Made by a program: the position numbers and the translations under genes. The notes under the pieces are model-generated. The model ran no database searches and was not told where the DNA came from. It worked only from the letters and a program-made list of their open reading frames with translations. Below, one piece after another: positions 1 through 64,000 of a DNA stretch of 64,000 nucleotides. Within the stretch, counting starts at the first letter, position 1, and every line of letters begins with the position of its first letter. The DNA is from Buxus sempervirens (taxonomy: Eukaryota > Streptophyta > Magnoliopsida > Buxales > Buxaceae), in assembly GCA_947561395.2 (NCBI GenBank), contig OX387191.1, positions 35,605,439 through 35,669,438 on the forward strand, read 5' to 3'.

Positions 1-42
1 GAAGGTGAGATAAGCCCAGGTGGGTGTTATCATGTTGACCCT

Positions 43-1788
43 TTGCACATCACAGTGCTTTGTAAGGGCAGTATGATCGCACGGGTTTTAATTGACAACG
101 GGTCGGCGTTAAACGTCTGCCCGTTAATCACTTTTGTCAAGCTTGGTCTGGATCAGTCAAAAATTAAGCAAAATGGGAGGATAGTGAGGGCTTTTGACAA
201 CTCTAAGACACACTCCCTAGGGGAGATTGAACTGCTGGTCACAATTGGACCGAATATCTTCAACATCACATTTGAGGTGATGGATATACCCGCAGCCTTC
301 AATCTGCTCCTAGGGAGGCCGTGGATACACTCGGCTAGGGCAATACCATCCACGCTCCACCAAAGGGTGAAATACATAAGTGGAAAAAGGGTGATAACTG
401 TCCTAGCTGAGAATTTGGTGCCTCCCATTGTGTCACCTGATGTACCCTTGATAAATGTGGACTTAACTGTCGACAAGATTGCGTTTTACTCATTTCAGTT
501 TGAGACTGTTAATTTCATACCTGGGGGGTGTGAGAAAAAAGAAAGAAAAGAGACTACTGCTGAAAACATGGTAAGGAAAGTGATGGAGAAATACCACTTT
601 CACCCGGAGAAGGGCCTGGGAATAAATTTGCAGGGAATGGTGGAGCCCATCAGGGCCAAGAAGCTGATCCTCAAAGTAGGGTTGGGATTTAAACCCAGAG
701 GTTGGAGGAGAATGAAGTACGAAGAAGGAGAGAAAAGAAGTAAAGGAAAACTCCCTCATCTAAGGGAGAATTTTCCAAGACTCTCTTGCATAATCCAACT
801 ATTTCCTCCCATGGACCAATCCAAGCCTCCTTACCGAAACATCAACCCATTCCAAAAGCCTTCTGTTTCGGCCTTGCAACCGTACAACCCATCTCCTATA
901 CTGGAAACAACAAATGGGCCTGGGCCACAGCCAGAGCAGCAGACAGACTTCTCTAAAGATGTTGGGGCTTTCTTCGCTATGACTGAAGGCGAAAAGACAG
1001 TTGGTGACAATGAGCTGCCATTCATCGACTGGGTAGCAGTGAAGATTCCAGATGAGTTTATATCTGGACTGGGCCCCGTAGCAGAAAAGGGCAGTACTCA
1101 CCCGGTGATGATGGCATCGGATTCTGGGCTTGAGGAGCAGGATTTCCCTATTTCCCCTGCTCCCAAAAATTTTGTATTGAACAATTGGGAGGAAACTCCT
1201 CTTACCTTTGAAGCAGCGTTTGTGTGGCCAACTGACGCAGCTTCCAAAAAAAAAACTCCAATAGTGGAATGCCATTTCCCTGAAGGTTCTAATGAGCCTT
1301 CATCTTCAGGGGAATTATGTTTAGAAGGTTCACAAAAAAACCAAAAAGATTTTTCCATTTTTTCTAGAAAATTTAATGTTTTCAAAAAGGTCCAAACCAC
1401 TTATGAACCATATAATCAAACCGAATTAGACCAGGTTGAATATGACTTCGACTTCGAGTTTGACTTTGATCTCATGGGGATCGAAGAAGAGACCGAGGTC
1501 GAAGAAAAAGACGTTCTAAAAGAAATTGAATATCAATTGGAACGTCATGAAAAGGGGGTCCAACTTAATATTGAGGAGACCATTTCAATTAATCTTAGGA
1601 CTGAAGATGACCCAAAAATAGTGAAAATCGGGGCATGTTTGTCTAATGCGCAGCGTGATGAAATGACACGGTTCTTGGCAGACTACAAAGATGTATTCAC
1701 TTGGTCGTATCGGGACATGCCGGGGTTGGACACTGACATGGTGGTGCACAAGTTACCAATTTTGCCAGGGGTTAAGCCAATCAAGTAG
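43..1788 (+). pseudogene. Element 1 pol: protease, G-patch-like segment and linker
   Basis: This is the N-terminal part of a broken Ty3/gypsy pol, open from before position 43 so the true start is not visible. The aspartic protease active site reads LIDNGSALNV at residues 16-25 of this frame, the D-N-G-S form common in Tat elements. A glycine-rich G-patch-like stretch (GLGINLQG, later GLGFKPRG) lies near residues 190-225. A long acidic linker follows, containing LPFIDWVAVKIP, and then a segment typical of the region just before RT (FTWSYRDMPGLD). The frame ends at a TAG (1786-1788) just before RT homology resumes in the same frame at 1789, so this is a nonsense mutation in one polyprotein. 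Confidence 0.85.
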
Positions 1789-2418
1789 AAGCTGAGAAGA
1801 TTGAAACCTGAATGGACCCTGAAAGTCAAGGACGAAGTGGTCAAACAATTCCAAGCAGGATTTCTGGCAGTCTCTACGTACCCCGAATGGCTTGCAAATA
1901 TAGTGCCGATACCAAAGAAGGACGAGAAAGTCAAAATGTGCGTGGAATACAGAGATCTGAACAAGGCAAACCCAAAGGATGATTTTCCACTTCCACACAT
2001 CGACATTTTGGTCGATAATACTGCAGTACATAGCCTATTTTCGTTCATGGATGGTTTCTCGGGATACAATCAGATCAAAATGGCTAAGGAAGATCAAGAG
2101 AAAACAGCATTCATCACACCTTGGGGGACCTTCCACTATACGGTCATGCCATTTGGGCTTAAAAACGCTGGGGCAACATACCAGCGGGCCATAACCGCAC
2201 TATTCCATGACATGATCCATAAGGAGATGGAGGTCTACGTGGACGATGTGATAGCCAAATCGTGCAAAGAGGAGGACCACTTGATCAATCTGAAGAAAGT
2301 GTTTGATCGACTCAGAAAGTACAGTCTACAGCTTAACCCGGCTAAAGCCAAGGCCCTAATCGAAATGCCATCACCCAGAACAGAGAAGGAGGTTAGGGGC
2401 TTTCTTGGAAGAATTTAA
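1789..2418 (+). pseudogene. Element 1 pol: reverse transcriptase (internally deleted)
   Basis: The reverse transcriptase would copy element RNA into DNA in the virus-like particle. Visible RT blocks are KMCVEYRDLNKANPKDDFPLP, FSFMDGFSGYNQIKM, TPWGTFHYTVMPFGLKNA and the catalytic YVDD (residues 146-149 counting from the ATG at 1801). After LNPAK the sequence jumps straight to AKALIEMPSP. The segment usual in this family, with the conserved LGF-type block, is absent, so an in-frame deletion of roughly 20-25 residues is inferred. The frame ends in TAA at 2416-2418 and homology continues (YISRF), so this is a second nonsense mutation. The domain is not expected to work. Confidence 0.88.
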
Positions 2419-2871
2419 TATATAAGCCGGTTCATAGCACAACTCATGGCTATTTGTGAACCAATTTTCAAACTTCTGAGGAAGGATAACCCAACGGTCT
2501 GGAATGAGGATTGCCAGCAGTCATTTGACACAATAAAGAAGTATTTGCTGAACCCACCTATGCTAGTGCCACCAACTCCAGGAAGACCGCTGATCCTGTA
2601 CTTGTCAGTGTTGGAAACATCGATGGGATGTGTCTTGGGGAAGCATGATGAGACGGGTAGAAAGGAAAGGGCAATTTACTATTTGAGTAAAAAATTCACA
2701 GAATATGAAGGCAAGTACTCACCGTTGGAAAAGACATGCTGTGCTCTAGTGTGGGCAACCCAGAGGCTAAGGCATTACTTCCTTAGTTACTCCACATTAT
2801 TGATATCCCGGATGGACCCTCTGAAGTATTTATTTGAGAAACCAGCATTAACTGGCAGAACGGCAAAGTAG
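2419..2871 (+). pseudogene. Element 1 pol: RT connection and first RNase H domain
   Basis: The frame is the same as the RT. It covers the connection region (CEPIFKLLRK) and the gypsy-type RNase H fold with LILYLSVLETSMGCVL and YYLSKKFTEYEGKYSPLEKTC, where the usual chromoviral aspartate is replaced. In Tat elements this first RNase H is normally degenerate and a second domain follows, as seen here. It ends in TAG (2869-2871), in a position where tryptophan is usual in the family. The reading then continues in frame (LLSEFDLTYITQKAIKGQAI) to the second RNase H. Confidence 0.82.
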
Positions 2872-3561
2872 CAGCTACTACTATCCGAGTTTGATCTCAC
2901 GTACATCACTCAGAAGGCGATTAAGGGTCAAGCCATAGCTGATCACCTGGCTGCACATCCTTTGCCAGAATACCAACCATTGAAGACCAATTTCCCTGAT
3001 GAGGCAATTCTGTTTATTGAAGAAGAAGAAAGTGAAAGTTCTTGGCAGATGTTCTTCGATGGGGCCGCCAACATGAATGGAAATGGAATTGGGTCAGTCT
3101 TGGTCAAACCAGATGGTTTACACATCCCGATTGCAGTGAAGCTGAGATTCCAGTGCACCAATAATATTGCAGAATATGAAGCATGTATAATTGGGTTGCA
3201 AGCCGCCATAGATCATGAAGTGGAGGAACTTGATGTATACAGAGATTCGAGTCTTATCATCTTCCAAACAACTGGTGAATGGAAAACCAAGGATCACAAA
3301 TTGATCCCCTATCACCAGTATTTGGAAGAAATAAGCACAAATTTTACTCGAATTTCCTTTAACTATATGCCAAGGGCCAAAAATCAGTTCGCGGATGCTC
3401 TAGGAACATTGGCTTCAATGGTCAGCATGCCAGAAGGGGTAGACATCAAACCACTGGAAATTGAGGTCAGGGATGAACCGGCTTATTGTCTCGTTCTAGA
3501 AGGAGCACCCGAAGAAGAAGCACCATGGTTTCAAGACATAAAAAAAAATTTTGAACAATAG
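2872..3561 (+). pseudogene. Element 1 pol: second (archaeal-type) RNase H domain
   Basis: This is the additional RNase H that marks the Tat/Ogre/Retand lineage. It follows the tether ADHLAAHPLP. Candidate catalytic residues are present: D in WQMFFDGAAN, E in NIAEYEACIIG, D in VYRDSSLIIFQ and D in NQFADALGTLAS. The frame ends in TAG at 3559-3561, right after a run of nine A residues near 3539-3548. The integrase continues in a different frame (+1), so the homopolymer is the likely site of a slippage frameshift. In a working element it would remove RNA from RNA-DNA hybrids during reverse transcription. Confidence 0.87.
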
Positions 3562-4774
3562 AAGTTTGCCAGAAAATGCCACGTCTACTGAGAAAAGGAC
3601 AATACAGAGATTAGCTGGTCAGTTCCTGCTAAGTGGTGGACACTTGTACAAGAGATCGCATAATGACATTCTGCTCAGATGTGTTGCTAAGGCTGAATCG
3701 GAAAGGCTGATTGAGACGATACATGGAGGAGTTTGTGGACCCCATATGAACGGGCACATGCTTGCAAAGAAGATCCTGCGGTTGGGATACTACTGGTCGA
3801 CCATGGAGCATGATTGCTATATACACGTCAGGAGGTGTCACCAATGTCAGATATATGCAAATAACAAGCATACACCCCCAAGTGAGTTGCACAACATGAC
3901 ATCCCCATGGCCCTTTTCCATGTGGGGCATAGACGTCATTGGCATGATTTCACCTAAGGCATCGAACGGACACAAATTCATCCTGGTGGCAATTGATTAT
4001 TTCACTAAGTGGGTAGAAGCAGCCTCATATGCAAACATCACAAGCAACCATGTTATTAAATTTTTTAAGCACAATATTATTTGTCGCTATGGACTGCCAA
4101 GTGCCATAGTATCAGACAACGCTTCAAATATTAAGAACAAGGACATGAAAAAGATGTGTGAGCAGTTTCAGATCACCCACCACAAGTCAGCTCCATACAG
4201 GCCAAAGATGAATGGGGCAGTGGAAGCGGCAAATAAGAATATAAAGAAAATCATTCAGAAAATGGTAATGAGTTACAAAGATTGGCATGAAATGCTGCCA
4301 CTTGCTCTACATGCCTACAGAACCTCAATCCGGACTTCAACTGGGGCAACCCCGTATTCACTAGTCTATGGAATGGAAGCAGTCTTGCCAGTGGAAGTAG
4401 AAATCCCATCACTTAGAGTTCTCATGGAGGCTGAATTAGAAGAAGCTGAATGGATACAGTCAAGAAGTGATCAACTCAACCTAATAGAAGAAAAACGATT
4501 GAAAGCGCTTTGTCATGGCCAATTGTACCAGAGGAGAATGGCCCGGGCCTACAATAAGAAAGTTAAGCCCAGAACTTTCCAGGAAGGGAATTTGGTTCTA
4601 AAGAAAATTCTACCATTTTTGGAAGATCCTCGTGGTAAGTTCAAGCCCAATTGGGAAGGGCCTTATGTTGTCAAGAAGGTCCTGTCAGGGGGTGCACACA
4701 TCTTGACAGAAATGGACGGGACCGATTTTCCTGAGCCAATTAACTCTGATGTAGTAAAAAGGTATTTTCCTTGA
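3551..4774 (+). pseudogene. Element 1 pol: integrase
   Basis: The integrase part is one uninterrupted frame of 407 codons ending in TGA at 4772-4774. The zinc-binding HHCC motif is H58, H65, C96 and C99. The catalytic triad is D128 (MWGIDVIG), D189 (IVSDNAS) and E225 (NGAVEAANK), giving exactly 60 and 35 intervening residues, the D,D35E spacing of retroviral-type integrases. The C-terminal part has the GPYVVKKV strand motif usual for Ty3/gypsy integrases. The domain itself is intact, but it is out of frame with RT, so it is labelled a pseudogene. The ATG at 3551 is not a true start because integrase is normally released from the polyprotein. Confidence 0.9.
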
Positions 4775-5739
4775 TTGAACATTACTAGGAAATGATCCGA
4801 GGCCATCCTTCTTTATTTTCTTCAAAATTTTAATCCCTAGTCTAGCCAAGTTGAACCGGTTCGTTTCTTTGATAAACCTAAACCGGACTTGCAGTCTTAT
4901 ATTGGGGCAAAACAAATTGGGGCAAGGCCAATTGGGGCAAAATAGAGAAAAAGAAAAAAAAAAGCAAAGAAAAGTGGCAAATGAAAGCCAAGTGCAAAAA
5001 GAGATGCAAATAATGCAATTTTGGGAAATGGGGCAAAATTCATCATGACTGTAAGTCCGGTTGACCTATTTCCATATTTGAAAATTTTTGAGCCTTTAAT
5101 ACCTTTTCTTTCATAAACTGAGCCTAGCCTTTGTTTCGTCCTATTTTTAAGCCCTCGGTGATCTTGGTTTGTTCATTCAAGTTTCAAAGTGAAATTGGTG
5201 ATGACGGAATGCAGAAGCTGGCCCTAGTGAAAACCGTAACTGGCGCTAAGGGCAATATTGGCAAGAAAGAAAAAAAAATCAAAGGTTGAGTTGATCATGG
5301 GATCCAAGCTTGAAGAAAAATCAGCACAAGTACTGAGACTGAGCAGATTGGGTAACATGGTTAATTCTGGAAGAAAATGCATTTGGGGATGACTCTAAAG
5401 GTCCTAAGATGGACGGTTTTGATCCCTTATTATTACTTGGACTACCCTCTTCATTATTTAACCTAGTTTTAATTCATTTAATCATGGGTGATTAAGTGCA
5501 TGGACCAAATTTCAAAAAAAAAATAATAATAATAATAAAAATAAAAATAAAATAAAAACTATACTTTGGCTAGTGATGATAAATCAAATACTTTTCATAA
5601 AACCTTTGTTTTTACAAGCATCTAAGCATTCTGAGGCCAATAATATAAAAAATTTATTTTTGAATTAAATCCTTTGTTTTTCCACTATTGGAGTTCAATT
5701 TCGTACAAAGGTATGAAAAAAAATGTGCAGGAAATAAGG
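4775..5739. other. Pol-to-antisense-gene spacer of element 1
   Basis: There is no coding evidence. The stretch contains a 10-bp-like direct repeat (ATTGGGGCAA, three copies at about 4901-4943), purine-rich sequence and an (AAT)n/A-rich patch at 5515-5552. Its beginning and end are homologous to about 19380-19530 and 20610-20760 of element 2, which shows that the two elements share this backbone. Confidence 0.7.
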
Positions 5740-7463
5740 CTAGTCTCTATCTCCTAGCTGCTTCTCAAGTTCCAGAATCCGAGCTGCCTGAGCTGCAATA
5801 ACTCCAGAAGCCCCCTCTGCATCGGGATCACTCAAGAAGGATATAACCTCATCTGAAAGGGTCTGACTGATCCTCATGTTCCTAAGGCTAGCTAAAGCAT
5901 CCTGGTGCTTCTGCCTCAATGCTCGGACTTCAAGACAGCGAGCCTGCCTCTGCTCATCAAGTTGCTTTTCCATAGCAAGACGGTGGGATACCTGCTCTGC
6001 AAGTTGCCTCTCTATGTCAAGGCCTCGTATCCTAAGCTCCTGGACCTCTCGTACCCAAATCTGCTGAAGGCACTTGTGAGAAGCTCTCTCGGACTCCAGA
6101 ATATCTTCATAAGTAGGAGCCAAGACTGCAGGAGGATCTTCGGGTACTTGGGCCTGACTCTATATCTGCTCCCTAATCCAGAAGAGATAGTCCTTCACAT
6201 GGGACTCTGAGAAGACCGGGCTCCGCATAAAACGAACATAGGACCACTCCCTCATCAACCAAGCATTCAGCTTCATGGTGGCTGGTGAAAGTGGCCCAAG
6301 GTGGTCCTCATATCCACTTGGGATTATAATCCCCTAGGTTGCTCTGAACTGACGAAGAACCCGCAAAGGGAGGTAAAGCACCGCGTGTCTCAAGCCAGCC
6401 AGAACCAAGAAGTTGCGGTCGAGGAAACTGATCACAGTCTCTGCATTTGGCTGATAAGTACCAGGCCACCTCACTTGATCATCTTGGAGTGTAGCCAAGA
6501 AAGTAAACCAGCCCTGTTTACCCCCTGGAATGTCAGGACACCCCCGGTTGCTCATCAAAATGGGAACTTTCAAGCTTGGGAAGAAGTGCCGATTGATCTC
6601 CTCAATCTGACTTAGGTGGTCAAGTAGCCAAAGCTGCAAAGGAGGAGAGATATTTCAGTGTATTGCAAAAGAAAAAAAAAGCAAAAAGCAAAAAAGAAGA
6701 AAAAGGAAAAAATAGCAACAAAAAAAGAAGAAAATGCAACAAAAAAAAAATTTACCTGCAGGATAGGGGCACATGACAGGAAACGCTTTGCCTTCCTGTA
6801 GTAACAGTCAATCAAAGCCTGATACATCTCCGCCAAAATCATAGGAGCCAATCTCTCCCGCTCCCTAACCTGGCATACAACTGAGATTAGGGCCAAGTCT
6901 ACCTCATCGTCATCCCTTGGGAAAAGCAGTTAGTTAACCACTATCAGGGTCAAGGCATTGAACCTGGCTTCCTTGTTCTCCCCCCTCAAGAGCTTCTCAG
7001 TCAAAAAAGACTTGGACAAAGTCAAAAGGGTATCAGAATCCCCTAAATCCTTCTTCCCTATACCCAAGAAAGTAGAAGCCTCCTTCTTGTAGCTGGGCCT
7101 AAGGGGTGGGTTCACTACCTTCTCATCAAATTTCAAGCCCAGGATGGTTTCCACCTCTTCAATGGTCGGGGTCATCTCATGGTTTCCAAAACGGAAAAGG
7201 TTGAGGTCGGGTACCCAATGGCCAATCATGGCTTAAATAATCTCCCACTTGAAAGGAATCTTTGGGATAAGCAGAATGTGGCCTAGATGGTTGGAATCCC
7301 ATCTCCTCTCTTCATCAAGGGTCATAGAATTAACCCATCTAGTGAAAAAGGAGTCCACAGGATTATACCTAGTAAGGTTAGGGGGTTTTGATCTAAAATG
7401 TTGTTTTGCAAGGGAGGCTGCGTGGACAGACAATGGCAAGGCAGAGGATGATCCGGAATCCAT
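5740..7463 (-). pseudogene. Element 1 antisense gene A: DUF7745-like protein with coiled-coil tail
   Basis: This is a spliced gene on the strand opposite to pol. Exon 1 runs 7463-6756 (ATG at 7463, 236 codons, phase 0). The donor GT is at 6755, the acceptor CAG just before 6633, and exon 2 is 6633-5740. Exon 1 contains RWVNSM, HLGHIL, FKWEII, IGHWVP, LFRFG and EMTPTIEEVETILGL, a pattern I recognise from plant DUF7745 / plant-mobile-domain-like proteins. Exon 2 ends in a predicted coiled coil (LESERASHK to LEKQLGDRD). In-frame stops occur at about 7235, 6932, 6336 and 6162. The element 2 copy (20808-22522) is clearly homologous and has an intact exon 1. The role is unknown; related proteins are mostly found in or near transposons. 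Confidence 0.8.
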
Positions 7464-7592
7464 TGGAGATGATGGGAGCAAGCTATAAATCAATGGGAGG
7501 AAGAAAAAGGCGAAAAAGGGGTTTTCTAAACTCAAAAACTCATAAAAAAATACTCAAATCCCGAGGCTAGTTGCATTTATAGCATTTTTTAA

Positions 7593-7736
7593 TGTATCCG
7601 ACAACTCAGATCGCATACAAAGGAGTCTCTTCGTATTCGATGAAGTATGCCGGATACAAGGAGATGTTAATGTATCCGACATATCATATCAGATATAAAG
7701 AAAAATCAGTGTATCCGGTCTGATATGCTGGATACA
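7593..7736. repeat. TATCCG hairpin array upstream of antisense gene A (element 1)
   Basis: There are four imperfect palindromes of 26-27 bp at 7593-7619, 7632-7657, 7671-7697 and 7710-7736. Stems are TGTATCCGA / GCATACA-like, GTATTCG / CGGATAC, TGTATCCGA / AGATATA and TGTATCC / GGATACA. Relative to gene A they lie 130-275 bp upstream of the ATG at 7463, where a promoter or 5' leader would be. The same stem recurs at 15157-15219 and in LTR 15695-18181. Confidence 0.85.
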
Positions 7737-9226
7737 AAGAAAAAATGCAAAAAAAAAAAGAGAAAAGGGAGGAAAATCCGAAATTTTTACCTGTTTCACC
7801 TGTGTACAAGTTATAATTGCATGAAATTAAAGAGAAAAGAAGGCAAGACGATAAAGAATGAATAAAAATTTTTTTTTATATATATAAACAAGTCTTTTTG
7901 TACAATGACAAGGAAAAAAGGAAAATCCTAATCTACTACTCCTGTGCAGGATCTCCTCGGCGTCCTCTGCCCCGTCCTCCTCTGCGACCTCTGCCTCGAG
8001 GTGATCGGTACCTAGAGTATGCCAGAATACGCTCGGCAGCATGGCGAGGAAGCTGACCCACAACCGATTGGATCTGATACTCCAAGCAATAATCCTCAAG
8101 GTCAGGAGGCGGATCAGGAGTAGAATCTGGGGAAGAGGCCCCGGGCTCAACAGGAATGGGCTCAACTGGACCCCCAGCCGTAGCGGTCTCCGCTCCCACA
8201 GCTCTAGAAGGCCCCGCAGCAGCAGAAGAAGGGCCAGGAACAGAAGTATCTTGGCCAATGGGAATAAAGTCAGAAATGGAAGCATCAAAATAAACCAAGG
8301 AGAAGAAACTAAAGAAAACTTACCAGGGACCTCAGGAGCAGAATTAGGAGCCGCTACAGGAGATGAGGTGCGGGCAGGGTCCGCAGGAGCCACAGCGGCG
8401 CCAAGAATAGGAGATGCGACTGGATCAGGATCAGTAGTAGGAGGGTCCTCTGGCTCAGGAACCGCCACTGGAGAGGAGGGGCCCACGGGCTCCACAGGAG
8501 CAGCTACCACTGGGTCAGCAGCCGGGGCAGCATTAGGATTAGCAACCCGAGATGGAGATGGATTAGGTACAGAGAAATCAGGCCTGAAAGCAGTATCCTG
8601 ATCTGGGATTGGGCCCTGCAAAAGTCAAACAGGCATATCAGAATAGCAGAAACAGGGAAATGAAAGTGATGAAATTATGGAGCAACCAGAGCCTCCAGCT
8701 CTCTAATCCTAGCATCCCGCTGGGCCACGACCGCGTCATGCTCTGCAATCATATCATCCACTATGGCCCGCTGACTCAGGAACCGATCCCGTAGAACATT
8801 CAACTCATGTACCTGCCAATAAGAACCGAATCAGAGTCACAAGTACAGAATTGAAGGAAATGGGATGAAAAATGAAAATCATGAAACTCACAGTGTCATC
8901 ATGAACCCGGATGTAGATCCCGCCAATCTCGGTCACCCCGGCACGAGTGGGTCGATCCATCAAGCACCCAATGGATACTCTCTGGATCCATTCGTTGTAA
9001 TCCCCAGATACTGTGAGCCCCTCCGCATCCTGAAAATGATCAAACTGATCAACATCAAAACCCGGCAGGAGCGTGTCAGGACCCACAGGAGGAGGGGGAA
9101 CGGGGATACGAAGTGTGCCTGTGTGCTGATAGTACAGGAGCTCTCCCAAATACATCACCCTACCAAGCCTCCCAAGGAAACACTGGTAGGGCTAACGTCA
9201 GAGATCTCTATCAAAGGCATCCTGTA

Positions 9227-9231
9227 CTACC
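9227..9231. repeat. Target site duplication CTACC, left of solo LTR
   Basis: CTACC at 9227-9231 is repeated at 12287-12291, directly abutting the TG and CA ends of the solo LTR. Removing the LTR and one copy rejoins exon 4 of antisense gene B in frame with its element 2 homologue. Confidence 0.9.
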
Positions 9232-9931
9232 TGTAAGCACCTCATTTTTGCGCTCCCAAAGAGCCAGAAATGCAAAGCCTGGCTAAAAAAGTCAAATCCT
9301 GAGGGGTGAAAAGTTGACCTTTTGATCAGATAAAATTTGGCCACCTGGATTTACCTCAATGGATAAAGAATCTCGACACGAATCCAACGCAACTGGGTTT
9401 GCAGGAATCGGAGTTCGGATGAAGGTCCTGCGGGCGGTCAAACTTAAGGAAGAGCCAAGAGTTGACTTTTCCTCGAATTCCATGCCAAGTACCTTTCTTT
9501 ATACCATTGGATAAAGAATCTCGACACGATTCCAACGCAACTGGGTTTGCAGGAATCGGAGTTCGGATGAAGGTTCTAAGGGCAGTCAAACTTAAGGGAA
9601 GGCCAAAAGTTGACTTTTCCTCGAACCCCGTGCCAAGAGTTTAGCCCCATGTCATTAAATAGAGGGCTCTGATACGAGTCTAACGCAATTGAGTTTGCTC
9701 AAATCGGAGGTCGGATAAAGGAGATATGATCTGTCGAAGTTTCCGAGTAGCAAAAACCGGGAACTGCACACGTGGCACAGGAACTGCACACGTGGCAGCC
9801 AACGCAGCAAAATATCTCAGGGACTAAATCCTAAATATCAAAAATTCGTACGGGCCAATCCGTAGATATCCAAAGGTGTCAAATCGGTCGAATCGGTCAA
9901 GTCAGAAGGCAAATCCGTAATTTTTCGATTT

Positions 9932-10178
9932 GTATCCGGCACCTAATACCGGATACGCTAGCTCCCCTTCATGACCGGACTTAAAGACCGGATACAAGGA
10001 GATTTTCGCGCGAGATTCGCGCCGATCGCCCGACAAATTCGCGGCGGCATTTAATTTTCAAATGATTATGTTTTGTATCCGGACTTGAAGACCGGATAAA
10101 AAGGAAGGCCAGTGTATCCGGACTTGAAGGCCGAATAAGAAGGGGTCTTAGTGTATCCGGCCTGAATTGCCTGATACA
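9932..10178. repeat. TATCCGG hairpin array in U3 of solo LTR
   Basis: Palindromes occur at 9932-9956 (GTATCCGG / CCGGATAC), about 9973-9995 (left arm degraded), 10076-10098 (TATCCGG / CCGGATA), 10115-10136 and 10152-10178 (TGTATC / GATACA). The last ends only 11 bp before the TATA box at 10189. Confidence 0.85.
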
Positions 10179-10188
10179 TTAAGTTGTC

Positions 10189-10196
10189 TATAAAAG
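10189..10196 (+). promoter_or_regulatory. TATA box of solo LTR
   Basis: TATAAAAG in CTATAAAAGGG, 957 bp into the LTR and just after the hairpin array, followed by a C/T-rich leader. Confidence 0.7.
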
Positions 10197-11092
10197 GGAA
10201 ACAGCAGCCTGATTTCCGGGGTTGGCCTCATTTCTTCTGTTTTCCACCCCTCCTCCCTCAGACCCCCTGCTCCGAAACCTCTCCCTTTTGGCCACCTTTG
10301 ACTCTCCAAGGCCCTCCAAGCCTTACTCAAAGGCTCTCCTACCCCCTCCTCTCTTCTTCTTCTCCATCTTCACCCCACCAAGAAGGAGGGTACCTGCTGT
10401 TTTGGTGTTCAAGAGGAGGAGCCCCATCTGCTGCCACCACTCGGAGGAGGCTCAACCCATCCCCCATAAGGGTTTAGACCCCAAGGTAAACCCTTCCCCT
10501 GTATCATGTTCAACATATATTAAAAGGAGCATTTTCTGAGCATGATTTGATACTTTCTGTTTTAGCATGTTTTCCATAGCCTTAGGAGTGATATTTTGTC
10601 CGTGTTATCTCATTTGCATGGGGGAGCATGTTCCCCCATTCGATTATTCATCCAATGTACCCCATTTTAAACCCCCCTCATTCCCTTCCCTAAATAGTTT
10701 GTTTGAATGATTTTGCATGTGTGCTGTGCATGAAGTGAGTAGTTTAATATATAAGCCTAAGCTAGATTATGTAGGTTATGCTTTTTTATGCATATTTCTT
10801 GAAAAGCATGCCCCCCATGCCCCTTCCACTTACTATTGTGCATATAGGCATGTCCCCCAACCCCTTTAGTACCTGTTAGCATGCCCCAAATCCTTTGCCA
10901 GGGATTGCTGCCCAGCTAGTTAGCCTCCATCAAAGCCCCCATCTTTTCCCTCCAAATTCTCAAAAAGAAGAGCCAAGTGGCCCTCCCCTGGACCAACGTG
11001 GGCTCACACAGGAGCCCACATGATCACTGAAACATCCCAAGAGGCATAAGAGGCCAACCCTAGTGCCAAAAATCCGAAAAAAGACTCTCTTG

Positions 11093-11239
11093 AGGTGATC
11101 CGGCAACTCAGGCCGGATCACCTGTGGACTAGGTGTATCCGGCCACTGGGGCCGGATCACCTATAGTCCCAGTGTATCCAGTCACTCAGGCCGGATCACC
11201 TATAGTCCCAGTGTATCCGGCCTGAGTTGCCGGATACAC
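11093..11239. repeat. Second hairpin array in solo LTR (R/U5)
   Basis: Four palindromes with long stems are present: 11093-11123 has perfect 12-bp arms AGGTGATCCGGC / GCCGGATCACCT, 11131-11162 and 11172-11200 are near-perfect, and 11211-11239 has perfect 11-bp arms GTGTATCCGGC / GCCGGATACAC. The CCTATAGTCCCA spacer between units is also repeated. A second array at a comparable place is seen in the LTR ending at 40186. Confidence 0.88.
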
Positions 11240-12286
11240 ACACAGAGGTGTTTTCTGTGTATTTTCTTGATGTCTTGCTGAATTTTAGGATGCCTTGAAC
11301 CGAACCAGACAAGCCGATAGGGTTTCCGGGCCACCCGGAAACCCAAGTTGGGACATGGACCGCCGGTCCAACTCGGAACACCCGTGGGCCTTCCAACGGG
11401 GCCCACCAAGCCCAATGAACCATAAAGCATGTGATTAAACAAATCAAAGTAAAATGAATTAATTAAACCGGTTGGGCCAAACTCAATGCGGCCCACCCGA
11501 ACCTTGCTATGTGAAATGAGTGCATAAATTGTGTGGTCTGGCCGAGACCAAGGGCTAGGGTCTATCGGGCCCGCCAAAGCCCGCCAACCGAACCATGTTG
11601 GGGTATAAGCCCTAAATTCCAAAGAACTAGGCTCTCAAGCCCAAAGCCTGGATCACAGGGGCCCAAGCCCAATGACCAGCCCGTTATGGCAAATTAAAGA
11701 AGATAAATGTAAAATTCCTTGGCCACCATATGGGCCCACCTAAGGGGCCCACAAACCCATCCGGCCCAATTTTTGCATGAAAAATACTTAAACACCAATT
11801 GAAACAACTAAGTAAAATCAATTCACCAACCAAAGCCCATAGGGCCTCCTAGGCTTAGACAAAGGCCCACATGGGCACATGGGCTTACTCAAGCCCACCA
11901 GGGACACCGTGGGCCTTCCAACAGGGCCCACCCAATCAGACTCAAATAACTTAAATCAAGCAAAGATAAAATCAACTAAAGGGACCCGCACCACTCAGGT
12001 GGTCCCGCCAAGACCTAACTTAAATGGCTACTGGATTAGGAATTGGGTGAGAACCAAATAGGAAAAGCTGACTCAAATCAGGGAACCCACGGGACCCGTC
12101 ATCCGACGGGGCGGACTGGGGTGTCTACGGACTTCCCCAGACCACAACCGAGAACCAAACTTAGAATCTCAAACCGCAGACCAAAAGCCCTAAGTAGACA
12201 AGATTAGGCACCCAGGTGTCCGCCTGCACTCCATCAGGCGGTGGCGACTCCAAATCACCCCGTGCCGCGTTTCCCATGCACGCACA

Positions 12287-12291
12287 CTACC
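12287..12291. repeat. Target site duplication CTACC, right of solo LTR
   Basis: This matches 9227-9231 exactly. Confidence 0.9.
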
Positions 12292-13772
12292 ATCTCACGG
12301 GCCACTCCAACATCCACGTCGTCAAAGCGTGCCAGGATGAGCTGCAAAGAAGAAAAATGGTCAGATACAGCCAAGGTGCAGGAAAAGAAATAAAAGGAAA
12401 AAGGGCAAAGAATTTACATCGGATCGTCGGGCACGGTCCAAGTGAAGCCGGGCAGTACGAGGCTGACTCCTATCAGCATCTCGGACCTGGGCCGACCAGC
12501 GCAAAGCAACAGGGAACTCCGCGACACCAGGTACAGGGGCGGAAAAAGGTCATATAGGTGTACATAAACACCTGGCAAAAGAAAAATCAGTCAGAGATAA
12601 AGAAGACAAAGCCTAAGGAAGAAGACAAGACAGATGAATTTAATACCTACAAAATCTGCCAGAAGAACCGGCAGCTGACTCTATCACCTCTCGGGGCTGC
12701 CAGGCCCCGAACTACTCGGCACAGCCCGGCCAGGATGGTCCCATATATGAGCCGACCCCATGCTAGCTGACAGGTCTGATGGAAATCTAGCAGAGCATCC
12801 AAGAAAAGAGGACTAACACTAGTCGTGTCCTCTTGGAAGAAGCAGCTCCCGAGCATCAGCAAAAACACGTGTCGAAAAATAGGGGCGAAGGCTGCATCCT
12901 CCACAGTGATGGTCGCGTGTCTCCCCTCATAATGTCGAGCAAGGCTCTCCCGCAGCCAAGTAATGGAGATTCGACCACTCCGCCCGTCCCAAGCAGCGGG
13001 AGGCAGGTCCTGATATCCCAAGAGAAGATCGATATCCTCCGCTGAAGGCCGATCCAAAATGATAGTCTGCCCCATCAGAGGAATACCGGTGATCATCACA
13101 AAATCAGAGGGGCGGATCCCCAGCTCCACGTCCGGAAGATGGAAGGACTGCGTCTCCGGAAAATATCGCTCCATCATAGCAAAGATGAGGGGACGGTCGG
13201 CTCGGAATGACGGGATGCTGAGAAAATAGTCCAAGTGGCACCTCCCAAACTCGCGCCTAAGTGCCGGGGAAAGCGACTGTGCCAACTCACTAAATCTCCC
13301 CCAACTGCCTCGCAGATAAGAAGGAGGATAGGGGAGAAGCACATCGGCCCGGATGCACATGGAGGGGTGGCTATCCAAACCACTGAGAAGCTCTGTATCA
13401 TGAACAGACTCTCTCAGCTCCGCAGAGACCCCTAGGCGCAAGGCTACAGCAGCACCCTCCTGGCCTGAAGCTCCGGCCCGGCCGCGGCCTCTCTCTCCAA
13501 CTCGGCCTCCGCCTCTCGCTTGGCCTCTACCACGGCCTCGAACAGGATCAATAACAGGCTAAAAGCAGAAATAAATGAGTGAAGTCGGTTCCAAGGAATC
13601 AGGGAAAGAAAGAAGAAAGGATTGGGAAGCCTACCTCAGCAGAGCTCTCCCTGGAGACATCTAGCGGCTCCAACAGGGTGGCGCTAGAACTCGCCTCTGT
13701 CCGAGCCCGCGAAGTGGAGGGCTAATCAGCAGGGTCAGCCTCCTCTCGCACACGGGAGCGACTCCTAGCCAT

Positions 13773-15694
13773 CTACACAGGGAAGTGTTTTATGAATTTC
13801 AGTTTAAATTTATCAGGAATTTTACCCCACTTTTGGCCTAGGTTTCAGTTCACCGGGAACCTTATAGGATTTTCCTTCAAATTATCATTTTACTTTTGCT
13901 GTTTCAGTTCAAAGTTTTTTAGAAAGTTTTTGAAGTTTCTGTCTAATTAACAATTGCATGCTTATCAGAAATTTTGGTTCTACAGTATTTTCATATGGTC
14001 CTAAGCGTCTCTGCAAAGCCTAATATTTCTTAATTTTCAGGTGCTCTGGAAAGCAGAACAAAAGGGGCAAAATAAAGGTCAATATTGGTAAGCATACTCC
14101 AAGGGCTACCAAGGCGCCAAGTTCAGGGTGGTCATGCAAAAAAAAAAATCTATAGAACCAGGTCTGCTCAAGAATAAATCACAGGCAAGTTTGGACAATT
14201 AAAGCCCTGCCTTGATCAAAAGCATGTGGAGATCAGATTAAGGAAAATACATCATAAGCATGGTATTTGAAAATTGGAGGGTAGGCAATTCTTCACCACC
14301 GGCAATTTAGAAACATTGGGAAATCATGCCACTCAGTGGAGAAATGTCACCGGCAATTAGGCTCAAGGAATTACAAATCAGGAATTGGTAAAATCAAGAA
14401 AGAATATATACAGCAGGGTTACACACAAACATGCAATCACAGAATCAAAAGGAATGTGGCATAAAGGAGTCCTAAGTTCACGACAATCGAAGCAACAATT
14501 GCATGGATTAAGGAATTCGTGAGGATACATTTGGGTTACTGCATCAGGATATAAGTTGGCTTCAGCAAACATCAAAATATAGCAATAAGAGAGCAGACTG
14601 GGAATTTTCTGAAAACATACCAAATGCTGTATCCATGGCACCTAAAGCATCATATATCAGGTGTAGAATCATGCAAGTCGAAGATATGTGATTATACCAG
14701 CAATTGCAAACAAAAAAAGAAAAAAAAAATCCATGCCCATGCCGAATTCAAGTCTGGCAGAAATAAGAGTAAGAACTACCTGAAATGGAGAATGGTTGTT
14801 ACCGTCAAGAGCCAAACGAATTACCCAAGGTAGGTAGCGGCAAAAAAAACAAATAGGAATGGCCGCCGGAAGAACAATCGCTGGAAGTCATCGTGAGATG
14901 GCCGGAATCCGAGAATCGCAGACGAACAGTGAGAAAATCACTTGAAATCAGGAGAACTAGGGCTCGGCAATGAGTTAATGTCTTCGGAGTCGATGCAAGT
15001 CGCCGGAGCTCTAAGAATCATCGCCGGAGTTGGTGGAGTTCGTTGGAGAGGATGGGCGCAACAGTCGGAGAAGAAGAAGGTATCCGGAGTTTGCAATCGG
15101 GGAAGAGAGAAAGGAAGAGGGAAAGTCGCGGTCGCGCGCAACTTAAATAACAAGGCGTATCTGACATCGTACGTCGGATACAAGAGAGCCCTCTCTTATC
15201 CGACATACTATGTCGGATACAAAAGGAAAAAACAAAAAAAAAAGAAAAAAAGAAAAGAAAAAAGGGAAAAAAAAAGAGGAGGAGCAAAAAGAAATAAGCT
15301 GCAAAGTCTGCTATTCTCACAAAAAATCCCTATTTTGCCTCAAAATCTACTTCATAGCCACGAGAGCTCAGTGGAATTTGAACAACTCCGGGAAATGTGT
15401 TGGTCAAAAAGGAAGATATTCACTCAATTTTTAACTTGGTCTGATAAAAAATCAGTTTTCAAAAAATCCTATTTTTTGGCTTAAAATCCACTTCATAGCC
15501 ACGAGAGCTCAGTGGAATTAAGACCTCTTGGAGAAATGCCCCCTTTAAGTTAGGGCTTTTTGGCAAATCTTCACCCAAAAATTATTTTCTACAAAATTGA
15601 ATTAAACCAAGCAAATCATGGTTAATGGAGTGCAATTTGGGCTTGTCTAATCTTTACAGCTCATTGCTTCGTAACTCCCGCAAAGAGGGGCAGT
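13773..15694. other. Element 1 region upstream of antisense gene B and polypurine tract
   Basis: No convincing ORF is present. Relative to gene B this is the promoter/leader side, with CGCCGGAG-rich sequence around 14860-15040 and the hairpin pair at 15157-15219. Two direct copies of a block containing CCACGAGAGCTCAGTGG lie at about 15359 and 15499. The region ends with the purine-rich tract AAAGAGGGGCAG (about 15682-15693), the plus-strand primer site next to the 3' LTR. Confidence 0.65.
15157..15219. repeat. TATCCGAC hairpin pair upstream of antisense gene B (element 1)
   Basis: The first is GTATCTGACaTCGTaCGTCGGATAC-like at 15157-15181. The second is a nearly perfect palindrome at 15197-15219 with 11-bp arms TATCCGACATA / TATGTCGGATA around one base. 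It lies about 1.4 kb upstream of the gene B ATG, matching the 1.3-kb distance of the corresponding array in element 2. Confidence 0.87.
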
Positions 15695-15794
15695 TGTAGA
15701 CACCCCAAAGTGCACGGTAAAAATGATCAATAATCAGTAAAAATCACTATCTCCTTGGAAACCAGCACAAAATTTGAGAAAATGAGTTTTTTCC

Positions 15795-15939
15795 TTGTAT
15801 CCGACAACTCAGGTCGGATACAAGCGTATCTGTTCGTATCCGATGGAAAATGCCGGATACAAGTAGCCCTCAATGTATCCAGCAACATATGCTGGATACA
15901 CATAGGCGCTAGTGTATCTTACCTGACATGTCGGATACA
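15795..15939. repeat. TATCCGAC hairpin array in U3 of LTR A
   Basis: There are four palindromes: 15795-15823 (perfect 11-bp arms TTGTATCCGAC / GTCGGATACAA, 7-base loop), 15836-15860 (GTATCCG / CGGATAC), 15874-15900 (perfect 10-bp arms TGTATCCAGC / GCTGGATACA) and 15913-15939 (TGTATC / GATACA). They lie 165-310 bp upstream of the TATA box. Confidence 0.9.
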
Positions 15940-16104
15940 TTAGTTTTGCTCAAAATTAGGGTTTTCCGAGAGCTTTCACCTTTTACCATCATATCCCTCA
16001 TTAAATGAGTGGAAATCTCGAAAATAGCCTTAGGGTTAAGGTTGGTGGGCTATAGACCTTATGTTGTGTCTACCATCTCACCAACCCTAACCCTAGCCTT
16101 TGCC

Positions 16105-16112
16105 TATAAATA
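16105..16112 (+). promoter_or_regulatory. TATA box of LTR A
   Basis: TATAAATA in GCCTATAAATAGGAGG, 410 bp into the LTR. The homologous box in LTR B is 419 bp in. Confidence 0.75.
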
Positions 16113-16433
16113 GGAGGCTCCTCCTTAAGCAAATGGCCAACAACTCTTGTCAAGAACTTTTGCCAAGAAGAACTCCGAGTGAAGAGGAGAACCGCTGTGG
16201 AACTGCTTCCAGAACTCAGGTAAGCCTCAAACCTATCTTTAATTTTCTGTCTTTACATTCTAGATCTAGATCTCTTTTTCTACCTTTCTGTAGAATAAGG
16301 CCTTTGATGTGTGTATGAAAACCCTTCCCCGGCTCAAAGTATCTCAAGACTCCCCCTAGCCGTAAAACGTGAAGGCTGGATCTAGGAGAAACAAGACTGG
16401 GGATTGATCCTAGTGCTAGAACCTCTTTTGAAT

Positions 16434-16757
16434 AAGCCTTTTGAATCTTTGAAGACCGTTCCATATTCAAAGTACCCCAAGATTATCTTGAAGAACCATG
16501 CTTAACGGGGAGAGAGAACTAAGGGAAACGATAATGGAACGGAACCCTAGGTTGTTCTAGAACCCCTTTTTTATTGATCTAAATGCATGCTATAAGCCTC
16601 TTGATTCTATGAAAACCGTTTCATATTCAAAGCACCCCAAGATTATCTTGAAGAACCGTGTTTAACGGGGAGAGAGAACTAAGGGAAACGATAATGGAAC
16701 GGAACCCTAGGTTGTTTTAGAACCCTATTTTGATTGATATAAATGCATGCTATCTTT
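16434..16757 (+). repeat. 160-bp tandem duplication in LTR A
   Basis: Two almost identical copies with a period of 160 bp contain the block TTAACGGGGAGAGAGAACTA and the following GGAACGGAACCCTAGGTTG. A weaker third relative lies just upstream around 16310-16390. Confidence 0.85.
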
Positions 16758-18202
16758 TCTATATTGTTGGAATGATTCTTACACCTACACATACATGGCA
16801 CGTGATTTTGGCGGGATAAGCTAATATTTCGGATTTATTGCATTTATTGTGATAAATCTGAAATAAATAGCCCCAAGTAATTCTGGAATATTTTCAAATG
16901 ATTTTCAAAGGATATTGATTAATCTTGCACGGATCACACACACTTTATCACTATTTGGAGTTGGTTTTCTTCAAAAATGGCTTAACTTGACAGCAACTGT
17001 ACCCCGACTTCGGACACTCATAACTTCATCGTCCGGATGAATTTTGGAGTGATTCCTGAATCATGGGAAAAGTGAGGCTGTCTAGTTTATGTCTACCAAA
17101 GTTCATTAATTTCTATCAAGCAGATTTTTGACACCTCTCTGTCGAAGTTGATAGGTCAGTTCTGATCTGAATACAAAACTTGTCACATCGACTGAGCGCC
17201 ATGTGTTCGTTTTAAGTCAGATTTGAGTGATTCTTGTTTCTGAGTTTTACTATGGAAGTCTAGTTTTAAATCCAGTTTGTTTCATTATTTTTGGACTCCA
17301 TTTGTGTCGTGAGTGACAGATTTACTCAGAGCTGTTCAACAGCACTTTTCTGGGTAAATCTGTGATCTTCGGGTCCTATTTAGGAGACTACCCAAGGCAC
17401 ATCCGAATGAATTTTTGTATGAGGCTAGTTTCATTTGAAAGATGGCCATACAGACTTCACTCACACCAAATTTCATAAATTTATATGGAGCCGATTTTGC
17501 TAGGTGATTTTCCAAACTTACCCACTCGCCACTTTTAATTATCTCCAGCAGCAATTTTAAAGGAGGCATAACTCCTAGGATTTCAACCGGATTCAATTGA
17601 AATTTTGCATGAGTCTCTTATTTGCCATAATCTTTCAAATGAATTTGGTTTGATTCAATTTAAAATTGGATTTGAATAATTTCAAGACAAATGGCATTAT
17701 CTTTTACCGAATTTTCCAGATTTGACTCAACTTGGTTTTGTGCAATCTTTGCTTTGATTTCCATTTATTGTTAATATTCCAGAAATGATATTGACATAAA
17801 AGAGGATCTGGAATTCATTTGGATCTTCATGTGAAGATATCATACATTTGTCCTTTTTCAAGGTTTTTAATGATTTTTAGCAAGCTTTCTTACCTTTTTA
17901 GCATGAACAAACACTTGGCAACCACCTTGTGTGGGTGAATGGGGGTGCCTAACACCTTCTTCTGTTCATAATCTAATCCCCTTACCCATCTCTGGATTTG
18001 ATTTTCAAGTAGAGTTATTTTTACTCTAGAATTTGTCTTTTAACTTTTTTGCCTATTTTTGAATCTTTTGGTGTCCATTCACACCCCAAAATTCTGAATG
18101 GTGGCGACTCTCCCATTTTTACGTTGAGCCCGTGTGTTGATGGCGGGGAAATCATCCCGGTGATTTTTCCCATGTCTCACAGGGGCAGATTTTAAGCTGA
18201 AG

Positions 18203-18628
18203 TTGAATGAAAATGAAATGACAGGTGAAAGGGTAGAGGAGGTGCCAACAATTCCCTTTAAGCAATTTGAGCAAACAAATGGCCTAACACTGGATGTTGA
18301 ACAGGAATTCAGTATGGATGATAATGATTGTCCGAAGGGTATGGAATCACTCTTCATACAAGAAGAAAATGAAGCAGAGGTAATTGAAAAAGGAAAATCC
18401 CAAGAAAAGAAAAAAGAAGATTCAAATGAAAAGATTGAGGCCAGGTTTAAGCTTCCATTGATTGACTGGACTGCAATCCAGATTCCATATCAAGGACTGT
18501 CACTTCTTTTAGAGACTGAGCATAATGCCCCAAGGAAGGAGATCATCCCAAATCATGAAGGTTTGCCTCACTCAATAGGAGAAGGATATTTTCTAAAAAA
18601 AGAAAGAAAAGTCAGCATCTACCTTTAA
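18203..18628 (+). pseudogene. Element 2 pol remnant: protease-RT linker
   Basis: This 141-codon frame contains LPLIDWTAIQIPYQ, the counterpart of LPFIDWVAVKIP in element 1 pol. It continues as non-coding homology to about 19050, where YDFDI-like acidic linker codons are recognisable around 18885-18990. Protease and G-patch sequence are not found upstream, so the left part is lost or replaced. It is not functional. Confidence 0.7.
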
Positions 18629-19050
18629 GAACAGGGGCAATTTTCGAACTCCCACGTTCTTTGAAAAGAAACCCCCATAAAAAGAATACACATTTCCTGA
18701 GGATCCTAAGGAGCCTTGTTCTCGGGAAGTAATTTCAATAAAGGCTCTTTAAAAAAACTAAAAATAAAAAAACAAATTTTCCCCTTTAACATTTTTCTAG
18801 AAAAAATAAAAAAATTTTCTACAGGGTCCTTTTTACTTATGAGTTATATCTCCCATTGAATTTCATTAAGTTGAATATGACTTCGACATTGGGCTCAATT
18901 TTGAGACCAAAATTGAAGAAAAAGACATTTTATATGAAAATTCAAATCCTTTTAAGTGTCATGAGAAGAATATTCTGCAAAATTATGAAATGACCAATTT
19001 CATGGCCTTTGGAACTAAAGATGACCCATAGTCTTCAACAAAAAAGATAG

Positions 19051-20807
19051 AAGAAGATTTGAAGTTCCTTCATTAGAATACAGAAAGGATCGCACCACTT
19101 GCTGATTCGTTCAAAGGGAAGTTGATAATATTGTTTGAAGAAATTTTGGGGCTTTGCACTTGAAAATATGGGAGAATCTGACCTTTTCGTTGGAAATAAA
19201 ATTGGGCATCATTTGATGGAAAGAATCCAAATTCATAAGATTGATCAAAAGGTGAAGAACTTGTTCATAACAGAAGTTCTATTTGAAGAGGCTTTCATGT
19301 TGACAGAAGGTGATTAAGAAGAAAAAAAAAAGAAGAAAAAATCCTGAGCCAGTCATGTAGTGCAACTCTACCAAGTCTAAAATTCAAACTTTTCTTAAAA
19401 TGATAAGAGGCCTTTCTTTCTTATATCCCCAAAATTTTTTAAATCCCTAGTTAAACCCTTTGAGATTGATAAATTTTTCCAAGTAACCTAAACTGAGAAT
19501 TGTAACCCCACACTGGGGCAAATTTATTAAGGCATAAAAAAGGGAATGAAGGGACAATTGAAGTTCAAAACGGATTTCGAAGATGTTTTCAAAAAAGGGG
19601 GCAAAGAAATGAGAAAAAAAAAGGAAAAAGAAAAAGGAAGAAGGAAGAAAAAGAAATCATCAAATGCTATGGGATATTTGGAGAATGTCTTTAAAATTGT
19701 GAAGAGAAGAATGGAAAAGGAAGTTCAATACTGGAGAATAAGTTTCAAATGAAGAAATGAAAGTGGGGGAAGAACTTCATTACTGGGGGCAATTTTGTAT
19801 TCATTCCAAGGGAAGAAATGCCTTAAAAATTACAATTTCAGTTAACCCATTTGATCATATGGTATTTAAGCCTTTTATTCCTTTTCTTTCTAAACTAACA
19901 CCAAGCCTTCGTTTCATCCCATTCATAAGTCCTCTTTGATTAAGAAATTTTGAATTAAGGCAGTTTTGACTACATAGTTGCTGGTGATGAAGGATAAAAA
20001 AAAAAGGAAAAAATGAAGGAAATGTAGTGAAAACTCGAAAGGGCGCTACATGGCAAATAATCAGCTATCTACAAGAAGGAAATCGTAAGAGAGGAAAGTC
20101 CAAAATTGGCATAGATCCAGATGAAGTCCTTATATTGGAGGTTATTTTGAGATACAGTCACTCATCAAGTGATTGAGGAAAATTCTCTTTTCAAGACTGA
20201 AGCAACATAATCAGAACTATGTTATGAAGCCTCTGTGAACAAGTTGATGGCCATCAAAATTGCCATTAGGAAATTGTTGCTGAAGTTGAAGTCATAAAGT
20301 CTCATATCATGGATATAATGGAGAAACAATTGCTTTTCAATTGGATGAAGGAAAATGTCTTTCTAGACTGGGGCAAAATAGTCAGATTGAAAGAGTCGTC
20401 ATATCTGGAGCATCAATTGACAAGCCGATGGTCATGGGAATGATTCTAAAGGTTCCGAATGCTTATTTTGGTCATTCTTCATTTTCTGAAAAAATATTCA
20501 CATTATTCAACTTGATTTTAATTCTTTTGGACTATATGCTAATAAGTGATTGGATCATTTTTCAAAAAAAATATAAAAACACAAAAAAAGCAAAAGAAAA
20601 TATTTTTGGCCAGTGATGAGAAATATAATACTTTTCATAAAACTTTTGTTTTTACAAGCATCTGAGAATTCTGAGGCCAATAATATAAAACCTATTTTTG
20701 AATTTAAATCCTTTGTCTTTCCATTATTGGAGTTTGCTTTTGTATAAAGGTATGAAAAAAAATAGAAAAGAAAGAAAAAAATGGGGGGAAATGCAATAAA
20801 AAAAGAT
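19051..20807. other. Element 2 deletion scar and 3' spacer
   Basis: Only short frames are found, none with pol motifs. From about 19380 the sequence matches the post-integrase spacer of element 1, and the last 180 bp match 5570-5740. In the element 1 counterpart about 3 kb of RT-RNase H-integrase lies within this junction. The sequence between 19135 and 19320 has a 60-codon frame that I cannot assign. Confidence 0.6.
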
Positions 20808-22522
20808 CTAATCCCTATCCCTTAACTGCTCCTCAAGCTCCCTAATCCGAGCCGCCTGAGTTGCAATGATTCCAGAAGCTCCCTCTGCATCCAGATCGCT
20901 CAAAAAGGAGATGACCTCATCTGAAAGAGATTGATTGATCTTCAAAGCCCTAAGGTCAGCCAGGGAATCCTGATATTTCTTCCGCATCGCTTGAACTTCA
21001 AAGCGACGAGCCTGTCTTTGTTCTTCAAGTTTCTTCTCCATAGCAATGCAGCAAGACACCTGCTCTTCAAGTTGCCTTTCTAGATCAATACCTTTTATCC
21101 TGAGTTCTTGGGCTTCTCGTACCCATATTTGTTGAAGCCGCTTGTGGGTTGCCCTTTCAGACTCCAGGATGTCTTCATAAGTAGGGGGAAGAACTGCAAG
21201 AGGATCCTCTGGTACTGGGGCATGACTCTACACCTGCTCTTTCATCCAGAAATGATAGTCCTTCACATGGGACTCAGAAAAGACCGGACCCCGCAGAAAA
21301 TGAACATAGGACCACTCATTCATTAACCGAGCATTTAGCCCCATGGTGGCTGGGGTAAGTGGCCCAAGGAAGTTCTCATATCCAGTTGGGATCGTGATCT
21401 GCTGGGTTGCTCCAAACTACTGAAAAACCCTCATAGAAAGATAGAGAACAGTAGATTTCAAGCCTGCTAGAACCAGAAAGTTCCTATCTCTGAAGCTGAT
21501 CACTGTCTTTGAATTGGGCTGATAAGTGCCAGGCCATCTCACCTGATCATCTTGGAGAGTACCCAAGAAAGTGAACCAGCCCTGCTTGCCGCCGTGGATG
21601 TTAGGACACCCCCTGTTGTTCATCAAAATAGGAACTTTCAATCTTGGAAAAAAGCGGCGAGTTATCTCTTCAACTTAACTCAGGTGGTCAAGTAACCAAA
21701 GATGCAAAAAAGGGAAGTATTTTAATTTATTGCAAAAAAAAAGAAGAAAAAAAAGGAAGAAAAGAAAAAAAAAGAGAAAAAAGAAAAAAAAAAAGAGAAG
21801 AAGAAAAAAAATTCCTTTTTTACCTGTAGGATAGGGACACATGCAAGCAAATGTTTCTTCTTTCTGAAATAGTAGTCAGTCAAGGCCTGGTATATCTCTG
21901 CCAAGATCATAGGGGCCAATCTCTCACGTTCCCTAACCTGGCAGACAACTGAGATGAGAGGCAAGTCAACCTGGTCGTCACCCCGTGGAAAGAGCAACTG
22001 GTTGACCACTATCAAAGTCAAAGCATTAAACCGAGCGTCTTTGTCCTCACCCCTTAGAAGTTTTTCAGTTAGAAAGGTCTTGGACAAGGTCAACAGTGTA
22101 TTAGAACCCCCTAAGTCCTTCTTCCCTATACCCAAGAAAGTGGATGCCTCCTTTTTATAGCTAGGCTTAAGGGGTGGGTTCACTACTTTTTCAGAAAATC
22201 TTAGGCCAAGGATGGTTTCAATTTCTTCAATGGTAGGAGTCATCTCTTTGTCATCAAAGCGGAAGAGATTCAATTTAGGTACCCAGTGCCCAATCAAAGC
22301 CTCAATGATTTCCCACTTAAAGGGAATTTTAGAGATATGTAGGATGTGACCTAGGTGGATGGAATCCCAACGAATTTCCTCATCAAGGGTCATAGAGTTA
22401 ACCCACCTATCATAGAAGGAATCCACAACATTGTACCTGGTGAGATTAGGAGGTTTTGATCTAACAAGTTGTCTTGCAGGAGAAGCTTCGTCGGCGGAAG
22501 AGAACGGTGCAAAGGAAGCCAT
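20808..22522 (-). pseudogene. Element 2 antisense gene A: DUF7745-like protein, intact first exon
   Basis: Exon 1 runs 22522-21824 (233 codons, no stop, phase 0) and exon 2 21701-20808. The donor GT is present. The acceptor dinucleotide, AG in element 1, is AT here, so splicing would fail or move. Exon 1 has YDRWVNSMTLDEE, HLGHILHISKIPFKWEII, ALIGHWVPKLNLFRF and MTPTIEEIETILGL. Exon 2 has stops near its start, at 21417 and at 21228, the last at the same place as in element 1, and ends in a coiled coil (LEEQRQARRFEV to LEEQLRDRD). The intact exon 1 contrasts with the lost pol and could mean younger age or retained constraint. Confidence 0.8.
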
Positions 22523-22657
22523 GGAATCACCAAAGAAGCCAAGAAAAGCAAAAAACGGAGGGCTCAGGGAGTTTTCAAACTATTAAAAACGTCACAATGA
22601 CGTTCCCCATGAGTTTATATAGAAAACTCGAAAATACAATAAAATCCATCTTTACAA

Positions 22658-22791
22658 TGCGGGCACCGCGTGCTCGTATGGAAAGTGCGGACACCGCGTG
22701 CCCGCAATAAAATTACGGGCAGCGCGTGACCGCAATGAAATTACGGGCAATGCGTGCCCACATTCATGTTACGGGCATTGCGTTCTTGCAT
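22658..22791. repeat. TACGGGC hairpin array upstream of antisense gene A (element 2)
   Basis: Five units of about 22 bp follow the pattern T(A/G)CGGGCA-nnGCG-TGCCCGCA, spanning 22658-22791 with intervals of about 22-28 bp. The arms are degenerate palindromes (CGGGCA / TGCCCG). The array lies 135-270 bp upstream of the ATG at 22522. This is the same place as the TATCCG array of element 1, but the stem sequence is entirely different. Confidence 0.85.
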
Positions 22792-23013
22792 TTAAAATAC
22801 GGTTTCTTCGAAAAAATGCAAAAAAAATGGGGAATTTCAATTTCATTGCTTTCCTAGGCTTCACTTGTCCCGTCTTAAACATGCATCATGCAAGGGAAGC
22901 AAGAAATAAAGAAGAAAATAACATAAATGAAGAAAAATGAATCAAATTTCTTTTTTATATATATGGAAGTGTACATCATTTGTCAAATACAAGTATATAT
23001 GTGATATCCTAAT

Positions 23014-25842
23014 CTAATCTGTCTCTCCAGGACCACCCTTATGGCCACGACCACGTCCTCTGCCTCGACCGCTACCTGAAGGTCGCCGGTGCTCGAAAAC
23101 ATGCACCACAAGACGATGAGCGGTACTACGGGTCATCCTACTCAAAATAGACTGAATATCATACCACATATATAAAGGCACAAGGCCAGCAGTGGGATGA
23201 TCAGGAGGAATGTACCCTGAGGTATCTACATCTCCCGCAGACTCCGCATCAGAATCCGTAGGGACGGGCTCAGTCACAGGCTCGGCGGCAGGCCCCGCAC
23301 TCCCACTGGCCGCAGACCCGGAGGAAGGAACAGACGCCCCAGGAGCATCAGCATCAGGCCTAGGCTCCACAGGGCCAACAGAGGCCTCCTATATCACCAC
23401 AGCCTCCTCGGTAGGCTCCATCATAACGGCATCCCCGGCCGACTCCATCTCAGCAAGCGCATCAAGATCGGTCTCTGGTGCTAGAGTAGACTTTGGCACG
23501 TCCTCAGTAGTAGGGGTAGCGGGTAGGTGTAACCTCGGTCTCTATATCGGGCTTGGCTACAGGCACCTCTACACGAGCTGCATCAGTGACACAGAAAAGA
23601 CCTCGCCGTGGGGATGTGTATAATAAGGTGAAGAAGGACCGGCTGTGTCACCCTGAAAATAAGAAAAGGAATTTTAGTCAGAACAGAATAAGCAGATAAA
23701 AGAAGCAGAAACTGAAAAGGGTGAAAGAATTAACCTGAGTATGAGAGGGACCCGCCTAGTCCTGTACACCAGAAGGACCCACTTGGCCCTGTGCCCTAGC
23801 AAGCTGTCCCCTGAGATTGGCAATGGTGAAAAGGAGGGCGTCTCGCTCGGTAATAGCGGCATCTCGTTGTCGCTCTATATCAGCGTACCGAGCTCGAATC
23901 TCTGCCAACTGAGCCTCCTAAAATAGAAAAAAAGGTGTCAGAAATACCAAGTCAAATATAATATAAGAATGGAAGATCAAAAAGGGAAAGGCATACCGTG
24001 GTATTGTAGGCCCTGATCACTACCCCTCCTATCTCAGTGATTCTGCCACAGACAGGCATGGGTGGCATGAGGCACCCAACTGAAGCCTGCCTAAACCAGG
24101 CGTCATAGTTACTCTCCTCTAACATAGTCTCTGCCTCAGTCCAATCTAGGAACTGAGCAGGATCAAGAGGCATAGGAGGAAAAGAAGGGGTAGTATCCGG
24201 AGGGATAGCAGGAATCCAAGGCTCTCGGACGTGCTGATAAAAGAAGCACTCGCCGCAATACCAGATGCTACCCATCTGACTAATAAAGAACTGGTAGCAC
24301 TGACGCCTCTGGTCAGGGGCAAACGCATCATCTCTAGCAGTATGCAGGGCCAGCACCTCATGAATGTCCTCCATCCGGGGAACTAACAGCTGAGAAACAA
24401 AAAAAAGGAACATTAGGCATGTGATTCAGGAAAGGGAAAAAGGAAGAACTAAAGAAGCTTACCTCAGTCCAATACAGCCTGTCCAGATGGGCCCGGGCAG
24501 ACTTAGGCCGACTCTTTTCATAGTCGTGCTCCACATGGCACCATCTACAAGCCATAGGATACGTCTCCTCTGGTATCGTAGAGGTAGGGCGGAAATAAGG
24601 TATATAAACCCTAGCAAAAAACTGCAAAAGAAGAAAAAAGGGTCAAAAGAATAAAAAGAAGAAGAAGAAGAGGAAGAAAAAATAGAGAAATAGGTATTTC
24701 ACCTGCAAGAAGGGCCAAAAGAATCTGCATCCGACCCCGGCTCCTCAAGAGGTAGAGAGGCCGATAACTGATCGGCGCAGGCCAGCCAAAATGGTGCCAA
24801 AAATAAGCGGCCCCCAAGCGTACCTCCTCGCTCGCTACAGATCTCCCAATAAACTCAAAAAATGAGGACTGACAGAAGTCATGTCCTCTGGGAAGAAGCA
24901 GGAGCCCATCATGTAGAGGAAGACAAAGCGGAATGCAAAAGGGAAAGATGCATGATTGGCGGTAAGCTGGCTAAACTCTCTCTACCAGAAGGTCTCTCTT
25001 AACCAAGCAGAGACAATCTAGGTCTCCCTCTATCCCAGGCCTCCGGGGGCAACACCACATATCTGAGATAGGCATCACCATCTCAGGGATAATATCTCCA
25101 GTCATCCTAATCTCGGTGATGAGTGTGAAGTCGGACGGCCGGATCTCGATCTCAATATCTGGAAAATGGAAGCTCAACGTCTCTGGGAAGAACCACTCGA
25201 GCATCGCTGCAATAAGAGCTCGATCCAAGCGAACATCTGGGATGGTAATGAAGAGGCCGAAACCAAACAAGCCCAGCTCCCAGCAGAAGGATGAACTACA
25301 GTCTCCAAGAAATCTAATGAAGCTGGCCCAGCTCCCTCAGTAATGAGACAGAGGATACACCAAAGGCATATCCACCCTAATATAGGCTGAGGGAAGAGTC
25401 CTCATGCCATGTAACAGGTCAGTATCCCTAATATGTGCAGCGACCGCCTCAGGGACCTCAACCCTAGCCCGAGCCTCCTCCTCGCCTTGGCCCCTGCCAC
25501 GGCCTCCTCTACGACCCCCATCACGGCCACCATCTTTGCCTCTAGTTTGTCGCTCGCCACGACCCCTGCCTCTACCTAGAGCCTCGACTACCGGCTAAGG
25601 AAACAATTGGAAGGAAGAAATAATCAGGGTGAAGGATTTAGGGAAGGAATTTGAATTTTAGAAAGGCTAGAGTATACCTCTGGGGTCGCCTCACGCGAAT
25701 CCCCAGAAGGAAGATCTGGGATATCAAAATCAGAATCCCCCGCTACTCCTGAAGAAGACGCCACATCAGTGGGATCCCTCCGAACCCTAGAGGAAGAGGG
25801 CTCATCAGCAGGATCCCTAGGGGCAGAACGAATACGAGCCAT
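23014..25842 (-). pseudogene. Element 2 antisense gene B: plant-mobile-domain-like protein
   Basis: Exons inferred from GT-AG sites and homology: 25842-25678 (55 codons, MARIRSAPRDPADEPSSS), 25594-24703 (PMD-like core, LEWFFPETLSFHFPDIEIE; frameshifted), 24621-24463 (53 codons), 24389-23997 (131 codons), 23917-23735 (coiled coil, 61 codons, one stop) and about 23653-23014. The last exon ends in GRGRGRGRGHKGGPGETD. Four of these have lengths divisible by three, which supports the model. Exon 2 is 892 bp and contains frame breaks, so no full protein can be made. The RG-rich C-terminus and coiled coil suggest nucleic-acid binding and self-association, as inference only. Confidence 0.73.
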
Positions 25843-27569
25843 CTGCGGGTTTAAATCAGGAAGATGATTTGTTATTTCTTTTCCTTGTAACTTTTATTGC
25901 CTTTGTTCTTTATTCTGATAGAGTTTAATTGTTTGCAAGAAAAATAAAAGTAGAGAACGAGGGAAGAATTTCAGAGGCTCCCAACCAGGCCAGGAGTCCA
26001 CCAAAGAAATCTACCTTGCTGTTCTCCAAAAATTCTTAAGAAGAGAAATACCAATAGCACCATCGGTACTAAGCTACAAAATCAAGGATCTTGGTGTTGA
26101 AAGTGGGACGGTGCCCAAATCAGAATGCCGAAATATGACAAACCCAGGGTTAGAGCAGGCTATAAATATCATTGTTTCCCAATTCCTAATCATTGCTTCA
26201 GATTTTTTTTAAGATCGGGAAACCGAATGAAGATGGTGTCTTGATAGATAATATTCATGCCAACAAGGTAATATTCATTCCAACAGAAGTCATGGAAAAG
26301 AAAAGAACAACCAATCAACAGGTCAACAATGTAAAGTTAGATGGCATAGAACAAAATCAAGGTTCACACAAGAAAATAAAAAATTCAGGAACAAATCATG
26401 GAGCTACCACAAATCATATAATCATAAGTCATATGCTCAAAATGAAGTGTTCAATACCGGCCAATGGTCAGATACAGCAATTCAGAGTCAGCATTTCATT
26501 GGTCAAAACAGAAAATTGCATGGGACAGCTTCCTGCTTCAGGGGAATGAACAGGTCTCAGCCAAATGAACAGACAAAATCAATTTTGGTCAAACAAGAGA
26601 AACAATATAGGCAGGATAATCAGGGAATGTCAAAGGCAGTAGACAGTTACAATCCCAATCATAGTCAGCAGCTCAGAGAAATTGCAAAGCATAGAGAATT
26701 TCGACTAAGGAGCATAGCAAAAACCATGCTTACAATCTGACAAGGAATGCCAGAAAGATGAAATAGGCTTTAGGCATACCTGTTAGATGCAAAGAAAGTC
26801 AAAGCTTGAAGTCCACTTACTGGAGAAGGAGATCAATGGCAACGGCTCAAGTCTTGAAGAGACACAACGGCAACAGAGGCATTGTCGCAAACGACAGAAA
26901 TGCAGCAAACGACAGCCGAACAGTAGTCACTGGAGAAGCAAGACGTCGCCGGAGAAGGTGAGGTCGACCAGAGAAGAATGAAGTCACCAGAGAAGATAGG
27001 TGTGGTCAATGGAGAAGATTGAAAACCGTAATGAGGTTTGCGGTCACAGGGAAATCGAAGAAGAAGTGCGAGCAGAAATGGAGAAGCTGTTCGCGGTCGC
27101 GAATAAGTAAAGCCCTAAAACCCGTAGAAGATATACGGGCAATAGAAGCCCGCAAAGGTAATACGGTCATTTGCGCCCGTATTAAAGTTGCAGTCATTAC
27201 TTGCCCGCAATGAAAATACGGGCAAGCCAGAAAATTGCATTTTTTATGATTTTCTTCATACTTTTCAGGAGATTAATGTTTATATTAGTTGTAAATTGCA
27301 AGGATTGCCACCTTACCCACTTTTGTTTAAAAATTTTGTCTCAAATCTCACTTCATAGTCATGAGTGCACAGTGAGCCTAGAGAGGAAGATTTTTCCCCT
27401 TAAGGTTAGGGACTTTTCAGCAAATTCTCCACACAAATTCTTTTGTCAAAATCATCCTTTTAATCCTTGCAAATTGCAATTAGTTAGACAAATCTCAAAA
27501 AGTGCAGTTTGTGAGTCTTTTTGCTCTCTTCTAGTAATTGGTTCCAATTACCAGCAAAGAGGGGGCAGT
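25843..27569. other. Element 2 region upstream of antisense gene B and polypurine tract
   Basis: There is no gene. Like the element 1 counterpart it contains GTCGCCGGAGAAG-type repeats (26930-27010), a hairpin array (27133-27226) and a purine-rich tract immediately before the LTR. Small plus-strand frames here have no recognisable content. Confidence 0.65.
27133..27226. repeat. TACGGGC hairpin array upstream of antisense gene B (element 2)
   Basis: The palindromes include ATACGGGC / GCCCGCA at 27133-27153, AATACGG...CCGTATT at 27160-27183, and TTGCAGTC...GCCCGCAA at 27188-27210, followed by a half-site ATACGGGC (27216-27223). They lie about 1.3 kb upstream of the gene B ATG. Confidence 0.82.
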
Positions 27570-27671
27570 TGTAGACACCCCAAATTGCACTACAAAATGA
27601 GAAAATAATTAAAAACATATAATTGGGATTTGAAAATGCATAAAATTTCATAAAATTTCATCAAACAAGCA

Positions 27672-27780
27672 GTGCCCGTATTTTACTTACGGACTGGTCA
27701 CGCCCGCAATTACTATACGAGCATGCCGCGCTCGTAGTAAGAATGCGGGCAGCACTTGTCTGCAATGTATATACGGGCAC
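27672..27780. repeat. TACGGGC hairpin array in U3 of LTR B
   Basis: The array is bounded by GTGCCCGTAT (27672-27681) and its inverse ATACGGGCAC (27771-27780). Inside are TACGGAC / GCCCGCA, the perfect TACGAGC / GCTCGTA pair, and TGCGGGC / GTCTGCA. It ends about 209 bp upstream of the TATA box. Confidence 0.87.
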
Positions 27781-27988
27781 GAGGTTTTTGTGCGAATTTT
27801 ATCTTTGCTCGATTTCTGAGCCTTATCTGCATCCAAATATCTCTCTAGGATGGGCGAGTTCTCTTATTTATCTATTCGAATTATCCTATTTATCCTTGTT
27901 GGTCATGGATTGGCATTATCCCTATTGTCAATCCAATCTGGGGGATCATGGTATATCCCTCTGGACCAACCATGCCCCTGGGTTTGCC

Positions 27989-27996
27989 TATAAATA
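27989..27996 (+). promoter_or_regulatory. TATA box of LTR B
   Basis: TATAAATA in GCCTATAAATAGAGG, aligned with the box of LTR A. Confidence 0.75.
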
Positions 27997-29227
27997 GAGG
28001 ACAGATTCTCAAGCAAATGGCCATTAATTTGAAGTTTGAAGAACTCCAAGTGAAGAGAGGAATCCCTGCTGCTCTGCTTGCTCAATCTAGGTAAGTCCCT
28101 TTTCCCTTTTATTTTCTGTTTTCAATTCTAGAAATAATCTGATCTTCTCCATTGCTGTAGAATAAGGCCTGGTTTATAATTGTATTCCCAAATCTGCCTC
28201 CAAGTACCTCAAGAATCCTTTCTAGCCGTAAAACGTGAAGAGAGAGCTAGGGGAAAAGAGAACAGGTGGATCCGTAGGGTAGACCCCCATGTGCTCTAAT
28301 CTGTGAAATGTGGCTACTTTGAATATCCTGCTAATGTTTTAATGATTTTATTTTGAATCTGGAGGAATTCTATGAATCCATGATGATTATAGAATGAGAT
28401 CCCCACTTTTTTCTATAATTTGGATTTTTCACACATTTGCACCTACAACACTGTTTTCTCGATTTTTGTAATATTAGGCTAAGATCCTGGATCTATCATG
28501 ATCTATATGATAGATCCGGATTCAAAAGCTTGAAAGTAATTTCTAGGGTATCATGAGGTAGTTTTTGAATCCCTTTTCATTTTTGAGAGAAGACCCTGTG
28601 GTATAAGTTCTCCCCTTTTGATGTTCTTCATCAACGTGGGTATTTTTGGTTTTGATTTCTTGATCTAATGTGAAATTTGGGCTATACCTGTGTTCTGGAC
28701 TGTTCAAGTTCAATTCTGCAATATTTTATAAAAATAACATTTTTTCTAGATTTCCAGAATTTAACTTGAAGCCAGATTTTTGAAGTTTTCACTTTAGATT
28801 TGTTTTCTCTATCTTGATTTCAGTCAATCATGAAGCTCAAATAAATGGCTCTTGTTTTCATAAGGAGTATCCAGAATTAATTGGATCATTCACATGGAAA
28901 AAAGCCATACATTCTTTTATTTTTCTTTTATTTTTGTTTTGATTAGCAAGCCCTTTTTTTCCTTTGAAAAACATGAACAATACCTGGCAACCACCTTGTG
29001 TGGATGAATAGGGTGCCTAACACCTTCCCCTGTTCATACCCTAATCACCTTACCCATCTCTGGTTGTTTTTTTAATAGGGTTATTTTTACCCTAAATTTG
29101 CCTTTTTTTGCTTATTTGATATTTTGGTGTCCATTCACACCTAAACAAAATGGTGGCGACTCTTTGTTTTTAACCAATCCCGTGTGATGATTAGGAAGTC
29201 AATGAATTGATTTTCCATGTCTCACAT

Positions 29228-30750
29228 TGCTAGGATGCACTAAACAGTCACATCCGACCAATATCTCAATTACATGCCTCCAGCATGTATACAATAGTAA
29301 TAACAAGTGTTATGATTTTAGTGTCATTGTAGGACTCACAAAGATAAATAAACTTTTTGAGATGACTCTCGACCAATCGCTATACCACCGTGCGGCTTAG
29401 GAGCAATGCTACTAATGATACTCAAGTCCCATGCAGCGCAGCTTAGACAAGAGCCGTATTCACTGACTTATTGCACACGTACCCATCAGAGTTGGCATAT
29501 ACCACCAGCATGCAGCACCAAAATCAATGCATGGAGATAGTTGCTTATCCACATGTACAGGGAATCACCAGCGGCTCACCGAGGTGTCCCTCCAGACATA
29601 GGACATTCCCAAGCAAACTAACTTGCAAAGGAAGCACGATCGCACAAGGGAGAAACTCAACCCAAATGACATATCCCTCAGCTATTTAGCCACAACTATA
29701 GATCCATAACCAGCTATGCCCACTAAACTCCAAAAGTTCCCTAAAGTATAATATTTCTATAAGGGTTGGTGCCTAGCGGCATATAAAGGTTAAATCTGAC
29801 ATTTACTTCAATATTCGAGTTAACTGAGTTGAACTTATGGTCTGAATTCTCTTTATATAATTATCTGGTTTATAGTGAAATTTAAAGATGTTCTGGTAAT
29901 CAAATAATAGTCAAGTTTTCCAAAAACTAGATTTCTCAATTGCGTTCAAAGTTTGGCAACTAATGTCCTAAATATCTTCCTAATTTATTTTCCTGTAAAA
30001 CAGGGAATTGAATAATTTATTTTGGTCTTAAAACATCTTAATTAATCATTAAAATTGTCTAAAAATAGTTTGGAATTGAATCAGGGTTTGAAATTACGAA
30101 ATTATGCAATTTCTGCACAAAGCGCCTAGGATCGCCCCGGCGGTCTAAGGTAGGCGGTAGTTGAAATTACGCCAACGATAAGTCGCCTCAAGATCTCAGG
30201 CGGTCTAAATACATGAATATAACATACAAAAACATGCTTTGGAGATTAATCGAACATAAATCCAAAAACGAACGTAAAACAGTGTCACCTACCTCTGTTT
30301 ACGATTGTTTCTTCTCCTCTTCTCTAAACAATGACTAGAACAAGATGAGACACTGCCTAGAAGAATGAAAAACAAGCTACACCCTCTCCCTTTTCCTTCT
30401 TCTTCTTCTTCTCCTTCGGTCGCTCACGGCTTGTCTCTTGTGGCTGTCAAATACCAACGAGAATACCAAAACATATACGATTAGGGTATTAATCTATTAT
30501 TTATATCCCTTGATCCCACGTAGCTCACTTACAAATTTCCTATACACATTGTCCAATCAGAACACCACAAACTTAAAGTAGGAATCATACCTTGATAACT
30601 CATGATCGGACGGTCGGATCTGCATCCAACTCTGGATCTCTACTAATTATATCATCCCCTACATTAATAAAATATTTCCATCAATTAAAATTCCCAAAGA
30701 TATTATTTATTAATTTATTATATTTTTTAAGGAAAATTCAGGGTTTTACA
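29228..30750 (-). mobile_element. Chromovirus-like LTR, minus strand (boundaries tentative)
   Basis: Read on the minus strand it begins TGTAAAACCCTG at 30750 and has GGATATAAATAA near 30500-30510. It ends near 29228-29250 with GGTCGGATGTGAC, a pattern usual at the ends of plant chromovirus LTRs. About 30115-30215 contains CGCC/GGCG palindromes. The 5-bp flanks do not match, so exact ends and the insertion history are unresolved. Confidence 0.6.
30115..30215. repeat. CGCCT/AGGCG palindromes in the minus-strand LTR
   Basis: Three degenerate hairpins: GCGCC...GGCGGTC, GGCG...CGCC, and CGCCTcaagatctcAGGCG followed by GTCTAAA, with GCGGTCTAA repeated at both ends. This is the same kind of array as in the Tat-like LTRs but with a different stem. 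Confidence 0.6.
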
Positions 30751-31165
30751 ATAGAGTATTGCAGTAAATTCAAGTTTCGAGCAGAAAGTCGAAACCGTGC
30801 TCGGAATTCTAATCTACTCATATCTCCCTGATCCGGACCCCGATTTTGGCAAATTCAATTGCGTCAGAATCGTGTCGAGATCTTATTTCTTTCGGGGCAG
30901 AGATGGCAGTTAATCTGGGTTTGAGCATAAAGTCAATTCTGCTCCCCCGGGGTTTGATCTGCCCATGAATCCTTCATCTGGACTCCGATTCCGACAAACT
31001 AGTTGTGTCAGAACCGTGTCGGAATTGCCCATCTATTGAGATAGGATATGGCAGTCACCTTGAATTTGACTAGAAAGTTAATTTCTGCCCCTTGGGGTTT
31101 TGAGCTGACTGTTAGGGTTTGCATTTCCGGCACTTCCAGGAGGTGCAAAAATGATGTGCTTACAC
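30751..31165 (-). mobile_element. 5' end fragment of a TGTAAGCAC-type LTR, minus strand
   Basis: Read on the minus strand from 31165 it starts TGTAAGCACATC and shows the repeated CGGAGTCC/CGGATGA blocks found at the start of LTRs 9232 and 31297. It is cut at 30751 by the chromovirus-like LTR. The 126 bp between 31166 and 31291 contain nothing recognisable except a short palindrome CTACGAT / ATCGTAG. Confidence 0.68.
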
Positions 31166-32162
31166 CCTTCATTCTTTTTTAGTTGCACTTGGTACATGAT
31201 TATTTTTCTATGTTGCTTCCTTATCCTACGATTGATCGTAGAGGATAAATAACAACAATAACATGCAGAGAGGATAAAACAAATAAGAAAGCATGGTGTC
31301 AGCACCTCATTTTTGCACCCCGAAAAATGAAAAATAAAACCCTAATTGAAAAAGTCAAACCTGAAGGGGTCAAAAATTTGACATTTTGATCAGGTGCAAA
31401 TTGACCACCAAGCTTTATACCAATGGATAGAGGATTCCAATACGAGTCTAACGACACTGAGTTTGCTCAAATCGGAGTCCGGATAAAGAAGTTATGGGCT
31501 TGTCAAATCTGGAAATAGCATAAATCGGCTTTCTGCAAAACTCCGAATTAGCTGTTCAATTTTATACCAGCAGAAAGAGCATCTCAACACAATCTCGACG
31601 CAACTAAGTTTGCCGAAATCGGAGTCCCAGATAAGGAGATATGAGCAAAATTGGCTCCGGGACGCGACTCTGCACTTCTGATAAAAAATCCGAATTTGTT
31701 GTTAAACTCTGGCTCAGTAGATAAAGGATCCCAAATTGATTCTAACGCCGTTAATTTTGCTGAAATCGGACACCGAATGAAAGAGATATGAGCAGTCAAA
31801 GTTTCGGAAAATCTGCACATGTGGAAAAAATTGAAGAAAGGACAAAAAAATAAAAATCTAATAATAAAATATTAATATTTTGTAACTATCTACTAATTAA
31901 ATTAAATAAAAAACAAAAGGAAAACTAAAAGAGCACATGCGTATAGCAAACAAAAAATCTCAATAAAATATTAATATAGATTAAATATCTAACAATTAAA
32001 ATAATTCAAAAAGAAAATCAAAAATCAATGAGCACATGGGATAAACTAGCGGAGAAGAATGCTCAAAAGCCATCATTGGTTCTTTTAAAAAATAGGGCAC
32101 ACTTTGAAAATGTTGGTCATTTGGTCATAGAGTGCAAACGTAATTGTGTTTTAGTCATGGAA

Positions 32163-32170
32163 TATAAATA
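32163..32170 (+). promoter_or_regulatory. TATA box of solo LTR 31297-36791
   Basis: TATAAATA, 866 bp into the LTR, followed by a C/T-rich leader (32210-32360). Confidence 0.55.
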
Positions 32171-33270
32171 GACTTCATTAACCCATTTTGAGGGGAGGTC
32201 GGCCATTACATTTTTCTCTCCAACTTCTCTTCAAGGTTTGGCCTCTCCATTCTTCCCCCTCAATACCCTTACACGACCACCCCTTTCTCCTCATCTTCCA
32301 TTTAATCCCAAAGCCATTAAACCACTCCAATCTCTTCTTTTCCTTCTTCTTCCTCTCCTAACCTCTTGAAAACAATGGGGAATCAACTCTTGGAGACAAA
32401 AGGAGGTTTCCAACTTGCTGTCAATTTATTTTTGGGGACCATAACACTTCAAAAAAAAAAAGGAAAGTAATAGTAAGGTGAGATCCCTAGTGACTTTGTG
32501 TTAATCATATATTTAATACATAATTTTCTTGAACATATTTCTTTTATTTGTACTAAGATCTGATTTTGCTATATATTTCTCACTGTTTGCTCTTTTTGCA
32601 TGATGTGGGAGTCCCCATGATAAGGGGGACTCCATGTGTGTAAAGATGGGACGAGAGTTGTATTTGCAAGGTAAAAAAAAAAAGGGATCATCCGGTTAAT
32701 CTCCCCTTTTGTTCTCTTTACTTTTATTTCATTTTTAAGAAGGGATTGTCTTGTTTGGCAGATCTTTTGTTGTAATGACTTAAAAAAAATTATGCTTTGA
32801 AACTTTGATCACAGTCAAAATTTTGACTGGTCAAGTTGCTTTTTATTTTGAGACTTTATGGATGAGCAAGCACACACTCCCTACCTGCACACACACACAA
32901 TCACCTCTAAAGCAAACCCTAACCGTATACAACTTTCCCCAAACTTTTCTTTCAAACACAATTCCTCACTCCCACGCCCCCTTTTTCCTTTCTCCTTCTC
33001 ATCTCACCTTCTCCCCTTTTCTCATTCTCTCCCTCCCTTTCATATCAAGCCTAGCCTCCATTCTCTTGGGAAAAAGAATCTTGAAGAGAAACTTTGACTT
33101 TGTGCTCTTAATACAAGGAATCAAAATCAAAGGTAAGTGGGATTAATGTGCTTTTTGTGAGTTATTGCATGATTTCTCTCAAGTTATAATCAATTAATCA
33201 TGTATGAGTAGATTAAAAATCTAGATGTATTTCTTATGTTCGATATGTGTAACCATTGCATGATTACAGC

Positions 33271-33560
33271 ATTTTCTTAAAAATATTACAATCTGAGTTG
33301 GGTTTGACATTATTCCACATTGCCATTAATTGTTGAGAGCATTTTCTTAAAAATATTACAATCTGAGTAGGGTTTGACGTTATTCCACATTGCCATTAAT
33401 TGTTGACAGCATGACCATAGAATAATATTATTAAATGGTTTCTTAAAAATATTACAATCTAAGTTGGGTTTGACATTATTCCACATTGTTGTTTGACAGC
33501 ATGACCATGGAATAATATTATTAAGTTGTTCTTAAAATATTACAATGTGAGTTGACGTGA
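33271..33560 (+). repeat. Tandem repeat in nested LTR
   Basis: Four imperfect copies of a 60-100-bp unit contain CTTAAAAATATTACAATCTG, GGTTTGAC and TTATTCCACATTG, starting near 33283, 33343, 33440 and 33530. Confidence 0.8.
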
Positions 33561-34098
33561 TTCTTGTTTTTGGTTGGAGGGTTGACTTTATCCAACATTG
33601 CCATGTGCTTGGTAATCAATGGAAAGCATGTATCAAATCACAAAATCAGATTATAGGTGTATCTGGAGTGGGTGCATTCCATACGAATGGGTAATACAAG
33701 ATGCATGACATGCTATTTACTTTCTCATGGTTTGACCCATGTGCAAGCCATGACACCATGGTCTTGCCATGGTATCTTTCATGTATGGAACACTCTTTTG
33801 TCAAGAGGTGGTCTCAAGAGGTGGTTTGACTTGTGCAAACCATGACACCATGTATTACCATGGTCTTGCTTTTGTAAAGAACACTCTTTTGTCTTAATTT
33901 GCTAATCACATGAGTTAATCCTTAGCCGATGTTTAATATTAAATTACTTGTGGTTTGTGATGACCCACGGTGAATTATTTATGTAATTGAATGAATGAGG
34001 CATATTGTAATATTTGAGATTTCTTTGACAATTCGAAATAATGTATGAGTTCGTGAAAGATGGTTCAACTTGTTATTGATATGATCATAATTGTGATG

Positions 34099-34323
34099 GT
34101 ACTCCTAGTCTTTACTAGTTGAGTACCCGGTGTGAGAAACCATTTGGAGTTCGGATGTGAGTACTTCTAATGTTTGGCCAAGCATTAGTTAAGTACCTGG
34201 TGTGATTATCTCCGGGATTTTGTACTCCTAGGGACATACCTAGTTGAGTACTCAGTACGGAACGCCTACTGGGAGGTTGGTTTGGTCTTTGAGCACTTCT
34301 AGTGCATAGCACTAGTATGAGTA
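34099..34323. repeat. GTACTCCTAG hairpin array in nested LTR
   Basis: Four hairpins occur at about 60-70-bp intervals: 34099-34126 (ACTCCTAGT / ACTAGTTGAGT), 34161-34196 (GTACTTCTAATG / CATTAGTTAAGTAC), 34222-34251 (GTACTCCTAGG / CCTAGTTGAGTAC) and 34291-34323 (CTAGTGC / GCACTAG). Inner stem bases vary between units but stay complementary. Confidence 0.82.
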
Positions 34324-36796
34324 TCCAGGAGGATTTTATACTCCTGGGAGTGTGATGTCGGTCACATGGTTTGATTTAATTGGATTTAATATTTTAATTT
34401 CACATTTTCTTATTAAATTGTTTAACATTATTATTGCGGCATTGCTTATATTTTTAGTTGTAACTTATTTAATGGCAGTGCTGTCTTATTTCATAGAAAG
34501 GCATGTTCCCTTATTGATTATACTATACTTATAGGGTACACTACCCTTATGAATGAAACCTAGGAAAAACGTAGGTTAACTATTATTAATTACTATACAT
34601 AATTGTTGTTGTATGAATATAACAAGGATATTGTGCATAATTTCATGTGAGGTATATTAACCTCACTGGGTTTCGTTGAAACTCATCCCTTATATCCTTG
34701 TAGGAAATAATCAAGAGAAGAGGAACGAAAGGAAGTGATAGTGTTGTGTGAACCTTGTGAACCAGACTTTTATTAATCATAGCACTTTCATGTTTTTTTA
34801 TGGAACTTGTAATTTGGATCTGTTTTGAACCAGACGGTTTATTTTGTTATTGGTTTAAGTTTGGATCTGGGATGTTGAGATATTATTTATTTCCGCTGAA
34901 CTCTGATGACTTTTAATATGAAATAGAGACTTTTATTGTCTTATAATTGTGCCTTGGTATCCGCTTACGAGCAAGGTCATGCTCGGTCCTACTCACGCTA
35001 TGTAAGTCGTGAAGTGAGGATTTAGGGCATGACATTTGTACCCCTAAATTTTTCTCCCTCTCTCCTTTCAGTTAGGATGAGATTCTTGTTCCACATGTGT
35101 GTTTGTTTTATATGTTTTTTACTTGCTGTTATGGCCATACACTAAGGCTACTTGCATCCATCTAAGCATGCATACTTCGGCACTTTTTAGTATACTATCC
35201 TTCTCCTTATAAATATCAAGATGAAGGCTATGCACACACAAAAGTCTTTTTTAAGAAAAAAAGAAAAAAAAAGAGATTGAGTTCTCTGTTGTCTACTTTC
35301 TTCTTACTTTATAAATTGAAGTAGATGTATTCTTACTTGACATGCTTTCATCATCGATTGGTGTTCTTGATCATCTTACCCACTCATGTTAAATACTTCT
35401 TTAAGATTTGTTTTCAATTAATTTCTATCTATTGTAAATACTGATATGGGATTTTGTTTTCATTAAGCCCACTAGTATATATATCTATATTCTAGATCAT
35501 TTCAGGTATTTCCAGCTTGCTTTTAAAATCAAGATTGGTCTTTTAAATCTCTATTTTCTAGTTACTGTAACTATGTACTGTTTTCATGCATAGTTGTCAT
35601 CAATTTGTTTGAGTTCTCATACATGATTGTCACCATGTCCTTTGATTCATATACTTTCTCTGGTCTTGTTGAACATATATAGATGGTTTGTTCATTTAAA
35701 CTTGGATTTAGGTCTTCCTTGATTTTGTGGTTTTCCTCCACGGAGGGGAGAGATGAGCTTCATATTAATACTAAACAGGGACCACTAGAGTCTGTGTTTC
35801 AAGACCCTAGAAGATGATCAAAGGCAGGAATCATCTCCTGTTCGAAAGCACCATGAAGGAATCCTTTTAGCAAAAATCAAGCCATGAACACCATTGCGCA
35901 ACTCACGGAAGACGGCGGCCGCCCTGGGAGATGGCTGAGCGAAACCCCACCTGCATTCAGGCGTTTCTCGGATTTTGGGCATGGACCGCATCGGGTTTGA
36001 GGTCAGACCCAATCCACATGGTAAAGGTGGTTGAACCTTGAAAGTTTATAAAATTTGATTTTTCCGACTCGGGTCCATCCGGTTCGATCCAAATAAGATT
36101 AGTTTGAACCCTTTGGGCTAACCCAAGCCCACTTTTAGTGACTTGGGTCCATTCATACCCATCAAGGCATTGTGGGCTCTCCAATGGGGCACACATCCAG
36201 ACTGACCCACACTAGGATTCGTTTCATAAATGGGTCTCGAGTCACTTGATTAAAAACCCATGGGCCAAGTCCAAGCCCAATGGGCCTTAAAACCTTAAAC
36301 CCACTCAATTAAATTGCATGTTTAATTAACTTCAAAATTAAATGACCAAATCCAATAAGGGTTACCCAATAACCCTAATGGGCCATGGGCTTGACTTAAA
36401 GCCCAACTTGGCAACCAACGGGCCTTCCAACGGGGCCCACAGCCGACTCACTTCACTTAAATGGCTAAAAAGATAAAAATGAATAAAAGGGACTTACACC
36501 TGCAGAGGACCCTACCAGACTTAATCTGATACATGCCGGGTTAGGATTAGAGTGAGACTGAGTTGACTCGAACCAGGAAAATCCAAGGGAACCGTCAGAC
36601 TGACAGGGCGAACCGGGGTGTTTTTGGACTTCCCCAGACCGTAACCGAGAACTTAGCCGGAATCTCGAACCGCAGACCAATGGGCAAATTTAGGAACCCA
36701 GGTGTCTGCCTGCACCCCATCAGGTAGTGGCAACGCCCGAATTCCCGAGGCACGCACACCCACGTGCGCCTCGCATGCGGCCATGCGCACACATGG

Positions 36797-37479
36797 TAAG
36801 AATAATGTTTAAATCCTTGTTTCTTTTTAAGTTTTTTCTTCAGGAAGTTTTATGCATGGAGCTTTGTGACTAAATTCACTGTTGTGATTTGTGGTTTGGT
36901 TAAAGAAGTCTAAGTTTGATGCTTCTTTATATCCATATTTACAATCCATGGACCAGCAATATAGAGCATATTTTGCGCAATACAAGCTCTAATTAATTTT
37001 GGTCATCTTTAATCGTTGTTTAATGCTCATTATTCAAGTTGCAAAGCGGTTATTTAATGCATGATTGAATTTGTGACTGGCTCAAACTATTCGGGGATTA
37101 TTTTCATTGCATTAGTATTTGAATGTAGTAGATGTTTTTTTTAGATGATGTATGGTTTCCTGTTTTGGTTTGGTATAAATTTTACCAATATTTCTAGGGA
37201 TACAACTTTGGTTGCTAAATATACTTGTTATCGTAGAGTAAATTTATGCGTGTTAGACCTAATAGACCCTAATCAGTGTTAGCGAATGATGCCTTTCTTA
37301 CATTTTGAGTTTTTGTATAGGTTTTCAAGAGTGATCAATTTTTCATATCATCAAGAGGTTTGTAAGTCTGGTTTATTTCTTCCATATTCTCTTTGTGCCT
37401 TCAACAATTTATCTAGGGATTTTTTCAAAATATAAATATATGAAATTGGATGGATGATTATATATGAAATTAAAATGTA
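36797..37479. other. Unassigned sequence between LTRs
   Basis: This AT-rich stretch has no ORF and no repeat that I recognise. It may be an interrupted part of the hAT element that resumes after 40186, or the 5' part of the following LTR. Confidence 0.4.
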
Positions 37480-37815
37480 CAAAAAGACCCGTCACCTGGC
37501 AAGTGTGCAGGCCCCACCTGATAAATGGCAAATTTAAGTGCTAAAAGGTAGAAACAGGGAAAAAATTGAACAAAGGACATATCAGTAAAAGCTTAAAATA
37601 TCTTAATTAAATTAATTAAGATAAATAAAAAAGAAAAGAAATGGAAAACCCTGATTCGTCCAGAGTGGGTAGCTAAGTCACCTCAGTCGTCAACTCAAGC
37701 CAGACAAGAAAGAAACGCAAGCATATGAAGTATACTGTTGATTCAAAATGACATTTTGCGGCGCACCACTCGAGCAGCGAATCATGATATGCGGCGCTGA
37801 TTGATGGGACTAAAA

Positions 37816-37961
37816 GCAACCGTATTGTATGTACGGTTGCCTTTAGCCCATTGATCGACACGCTACGCGTGTCAGTGGTTGTCTGCTCATTAATGTTGAA
37901 AAGACCGCGCACAACCGTATGAACTATACGGTTTTGACCAAACCGTATAATGCGTACGGTT
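37816..37961. repeat. AACCGTA hairpin array, first cluster
   Basis: There are three perfect palindromes: 37816-37840 (9-bp arms GCAACCGTA / TACGGTTGC), 37913-37933 (AACCGTAT / ATACGGTT) and 37941-37961 (AACCGTA / TACGGTT). Confidence 0.9.
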
Positions 37962-39257
37962 TTCTACCTGTGCACAATAAATTGTGTTGGTCATTTTAGA
38001 CTGATTTCCCTCCTTCTTCTCAGCAACCTCAACCTTCGAATCACCCTCTTCTTCATCTCCAAGTCCTAAAACACCTCCAAACCATCTCAAGACCCCATCA
38101 AGTCCTACCTCCTCTTGATTCTACCTGAGAAGAACACCAAGGATCCTCCTGGGAGAGGGAGAAGAGCTATTCCACTTGCTACCAAAGCCTCCAAGGAAGC
38201 TTTAAGCACCTTCGAAGCCTTCTTCTTTATCAAGGTATATCTTTTCTCTTGTTTTGATACAACATACATGATTCTAAATGAATAAGGAGCATGCTTTGTT
38301 CTTCATGATTCTTCTCTCCCTTCTCTCTTTTCTTCTCCTATTATGATTGTGTCCATGGTTAAGAGGAGGTTGTATGAGGTAAGGTATGCCATGGAGTTCG
38401 TACAAAAGAGAGAGAGTGGAGTCGTGGAGGTCTCTCGAGACCATTTAAGGTTATTTCATTATTGTGATGTGCTATGTATTCCTCTCCCTAAAATCCGGAT
38501 CATTGTACCCCTTAATTCCCCTACTCCCTTTCTTTAATTAGCTTATTTTATTCTCTTGATATAAGTGTTGGTTCCTTAGATTAATATGTGTTAGATTTCA
38601 TGATCTTATTAGCTGAATAGGTGTGTGGAAGCATGAGTGATTATTTGTTGTTCTTCACTATCACCTGTATGTTTGATTTCAGTTTTCTTGGCATGTTTTT
38701 AATCTCTAGGAGACACTCCATATAGCACACACAATCTCACCATTCAAAGCATGTGCAATTACACATTTAAAGCTCAATTTAAGCTCTTTTATGAACACTC
38801 GATTGAGGCACACACTCCACTGTTTTCTAGCATGTGTTTAGTGCTCCTATTTACCTCTTTTATGTCATGGATGTTTGTAGTTTAGGTAAGATTGTGGTTC
38901 GGCCGTGTGATTTATAACAAGAGGCCTTTCAGGCCCTATTTCACCCCTCTTCTTGGAGGTGGTTGAGTTTGCTGCTGAACCAGAAGTGGAGGATTTTCCC
39001 TCCATTTCAAGCACCTGAGGCCCTCTCTCAGAAGAGGGAGAAGGAGCCCCAAGCCCTTCTCCCTACATCATTTGGCTTAATCACCAAGAATAATGGGTTA
39101 ATTAAGGTTTAAAATCAATTTGGAGCCCTCTGTGGGCTGGTGGAGTGGCCCACACTTGCCATCCGTCTCACCTAAAAAGGGGACTCCAGAGCTCCCCCTA
39201 AAAAATCAAATTTGCTTAATTCTTGTGTAAACCATAAACTCCGACCGGTTCTGGCCT

Positions 39258-39337
39258 AACCGTATGATTTATACGGTTTCGCCAGAACCGTATGATCTAT
39301 ACCGTTTTGCCAGAACCACATGAATTTCACGGTTGTG
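39258..39337. repeat. AACCGTAT hairpin array, second cluster
   Basis: 39258-39278 has perfect 8-bp arms AACCGTAT / ATACGGTT, about 39286-39306 has one mismatch, and about 39314-39336 is degraded (AACCACA / CACGGTT). The unit GCC(T/A)(G)AACC recurs between them. Confidence 0.87.
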
Positions 39338-40379
39338 TACCAAAAGTTTGAAAATTCGTATTTTTGGTACTAAATTGATTTAGAATCAATCCTTAAAGCA
39401 AACCTTAAGACCAACAGGGCTTCTACACCCAATTTGGGAGCCCAATCCCAGCCCATCTCAGCATCCAACAAGCCTTCCAATGGGGCCCACCTTTTGTCTT
39501 ATCCCAAATTCACTCTAAATGGATCTGCTGACTAAGTGGACTCCACTGTGGGCTATTCTTGGGCCCATGGTCATTTAAAAGCCTAAAAAGAACCAATCTT
39601 TTTCCTAAATCACATCCAGAGACAATTGGCTTAATCCAGGAAGGGTGTTGTCCAAACAATGACCCCAAGTGGGATTTAGGCTATTCCCAGCCTTACTTGG
39701 CATCTCGTGGGTCTTCCAACAAGGCCCACCATTCAGACTCGGATCATTCAAACTAAAAAGATAAAAATCAAAGTAAAGGGACCTACACCACTCATGTGGT
39801 CCCGCCAAGACTCAATTAAGTGTGCATGCTTGCTTAGGACAGGTGAGATAAAAAATGAGTTGACTCGCTAAAGGCTACCCAAGGATAACTCGTGGGACCC
39901 GTCTTTTGACAGGGCAGACCAGAGTGTCTACGGACTTCCCCGAATCAACGGGACCCTTTTCCAGAATCTAGATGTGTAGACCACCTAATAGACATCCTTT
40001 TAGGCCTCCAGGTGTATGCCTACACCCCATCAGGCCGTGGCGACTCCTAACCCCTTAATTTCCCAAATTTGATAACCCGGAAGCTTGTCGATCTTGCACG
40101 CCTTTGCAGAAGAGCATCGGGCCTCCCCCGAAAGAGGGACCCACTCTCCCCCTCGCATCCATGTGTCATGGATCGACGTGCACACAACTTCATTGTAAGG
40201 TTCCCTTTTGGCTTCTATATTATAAGGAAAATGGAATTTTTAATCTGTATGTCTACCATGAGAGATGCTGATAAAAATTGTAACATCAATGCAAAAGAGA
40301 AAAGGCATGAAGTTCTTATTGCAAGGTATGCCCTCGCAATCCAAAAAGTTTAATTGAGGTTTGTTGTATGAGACCATTT

Positions 40380-42300
40380 TACAAAAGTTGAAAAGGATGA
40401 TGGGGGAAATTGGAGAGAGCAAAAAGAAAATATTGTTCTAGGGAATATGGATGTGTCAGTATTAATGGGACTAATACACTCAAAAATCACTTAGATAAAT
40501 GTCCCAAATATCCATTTAATTTGAAAGATAGGAGATAGATAGAAACTTTTATCATTCTCTTCATCAAAAGATGATGGCAATGGAGGAGGTATTATTAGTA
40601 CTTGGAAATTTGACCAAGATTTGTGTTGACAAGCACTTGCTAGGATGATATTTGTGGATGAGTTGCCATTCATGTTTGTTGAACATGAAGGTTTTAGGAC
40701 TTCTTGTAACATGATGCAACCAAGGTTCAAATTGGTGTCACGTAGTACAATAAGGAAAGATTGTTTAGAGATTTACAAAAAGGGAGAAAAACTAGTTGAA
40801 AAGAATATTTAGGAAATCATCTCTAAGATTTTCCCTTACCACTGATATGTGGTCTTTTATACACAACTTAAGTTACATGGTTCTCACTATACATTTCATT
40901 TATAGTAATTGGAACCTAGAAAAAAAAAATTAATTAACTTTACTGTGGTTCCAAGTCACAGTGGTGAAGATGTTGGTAGGGCTGTTGAGTTATGCTTGAT
41001 AGGGTGGGGCATAGAAAAGTATGCAAATTGGCTGTGGGTAATACTAGTTAAAATGATGTTGTTGTTTGATATTTGAAAAGAAAGTTTGTTAAAAAGAATG
41101 GTTTAGTTCTAGAAGGTTACTTTTTTCATGTGCGTTGTGTTGCACATATATTAAATCGTATTGTGAGAGATGGATTGAATGAAGTGAGAGATGCAATATC
41201 TCGAATTAGCGGGGCCGTTAGGTATGTGAGAAGTTCACTAGGAAGGCAGCAATAGTTTAAAGTATGTATTGAGAAAGAAAGAATTATTTCAAGGTGTCTT
41301 TTGTGTTTAGATGTTCAAACAAGGTGGAATTCGACATATCTTGTAGTTCACATTAAGATTTTAGAAAGCCTTTGAAAGTTTGGAGGAGGAGGAGACACAA
41401 TATGTGAATGAGTTAAAAGAGTGTCCTCCAACTGAATAAGATTGGGATAAGGCGAAGATTTTGTGTAAATTCTTGAAAATTTTGTGTAAATTCTTGAAAA
41501 TTTTTTATGATATTACAAAACAGTTATCTTGGTCTTTTTATGTAAATTCACATGATTACTTTATAATATTTGTGTGATTGAGAATCTCTTGTTTGAATGG
41601 TCAAATAGTCATGATGAATTGTTGCCCCATATAGATAAAATGATGAAGGAGAAATTTGACAAATATTGGGGAAATATTGAAAAGGTTAATATATTGTTAT
41701 TGATTGCTATGATTTTGGATCCCCAGTGTAAGTTGAAATATTTAAAATTCTGTTACTCAAGGTGTATCCCATAATGAAGGAGAAGGTTTTTGAATTAACC
41801 ATGAAGGTTAAAGATGCATTAAGCATTTTTAAGCATTACCAAGCACTACATTCTACAATGAATGCAACAAAAGGTACAAGTCAAAATCTTAATGATAATG
41901 AAGTAAATCAAGCTCCTCAAGCATGTGTGAAAGTAAAGTTTTTGCAAAGTGATTTCTTGAAGCACTTGGAAGTAGAAGAATTGGAAGAGAGTAAATCAGA
42001 ATTGGATCGATATTTAGAGGAGAGTGTTGTAAATGATGACTCCCAGCTCAACATCTTAGGGTGTGGAAAGTTAACAGCTCTAGATTTCATACACTTTCTC
42101 ATATGACACGAGATGTCTTGGCTATTCCTGTATCAACCGTTGCCTCAGAGTTGGCTTTTAACCAGTTCTGTAGTTCCTTGACACCCAAACTGGTAGAGTG
42201 CTTGATTTGTACTCAAGATTCGTTGTGACTTGCCTTGGCTCCACTTGAATTTGAAGAAAACTTGCAAGAACTTGAGGAAGATGAGTCAAGAAATTGAAAT
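40380..42300 (+). pseudogene. hAT-family transposase relic (zf-BED / hATC)
   Basis: This is a decayed plant hAT (RICESLEEPER/DAYSLEEPER-like) transposase. A BED zinc-finger remnant reads NGTNTLKNHLDKCPK near 40460-40510. The catalytic region shows LTTDMWS near 40840, and RCVAHILNRIVRDGL with AVRYVRSS at 41130-41240. The region RWNSTY is near 41320. The hATC dimerisation region reads SELDRYLEE around 41995-42025 and ends with codons matching the usual IPVSTVASE motif (about 42128-42160). Many stops and frameshifts break it into frames of 60-114 codons. In a working element it would bind the terminal repeats and cut and paste the element. Confidence 0.82.
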
Positions 42301-42389
42301 TTATAGTTATCTTCTATTACAAATACTACTTTTTGATAGAGTTTTCAAAAATATCTAATTTCTATCATAGAAAAACTAATTTATCTTGC

Positions 42390-43440
42390 TGTATTTTTCA
42401 ATCATAGCAAATGAAGCATTCAACGTGAATCTTTTTAAGTTGTTATATGATTCACTTCTTTCTAATATATAAGAACTAGCATTTGACAATATTCTATATT
42501 TATCTCATTGCTTTATTTTCTGTATATTTGCACATGGAGCATGACTTTTTGGGAATGAGAATTGATGTTAGAACTTAGAATAATTGTAAAAGTTGGATAT
42601 ATTTCATTGTTAATTTTGTGTTATCTTATTGCTTATTTTAGGTGCTTTTTTCCCTTTCGTTTTTTGGCACTTGTGCACAGGTTGGACTTGTTTTGTAATA
42701 CTTGCAATGAACATAAGTTATCTCACTTTATTTTTCAGTCATGGTAGATGAAATCGGCATTCATGAATCTTTTTAATTGCTATTATATGACTCACTTCAT
42801 TCAGGTAAATACTAATTAATATTTTAAGATATTCTTTTGCATATTTCTCTATATCTTTTTACTTTGTTTTTTTGTATTATTTCAGGTGGAGCATGTCTTT
42901 TTGGGAATGAAGAGTTGGTGTTAAAACTTTAGAAGGATTGTGAAAAGTTGGTTTTATTTTAGTGTTATTTTTGTGCTATCTTTTTTCTTATTTCAGTTGC
43001 TTTTTTTCCTTTTGTTTTTGGACACTTGTGCATTGGTTGGATTTGATTTGTAATACTTGCAAGGAGAAAAAATTATCATGCTGTATTTTTTAGTCATAGC
43101 AAACGAAATTGGCATTCATGAATCTTTTCAAGTGCTAATATATTCATGAATCTTTTCAAGTGCTAATATATGATTCACTTCTTTCAGGAAAATAATAGCT
43201 AGAATTTTAAGATATTCTTTTGCATATTTCTCTATATATTTTATCTTTTTACTTTGATTTTCTATATTATTTCAGGTGGATCATGTCTTTTTGGGAATGA
43301 AGAATTGATGTTGGAAAATAGAAGAATTGTAAAAGTTGGATTTATTTTTGTTTATCTTATTTCTTATTTTAGGTGATTTTTTTTTTCCTTCTGTTTTTGG
43401 GCACTTGTGCACAATTTTGATTTGGTTTGTAATACTTGCA
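42390..43440 (+). repeat. Triplicated unit downstream of the hAT transposase
   Basis: Three diverged tandem copies of about 340-360 bp start near 42396, 42736 and 43091. Each has a TAG(C/T)A-AA(T/C)GAA-ATTCA-TGAATCTTTT opening, a GGAGCATG-CTTTTTGGGAATGA middle and TTTGTAATACTTGCAA end. A short extra copy of the end lies near 43480. It contains no ORF and probably belongs to the hAT element 3' region. Confidence 0.75.
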
Positions 43441-43560
43441 TAGAGCATAATTTAGAAGTTATTTTTGGACACTTGTTGGATTTGATTTGTAACACTTGCA
43501 AGGAGCATAATTTGGAACTTATTTTTGGGAACTTGTGTACATTAAGTTAACTTGTAACTT

Positions 43561-43715
43561 CCCTTTTTGGGTTCGGTTTAGGGTTAACCACTTAATTTTG
43601 GTTTTAAATCTTAAGTTAAAATTCAGTTTAGTTCGGTTTTCGATTTTAAACAATATAATTTGGTTTGGTTTAAGGTTGACATGAAAACTGGACTAAACCA
43701 ATCGAATTACGCCTC
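43561..43715 (+). repeat. Likely 3' end of the hAT element
   Basis: TTCGGTTTAGGGTTAACC and further TTCGGTTT/TTTGGTTT repeats end in AATTACGCCTCTA. This resembles the subterminal and terminal sequence of plant hAT elements (complement of TAGGGGTGTAATTCG-like ends). The matching 5' end is not visible. Confidence 0.5.
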
Positions 43716-44280
43716 TAGATGTAGCACATAAGATTAAAGCAAGTTGGCTTAAGTGGAGGGATGCTGATAAGGTAAGTTTTATAAGACAACAAATTAGACC
43801 AGCTATGTTTTATGGTGCATAAAATTGGACGGAAATTAGGAATCAATATATTCAGAAGACAAGCGTTTCGGAGATGAAGATGCTAAGATGGAGTTATGAT
43901 AAAACTAAGAAAGGCAAAATAAGAAATGAAGACATTAAAAAGTGATATAACATGTATTAGGGATAAAAGGAGAGAGAGTATGTTAAGGTGGTTTGAACAT
44001 ATAAAGTAAATACCTCATATGCACTAATAAAGTGTAGGAGTATGCATATTGAAAGGCTTAAAAAATCAAGAGGAAAACTTAAAAACACATGGATGAAGTC
44101 AATAAAACAAGATTTGCAAAAAAGTAAACTAATTGAGATATGATTTTTGGTAGAATAGAACGGAGAGACGATTCGTGTCCCAGACCCTATTTTAGTGGGA
44201 ATGGGAAGTGGCTTGTGATGACTGGAGGATGAAAAAGATTTTCTTCATATTTTGTCAATTATAAATTATTTCCCTCTTTC

Positions 44281-44282
<2 letters not shown>
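43716..44282 (+). mobile_element. RTE-type LINE, 3' end fragment
   Basis: Translated fragments are typical of the C-terminus of plant RTE reverse transcriptases: IKASWLKWRDAD, RPAMFYGA, EMKMLRWSYDKT, KIRNEDIKK, MLRWFEHIK, and a degenerate RVPDP segment before the end. It is broken by stops and a frameshift. It lies between the hAT end and the AT microsatellite. Confidence 0.8.

Positions 44283-44283
<1 letters not shown>

Positions 44284-44370
<87 letters not shown>
44284..44370. repeat. (AT)n microsatellite, about 43 units
   Basis: An uninterrupted AT dinucleotide tract ends about 116 bp before the start codon of the GLTSCR gene. A short (GA)n tract (44457-44478) follows in its 5' leader. 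Confidence 0.95.
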
Positions 44371-44374
<4 letters not shown>

Positions 44375-44486
44375 TTATTTTTTATGGGTTAATACCGTAA
44401 GTGCTCTTCAGTCCTCCACGCTTGGGGCTTTTTGAATCCATAGTGAGGCAGAGAGAAGGAGAGAGAGAGAGAGAGAGGGAGGTGGA

Positions 44487-47400
44487 ATGGAAGAAACAAA
44501 CGCATTGGCTCAGCATCAGCAGCTGCTGCTGCAACATCAACAGCAACAGCAGCAGCAACATCTCCTTCTCTTACAACAATACCAGCAACAGCAGCAGCAA
44601 CAACAACATCATCAGCAACAGCAGCAAGCCATCTCTCGTTTTCCTTCGAATATCGATGCTCATTTACGACCTCCAGGTCTTCATCGTCCAATCAACCTTC
44701 CGCAGCAGCAGCAACAACAACAACAGCAACAGCAACATCAGAACCCCAATCCTAACCCTAATTCCAACTCGCAGCAACACGTATCTCACTCGAATCAGCA
44801 TCAATTACAGCAGCAAAAAGCGAGTCGACCAGCAAATCAACCGGAGCTCGAAATGGCTTATCAAGATGCTTGGCGTGTCTGCCATCCTGACATCAAGCGC
44901 CCTTTCTCCTCACTTGAAGATGCTTGCGAGAGGTTCGTTTGGTCGTTTTATTATAGGGTTTCGTTCGTGCAATGTTTGTTATTTTTTTTCTTCCTCCGGT
45001 GAAAAGATTGTTATTCGTTTGCTAGTTGCTTGGAATTCCCAATTGTGACATTCGTCTAGTCTCGATGTTTAATGAATCTGTTGGGGACATTTCTTACAAT
45101 GGTTTAATAGTTTTAATATTAAAGAGCTTTCACAGAACGGTAATTAATGTAGTAAATTTTATGTTTCATAGCTTTTACAATCGTAAATTATCCGTTTTAT
45201 ATTACATATGCACAAACAAAGCCATGAAAAATCTAGTAGAAGAACTGAAATGAAGAGAATATTTAGTTGACAAATATGAAAGAAAACAATGTATGAAAAT
45301 TAACTGCAAAAATTGAACGCATAGGAAGGGAATTCTGACATCTGAAATTCGTTCCTAACCCTTCATGTGGTGAAATAGTTGATTTTCTTGTTGGCTTCGT
45401 TAGTTTTGTCTTTGATAGTATAAGAACTCAGTAATCAAGAAGGTACTTCTGAATGCTCTGATTTTTGTTTCCATGTAAGGAATAATATGAATGGTTATCA
45501 CATTCAGGAGTCTCTGGAGTTGTCATTGCTGCAGCATTTTTTTTTCCTTTTTGAGCGTAAAGTGCTTGCTCTCTCGTTTAGGTCCAATTCTTTAATTCTA
45601 TCAATTTATTCCCTTTTCTTCATATCTATCTTTCTGAACATGTCACTTATTCAATCCAAAAATGACCTTCGAGGTTTTTTTTTCTTTTAGAAAAATGGAT
45701 TGACTTTGACTGCCTAAAAGTTGAACCAAAACCAGCATTTCCTCATCTTAAGTGCAAAATTTTCTTCAAACTATGTATTTTCAAATCTTAGCACTATGAA
45801 AATCCATTTTGCATTAGAATGCAAGGGGATCATGAACCAATGTTTCTCTTGGAATCATAAGAGCTTCCATTGCTTTGAACTTGTCTTCCCAACTGGCAAA
45901 TTCCAAGAATGACCCCAACCCAGTCCCCATATTAATGCATTATGGATCCTTCTATTGACTTCTGGCGATTAACGCTCTTCCTTGCCTCCATAGTATGAGT
46001 TTGATCTGTTAGGCACTAAACATTAGCAAGTATGCTAGTCCGACTGCCTTCACAACTGAGATGGTATGATAGCACGGCTCACCTTTTCAAATTTTTTTTT
46101 TCTCTTCCACCGAATTCCAAATCCCACCAGCAACATCCATATCTGATAACACTTCCCATGTGGTCTCCTTAAGTTCCCAACTATTTGCAGGGCTTTTTTC
46201 TTTTTTGACTGTCCTCTCTATTTCTCTTATAGGAATATTACATTCAGCATCCAAACATTTAGAACCCCTCAAATAAAAGTCCTTTCATCAACTTTGCTAA
46301 AGTCCTCTAACATTCCAAGAGACCTTTTCACCATCATTATGTCACTATAGTAAATTCCATGCCTTTTTTTTTTTTAATTTCACTTCTTGGACTATGCCCT
46401 CTCGATTAATCATTTGTACTCCATTTACATGTTATTGTTATTCTTTGTGAACAAAGTTAGAGCATCTCTTTAAAATCATGCATAATTCTCCCAAAAAATG
46501 CATCTGCTGTCATTATTTTTGTTCATTACCAGATCTTTACAAATAACCTTTTTGGGCTTCTTCATTACTGCCCACTTCCTCAAGCATACCCAAATCTATC
46601 TCTTAATGTGTTACTTTTTTGGTAAAACACTAGCCACTGGCTCCACTAAGATGATTTCATCCCTTATCTTCCACTTGACATCAATTACTTGTAGTAACCC
46701 TATTTCCACTATCAAAACCACAGACCAAAACGTTGAGGCCCATGGTCCTCAACGTCCCTGCAGACCATAATTGAATCTCATATCATTCCCTTCACTACTT
46801 CCATGCAAACTGGAATCTTTTCTAGTTGAGAGAAGGCCTTTCCTAATCATGACATGATGATTCCCCCACCAACCCCAAATTCGTGTTTAGCCAAAGAGAT
46901 TAGGCAAAAAAGAGAAAGAACCAGGATGAGGGAAAGACAATGATTTACCTTGAGTGATTTGTGTTAACTCTAACTCATAATTGGTGTTTGGCAAACCTCA
47001 ATCCTTATAAGTCACTATTCTTCATTTTGGTAGGTCAAGATTGGTAAATTGATACCTATAATTGTGAATTTGTGTTGGGCAAACAAACAGCCACCCATCG
47101 CTGGGGTCAGTGGGTCTTGATACCATTGACCCATTCTGGTGAATCTCTTGCCTCTGAATAATTATTAATGTACTATCTTCAATAAACACCTCTTGATCTT
47201 TCCACACAAGTAATATAGATATTTCAATATGGTCCAAGGGAGTATAGCTAGCATTCAATGTTCTAGGCTTGATTCCTCTTATTAGGCTGACCATCTATTT
47301 CCAACGTACTCTATGGGCCTCCCAGTAACTTGGGTTGTTTCATTGACTCAACAAATGTCACTGGTAAATCTAGTAATGTTGAAATTTCTAACTCATAGGC

Positions 47401-50400
47401 CCAATGACAATTATGGGCCTCCTATATGGAATCTTGGCAAGCCAAGCAATTGCACTTGTTATCATCTATCTATGACAGTGGGATATCTTTGTCCCAATAA
47501 TTTGTAATTTAAACTTCCCTCTTATTTTTCTCATGCGGTCTCAGCCTCTCCATTTGTTGGGTGGTTGATCCACCTTTTGGTTCCCTTAAACTTAACTTTG
47601 ATGGTAGTGCTACGGGAATCCAGGTCCTTTGGGTGTAGAAGGGTCTGTAAAAATGGGAATGGCTGTAAAAGGGTCTATAAAAATGGGAATGGCAAGGTTA
47701 TCCTTGGTTTTTCACTTTATATATAAAGTTATGTGTCATTCACCATTAGATAGAGGAACTATGCCACCAGAGCAAAGAAGATGGAGGCATCAGGTATTCC
47801 CCGAGCTCCCATCTCTCTCCCTCTCATCTATCCCTCTATCCTCACTCTCGTGTCTTTTTTTTCTACTATTTCTGCATACAAGATGACACAAGATCATGTT
47901 GCCTTTGTTTGGGAAGAATGAAAGAGGATGGAGGCAACAGATACACTCCATTCCCCCTCTCTTTCCATTCATCTATTCCTCTCATTCTTAAGTCTCCATC
48001 CCCTCTCTCTCTCTCTATTGTGTCTTTTTTCTCTACTGTTTCTGCACACAAGATGATACAAGACCACATTGCCCCTGTTTGGGAAAAATCAAGATGATGG
48101 AGGCAACAGGTACACTCCCATCTATCCTCTCTCTATCCGCTTCTCTCATTGCCTTCCCCTCTTGTCTGATATCTCTCTTTGTCAAATTTTCCATTTCTTT
48201 TAATTGTTTCTGCATGTTACATCATGCATCTCAATGGTGTGCCTTGCGGAACTTACTAAACTCAACGATTCTTGATGCATGCCATCGATTTCTCCCCCTT
48301 TTTGAGTGGCACAGAGCATTATACCGCTTGAAATGGTGGCATTTTTAACAACCCAAAGAATCCACTATTGGAACCGATGAAATTTCACTGGCATAGTGGC
48401 ATGGGCGAAATTTCACCAAAATGGAATTCATTGGTCAAGCCATTTAAAAGAATATGGCAATTAGTTTTCCTTCCTATGCTTTGTGGTTGATTTGCCATCA
48501 TTACTTTCTCTATTAGTGAACTTCCATGACTACATATGTTTATAATCTTAGTTTTTTCACTTGCATGTGTACGAATTAGATGCATCATATATCTTGAAGA
48601 ATTGGTTTGATTGATGGGATGTGTTACGATACTTATGAGATCAATGAGATTGATATTCATATATTTTTTGTTATCACATATTGATGTCTGAAACTTTCCA
48701 TATAAATAAGGTCATATCTAAGTAGTTAGCCTCCAAGGTTTGTATTTGGGTTGGTCCTTCCGTTGCTCGTTGCATCCTTGCAATTATTTCGTATCTGTTA
48801 TGGAAGCATGTTTTAATGGACTGTTTGGGGTGCTCACATAGATAGGCAACGAAATAAGGACTGTTTATATATTTCTTTTATTGTACTTTGGATGACATTT
48901 TTTTTTTGGTTGTACATTAGTTTCATTTTAGTACTAATTTTGGAAAAAATATGGATTTTGTTGATGAAATATTCTATGTATTTTACATGTACACACACAG
49001 TGATGAAGTAAATCTGAATGTGTTAAATAGTCCTTTTGTAAATGAATGGATATAAAGAAACAAAGTGAATACAAGAACAATCAACCCTGCCCTTTGTTTC
49101 TAACCTAAAGCAATTTTGGGTGGTCTACTGAGCCAACCCAACCCTACCCATAACATCATCAGGTATTATCATAATATTTGTGAGATAACATAACATTTGC
49201 TTAGGGAAACTAGTGTTTGAAGATTTGGCTCCAAATGTAATTTTTTAACTGAAATTGGTTTGAGGTTTAATTTGTTATTCCATTACATTTATGTTTTTAA
49301 ATATTCAAAATTGCTTTAGCATGGAAACAAAGGGCAAATTTTTTTTTTTTATAGCTAAATATGATTCATTAATTAGCATAGAATATTAAGTACATAGTAC
49401 ACAAACTGTGTAACCAAGACACATAAAAAACAGAAAGCAGCATTGAACTCTTGTAGCAGTAGCGAATAAGATGTTGTCATCTCCTAACATCCACCTAAAT
49501 CAGAAAATCTGGTACATTCCAAGAAACTTTCTAAAGACACATTAACCATCATAGGACTCTCTGCCAACCATCTATACATTAGTTTTAATACCGCTGCCTG
49601 AGCCAAATATGTGAATTCCCTTTCCGTGTCCTTGAAAATTCTGAAATTTCTTTCTCCCCAAATCGCCCAAGAGATAGCTACCAGTGTTATGTTCCAGATC
49701 ATATCCCTGATTGTTTTTCCATCTTTTCACCCCCCATGCATTCATTACCATTCTAAAGTCACATGGCTGTACCCTAGAGCTACCAAACCTGCTGTGCATG
49801 AAGTTCCATAGCCTCATAGCAGTTTGACAATGGATAAGTAAATGGGCAGCTAATTCTTCCTCATTTTTGCACATGATACATCTACTTGGAGTTGGAACCA
49901 TGGTTCAAATTATCGTATCGTATCGCGCGATACGTTTCGTGTATCGTGCCTAACGGCACGATACATCATATTGTTTCGAGATACAGGTCGTTTCGACCTG
50001 TATCGAAGGGTTATCGACTGTATCGAGTCGATACAGTCGATACTTAACGCTGTATTGACTGTATCGCTCGATATAGTCGTTAAAATCAAAGAACAATGAG
50101 AGAGAGCGACAGAGAGAGAGGGAAAGAGAACGAGAGAGAGCAAGAGACAGAGAGGGAGTGCGAGAGATAGAGATCGAGAGAGAACAAGAAACAGAGAGGG
50201 AGAGCGAGAGACAGAGAGCAAGAGAGAGCGAGCGAGAGCGAGAGCGAGAGAAAGGGAACGAGAGAGAGCGAGAGACAGAGAGGGATAGAGAAAGAGCTAG
50301 AGACAGCGAGAAAGAGCAAGCGAGCGAGAGCGAGCGAGAGAGAAGGAACGAGAGATTGCGAGAAACAGCGAGAGAAAGAGAGAGACAGAGCGGAAGAGGG

Positions 50401-50415
50401 AGAGAGAGCGTGAGA

Positions 50416-50476
<61 letters not shown>

Positions 50477-53400
50477 AAGGGGTGGTTGGCGTACCTGGTT
50501 TTGCCGCCGTCGCTTCCTCTGTTCTCGAATCGGAGTCGCCTTCTTCCTCAATAAAGGTTATAAATAAATATACATAAAATATTTATAAGTTATATAAAGG
50601 TTATGAATAAAGATTTCTTTTGTATATATATATATATTTTATTATTTTCTATATTAAATGTTATATTTTATATATAAAGATAAAATTAATTATAAATATA
50701 CATAAAATAATTGAAAAATTATAAATATGTATATATATATATATATAATATTAGAAAATTATATTTTACATACAAAAAAATATTTGAATGATAAAAAGTT
50801 ATACAAATTTTATTCTTATGTACACATATATATAATATAATATTAGATAATTATATTTAATCTACATACATAATTGTAAAAAATATTTTTTTATTATTTA
50901 CAAACACGTATATATACATTTATTATTAATAATATATTCCTTGAAATTATTAATAATAATATATCATAATTATTACTCTAATATTAAATTTTAAATTGGT
51001 CTGCACAATAACCTTTCTTACTCTATTTATTTTTTATTTAGCATATTATGGCTTTTATTTATTTTTTATTAAATTTCTTAAAGCCTTTTTGCATATATGT
51101 TGACATAATACATAAATATTCTGTGTAGACCTATGATGTCAGAAACATGTTTATTTGTCAAATTTTTGACTTATCTTTCTATCTAGATATGTTTTGTTTC
51201 ATGTATCCACCATCTTTTATGCGTATCCGCCATTTTGGTGCGTATCCGTGCGTATCCATGCGCATCCTCGATACGTTTCCATTTTTGGATTGTCCGATAT
51301 GGCACGTCGATACGATACTTTGAACCATGGTTGGAACATTAGAAATTTTGGGCAACTGAGCTGGAACAGCTTCATGATCTTGAAAAGGATCAAGATCCAT
51401 CATCTGATGGATCTTATTTAATTGATAAAAAATGTTGTAAATCCTCGTTGAATTATTTTTTTGCCATTGTTTTCACTTGAAGCGCTTTTAATGGAAAATG
51501 GGGTATTTTGGGAAAAGTATTTTCTAGTGGGTTTATGTTTTTCTATGAACAAAAGAAGCGAATTTTATTGGAAAGTTCATTTTGTTTCCCTTCTATTCTG
51601 GCTAACCAAACACAACTTTAGGTTCCTTTTCAGGTCCTAGTATCTTGTACTTCCTTTTTTGCACTCTATCTTATATAATATACTCATCTTCTGAACATGT
51701 TGATTCTTGCCGTGCAACATTCTGCATCATACAACATAGTTGGTTTAATTGATGTCTTATAGAACTTACCTTTTAATTTAAGTAGAAAACGCTTATCGTT
51801 CAAAACCCTAGAAGCACCTCTCCACTTAAGCCAATCATCTCTAATCCTATATACGACATCTTCATCAATTTCTCTATCTTTTTTTTACCATTGATCCAAG
51901 GTATTTGAACTTATTATCTAAAGGGATATCCTAATTGACAATTTTAATAGTTTCATTAGTTATATTGTTGTTTGTATTAAAAAGGCATTTCATATTTTCA
52001 GTCTTCACATGACTTATTTTAAAACCTTTGATTCTAAGGTATCTCTCCACAATTCTAGTTTAAGATTTACTTCTTTATTATGACCCACTAATACTACATC
52101 ATCTAGATATATCATACACCAAGGCACCTAATCATGAATATGACTTGTCGATTCATCCATAAATAAGACGAAAAGATAAGGACTGATAGCTGACGCTTGA
52201 TGCAAACCTATCTTAACCGGGAAATCAGTTGTCTCACCAACAGTTTTCACGTTAGTTTCCTCATAAATATCCTTTATTACATCAATATATTTCATTGGTA
52301 CACTTTTTTTTAACACAAAGTCTCCCAAGTTAATTCTCTTGGAGCCTTATCATATGCATTTTCTAAATCAATAAAAACAATATGCAAATCTTTTTTCTTT
52401 TCTCTAGACTTTTCTATTAACTAAGTAAAAATATTCTCACAAAAAAAAGAAGTAAGTCTAAGTAAAAATATAGCTTCGATAGTGGATCTTCTAGGCATAA
52501 ATTCTAAATTGGTTTTCTGTCACTCTAGTTATTAGCCTTAATCTATTCAATCACTCTTTCCCACAATTTCATAGTGTGACTCATAGTTTAATGCGACAGT
52601 AATTTGCACACTCCTGTACATCTCCTATATTCTTATATATTGATATTATTGTACTAATCTTCCAAGCATTTGGCATTTTTTTCAGTTCTTAAAATATTAT
52701 TAAATAATTTAGTCAACCAAAATATATTAATATCTCCTATGCACTTCCACACCTTTATAGAGATGCCATTTGGGCCCAAGGCTTTTTCTATTCTCATGTT
52801 TACTAGAGCATGTTAAACTTCTACAACTCAAACCCTACGAATATACGTTTGTTCTTTAGTTTCATGATTGCTATCATCCATGCATAATTCAGATCTCTGT
52901 GTACCATCCCATTTAATAATTTCATAAAATACTATTTCCACTTTTCTTTAATCTCCTCATCTTTTATTGAAACCCTTGATTTTTAAGTTTTAGTACATCT
53001 AATCTGATTTAAGTATCTCATTTTCTTCTCTAAATCTTGCTAATTTATAAATAAAGTTTTCATCTTTTTTAGTACCTAACCTATCATATAAGTTGTAATA
53101 GGCATGGTTCTTTTACCGTACACTTTTTTGTGTACCGCATATGTATCCCTTTTTTTTTATTAATATAATCTAATCTTATTACCGATAAAAAAAAAAAAAG
53201 GGCATAGTTCTTAGCTCTACTTTCTTATTGGTTTCTTCTTTTGCCAAATTAAAAAAAAATAAAAAATTTCTTCTCTTCGATAACTTTTTGGACTACATCA
53301 CTCCACCATCAAGTTTCCCTACGAGCTAGAATATTACCTTGTGATTCTCCTAATACTACATCACTTGGTATGATTACAAATTTTTCTGGTTATCTTTTAA

Positions 53401-54181
53401 TTGAAGTTGTGCCCCTAGGTTTGTGCCACTTGCTAATAGGCTCAAAGCAATGTGCATATGGACTTCTTTCTTGGGAAGGCAGTACGTCCATGTTTTCTTC
53501 TACCAGCCTCAACTTTGTTTCCTTTGTTCATGCAGGTTACTGCCTTACCATGTTGTTGCAGACTATGAAGCAGAGGAGGATGATAGGATCCTTGATTCTG
53601 ACACAACGGGCCTGATGCCATCTCGTTCCCAGCAGTGGGACCACAATATTTCTGCCAAGGTCGCTGAGTTCACTGCCACTTTTGAGAAACAAGTTCTTGC
53701 CTTCAATATAATTTCCCGCAAGCGAACTCTAGGGGAATTTCGATCTGAAGAGAGGTTGATGATTGAGCAGGCTCTTCTACAGGAGGAGAAACATGCTATG
53801 CTTGAACTGAGGGCTGAAATCGAGTCCCGGGAGAAAGCTGGTAGGGAGGCTGCTGAGGCGAAGGTGCGGATGGCAGCAATGGTTCAAGCAGAGCAAGCTC
53901 GTGCCGAGGCACAAGCTCATGCCGAGATGATGGCAAGAGGCCCAATGAGAGCAAGCGCTTTTGTATCTCAAGGCGAGGATGGTTCAGTTGGCCTTGAAAT
54001 GGGAAGACAGGAACAGGGAATTAATGCAAATGAGATGACTCCTGGATGGGGAAACTCACAGAGGGAGGATGAGGAGCCATCTGAGGATTTCTTGAATGAT
54101 GAGAATGAAACTGAAAATGGGGAGACTGGCATGCAAGACGAGTGGCGCGAAGTTGGGGAATTTGATTTGAACACTCGGTGA
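44487..54181 (+). CDS. BRIP: GLTSCR-domain protein, BRIP1/BRIP2-like SWI/SNF subunit (two exons)
   Basis: The coding sequence is exon 1 44487-44932 joined to exon 2 53536-54181: 1092 bp, 363 residues, frame kept across a canonical GT-AG intron. Residues 8-50 and about 72-84 are glutamine tracts. From about residue 127 the conserved GLTSCR domain reads MAYQDAWRVCHPDIKRPF, then SSLEDACERLLPYHVVADYE across the splice junction. A charged coiled coil follows (about 220-284), and the acidic C-terminus ends in EFDLNTR. Arabidopsis BRIP1 and BRIP2 are members of this family and bind BRM in BAS-type SWI/SNF complexes. The ATG is the first in frame after a GA-rich leader. Both exons are intact, so it is probably functional despite the large intron. 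Confidence 0.85.
47555..47700 (+). mobile_element. L1-type RNase H remnant
   Basis: Codons read GSLKLNFDGSATG and, after a one-base shift, GNPGPLGV, the motif that opens the RNase H domain of plant L1 ORF2. A short duplication, AA(G/A)GGTCTRTAAAAATGGGAATGGC, follows at 47638-47692. No more of the element is recognisable. Confidence 0.55.
47775..48215 (+). repeat. Tandem repeat of about 150-170 bp, three copies
   Basis: Copies start near 47781, 47928 and 48097 with ATGGAGGCAACAGGTACACTCC, followed by C/T-rich sequence, TGTCTTTTTTC and (in the first two) TTTCTGCACACAAGATGA with TTTGGGAA. The C/T-rich parts differ in length. Confidence 0.8.
49899..51329. mobile_element. hAT-like non-autonomous DNA transposon with 8-bp duplication
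   Basis: The element is 1431 bp. It has terminal inverted repeats CATGGTTCAAA / TTTGAACCATG (11 bp perfect), extended by TATCGTATCG-like sequence. It is flanked by the perfect 8-bp duplication GTTGGAAC (49891-49898 and 51330-51337), the length typical of hAT elements. Both ends are rich in GTATCG / GTATCC subterminal repeats. The interior is a GA-rich low-complexity block (about 50096-50474) and an AT-rich block (50560-50960), with no transposase. The 139-codon frame in the GA block is a repeat artefact. Confidence 0.88.
50096..50474. repeat. GA-rich low-complexity block with (GA)n
   Basis: The unit GAGAGAGCGAGAGACAGAGA and variants expand over 380 bp, ending in a pure (GA)n run at about 50419-50474. 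Confidence 0.9.
51620..53365 (-). mobile_element. RTE-type LINE, antisense in the intron
   Basis: Read on the minus strand the order is WWWSDVVQKVIEEKK (53250-53310), an RT core with VPMKYIDVIKDIYE and IGLHQASAISPYLF (52160-52300), a degenerate YLDDVVLVGH box (about 52085-52120), and the C-terminal block DDWLKWRGAS...FYKTSIKPTMLYD (about 51730-51840). Stops and frameshifts are frequent. The endonuclease part is missing, as in a 5'-truncated copy. Confidence 0.82.
53101..53212 (+). mobile_element. Short LINE/SINE stub with 12-bp duplication inside the RTE copy
   Basis: GGCATGGTTCTT (53101-53112) and GGCATAGTTCTT (53201-53212) flank an 88-bp insert that ends in ACCGAT and a poly-A run of about 13. 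The target duplication and A-tail are the mark of L1-mediated insertion; the sequence resembles a plant L1 3' end. Confidence 0.75.
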
Positions 54182-55300
54182 CCTTCAAATTGGTTTGATG
54201 AGGGCCTAATGGAGGCTGTAAAGATTGTTTGATGCGTATGAACAGCTCAAAAATCATTTTGGAAATCGCCATTGATGATCTGCTGAATCTTTTTTTGCTG
54301 ATCATTCATATTTGCGTTCCTTACCTACACTTGGGGATTCAACTGGATTTGACTGAGGAAAACCTAAGTCCTATACTTGAAGCCTAAGAGGACAACCCCA
54401 TGTCATAACTTAAGTCAATCTTGAATCCCAGGTGTTCGTCCCTCACTTGACATAAATTAATACTTGGCTAATTCTTGTACTATATGGTGAGCTTTAGTTG
54501 ATGGTATATGTAACTTTTCCGAACCTAATGGAAGGTTCATATAATTTCCCCAAATTTCTGATGTATTTTCTTAGTAGGAGTGTGTTTATACTTGTAGTAA
54601 GCACCTTAATGCCGCAAAATTTTGAAAGGTAAAAAAATGTGGAATCTAAAAAATTGCAACAAAAATGGACATAGGGGTGAATGATCATTTTTATGAGTGT
54701 GGTTTCCCAAAAAAAAAATAAAAATGAAAAGATAGACTCGAAAGTAAAAGTACAAAATATAGTGGGTTCCGACCCACATGAGATCACGCACGTGCTACCT
54801 ATCCTATTAGGGCTTCAGGCCCTTTGCTTTTGAAAAAGTAAGAGAGGGTTGAGAGGGGGCAGCGATTGTGAGAGCGAAAGCAGAAAAAAAAAAAAAAGGA
54901 CAAAATTGTGTGCTTCGTGTGTGTGTGTGTGTTTCGTAAGAAGACGGAAGAAAGGTATGCTTTCGTTTGGTGTTATTCTTGGGTTGATACTTTGTTGATT
55001 TCCCAATTTATTTAGAACTCGGGTTTTGGACAAAGACTTGGATACATTGTGATCTCTATTTTATTATAATGGATTGATCGGATTTGTCTCATGGTTTTTC
55101 TTTGTACACTAGAGGGTTTTCCACGTAAATTTGGTATGCTCTCTCTTGTTCCTTTAGTGTTTGATATATTGCCTATGTGTTTGGATTATCTATTGCTTCA
55201 CTTGTATCTATTTATCTTTTAAGTCAATTTGCACAGAGTATTTGGGGTCCAACACAAAAAGCCATTAAAATGGGGACATCGGAGATTAAAAAAAAACATA
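54182..55300. other. 3' flank of the GLTSCR gene and a possible untranslated exon
   Basis: 54182-54600 is the probable 3' untranslated region. At about 54840-54954 lies a GA/GT-rich segment ending in AAAG|GTATGC that looks like a 5' leader with a splice donor, but no coding exon that could follow was found. It contains a short (GT)n tract. Confidence 0.35.
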
Positions 55301-55333
55301 TAGAATGAATAGCATTCCTAAAAATAATCAATT

Positions 55334-55522
55334 GCCATAACACGAGCAATTCTTTCATCAGTCTCTTGTATCAATCTCAAATGGGATTAATACACATATC
55401 CTCTTGAATTGACAAGTTTTCCTTTGCATTTTAAATTCCTAAACCAATTCAAGGGGCACTTGTATCAATCTCATTGGAGACTGACACAAGAGACTGATGG
55501 AAAACCTGAGAGGAATGGCTTA
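55334..55522. repeat. Imperfect foldback repeat
   Basis: ATCAGTCTCTTGTATCAATC near 55357 has an inverse counterpart ending at about 55499 (GAC(T)GACACAAGAGACTGAT), and CTCTTGAATTG pairs with CAATTCAAGGGG. The arms are about 60 bp with mismatches. It could be a MITE or part of a larger element. Confidence 0.55.
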
Positions 55523-55779
55523 GTGTAAACACAAGATATCTAGTGAGGGAAGCTACATGCTTGCATCTAGCTTCACATGCTGGATGCTCCTCTTTTTGAA
55601 TCAAGAATCGATCTTTTCTTTCAACCTAGGCAGCCATTCCCACATCTAGGGGGACTTTTGGATGACTTTCCTTTTGACCTTCCACATCTGAAACCCTAAT
55701 TGCCCAAAGATTTTGTCTAATTTCTTCGTGCTTGTTATTGCTTCTCAAGCCAGTGCCATTGCTAGGCAATATCTCAGAT

Positions 55780-57186
55780 TTACCATGTTCAATATGGCTA
55801 GATCTGAGATTTAAGCCTTAAGTAATAATCTCAAGCCCTCTAATTTCTTTTTTTATAAAGGAGAAAGCTTTATGGCTTGATCTCTTTAAATCTATGGCTT
55901 CATATTAAATCTTAGATCAAATTTAGCATAAACTCTCTTCTCTACGAGAGATCTAAACTAAGATCTAATATGTTTCCAAATATTTTTTATTTCATTTGCA
56001 TAATTTTAGTTTTGATTTAAGAGGATCCATGCTCAGATTCAAAGCATTTGATGTTACCTTTTACCAATTTTCCTAATTTGGACTATGCTTGCATATGAAC
56101 TTGAATAGCTCATAACTTCATCATCCAGATGAATATTTGAGTGATTCTAGTTTCATATGAAATTTATAGATATCTTTCTTAGTCCTGTCAATTTTTTGTG
56201 ATTTTTCATTAAGCAAATATTTTTACATGTTTAATTGAAGCTTGGTAGGTCTATAGAATCACAATTGCAAATCTTGTCATTTTAATTGACCATGAACTCA
56301 TTTTGGATCCTTTTTAAATAGTTCTTATTTTTAAGTTTTCCTTAATGAATCTACTTTCAAATGGAATTGATCTCATAGTTTTTAGATTTGATTTGAGGTT
56401 TAGGTGCTTGATTGATCTCGTGCTACTTTGTAGTAGAACACTTGATCAATCTGTGATGCTTTTAGCAATTTTGAGGATGCACACAAGTTTCAAATGGATG
56501 AATCTCTATAAGAGACTTACGTCATTTAAAATTTGAGGTATTCTAATATATTTAAGCCAATTTTCGAGGATTTACATAGAGCCAATCTTCACAAATAGAG
56601 GCTCAAATTTGATCTGGTCTATATTTTTGATGTTGTAGAACCAACAATTTCAATCAAGCATAACTTATTTGTTTGAAATCCTTTTTAAATGAATTTTTTT
56701 TACAGTGTATTCCTCATTGAATTAGCTTTCAAATGGCACCGAGTCATTATATTTGGATTTAATTCGAGAGAGTTATGTTTAATTGAATTAGTATTGCTCA
56801 CTAGCAGTTTCTGGATTCAAGTATCCAATCTTGTAGATATGAACTACTTGCATTTAATTTTTATGATTTATATTTTGATTTTAACTTTTTCAGAGGGCTT
56901 TAAAGGTGACGATTCAATGAGAGATCTACTGATCCATAGAATAGCTCTCATTGAAAGTCACACATCATCATTGTGTTATTCTTTATTTTTATTAAGTGTT
57001 AGTGTATGCAAGCAATTTTTAAAATGATGAAAGGCATGACAACCACATTTGGGTGGATGAGTGGGGGTGCCTAAGAACTTCCTCCACTTATAACTTAATC
57101 CCCTTACCTTGAAATCTGATGTAGACCTTCAATTAAGCCTTCTTTGGCTCATTTCATTAATTTTTACACACTTTGGTAACCATCCA
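55780..57186 (+). mobile_element. Tat-like LTR fragment (U5 part)
   Basis: CTCATAACTTCATC...GGATGAAT and GGGTGGATGAGTGGGGGTGCCTAA...CCCCTTACC (about 57045-57115) match the downstream part of LTR A (17020-17050, 17925-17985) and LTR B. The U3 part and both ends are not recognisable. It is followed directly by another LTR start. Confidence 0.65.
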
Positions 57187-58490
57187 TGTAATACCTCAAA
57201 TTTTCCAGATTTATAAATTATTCAAATATGAGATCCATTGGAATTATTTTGCTAATCCATGATTTGATCTAGTGATCATGTGGAGAGTGGAGATCCAGAA
57301 ATTGAAGTCGATCCAATAGTAGGATCTTGAGTTCTAAGGTAAGTAAATTATTAATAGTTATCTTTAATATAATTGGTCAAGTGCATGAAGCATAATAGAT
57401 TGGTAGGTATGAAATCATAAATTATTAAATAGGAAAATATATGGATGCTTGGGCGTATGTATGGGGATTTAGAGAGTTTCTATTGAAGAGTTTATTATTT
57501 TGGAAAACTTCTTAAAGGAGGTTTGTCTTGGGTGTGAGATAGTATTATTAAAGAAGTTTTGAAAACTCTTGTTATTGTTTGGACGGCTGAAGGAGAAGGA
57601 AGAGAACCCTAAACGTGCATTTCTTGTTTGGGTTTTTGTGGGGTTTGTGGCTGTTAGAGAGAAGAGATTGCTAGTGTGAAGGTTTTGCTTGGTTTGTATT
57701 GCAAGAAGAGGTAAGTAGAAACCCTTTTCCTTGGCAAACTTGTATGATTTTATGCTGAGACGAGAAATATGTTCTTCTACGGATTTCTGATGATTGGAAA
57801 ACTTGATCATGATGTTTTGGATGAGTTTAGTTGAGATTTAAACTAGTGAAAAATAGTGGTTGCTCATATATTATTCAGATTCTTGTTTAAGACATGCTTT
57901 TTGACGAAATCTATTGTTTTGATGAGAAAATATGATTTAGATGTGTTCAGAATGGTTTGGCATGTGTAGAGGGTGGTTTTAGATGTATTAGAATTGATTT
58001 TGAATGATGAAAATAAGTTACAGAAAAAGAAGAAAATTCAGAAAAATTTGTCTTTCGTGAATTATAATGAGCGCTCGACATATGGCTCGAGCACCAACTC
58101 AGGCGCTCATTATGTTCTTATGGACACTTGATGTAGACCGAGCGTCCAATCGGGTGCCTTGCTAATATGTTATTTTGTTAATTTTGAAACTCAAGAGTGA
58201 ATTGTTGGAGCCCCCGATGTTGCTCGAGTGTCCATTCAAGTGACAGAGTCTAAGAAACCTGAGTCAAGCGTTGAATTTGAGTGCCTTTTTGAGCACTAGG
58301 TTGAACGATGGTATAATTTTGGATTTGATTGGATGCCTGAGGTGTGGCTCAAGCGCCCAACCCAGATTTTATGAAATTGAGTTTTTGACTTAGTTTTCAA
58401 CTATGAAATGATTTTTGAGTAAATCCAACACATGTACAAACAAGATTTGAGTATTTATGAGTGGTTTTCAATTGTAAAACCCCGAACCCC
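57187..58490 (+). mobile_element. Chromovirus-like LTR, plus strand (tentative ends)
   Basis: The start TGTAATACCTCAAATTTTCC matches the type of the minus-strand LTR at 30750, as does GATGATC-like and GTAAGTAAATTA sequence downstream. A second TGTAAAACCCCGAACC lies at 58470. The region 58064-58370 has GAGCGC palindromes. No target duplication was identified. Confidence 0.55.
58064..58370. repeat. GAGCGC/GGCGCTC palindromes in the chromovirus-like LTR
   Basis: A perfect 11-bp inverted pair, ATAATGAGCGC (58064-58074) and GCGCTCATTAT (58103-58113), encloses GGCTCGAGCACC. Further half-sites are GACCGAGCGTCC...GGGTGCC, GCTCGAGTGTCC, GTCAAGCGTTGAA...GAGTGCC and GGCTCAAGCGCCC. Confidence 0.68.
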
Positions 58491-58507
58491 AGTATATCTT
58501 GATTATT

Positions 58508-59172
58508 AAGGTGGCGTTTAGGATTGCTAGTGCTTATGGATAAGTACTTAAAAGATAAGTTGGCTTATCTAAGTACTTATCCGTAGTTGTAAAAAAGTGC
58601 ACATCTAAAAAAATTGGTGTTTGGTAAACACATGTGTTAAGCACTTAGTAAGTGCTTTTTAGTTAAGGAAAGTGTTTGGTAATATATATACTAAAGCACT
58701 TAATTTTTTATTTTATACAAATTAACCATATCAAAGCCTTGTATTTTATTCGGATCCCTATAAAAAAACAAAAACTAAAAAAAAAGGAAAAATATGTTCA
58801 AAATAAGTTTTGACAAGCAATAAAAAAAAAAGAATGAATGCATTTTACAAAATAAATCCATCTATCAAGAAAATATAGAAATTAATCCATAACAACAGAA
58901 AATACCATTTATGAAATAAAAACCCCACATATGTATCAAATTCAAAAATATATAATTAACTAAAACTAATATGACCACTATCGTGTGCAAGCTTTATAGC
59001 ATTTGTAATCATATCTCTAATACAACCCATCTCCCCAAGCATTTGCTGCTGAATGATGCCATTAGGATCTGGTTCATCATCAAAGGATCTTTTTTCATCT
59101 TCACATATGCACTCTTCATCTTCATATTGTCTAAAATGCTCATCATATAATGCAGCTTGTCCAATGGGCTTT
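58508..59172 (-). mobile_element. DNA-transposon remnant, possibly PIF/Harbinger
   Basis: The left edge GGTGGCGTTTAGGATTGC is followed by a perfect 12-bp hairpin GGATAAGTACTT / AAGTACTTATCC (58538-58582). Minus-strand codons around 58970-59170 read an acidic segment and GEMGCIRDMITNAIK, similar to the C-terminus of Harbinger-type nucleases. No right terminal repeat was found. Confidence 0.4.
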
Positions 59173-61342
59173 TACCTTCCCATGTAAGGAGGCAGCTACA
59201 TTTTCTTGATTTTCCATTTCTCCTATTTCATTAAAGTCAAGAAATTATTGTCATTAGTTAACTAAAATCCAAATTAATAAAAAGTAGTTGATTCAAGTAT
59301 CAATCTAATGATTCAGTCATAGTCATCTTTAATTCAGTTGAAATAAACTAAAAGATTTATTGGGAAAACAATGACCTCATTAGAGCAAAAAAGAACAAGA
59401 AACTTATATAACCAAACCTGCAATCATCAAGGACCATGATTTAGAAACTAAAATAAATGACATAATACAAATATAAAAGGTCAATCAAAATTTAAATTAC
59501 AAGTATAAATTAAAAGCAAAAAGAAAAAGAAAACTTGAGAAAGGAGGCATTGTGTGTTGGAAGATGCACGCAAGATCAAGTGGAAAAAGAGGAAAAAAAA
59601 GTGCTTGGGACGGAAAAAAGGGGGCAAGGAGGTGAATTGTTTGGAATTTAAGTCTGGTGTGTGGGTTGATGAAGTGATGATAATAATGATGATAGTGATG
59701 ATGGAGCATTTCCTTTCTCTTTTTTGCCTCCCCTTTCACTCTTTATGGGACTAATTCAAAAGCCAAATCTAAGGAAGAAGAAGCATATTTTTGGGTGGGT
59801 CCAAGGTTTTATTATTTATTATCATCTCTTACAACATCCCATGGCTTTCAATTCAAGAACTTTTGCATTTTGCAGTTAGCTTGTCAGTCTAATGTGGTCG
59901 AGTGACCACCAACTACCTCATCAAAAGTTTCTGTCATTTTTAACTTGAAGAGGAAAAAACCCATTAGCTGATGGCACCACACATGAACAACACATATCCA
60001 TCATACACAATTAAGCATGTCTAAATACAATCTGCTACATGGGGGTAGTTAAAATCATCTGATTGAATTAAAATGGCAGTAAATTGGATTCATCTGATTG
60101 GGTTTTCATTTTTTACTTTTTTTTTCCAAACAAGAAGATCTAGTGAATGAGAACCATCAATTTCAAAAAGTTAAAAAATTAAATTGATGACTTAATAATG
60201 CCTATGGATAGGGAGTAGGTTCCTTTTGGCTCCATTAGAGATAGGAGGCTCCTAACTGGCTCTTCCCACCTCATATCATCTAAAAAGTGAGAATGTGTTT
60301 GATTAAGAGGCTAAGGAGTATTATATGCAAGAGAGAGCTACCTCAACATTATCTTTTCAAATGGTTCTCTAATCTTAATACAATTCCATTCCAACCCTTC
60401 AATGGGTAGAGCTGGTCCTCTTTTTTGTTGATTCCAATCACTTTTTGTGTGTATTTTTACTATGAAAAAGATAAACCAATCAAAATCTTACACGTAGCAC
60501 ATTTCTTGATGTAAAAAACCTCAACGACAACTGTCTCTGATTCTCATTAAAAATTTTGATAAGGTTTATCTAGGACTTCTATAACATTAGTGTCACACAA
60601 GTGGCAGCAAAGTCAGTTCTACAAGCAAAGTTCTACAAGCAAGTACAGATGCATTCAAGCTGCTAACCATTTTATGCAAAACTTAGTTGTTAATAAGGAA
60701 CTCATTGTTCAATTTCAACCGAAATGGTAGATAATTTCACAACAGTATATCAATAAGATTCATGGATTTATATCTTGTGCTTAATAACTTAATTATCCAA
60801 ACCCTAATCTGGAGTTTCTAATTGTCAATCCCAATTAGGGTTAAGGCATACCCCACAACTTGCCATATCTCAGCAGAGTCATCTTAGCTTAAGCCTCATT
60901 TGGCTTTCATTCCGGATTAGGAATTCATTCTGAGAATGAGTTCCTGGAACTCATTTTGCGAATTAATTTTTAAGGCTTTTTAATTCCGTTTGGTTTGCGT
61001 ATAGCAAAATGAGTTCTAACCCAAACAATTGTTTGGTTAAGACGAAATGAAATGAGTTTTGTGAAAATTTTCTTTTCCTTTATTTTTTTTCTTTTTTTAT
61101 GAATAATAATAAGAAAACTGGTTGATACTAGAAAGATAAAACTTAAAATACCTGAAAAAAGAAAAAAGAAAAATACTTCTTATAAATATATCTAAATATA
61201 AATAATACAAATATAAAACATCTAACCAAACTCATTCATCCTCCAAAGCCCCTAGGAATCATCATTTACCCTATGATACCAAACTCTCCAATAGCACCTG
61301 CAACTATTATTGATTCAAATAACACCAAAAAAAATACAATTC
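59173..61342. other. Non-coding stretch
   Basis: I found no gene. 59620-59700 has a GATGATAATAATG-like short repeat. About 60890-61070 has CATTTGG and GAATTCATT/AATGAGTT palindromic sequence resembling the end of a small DNA transposon, not resolved further. Confidence 0.4.
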
Positions 61343-61560
61343 ATACCAATAAGGCTTTCTTTTTTGGTAACAAGATAAAAAATATTACTATTAATCAAAC
61401 CAAGTCTGAGTTACACGTGGTATAGATCTGCCCAAATAGTCATCATTAAGAATAGAAGAAATTTAAGGAGGTAAATTTGTTTTCCAAAAACGAAAAAACT
61501 GGTCTAATGCAAAACTAGCCAAGGCATTTGCTGTCAAACTAATTATTTGTGTTCAACAAA
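61343..61560 (-). mobile_element. L1-type LINE 3' end fragment
   Basis: Minus-strand codons read TANALASFALDQFF, the end of an L1 ORF2 RNase H domain, followed by the short 3' part with LYHV and LRLGLI. A GGCTTTCTTTTTTGGTAAC end lies on the plus strand at 61350. It is only about 200 bp long. Confidence 0.6.
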
Positions 61561-62206
61561 TACTCTATTAAAAAAACTAACGCATGGTAACATCAAACAC
61601 ATAATGAACTTCAAATAAAAATCATACATGTGATTAGTTGAACACCAACTTTAAAAAAAAAACTATAAACTTGAAATACCTGAATATGATGACATATGTC
61701 ATTGCTAACTCATAATAGTAAACAAAGGTAAAACAATCTACGTGAAAACAAAATAAAAGCCACTTGATTTCAGCCATTGTTGAACTATAAAAACAGATCT
61801 TTTTTTATTTTATTTTATAGTTTGAGCGACAATTCCACAATGCCTATGATTTGTCACTCTTTACTTACTTCAATCCCGCCAGAAATGAGTCCTGATATGG
61901 CTCTCAAAGCATTAAAATCAAACTCAAACTAAACTCTCAAATCTTGGCTTCACTCATTCATTGCAAATAACTATCACAGTAACTACTTCTTCATACTAAT
62001 CATTAAACTGGATCAATCAAGTTCCCATTTGATACTTCTAAAATTGCAAACCAAATATGTGGCAATGAATCTGCAGCAATTTATAGTCAAGGGGAAAACC
62101 AGGAAACTGGATTCAATTGTGTAAACTGAACCTGATTTTTTTTGTTTATTTTAAGAACAGTAATTAATCTTACTTCTCATTAATCCTTATTTATAAACAA
62201 ATCAGT

Positions 62207-62720
62207 GCATGGACCATAGCCATTGCCAAGGGCTATCTGAGCATAATTGAGCACTTGGTTTCCGTCCTACCGCCTAGTATGATCCAACTGGGTAAGAAGG
62301 TTACGAAGATTAAGTGGTAGGCAGAAGGTCGTCGGTGGTTAGAGATGGAGAATGGTTCTGGTAGTCGGCCTATGAAGCTACATTTCGACGATGGTTCTGT
62401 TTTGTTCGCAGATCATGTAATAGTTACAGTTTCATTGGGGATTCTCGAAGCAGGAATTAGGGAGGAATCAAGCATGTTTAGTCCTCCTCTTCCCTCTTTT
62501 AAAACAGAGGCAGTATTAAGACTTGGATTTGGGGTTGTCAACAAATTGTTTCTGCAAATGGGTTCTACATATGATCAAGACATGAAGAACCCCAGAAAGT
62601 TCCCTTCCTTGCAAATGGGTTTCCATCGGATGGATTCGGAGTTAAGAGACTAGAAGATTCCATGGTGGATGAGGAATACAGCCTCTCTCTTTCCATTATA
62701 CACCAATTCAACTATCCTGC
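62207..62720 (+). pseudogene. PAO5: Polyamine oxidase (PAO5-like) pseudogene fragment
   Basis: One frame from 62207 reads IAKGYLSIIEHLVSVLPPSM, then IQLGKKVTKIKW followed by a TAG, and after it KLHFDDGSVLFADHVIVTVS and LGFGVVNKLFLQM. These are blocks of the FAD-dependent amine oxidase domain as in the plant PAO5 subfamily, which oxidises spermine/thermospermine. A second stop (TAG, about 62651) precedes KIPWWMRNTASLFPLYTNST. Homology stops at 62720 where an LTR begins. The N-terminal FAD-binding part is absent upstream, so this is a truncated, twice-mutated copy. The real gene presumably lies elsewhere. Confidence 0.8.
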
Positions 62721-63296
62721 TGTAGACACCTGATTTTTGCACCCCAAAAAATGCAGAAAATGAAAATTTTAATTAAAAAGTCAAACCCTGAGGGGGCCAA
62801 AATTTGACTTTTTGATCCAAGGATAATTGGCCATCAAACTTCATCTCATTGAAAAAAGCATTTCAACACGGTTCCAACGCAACTGAGTTTGCCGGAATCG
62901 GAGTCCGGATGAGAAAGTTATGAGCTGGTCAAACTTTTGGGAGCGAAAGTTGACTTTTTGCTCGACCCCAATTCAGCTGCCCAAATTGATCCCAATGAAC
63001 AGGTAACTCCAAGTTGATTCCAATGACACTAAGTTTGTTGAAATCGGACACCAGATGAAGAAGTTACGGGCAGTTGAAGTTTCAAGAAAACTGCCTATGT
63101 GGTAAAATAACAGCAAAAAAGCAGAATAAATTAATAAAATAAATAAGATGATCATTTAACAAAAATATCTTTATTTTTTAATAATATTATAATTAAAGAA
63201 TCTCGTTTTTATAATAAAATAATTAAAAAATCGGATAAAAATCTTTAAATAAATCCAATTTAATAAGGCATTTGAAATCCAGCATTTTAAAAACGT

Positions 63297-63490
63297 GTTC
63301 GCCCATATTTGAAGTGTGGGCGAGGCATGCCGGCACTTAAATTACGGGCAAGCCTTCTGGAAGGGCACAAGCGTCATCGTACGGCGGGACACGCGTCCCG
63401 TACGGGCGATTCGGCGAGATTTTAGCACATGGGCAGCTTGGCCCGCATTTGAAATGCGGGCAAGGCATGCTCACACTTCAAATACGGGCA
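63297..63490. repeat. GCCCGCA/TACGGGC hairpin array in the last LTR
   Basis: It includes a perfect palindrome at 63441-63461 (10-bp arms GCCCGCATTT / AAATGCGGGC, one central base), GCCCATAT...GTGTGGGC at about 63301-63321, GCCGGCACTT...ACGGGCAAG, GGGACACGCGTCCC with flanking CGTACGG and GTACGGGC at 63377-63407, and a final ATACGGGCAC (63482-63491). The array ends about 13 bp before the TATA box. Confidence 0.85.
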
Positions 63491-63503
63491 CGAAAATTTT
63501 GGC

Positions 63504-63511
63504 TATAAATA
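63504..63511 (+). promoter_or_regulatory. TATA box of the last LTR
   Basis: TATAAATA in GGCTATAAATAGGGGG, 783 bp into the LTR, directly after the hairpin array. Confidence 0.75.
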
Positions 63512-64000
63512 GGGGGCCAACCCCCCCATTTGTGGAAGGAGGTCCCCTAGGCTGTTCCCCTTCTCTTTCTCTGCCTTTTTCTCGTCCAGCCCCTGCTCAA
63601 GCCCTGCCAAAACTCTGCTAGCCCATAAATATTCCCATTTTGCCCCTATATCACATCCTTTTACCCTTACTCTCCATCCTTCTAATCCAAAGGCGAAGGA
63701 GGTCTCTTTCCAACCCATTTTTGGAAATATAAAGGAGCGCGGAAGCGCTGCCCAAATGTCTCATCAACTCTAATCCCTTTTAACATAAAGTGAGGGGGTT
63801 CTTTTCAAGCCCATTTTGGGGAATCAATGGGAGTGCGGAAGCGTTGCCAAAATCACTCGGGGAACCTCCACATTGCAGAATAAGGTAAAAATATCACGGT
63901 GAGCGTTTTGTTAATTTTATATTTGCTATATACAAGAATCTAATTGCTTCAAGCAAGATCTTCCTTTTTCGTGATTTGATTCTTCTCTTTTGTTGCTTTA

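Follow-up and report, generated by a model that had tools for sequence, protein, structure and literature searches.

What holds one palindrome motif at three separate promoters of an LTR retrotransposon when a related element carries another motif at the same three places? The question arises in a 64-kb stretch of Buxus sempervirens DNA, the whole of which was analyzed and is called the window here. An earlier note had described hairpin arrays in each of two elements, upstream of antisense gene A, of antisense gene B and of the LTR TATA box, and had proposed that arrays replaced at three sites are recognized by a common sequence-specific factor.

Positions and geometry of the arrays

All six arrays are present where they had been placed, and their stems are TATCCG/CGGATA in element 1 (set 1) and TGCCCGYA/TRCGGGCA in element 2 (set 2). 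In element 1, set-1 arrays precede gene A (7595..7736, minus strand; four units in a 39-bp register, decayed, with a minus-strand TATA, CTATAAAT, ~14 nt from the array edge) and gene B (15158..15219, minus strand; two units, 39-bp register), and a third occupies U3 of the 3′ LTR, LTR-1 (15797..15939, plus strand; four units, 39-bp register). Element 2 carries set-2 arrays upstream of gene A (22658..22805, minus strand; 28-bp register, followed before the ATG by TATATAA on the minus strand), upstream of gene B (27119..27227, minus strand, including an extra unit at 27119-27141) and in U3 of its 3′ LTR, LTR-2 (27672..27780, plus strand; 28-bp register). These two U3 arrays are not TATA-adjacent; the TATA boxes lie 166 bp on, at 16105, in LTR-1 (15695..18181, plus strand, with the purine-rich AAAGAGGGGCAGT directly before it) and 209 bp on, at 27989, in LTR-2 (27570..29226, plus strand).

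Five further arrays were found, two in LTR-3, two in LTR-6 and one in LTR-5. LTR-3 (9232..12286, plus strand, target site duplication CTACC) is a solo LTR that belongs to a different lineage of LTRs and lies nested within element 1's gene B; its U3 array is of set 1 (9933..10176, plus strand; five units, 39-bp registers) and ends ~11 bp before a TATA at 10189, and a second set-1 array lies downstream of that TATA (11097..11236, plus strand; four units, 39-bp register). LTR-5 has a set-2 U3 array (63300..63490, plus strand) with its TATA ~14 bp on, at 63504. LTR-6 carries a third set (set 3, AACCGTA/TACGGTT) in arrays at 37817..37962 and 39257..39335, both on the plus strand, the latter in a 28-bp register; neither a 5′ end nor a TATA of LTR-6 was found in the window. 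LTR-4 (31297-36791) is scored as a miss, as no array could be clearly made out in it.

One geometry, CCG-N11-CGG, is common to the 41 units and 82 half-sites of the 11 arrays in the window, and three sets of half-sites, TATCCG, TGCCCGYA and AACCGTA, are distinguished by the bases around the CCG (TAT-CCG-RY, TGC-CCG-YA and AA-CCG-TA for sets 1, 2 and 3). In the window CCG-N11-CGG is found at 25 places, where spacings 0–45 average 4.7; it ranks first in over-representation among all combinations of 3-mer, reverse complement and spacing in the 64 kb, and reached at most seven occurrences in 200 local shuffles. Matrices built with one array left out at a time assigned 80 of the 82 half-sites to their own set. 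The claim that each motif is absent from the other element is true of arrays but not of single matches, since TATCCG occurs at 24194 in element 2 and TACGGGC at 9849, within LTR-3 and so inside the span of element 1. The register is exactly 39 bp in the arrays of element 1 and 28 bp, with one 27-bp step, in those of element 2.

Both sides are intact at 186 of 224 paired core positions; one side is changed at 34, both sides are changed alike at 3, and both differently at 1. The arrays are thus real and more regular than had been described, but with changes mostly one-sided they fit the description of half-site lattices with a constant N11 spacing better than that of hairpins. The same counts weigh on a reading in which the palindromes act as RNA, as transcript hairpins for packaging, processing or small-RNA targeting. 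Such a role would fit the small-RNA hotspots reported at maize Sirevirus LTR palindromes (PMC10760457, PMC5311732) and the downstream second arrays of LTR-3 and LTR-6, which would be transcribed. However, one-sided changes far exceed the matched ones, even if a one-sided C-to-T change may keep a G-U pair; in set 2 and LTR-6, N11 is identical within and between units; and the promoter arrays end upstream of the TATA, outside their own transcript, although U3 of a 3′ LTR is transcribed. Because changes are mostly one-sided and the promoter arrays lie upstream of TATA, we regard an RNA role as very unlikely.

Class of the host elements

The pol region of element 1 matches RVT_3 (Pfam, E 4e-18) at 2872-3558, with an RNase H profile under its cut-off; the stretch 3542-4771 matches both the integrase core (E 1e-13) and H2C2 (E 8e-6). 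A Ty3/gypsy pol in which RNase H precedes integrase fits the Tat group. The pol of a further copy, L051, matches element 1 at 70% in the reverse transcriptase piece and 69% in the integrase piece. A plant mobile domain (PMD) extra ORF, recognized by PF10536, is represented by gene B in element 1 and by gene A in element 2. The gene B region of element 1 (7942..13558, minus strand), split by LTR-3, has PF10536 in 12650-13558 (E 6e-13) and Arg-Gly-rich stretches; the gene B exons of element 2 (23023..25594, minus strand) match the plant mobile domain at E 1e-3, under the Pfam cut-off. Gene A is degraded, with stops, in element 1 (5743..7463, minus strand), and its domain assignment rests on the N-terminal ORF of the element 2 copy (20811..22522, minus strand), which matches PF24924 (E 1e-20) and PF10536 (E 3e-12). 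By these profiles and this domain order, the host of the arrays is a PMD-bearing Ty3/gypsy element of the Tat group, Ogre-like. A PMD is present in 57% of Ogre elements and is the prominent domain of their extra ORFs (PMC6317226).

PF04195 (Transposase_28, of Retand TRP28) was absent from Pfam matches with E up to 0.1 to six gene A and B pieces, a set that stops short of the RG-rich ends and of element 1's later exons of gene B. Gene A has no relative among PDB sequences, and no DNA-binding fold was identifiable in it, the single-sequence structure model being poor (pLDDT 41); a protein database search with gene A, and scans of viral contigs with the integrase and gene A, returned nothing informative. 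The candidate tRNA primer site TGGCGACTC recurs near the end of four LTRs, but ~44–79 bp inside the LTR; it was dropped as an LTR-end marker, since the ..CACA end shared by LTR-1 and LTR-2 lies beyond it, as does the duplication that flanks LTR-3.

Concordance of the three promoters within a copy

The same set is present at the A promoter, the B promoter and U3 in all 11 copies readable at the three places, so the concordance expected by the earlier note is borne out. Eight of these copies carry set 2, two set 1 and one set 3; they comprise elements 1 and 2 of the window, which are the original observation, seven set-2 copies, and two copies partly chosen by motif, L049 and L083 with L085. For L049 the motif had led to the A and U3 sites, so that the B site alone is blind; for L083/L085 it had led to the LTR, and the blind results are those at the A and B promoters. 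Seven gene A copies selected blind to the motif have a readable B promoter and U3, and set 2 stands at these places in 7 of 7. The third type that bears genes A and B (L083/L085) was found via palindromes in its LTR; its A and B promoters also carry set 3. Its arrays have an irregular period, with steps of 28, 39, 41 and others, so the period is not strictly tied to the set. A solitary set-1-like unit of low score (12.1) was also seen in L083.

Twenty slices covering gene B and U3 of gene A copies were inspected, in which the first array group was identified as the B promoter by its distance to the LTR start. Arrays are present at both the B promoter place and U3 in seven, and at the B promoter place only in two; two slices have nested set-1 arrays only, eight have no array, and one has a set-2 unit beside an opposite-strand LTR that was not attributed. 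The 13 incomplete slices were excluded from the concordance count. Set-1 arrays in the slices of two set-2 elements (L042 and L058) were considered as exceptions and belong to nested LTRs of the LTR-1 and LTR-3 types. L006, a candidate A/B element, has LTR-1-type LTRs and no A/B match. The LTR-1-type copies (L006, L049, L050 and L060-L062) were found via set-1 palindromes and are thus no independent proof that this lineage always carries set 1; LTR-3-type copies were found in the same way, except for chance encounters.

Arrays across the genome

Set-1 palindromes number 23,806 in the B. sempervirens genome (control, 0) and set-3 palindromes 977 (control, 1). Without regard to motif, we excised the best 30 of 136 listed gene A copies; 28 of the 29 best-scoring other copies have clustered set-2 units and one has none, with 107 set-2 units and 0 of other sets in total. 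Set 2 is likewise present in 19 of 19 motif-blind copies of the LTR-5 family (19 of 40 listed, 93–97% identity). The members of each sample are close relatives and hence are not independent events. N11 is the top spacing in both samples, with 75 pairs in the LTR-5 copies and 76 in the gene A loci, 56 of the latter within arrays and the other 20 outside them, most of these a single match that recurs in the gene B region. Half-site columns are conserved above most spacer columns, a result partly built in because units were chosen by half-site score. Fifty-six neighboring units taken by position only show the same trend more weakly, with 0.98–1.44 bits in the CCG/CGG core and adjoining TA columns and 0.19–0.71 bits in the spacer. 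The TATA follows the array at 13–14 bp in 19 of 19 LTR-5 copies; at the gene A loci the distance is 22–23 bp in 20 of 29, 15 bp in three, 50 bp in four and 94 bp in one, the remaining locus having none.

Histories of genes A and B

Elements 1 and 2 share 76% amino acid identity in gene A (558 codons) and 44.5% in gene B (533 codons); dN is below dS in both (0.15 and 1.17 for gene A, 0.51 and 1.78 for gene B), with dS near saturation. Between sets, gene B identity over 360 columns is 0.63 for sets 2 and 3, 0.51 for sets 1 and 3, and 0.44 for sets 1 and 2, and sets 2 and 3 form the closest pair in 100% of 2000 bootstraps. For gene A (219 columns) the closest pair is instead sets 1 and 2, at 0.77 versus 0.69 and 0.68 for the other pairs (99.4% of bootstraps). 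Identity within set 1 is 0.84 for gene B and 0.78 for gene A, and that of set 1 to the other sets averages 0.47 and 0.68, respectively. As judged from these alignments, the two genes have discordant histories: in the four copies compared, gene B tracks the set, whereas gene A does not. A correlation between stem and protein phylogeny, which the earlier note had proposed to test for both proteins, is seen for B alone.

The A promoter, gene B, the B promoter and U3 form one contiguous block of ~5 kb, and elements 1 and 2 cease to be homologous at the nucleotide level just inside the start of gene A. Given the discordant histories of the two genes, a single template switch suffices; three separate replacements are unnecessary when one block exchange would do. 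One event could swap all of the sites. We infer, with good support, a common sequence-specific factor.

The block also bears on a history without any reader, in which tandem duplication in an ancestor spread one unit to the three places, descent or block recombination kept them alike, and the arrays are now functionless. Two of the four units at element 1's A promoter repeat U3 units almost exactly and in the same order, which fits such a history, and the three sites and gene B do lie together. Against it, half-sites are better kept than spacers, N11 is constant across three sets and two LTR lineages, and the position upstream of TATA is constant, although constancy within a family is also expected from recent descent. 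We consider this history highly improbable.

A factor encoded by the element is favored, with gene B a likelier candidate than gene A. Gene B is physically linked to the arrays, so its co-segregation with the set could reflect linkage rather than function.

Sets shared between LTR lineages

The arrays had been called element-specific. They are family-specific and concordant at three promoters, but sets 1 and 2 are each common to two LTR lineages: set 1 occurs in LTR-1 and LTR-3, and set 2 in LTR-2 and the LTR-5 family. Genes A and B are absent from both second-lineage copies examined, one of the LTR-3 and one of the LTR-5 family. For two code-sharing copies without these genes, the simpler explanation would be that host dimeric factors bind CCG half-sites 14 bp apart, the sets reflecting preferences of host paralogues on which lineages converge. 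We are not aware of a plant factor that binds CCG-N11-CGG, and the tracking of the set by gene B and not by gene A argues against a host reader. Palindromes with a CGG-CCG core also occur in the unrelated Ty1/copia Sireviruses, which could indicate a host factor class, but their CCG/CGG spacings, as read from Table 3 of that report, are 4–7 as against 11 here (PMC2829016). Overall, host factors seem to us a possible but rather unlikely explanation.

On balance, we lean toward operator arrays read by a dimeric factor, most likely the element's own PMD protein B. The arrays would act as upstream activating or anti-silencing sites before the core promoters of all three transcription units of the element: gag-pol, driven from the LTR, and genes A and B, each driven by an antisense promoter. 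One dimer would occupy each palindrome, its two half-site contacts fixed 14 bp apart by CCG-N11-CGG, and the bases flanking CCG would constitute a family code. With protein B, possibly together with A, as reader, an element would regulate itself and its code-mates only. Codes could turn over as the block from the A promoter through gene B and its promoter to U3 is exchanged whole or diverges in concert, and elements of the LTR-3 and LTR-5 families, which carry the same codes and would lack A and B, might be served in trans. The second arrays of LTR-3 and LTR-6, further downstream, are an awkward point for an operator model, as are the 166 and 209 bp that separate array and TATA in LTR-1 and LTR-2.

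Comparison with known systems

Among the closest precedents are the Sireviruses, whose element-specific palindromes have a CGG-CCG core in all but one case, cluster upstream of the LTR TATA and, in nine elements, also precede the extra gene ENV; some distant Sireviruses have nearly identical motifs (PMC2829016). The arrays described here match this trait, with CGG-CCG-core palindromes upstream of LTR TATA boxes and extra genes. Sireviruses differ in being Ty1/copia, whereas element 1 has a Ty3/gypsy pol order, and in their core spacing (4–7 versus 11) and the sense-strand orientation of ENV; the excerpts of that report describe neither a cognate element protein nor one code across two LTR lineages of one host (PMC2829016). 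Among Tat-group extra ORFs, a regulatory DNA-binding role has been suggested for the TRP28 proteins of Retand (PMC11963269), and gene23 of Grande is reported to have its own promoter (PMC7264820), but gene-linked promoter palindromes are not described in the excerpts on either of these or on the Ogre PMD (PMC11963269, PMC7264820, PMC6317226).

VANDAL transposons offer another close parallel, with family-specific arrays of short motifs in non-coding parts that evolve with VANC, a fast-changing element protein acting on other copies (PMC5735166, PMC10398659). VANDALs are MULE DNA transposons that encode VANA and VANC; VANC belongs to another protein family, and its binding has been demonstrated (PMC5735166, PMC10398659). 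Element 1, by contrast, has the LTR and pol genes of a retrotransposon, and the evidence here is covariation of gene B with the set. As a possibility that we put forward tentatively, PMD protein B may be the counterpart of VANC in LTR retrotransposons, a sequence-specific dimeric regulator with a constant CCG-N11-CGG frame and a changeable code, on which the gene-less LTR-3 and LTR-5 families, of another LTR lineage, would be parasitic in trans. If so, these elements would be self-recognizing circuits diversifying into mutually insulated codes. Were B the reader, plant transposable elements would have invented family-specific self-recognition once more, independently and in an abundant element class, with the gene-less, code-sharing elements as apparent cheaters.

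PMD-family proteins have also been tied to promoter motifs in the host. In Arabidopsis, MAIN and MAIL1 are required for expression of genes that carry a common promoter motif, DOWN; these are host genes, and direct PMD-motif binding is not stated in the excerpts of the report (PMC7156037). Three natural codes on one geometry, each matched to its own diverged B protein and combined with a less variable A, make up a ready-made specificity-swap system, which bears on what antisense extra genes do in elements of the Tat group and on whatever DNA contacts PMD proteins may make. If B is the reader, the arrays would provide a lead to how MAIN, MAIL1 and other host PMD proteins act at promoters.

A shared dyad geometry with three half-site sets

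The two Tat-group elements of the window were described in the earlier note as each carrying palindrome arrays at three sites, the promoters of antisense genes A and B and the LTR U3. All six arrays are present, and five further arrays bring the window to 11, with 41 registered units. In an array-independent scan, which paired every 3-mer with its reverse complement at spacings of 0 to 45 across all 64 kb, CCG-N11-CGG ranked first, with 25 pairs where the mean was 4.7, and 200 local shuffles of the window gave at most 7 at N11 and 10 at any spacing. The CCG to CGG gap within a unit is 11 bp in all three half-site sets (set 1, TATCCG; set 2, TGCCCGYA; set 3, AACCGTA), and leave-one-array-out matrices placed 80 of the 82 half-sites in the set they belong to. 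A scan of the window by matrix returned one extra strong unit (27119–27141), part of the element 2 gene B array, along with some weaker placements outside arrays.

The element 1 arrays (gene A promoter, gene B promoter and LTR-1 U3) are exact 39-bp repeats in register, and those of element 2 are 28-bp repeats in register with one 27-bp step. Set 1 units are spaced 39 bp; in the set 2 and LTR-6 arrays neighboring units are also 11 bp apart, placing a half-site every 14 bp and giving the 28-bp period. The period is not strictly tied to the set, because a set 3 element found elsewhere in the genome (slices L083 and L085) has steps of 28, 41, and 28 at its A promoter, 39 at its B promoter and irregular steps in U3. 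Each consensus half-site contains one CpG, and much of the half-site variation looks like CpG decay. Among 224 paired core positions, 34 had changed on one side only, three on both sides alike and one on both sides differently. Units 1 and 2 of the element 1 A-promoter array (7595–7654) and U3 array (15798–15859) have spacer bases as well as half-sites in common, in the same order, and CAACTCAGG is also present in an LTR-3 unit at 11097–11119. These common spacers and CAACTCAGG suggest copying of units from site to site and from one LTR lineage to another.

Concordance of the three sites within copies

Across the host genome (676.5 Mb), TGTATCCG-N11-CGGATACA occurs 23,806 times, versus 0 for the reversed control, and AACCGTA-N7-TACGGTT 977 times, versus 1 for its control. 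A search with element 2 gene A yielded 136 scored copies among 15,482 first-look candidates, and the 29 best-scoring other copies of the 136 were cut out with their promoters. Clustered set 2 units, 107 in total, were found in 28 of these 29 (the exception is L035), and the same clustering rule detected no units of another set in any of them. For 20 of the 29, a 2-kb slice was taken at the expected place of the B promoter and U3. Seven slices have set 2 at both sites (L038, L041, L043, L044, L047, L052, and L056), two have an array at the B promoter place only (L039 and L054), one (L053) has a lone set 2 unit that adjoins an opposite-strand LTR and was attributed to neither site, and eight showed no array at the expected place. 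The last two, L042 and L058, contain set 1 arrays; they were rejected as mixed-set copies, since these arrays lie in nested insertions, one an LTR-1-type and the other an LTR-3-type LTR. Set-3-scoring units within otherwise set 2 arrays were seen once each in L039, L052, and L054, and once among 88 units of the LTR-5 family.

Two further A/B-bearing copies extend the comparison. L049, the second copy of the element 1 type, lacks the LTR-3 insertion (gene B plant mobile domain [PMD] 88% by tblastn) and has set 1 at all three sites (4 + 2 + 4 units), of which the A and U3 sites, not the B site, were picked by motif. A third A/B-bearing type, represented by L083 and L085, was reached via palindromes in its LTR pair; its gene A is 73% to element 2 by tblastn, gene B is also present, and set 3 occupies the A promoter, the B promoter place and U3. 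The set agreed among the three sites in 11 of the 11 copies readable at all three: the two window elements, the seven set 2 copies, L049, and L083/L085.

Half-site sets in different LTR lineages

Of the six LTRs in the window, two are 3′ LTRs, LTR-1 belonging to element 1 and LTR-2 to element 2. The others are LTR-3 to LTR-6; LTR-5 extends past the window end, and no 5′ end was found for LTR-6. Alignment scores of their 5′ and 3′ ends divide LTR-1 and LTR-2 from the other four, except that the 5′-end pair LTR-2/LTR-5 slightly exceeds the shuffle maximum (29 versus 27). LTR-3 (9232–12286), a solo LTR nested in element 1 gene B with the flanking target duplication CTACC, holds two set 1 arrays; LTR-5 holds one set 2 array and LTR-6 two set 3 arrays (AACCGTA/TACGGTT). 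In LTR-4 (31297–36791), unusually long at ~5.5 kb, flanked by the target duplication CATGG and a solo LTR by appearance, no clear palindrome array was found. Set 2 is found both in LTR-2-type LTRs and in those of the LTR-5 type, and set 1 both in the LTR-1 and in the LTR-3 type. The earlier interpretation, of element-specific arrays exchanged as a set and read by a common factor, is partly supported: the concordance across three promoters stands, and element specificity is not supported, since one set can occur in two LTR lineages.

The first 240 bp of LTR-5, used as a motif-blind query, gave a list of 40 copies, of which 19 were read; in all 19 the arrays are of set 2 (87 units of 88), and TATA follows 13 to 14 bp after the array. 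The 40 listed copies, the window's own aside, are 93 to 97% identical to the window LTR start. This family, with L082 as an example, is possibly recently amplified and nonautonomous. Judged by eye, the LTR-5-type copy L082 (C15:10009000–10013350) has a gag-like ORF; up to its 3′ LTR it gave no match to element 1 pol pieces, gene A or gene B. The LTR-3-type element L051 has a long open pol frame and an LTR (L086) 80% identical to LTR-3 with a five-unit set 1 array; it gave no match to gene A or gene B (E up to 0.01), and the stretch from pol to the 3′ LTR contains no array. Because L051 and L082 gave no such match, genes A and B are probably absent from the code-sharing LTR-3-type and LTR-5-type elements, judging from the parts read of one copy each.

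LTR-3-type sequence lies inside or beside gene B in three A/B-bearing copies, element 1 (window 9232–12286) and the set 2 copies of L058 (668–1819) and L059 (8–537); gene B may be a target, or the three cases may be coincidence. The sequence TGGCGACTC (12242, 18102, and 29154) resembles a tRNA primer site, yet lies ~44 to 79 bp inside the LTR when ends are placed by the LTR-3 flanking duplication and the ends common to LTR-1 and LTR-2; either these ends or the primer-site reading may be wrong. In element 2, the stretch from LTR-1 to gene A (18182–20500) gave no tblastn match to element 1 pol pieces at E 1e-3, and a short fragment (18164–18625) is weakly like the element 1 first ORF (E 4e-4). 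Element 2 in the window is truncated or without pol.

Genes A and B and a proposed reading of the arrays

Element 2 gene A is a DUF7745/PMD gene and element 1 gene B a PMD gene (Pfam). Between elements 1 and 2, gene A is 76% identical (dN 0.15, dS 1.17) and gene B 44.5% (dN 0.51, dS 1.78); with dS near saturation and exon edges uncertain, only the dN contrast is safe. With the set 3 element added, gene A groups elements 1 and 2 (0.77 versus 0.69 and 0.68; 99.4% of bootstraps), and gene B groups sets 2 and 3 (0.63 versus 0.51 and 0.44; 100% of bootstraps), the sets whose codes are more alike (CCGTA is common to both). Within set 1 (element 1 and L049) the values are 0.84 for B and 0.78 for A, versus means of 0.47 for B and 0.68 for A when set 1 is compared with the others. 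Over the columns that are shared, the 0.78 of gene A within set 1 is hardly above its 0.74 between elements 1 and 2. By sequence comparison of these four copies, the code is followed by B, not by A.

In LTR-3 and LTR-5, as in most promoters of gene A, the arrays end just before TATA; in LTR-1 and LTR-2 they end 166 and 209 bp upstream of it. Half-sites are more conserved than most spacer columns, a contrast that is partly built into unit choice, weaker for position-only units and less clear in the LTR-5 family. TATA-proximal placement and half-site conservation fit operator arrays for a predicted dimeric DNA-binding protein, which would serve all transcription units by activation, autorepression or anti-silencing. 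B is the likely reader, although physical linkage alone could produce the B/array pattern. That a host factor reads the arrays remains the main rival, favored by the use of the same codes in elements without A or B.

The A promoter, gene B, its promoter, and U3 adjoin one another in a single block, so that one template switch between copackaged RNAs could change all three sites and gene B together. Nucleotide homology of elements 1 and 2 stops just inside the start of gene A, which, with the discordant A and B relations, fits a single switch. The swapped block would hold the likely reader and its three targets, making the swap viable.

Comparison with known systems

We found no description of promoter codes of this kind in Tat-group elements in the open-licence literature searched. 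According to published accounts, 57% of Ogre elements have PMD extra ORFs (PMC6317226), Retand elements carry antisense TRP28 ORFs for which DNA binding has been suggested (PMC11963269), and a promoter motif has been linked to host PMD proteins (PMC7156037). In VANDAL transposons, the VANC proteins of the elements themselves read family-specific arrays (PMC5735166). Sireviruses carry element-specific palindromes with a CGG-CCG core ahead of TATA and of ENV (PMC2829016); by our reading of the table there, the core spacing is 4 to 7, in contrast to 11 here. Most ingredients already have precedent; as far as could be seen, what is new for LTR retrotransposons is the combination of a single dyad geometry with three or more codes that agree across three promoters, are followed by B and not A, and are shared with elements that lack these genes.
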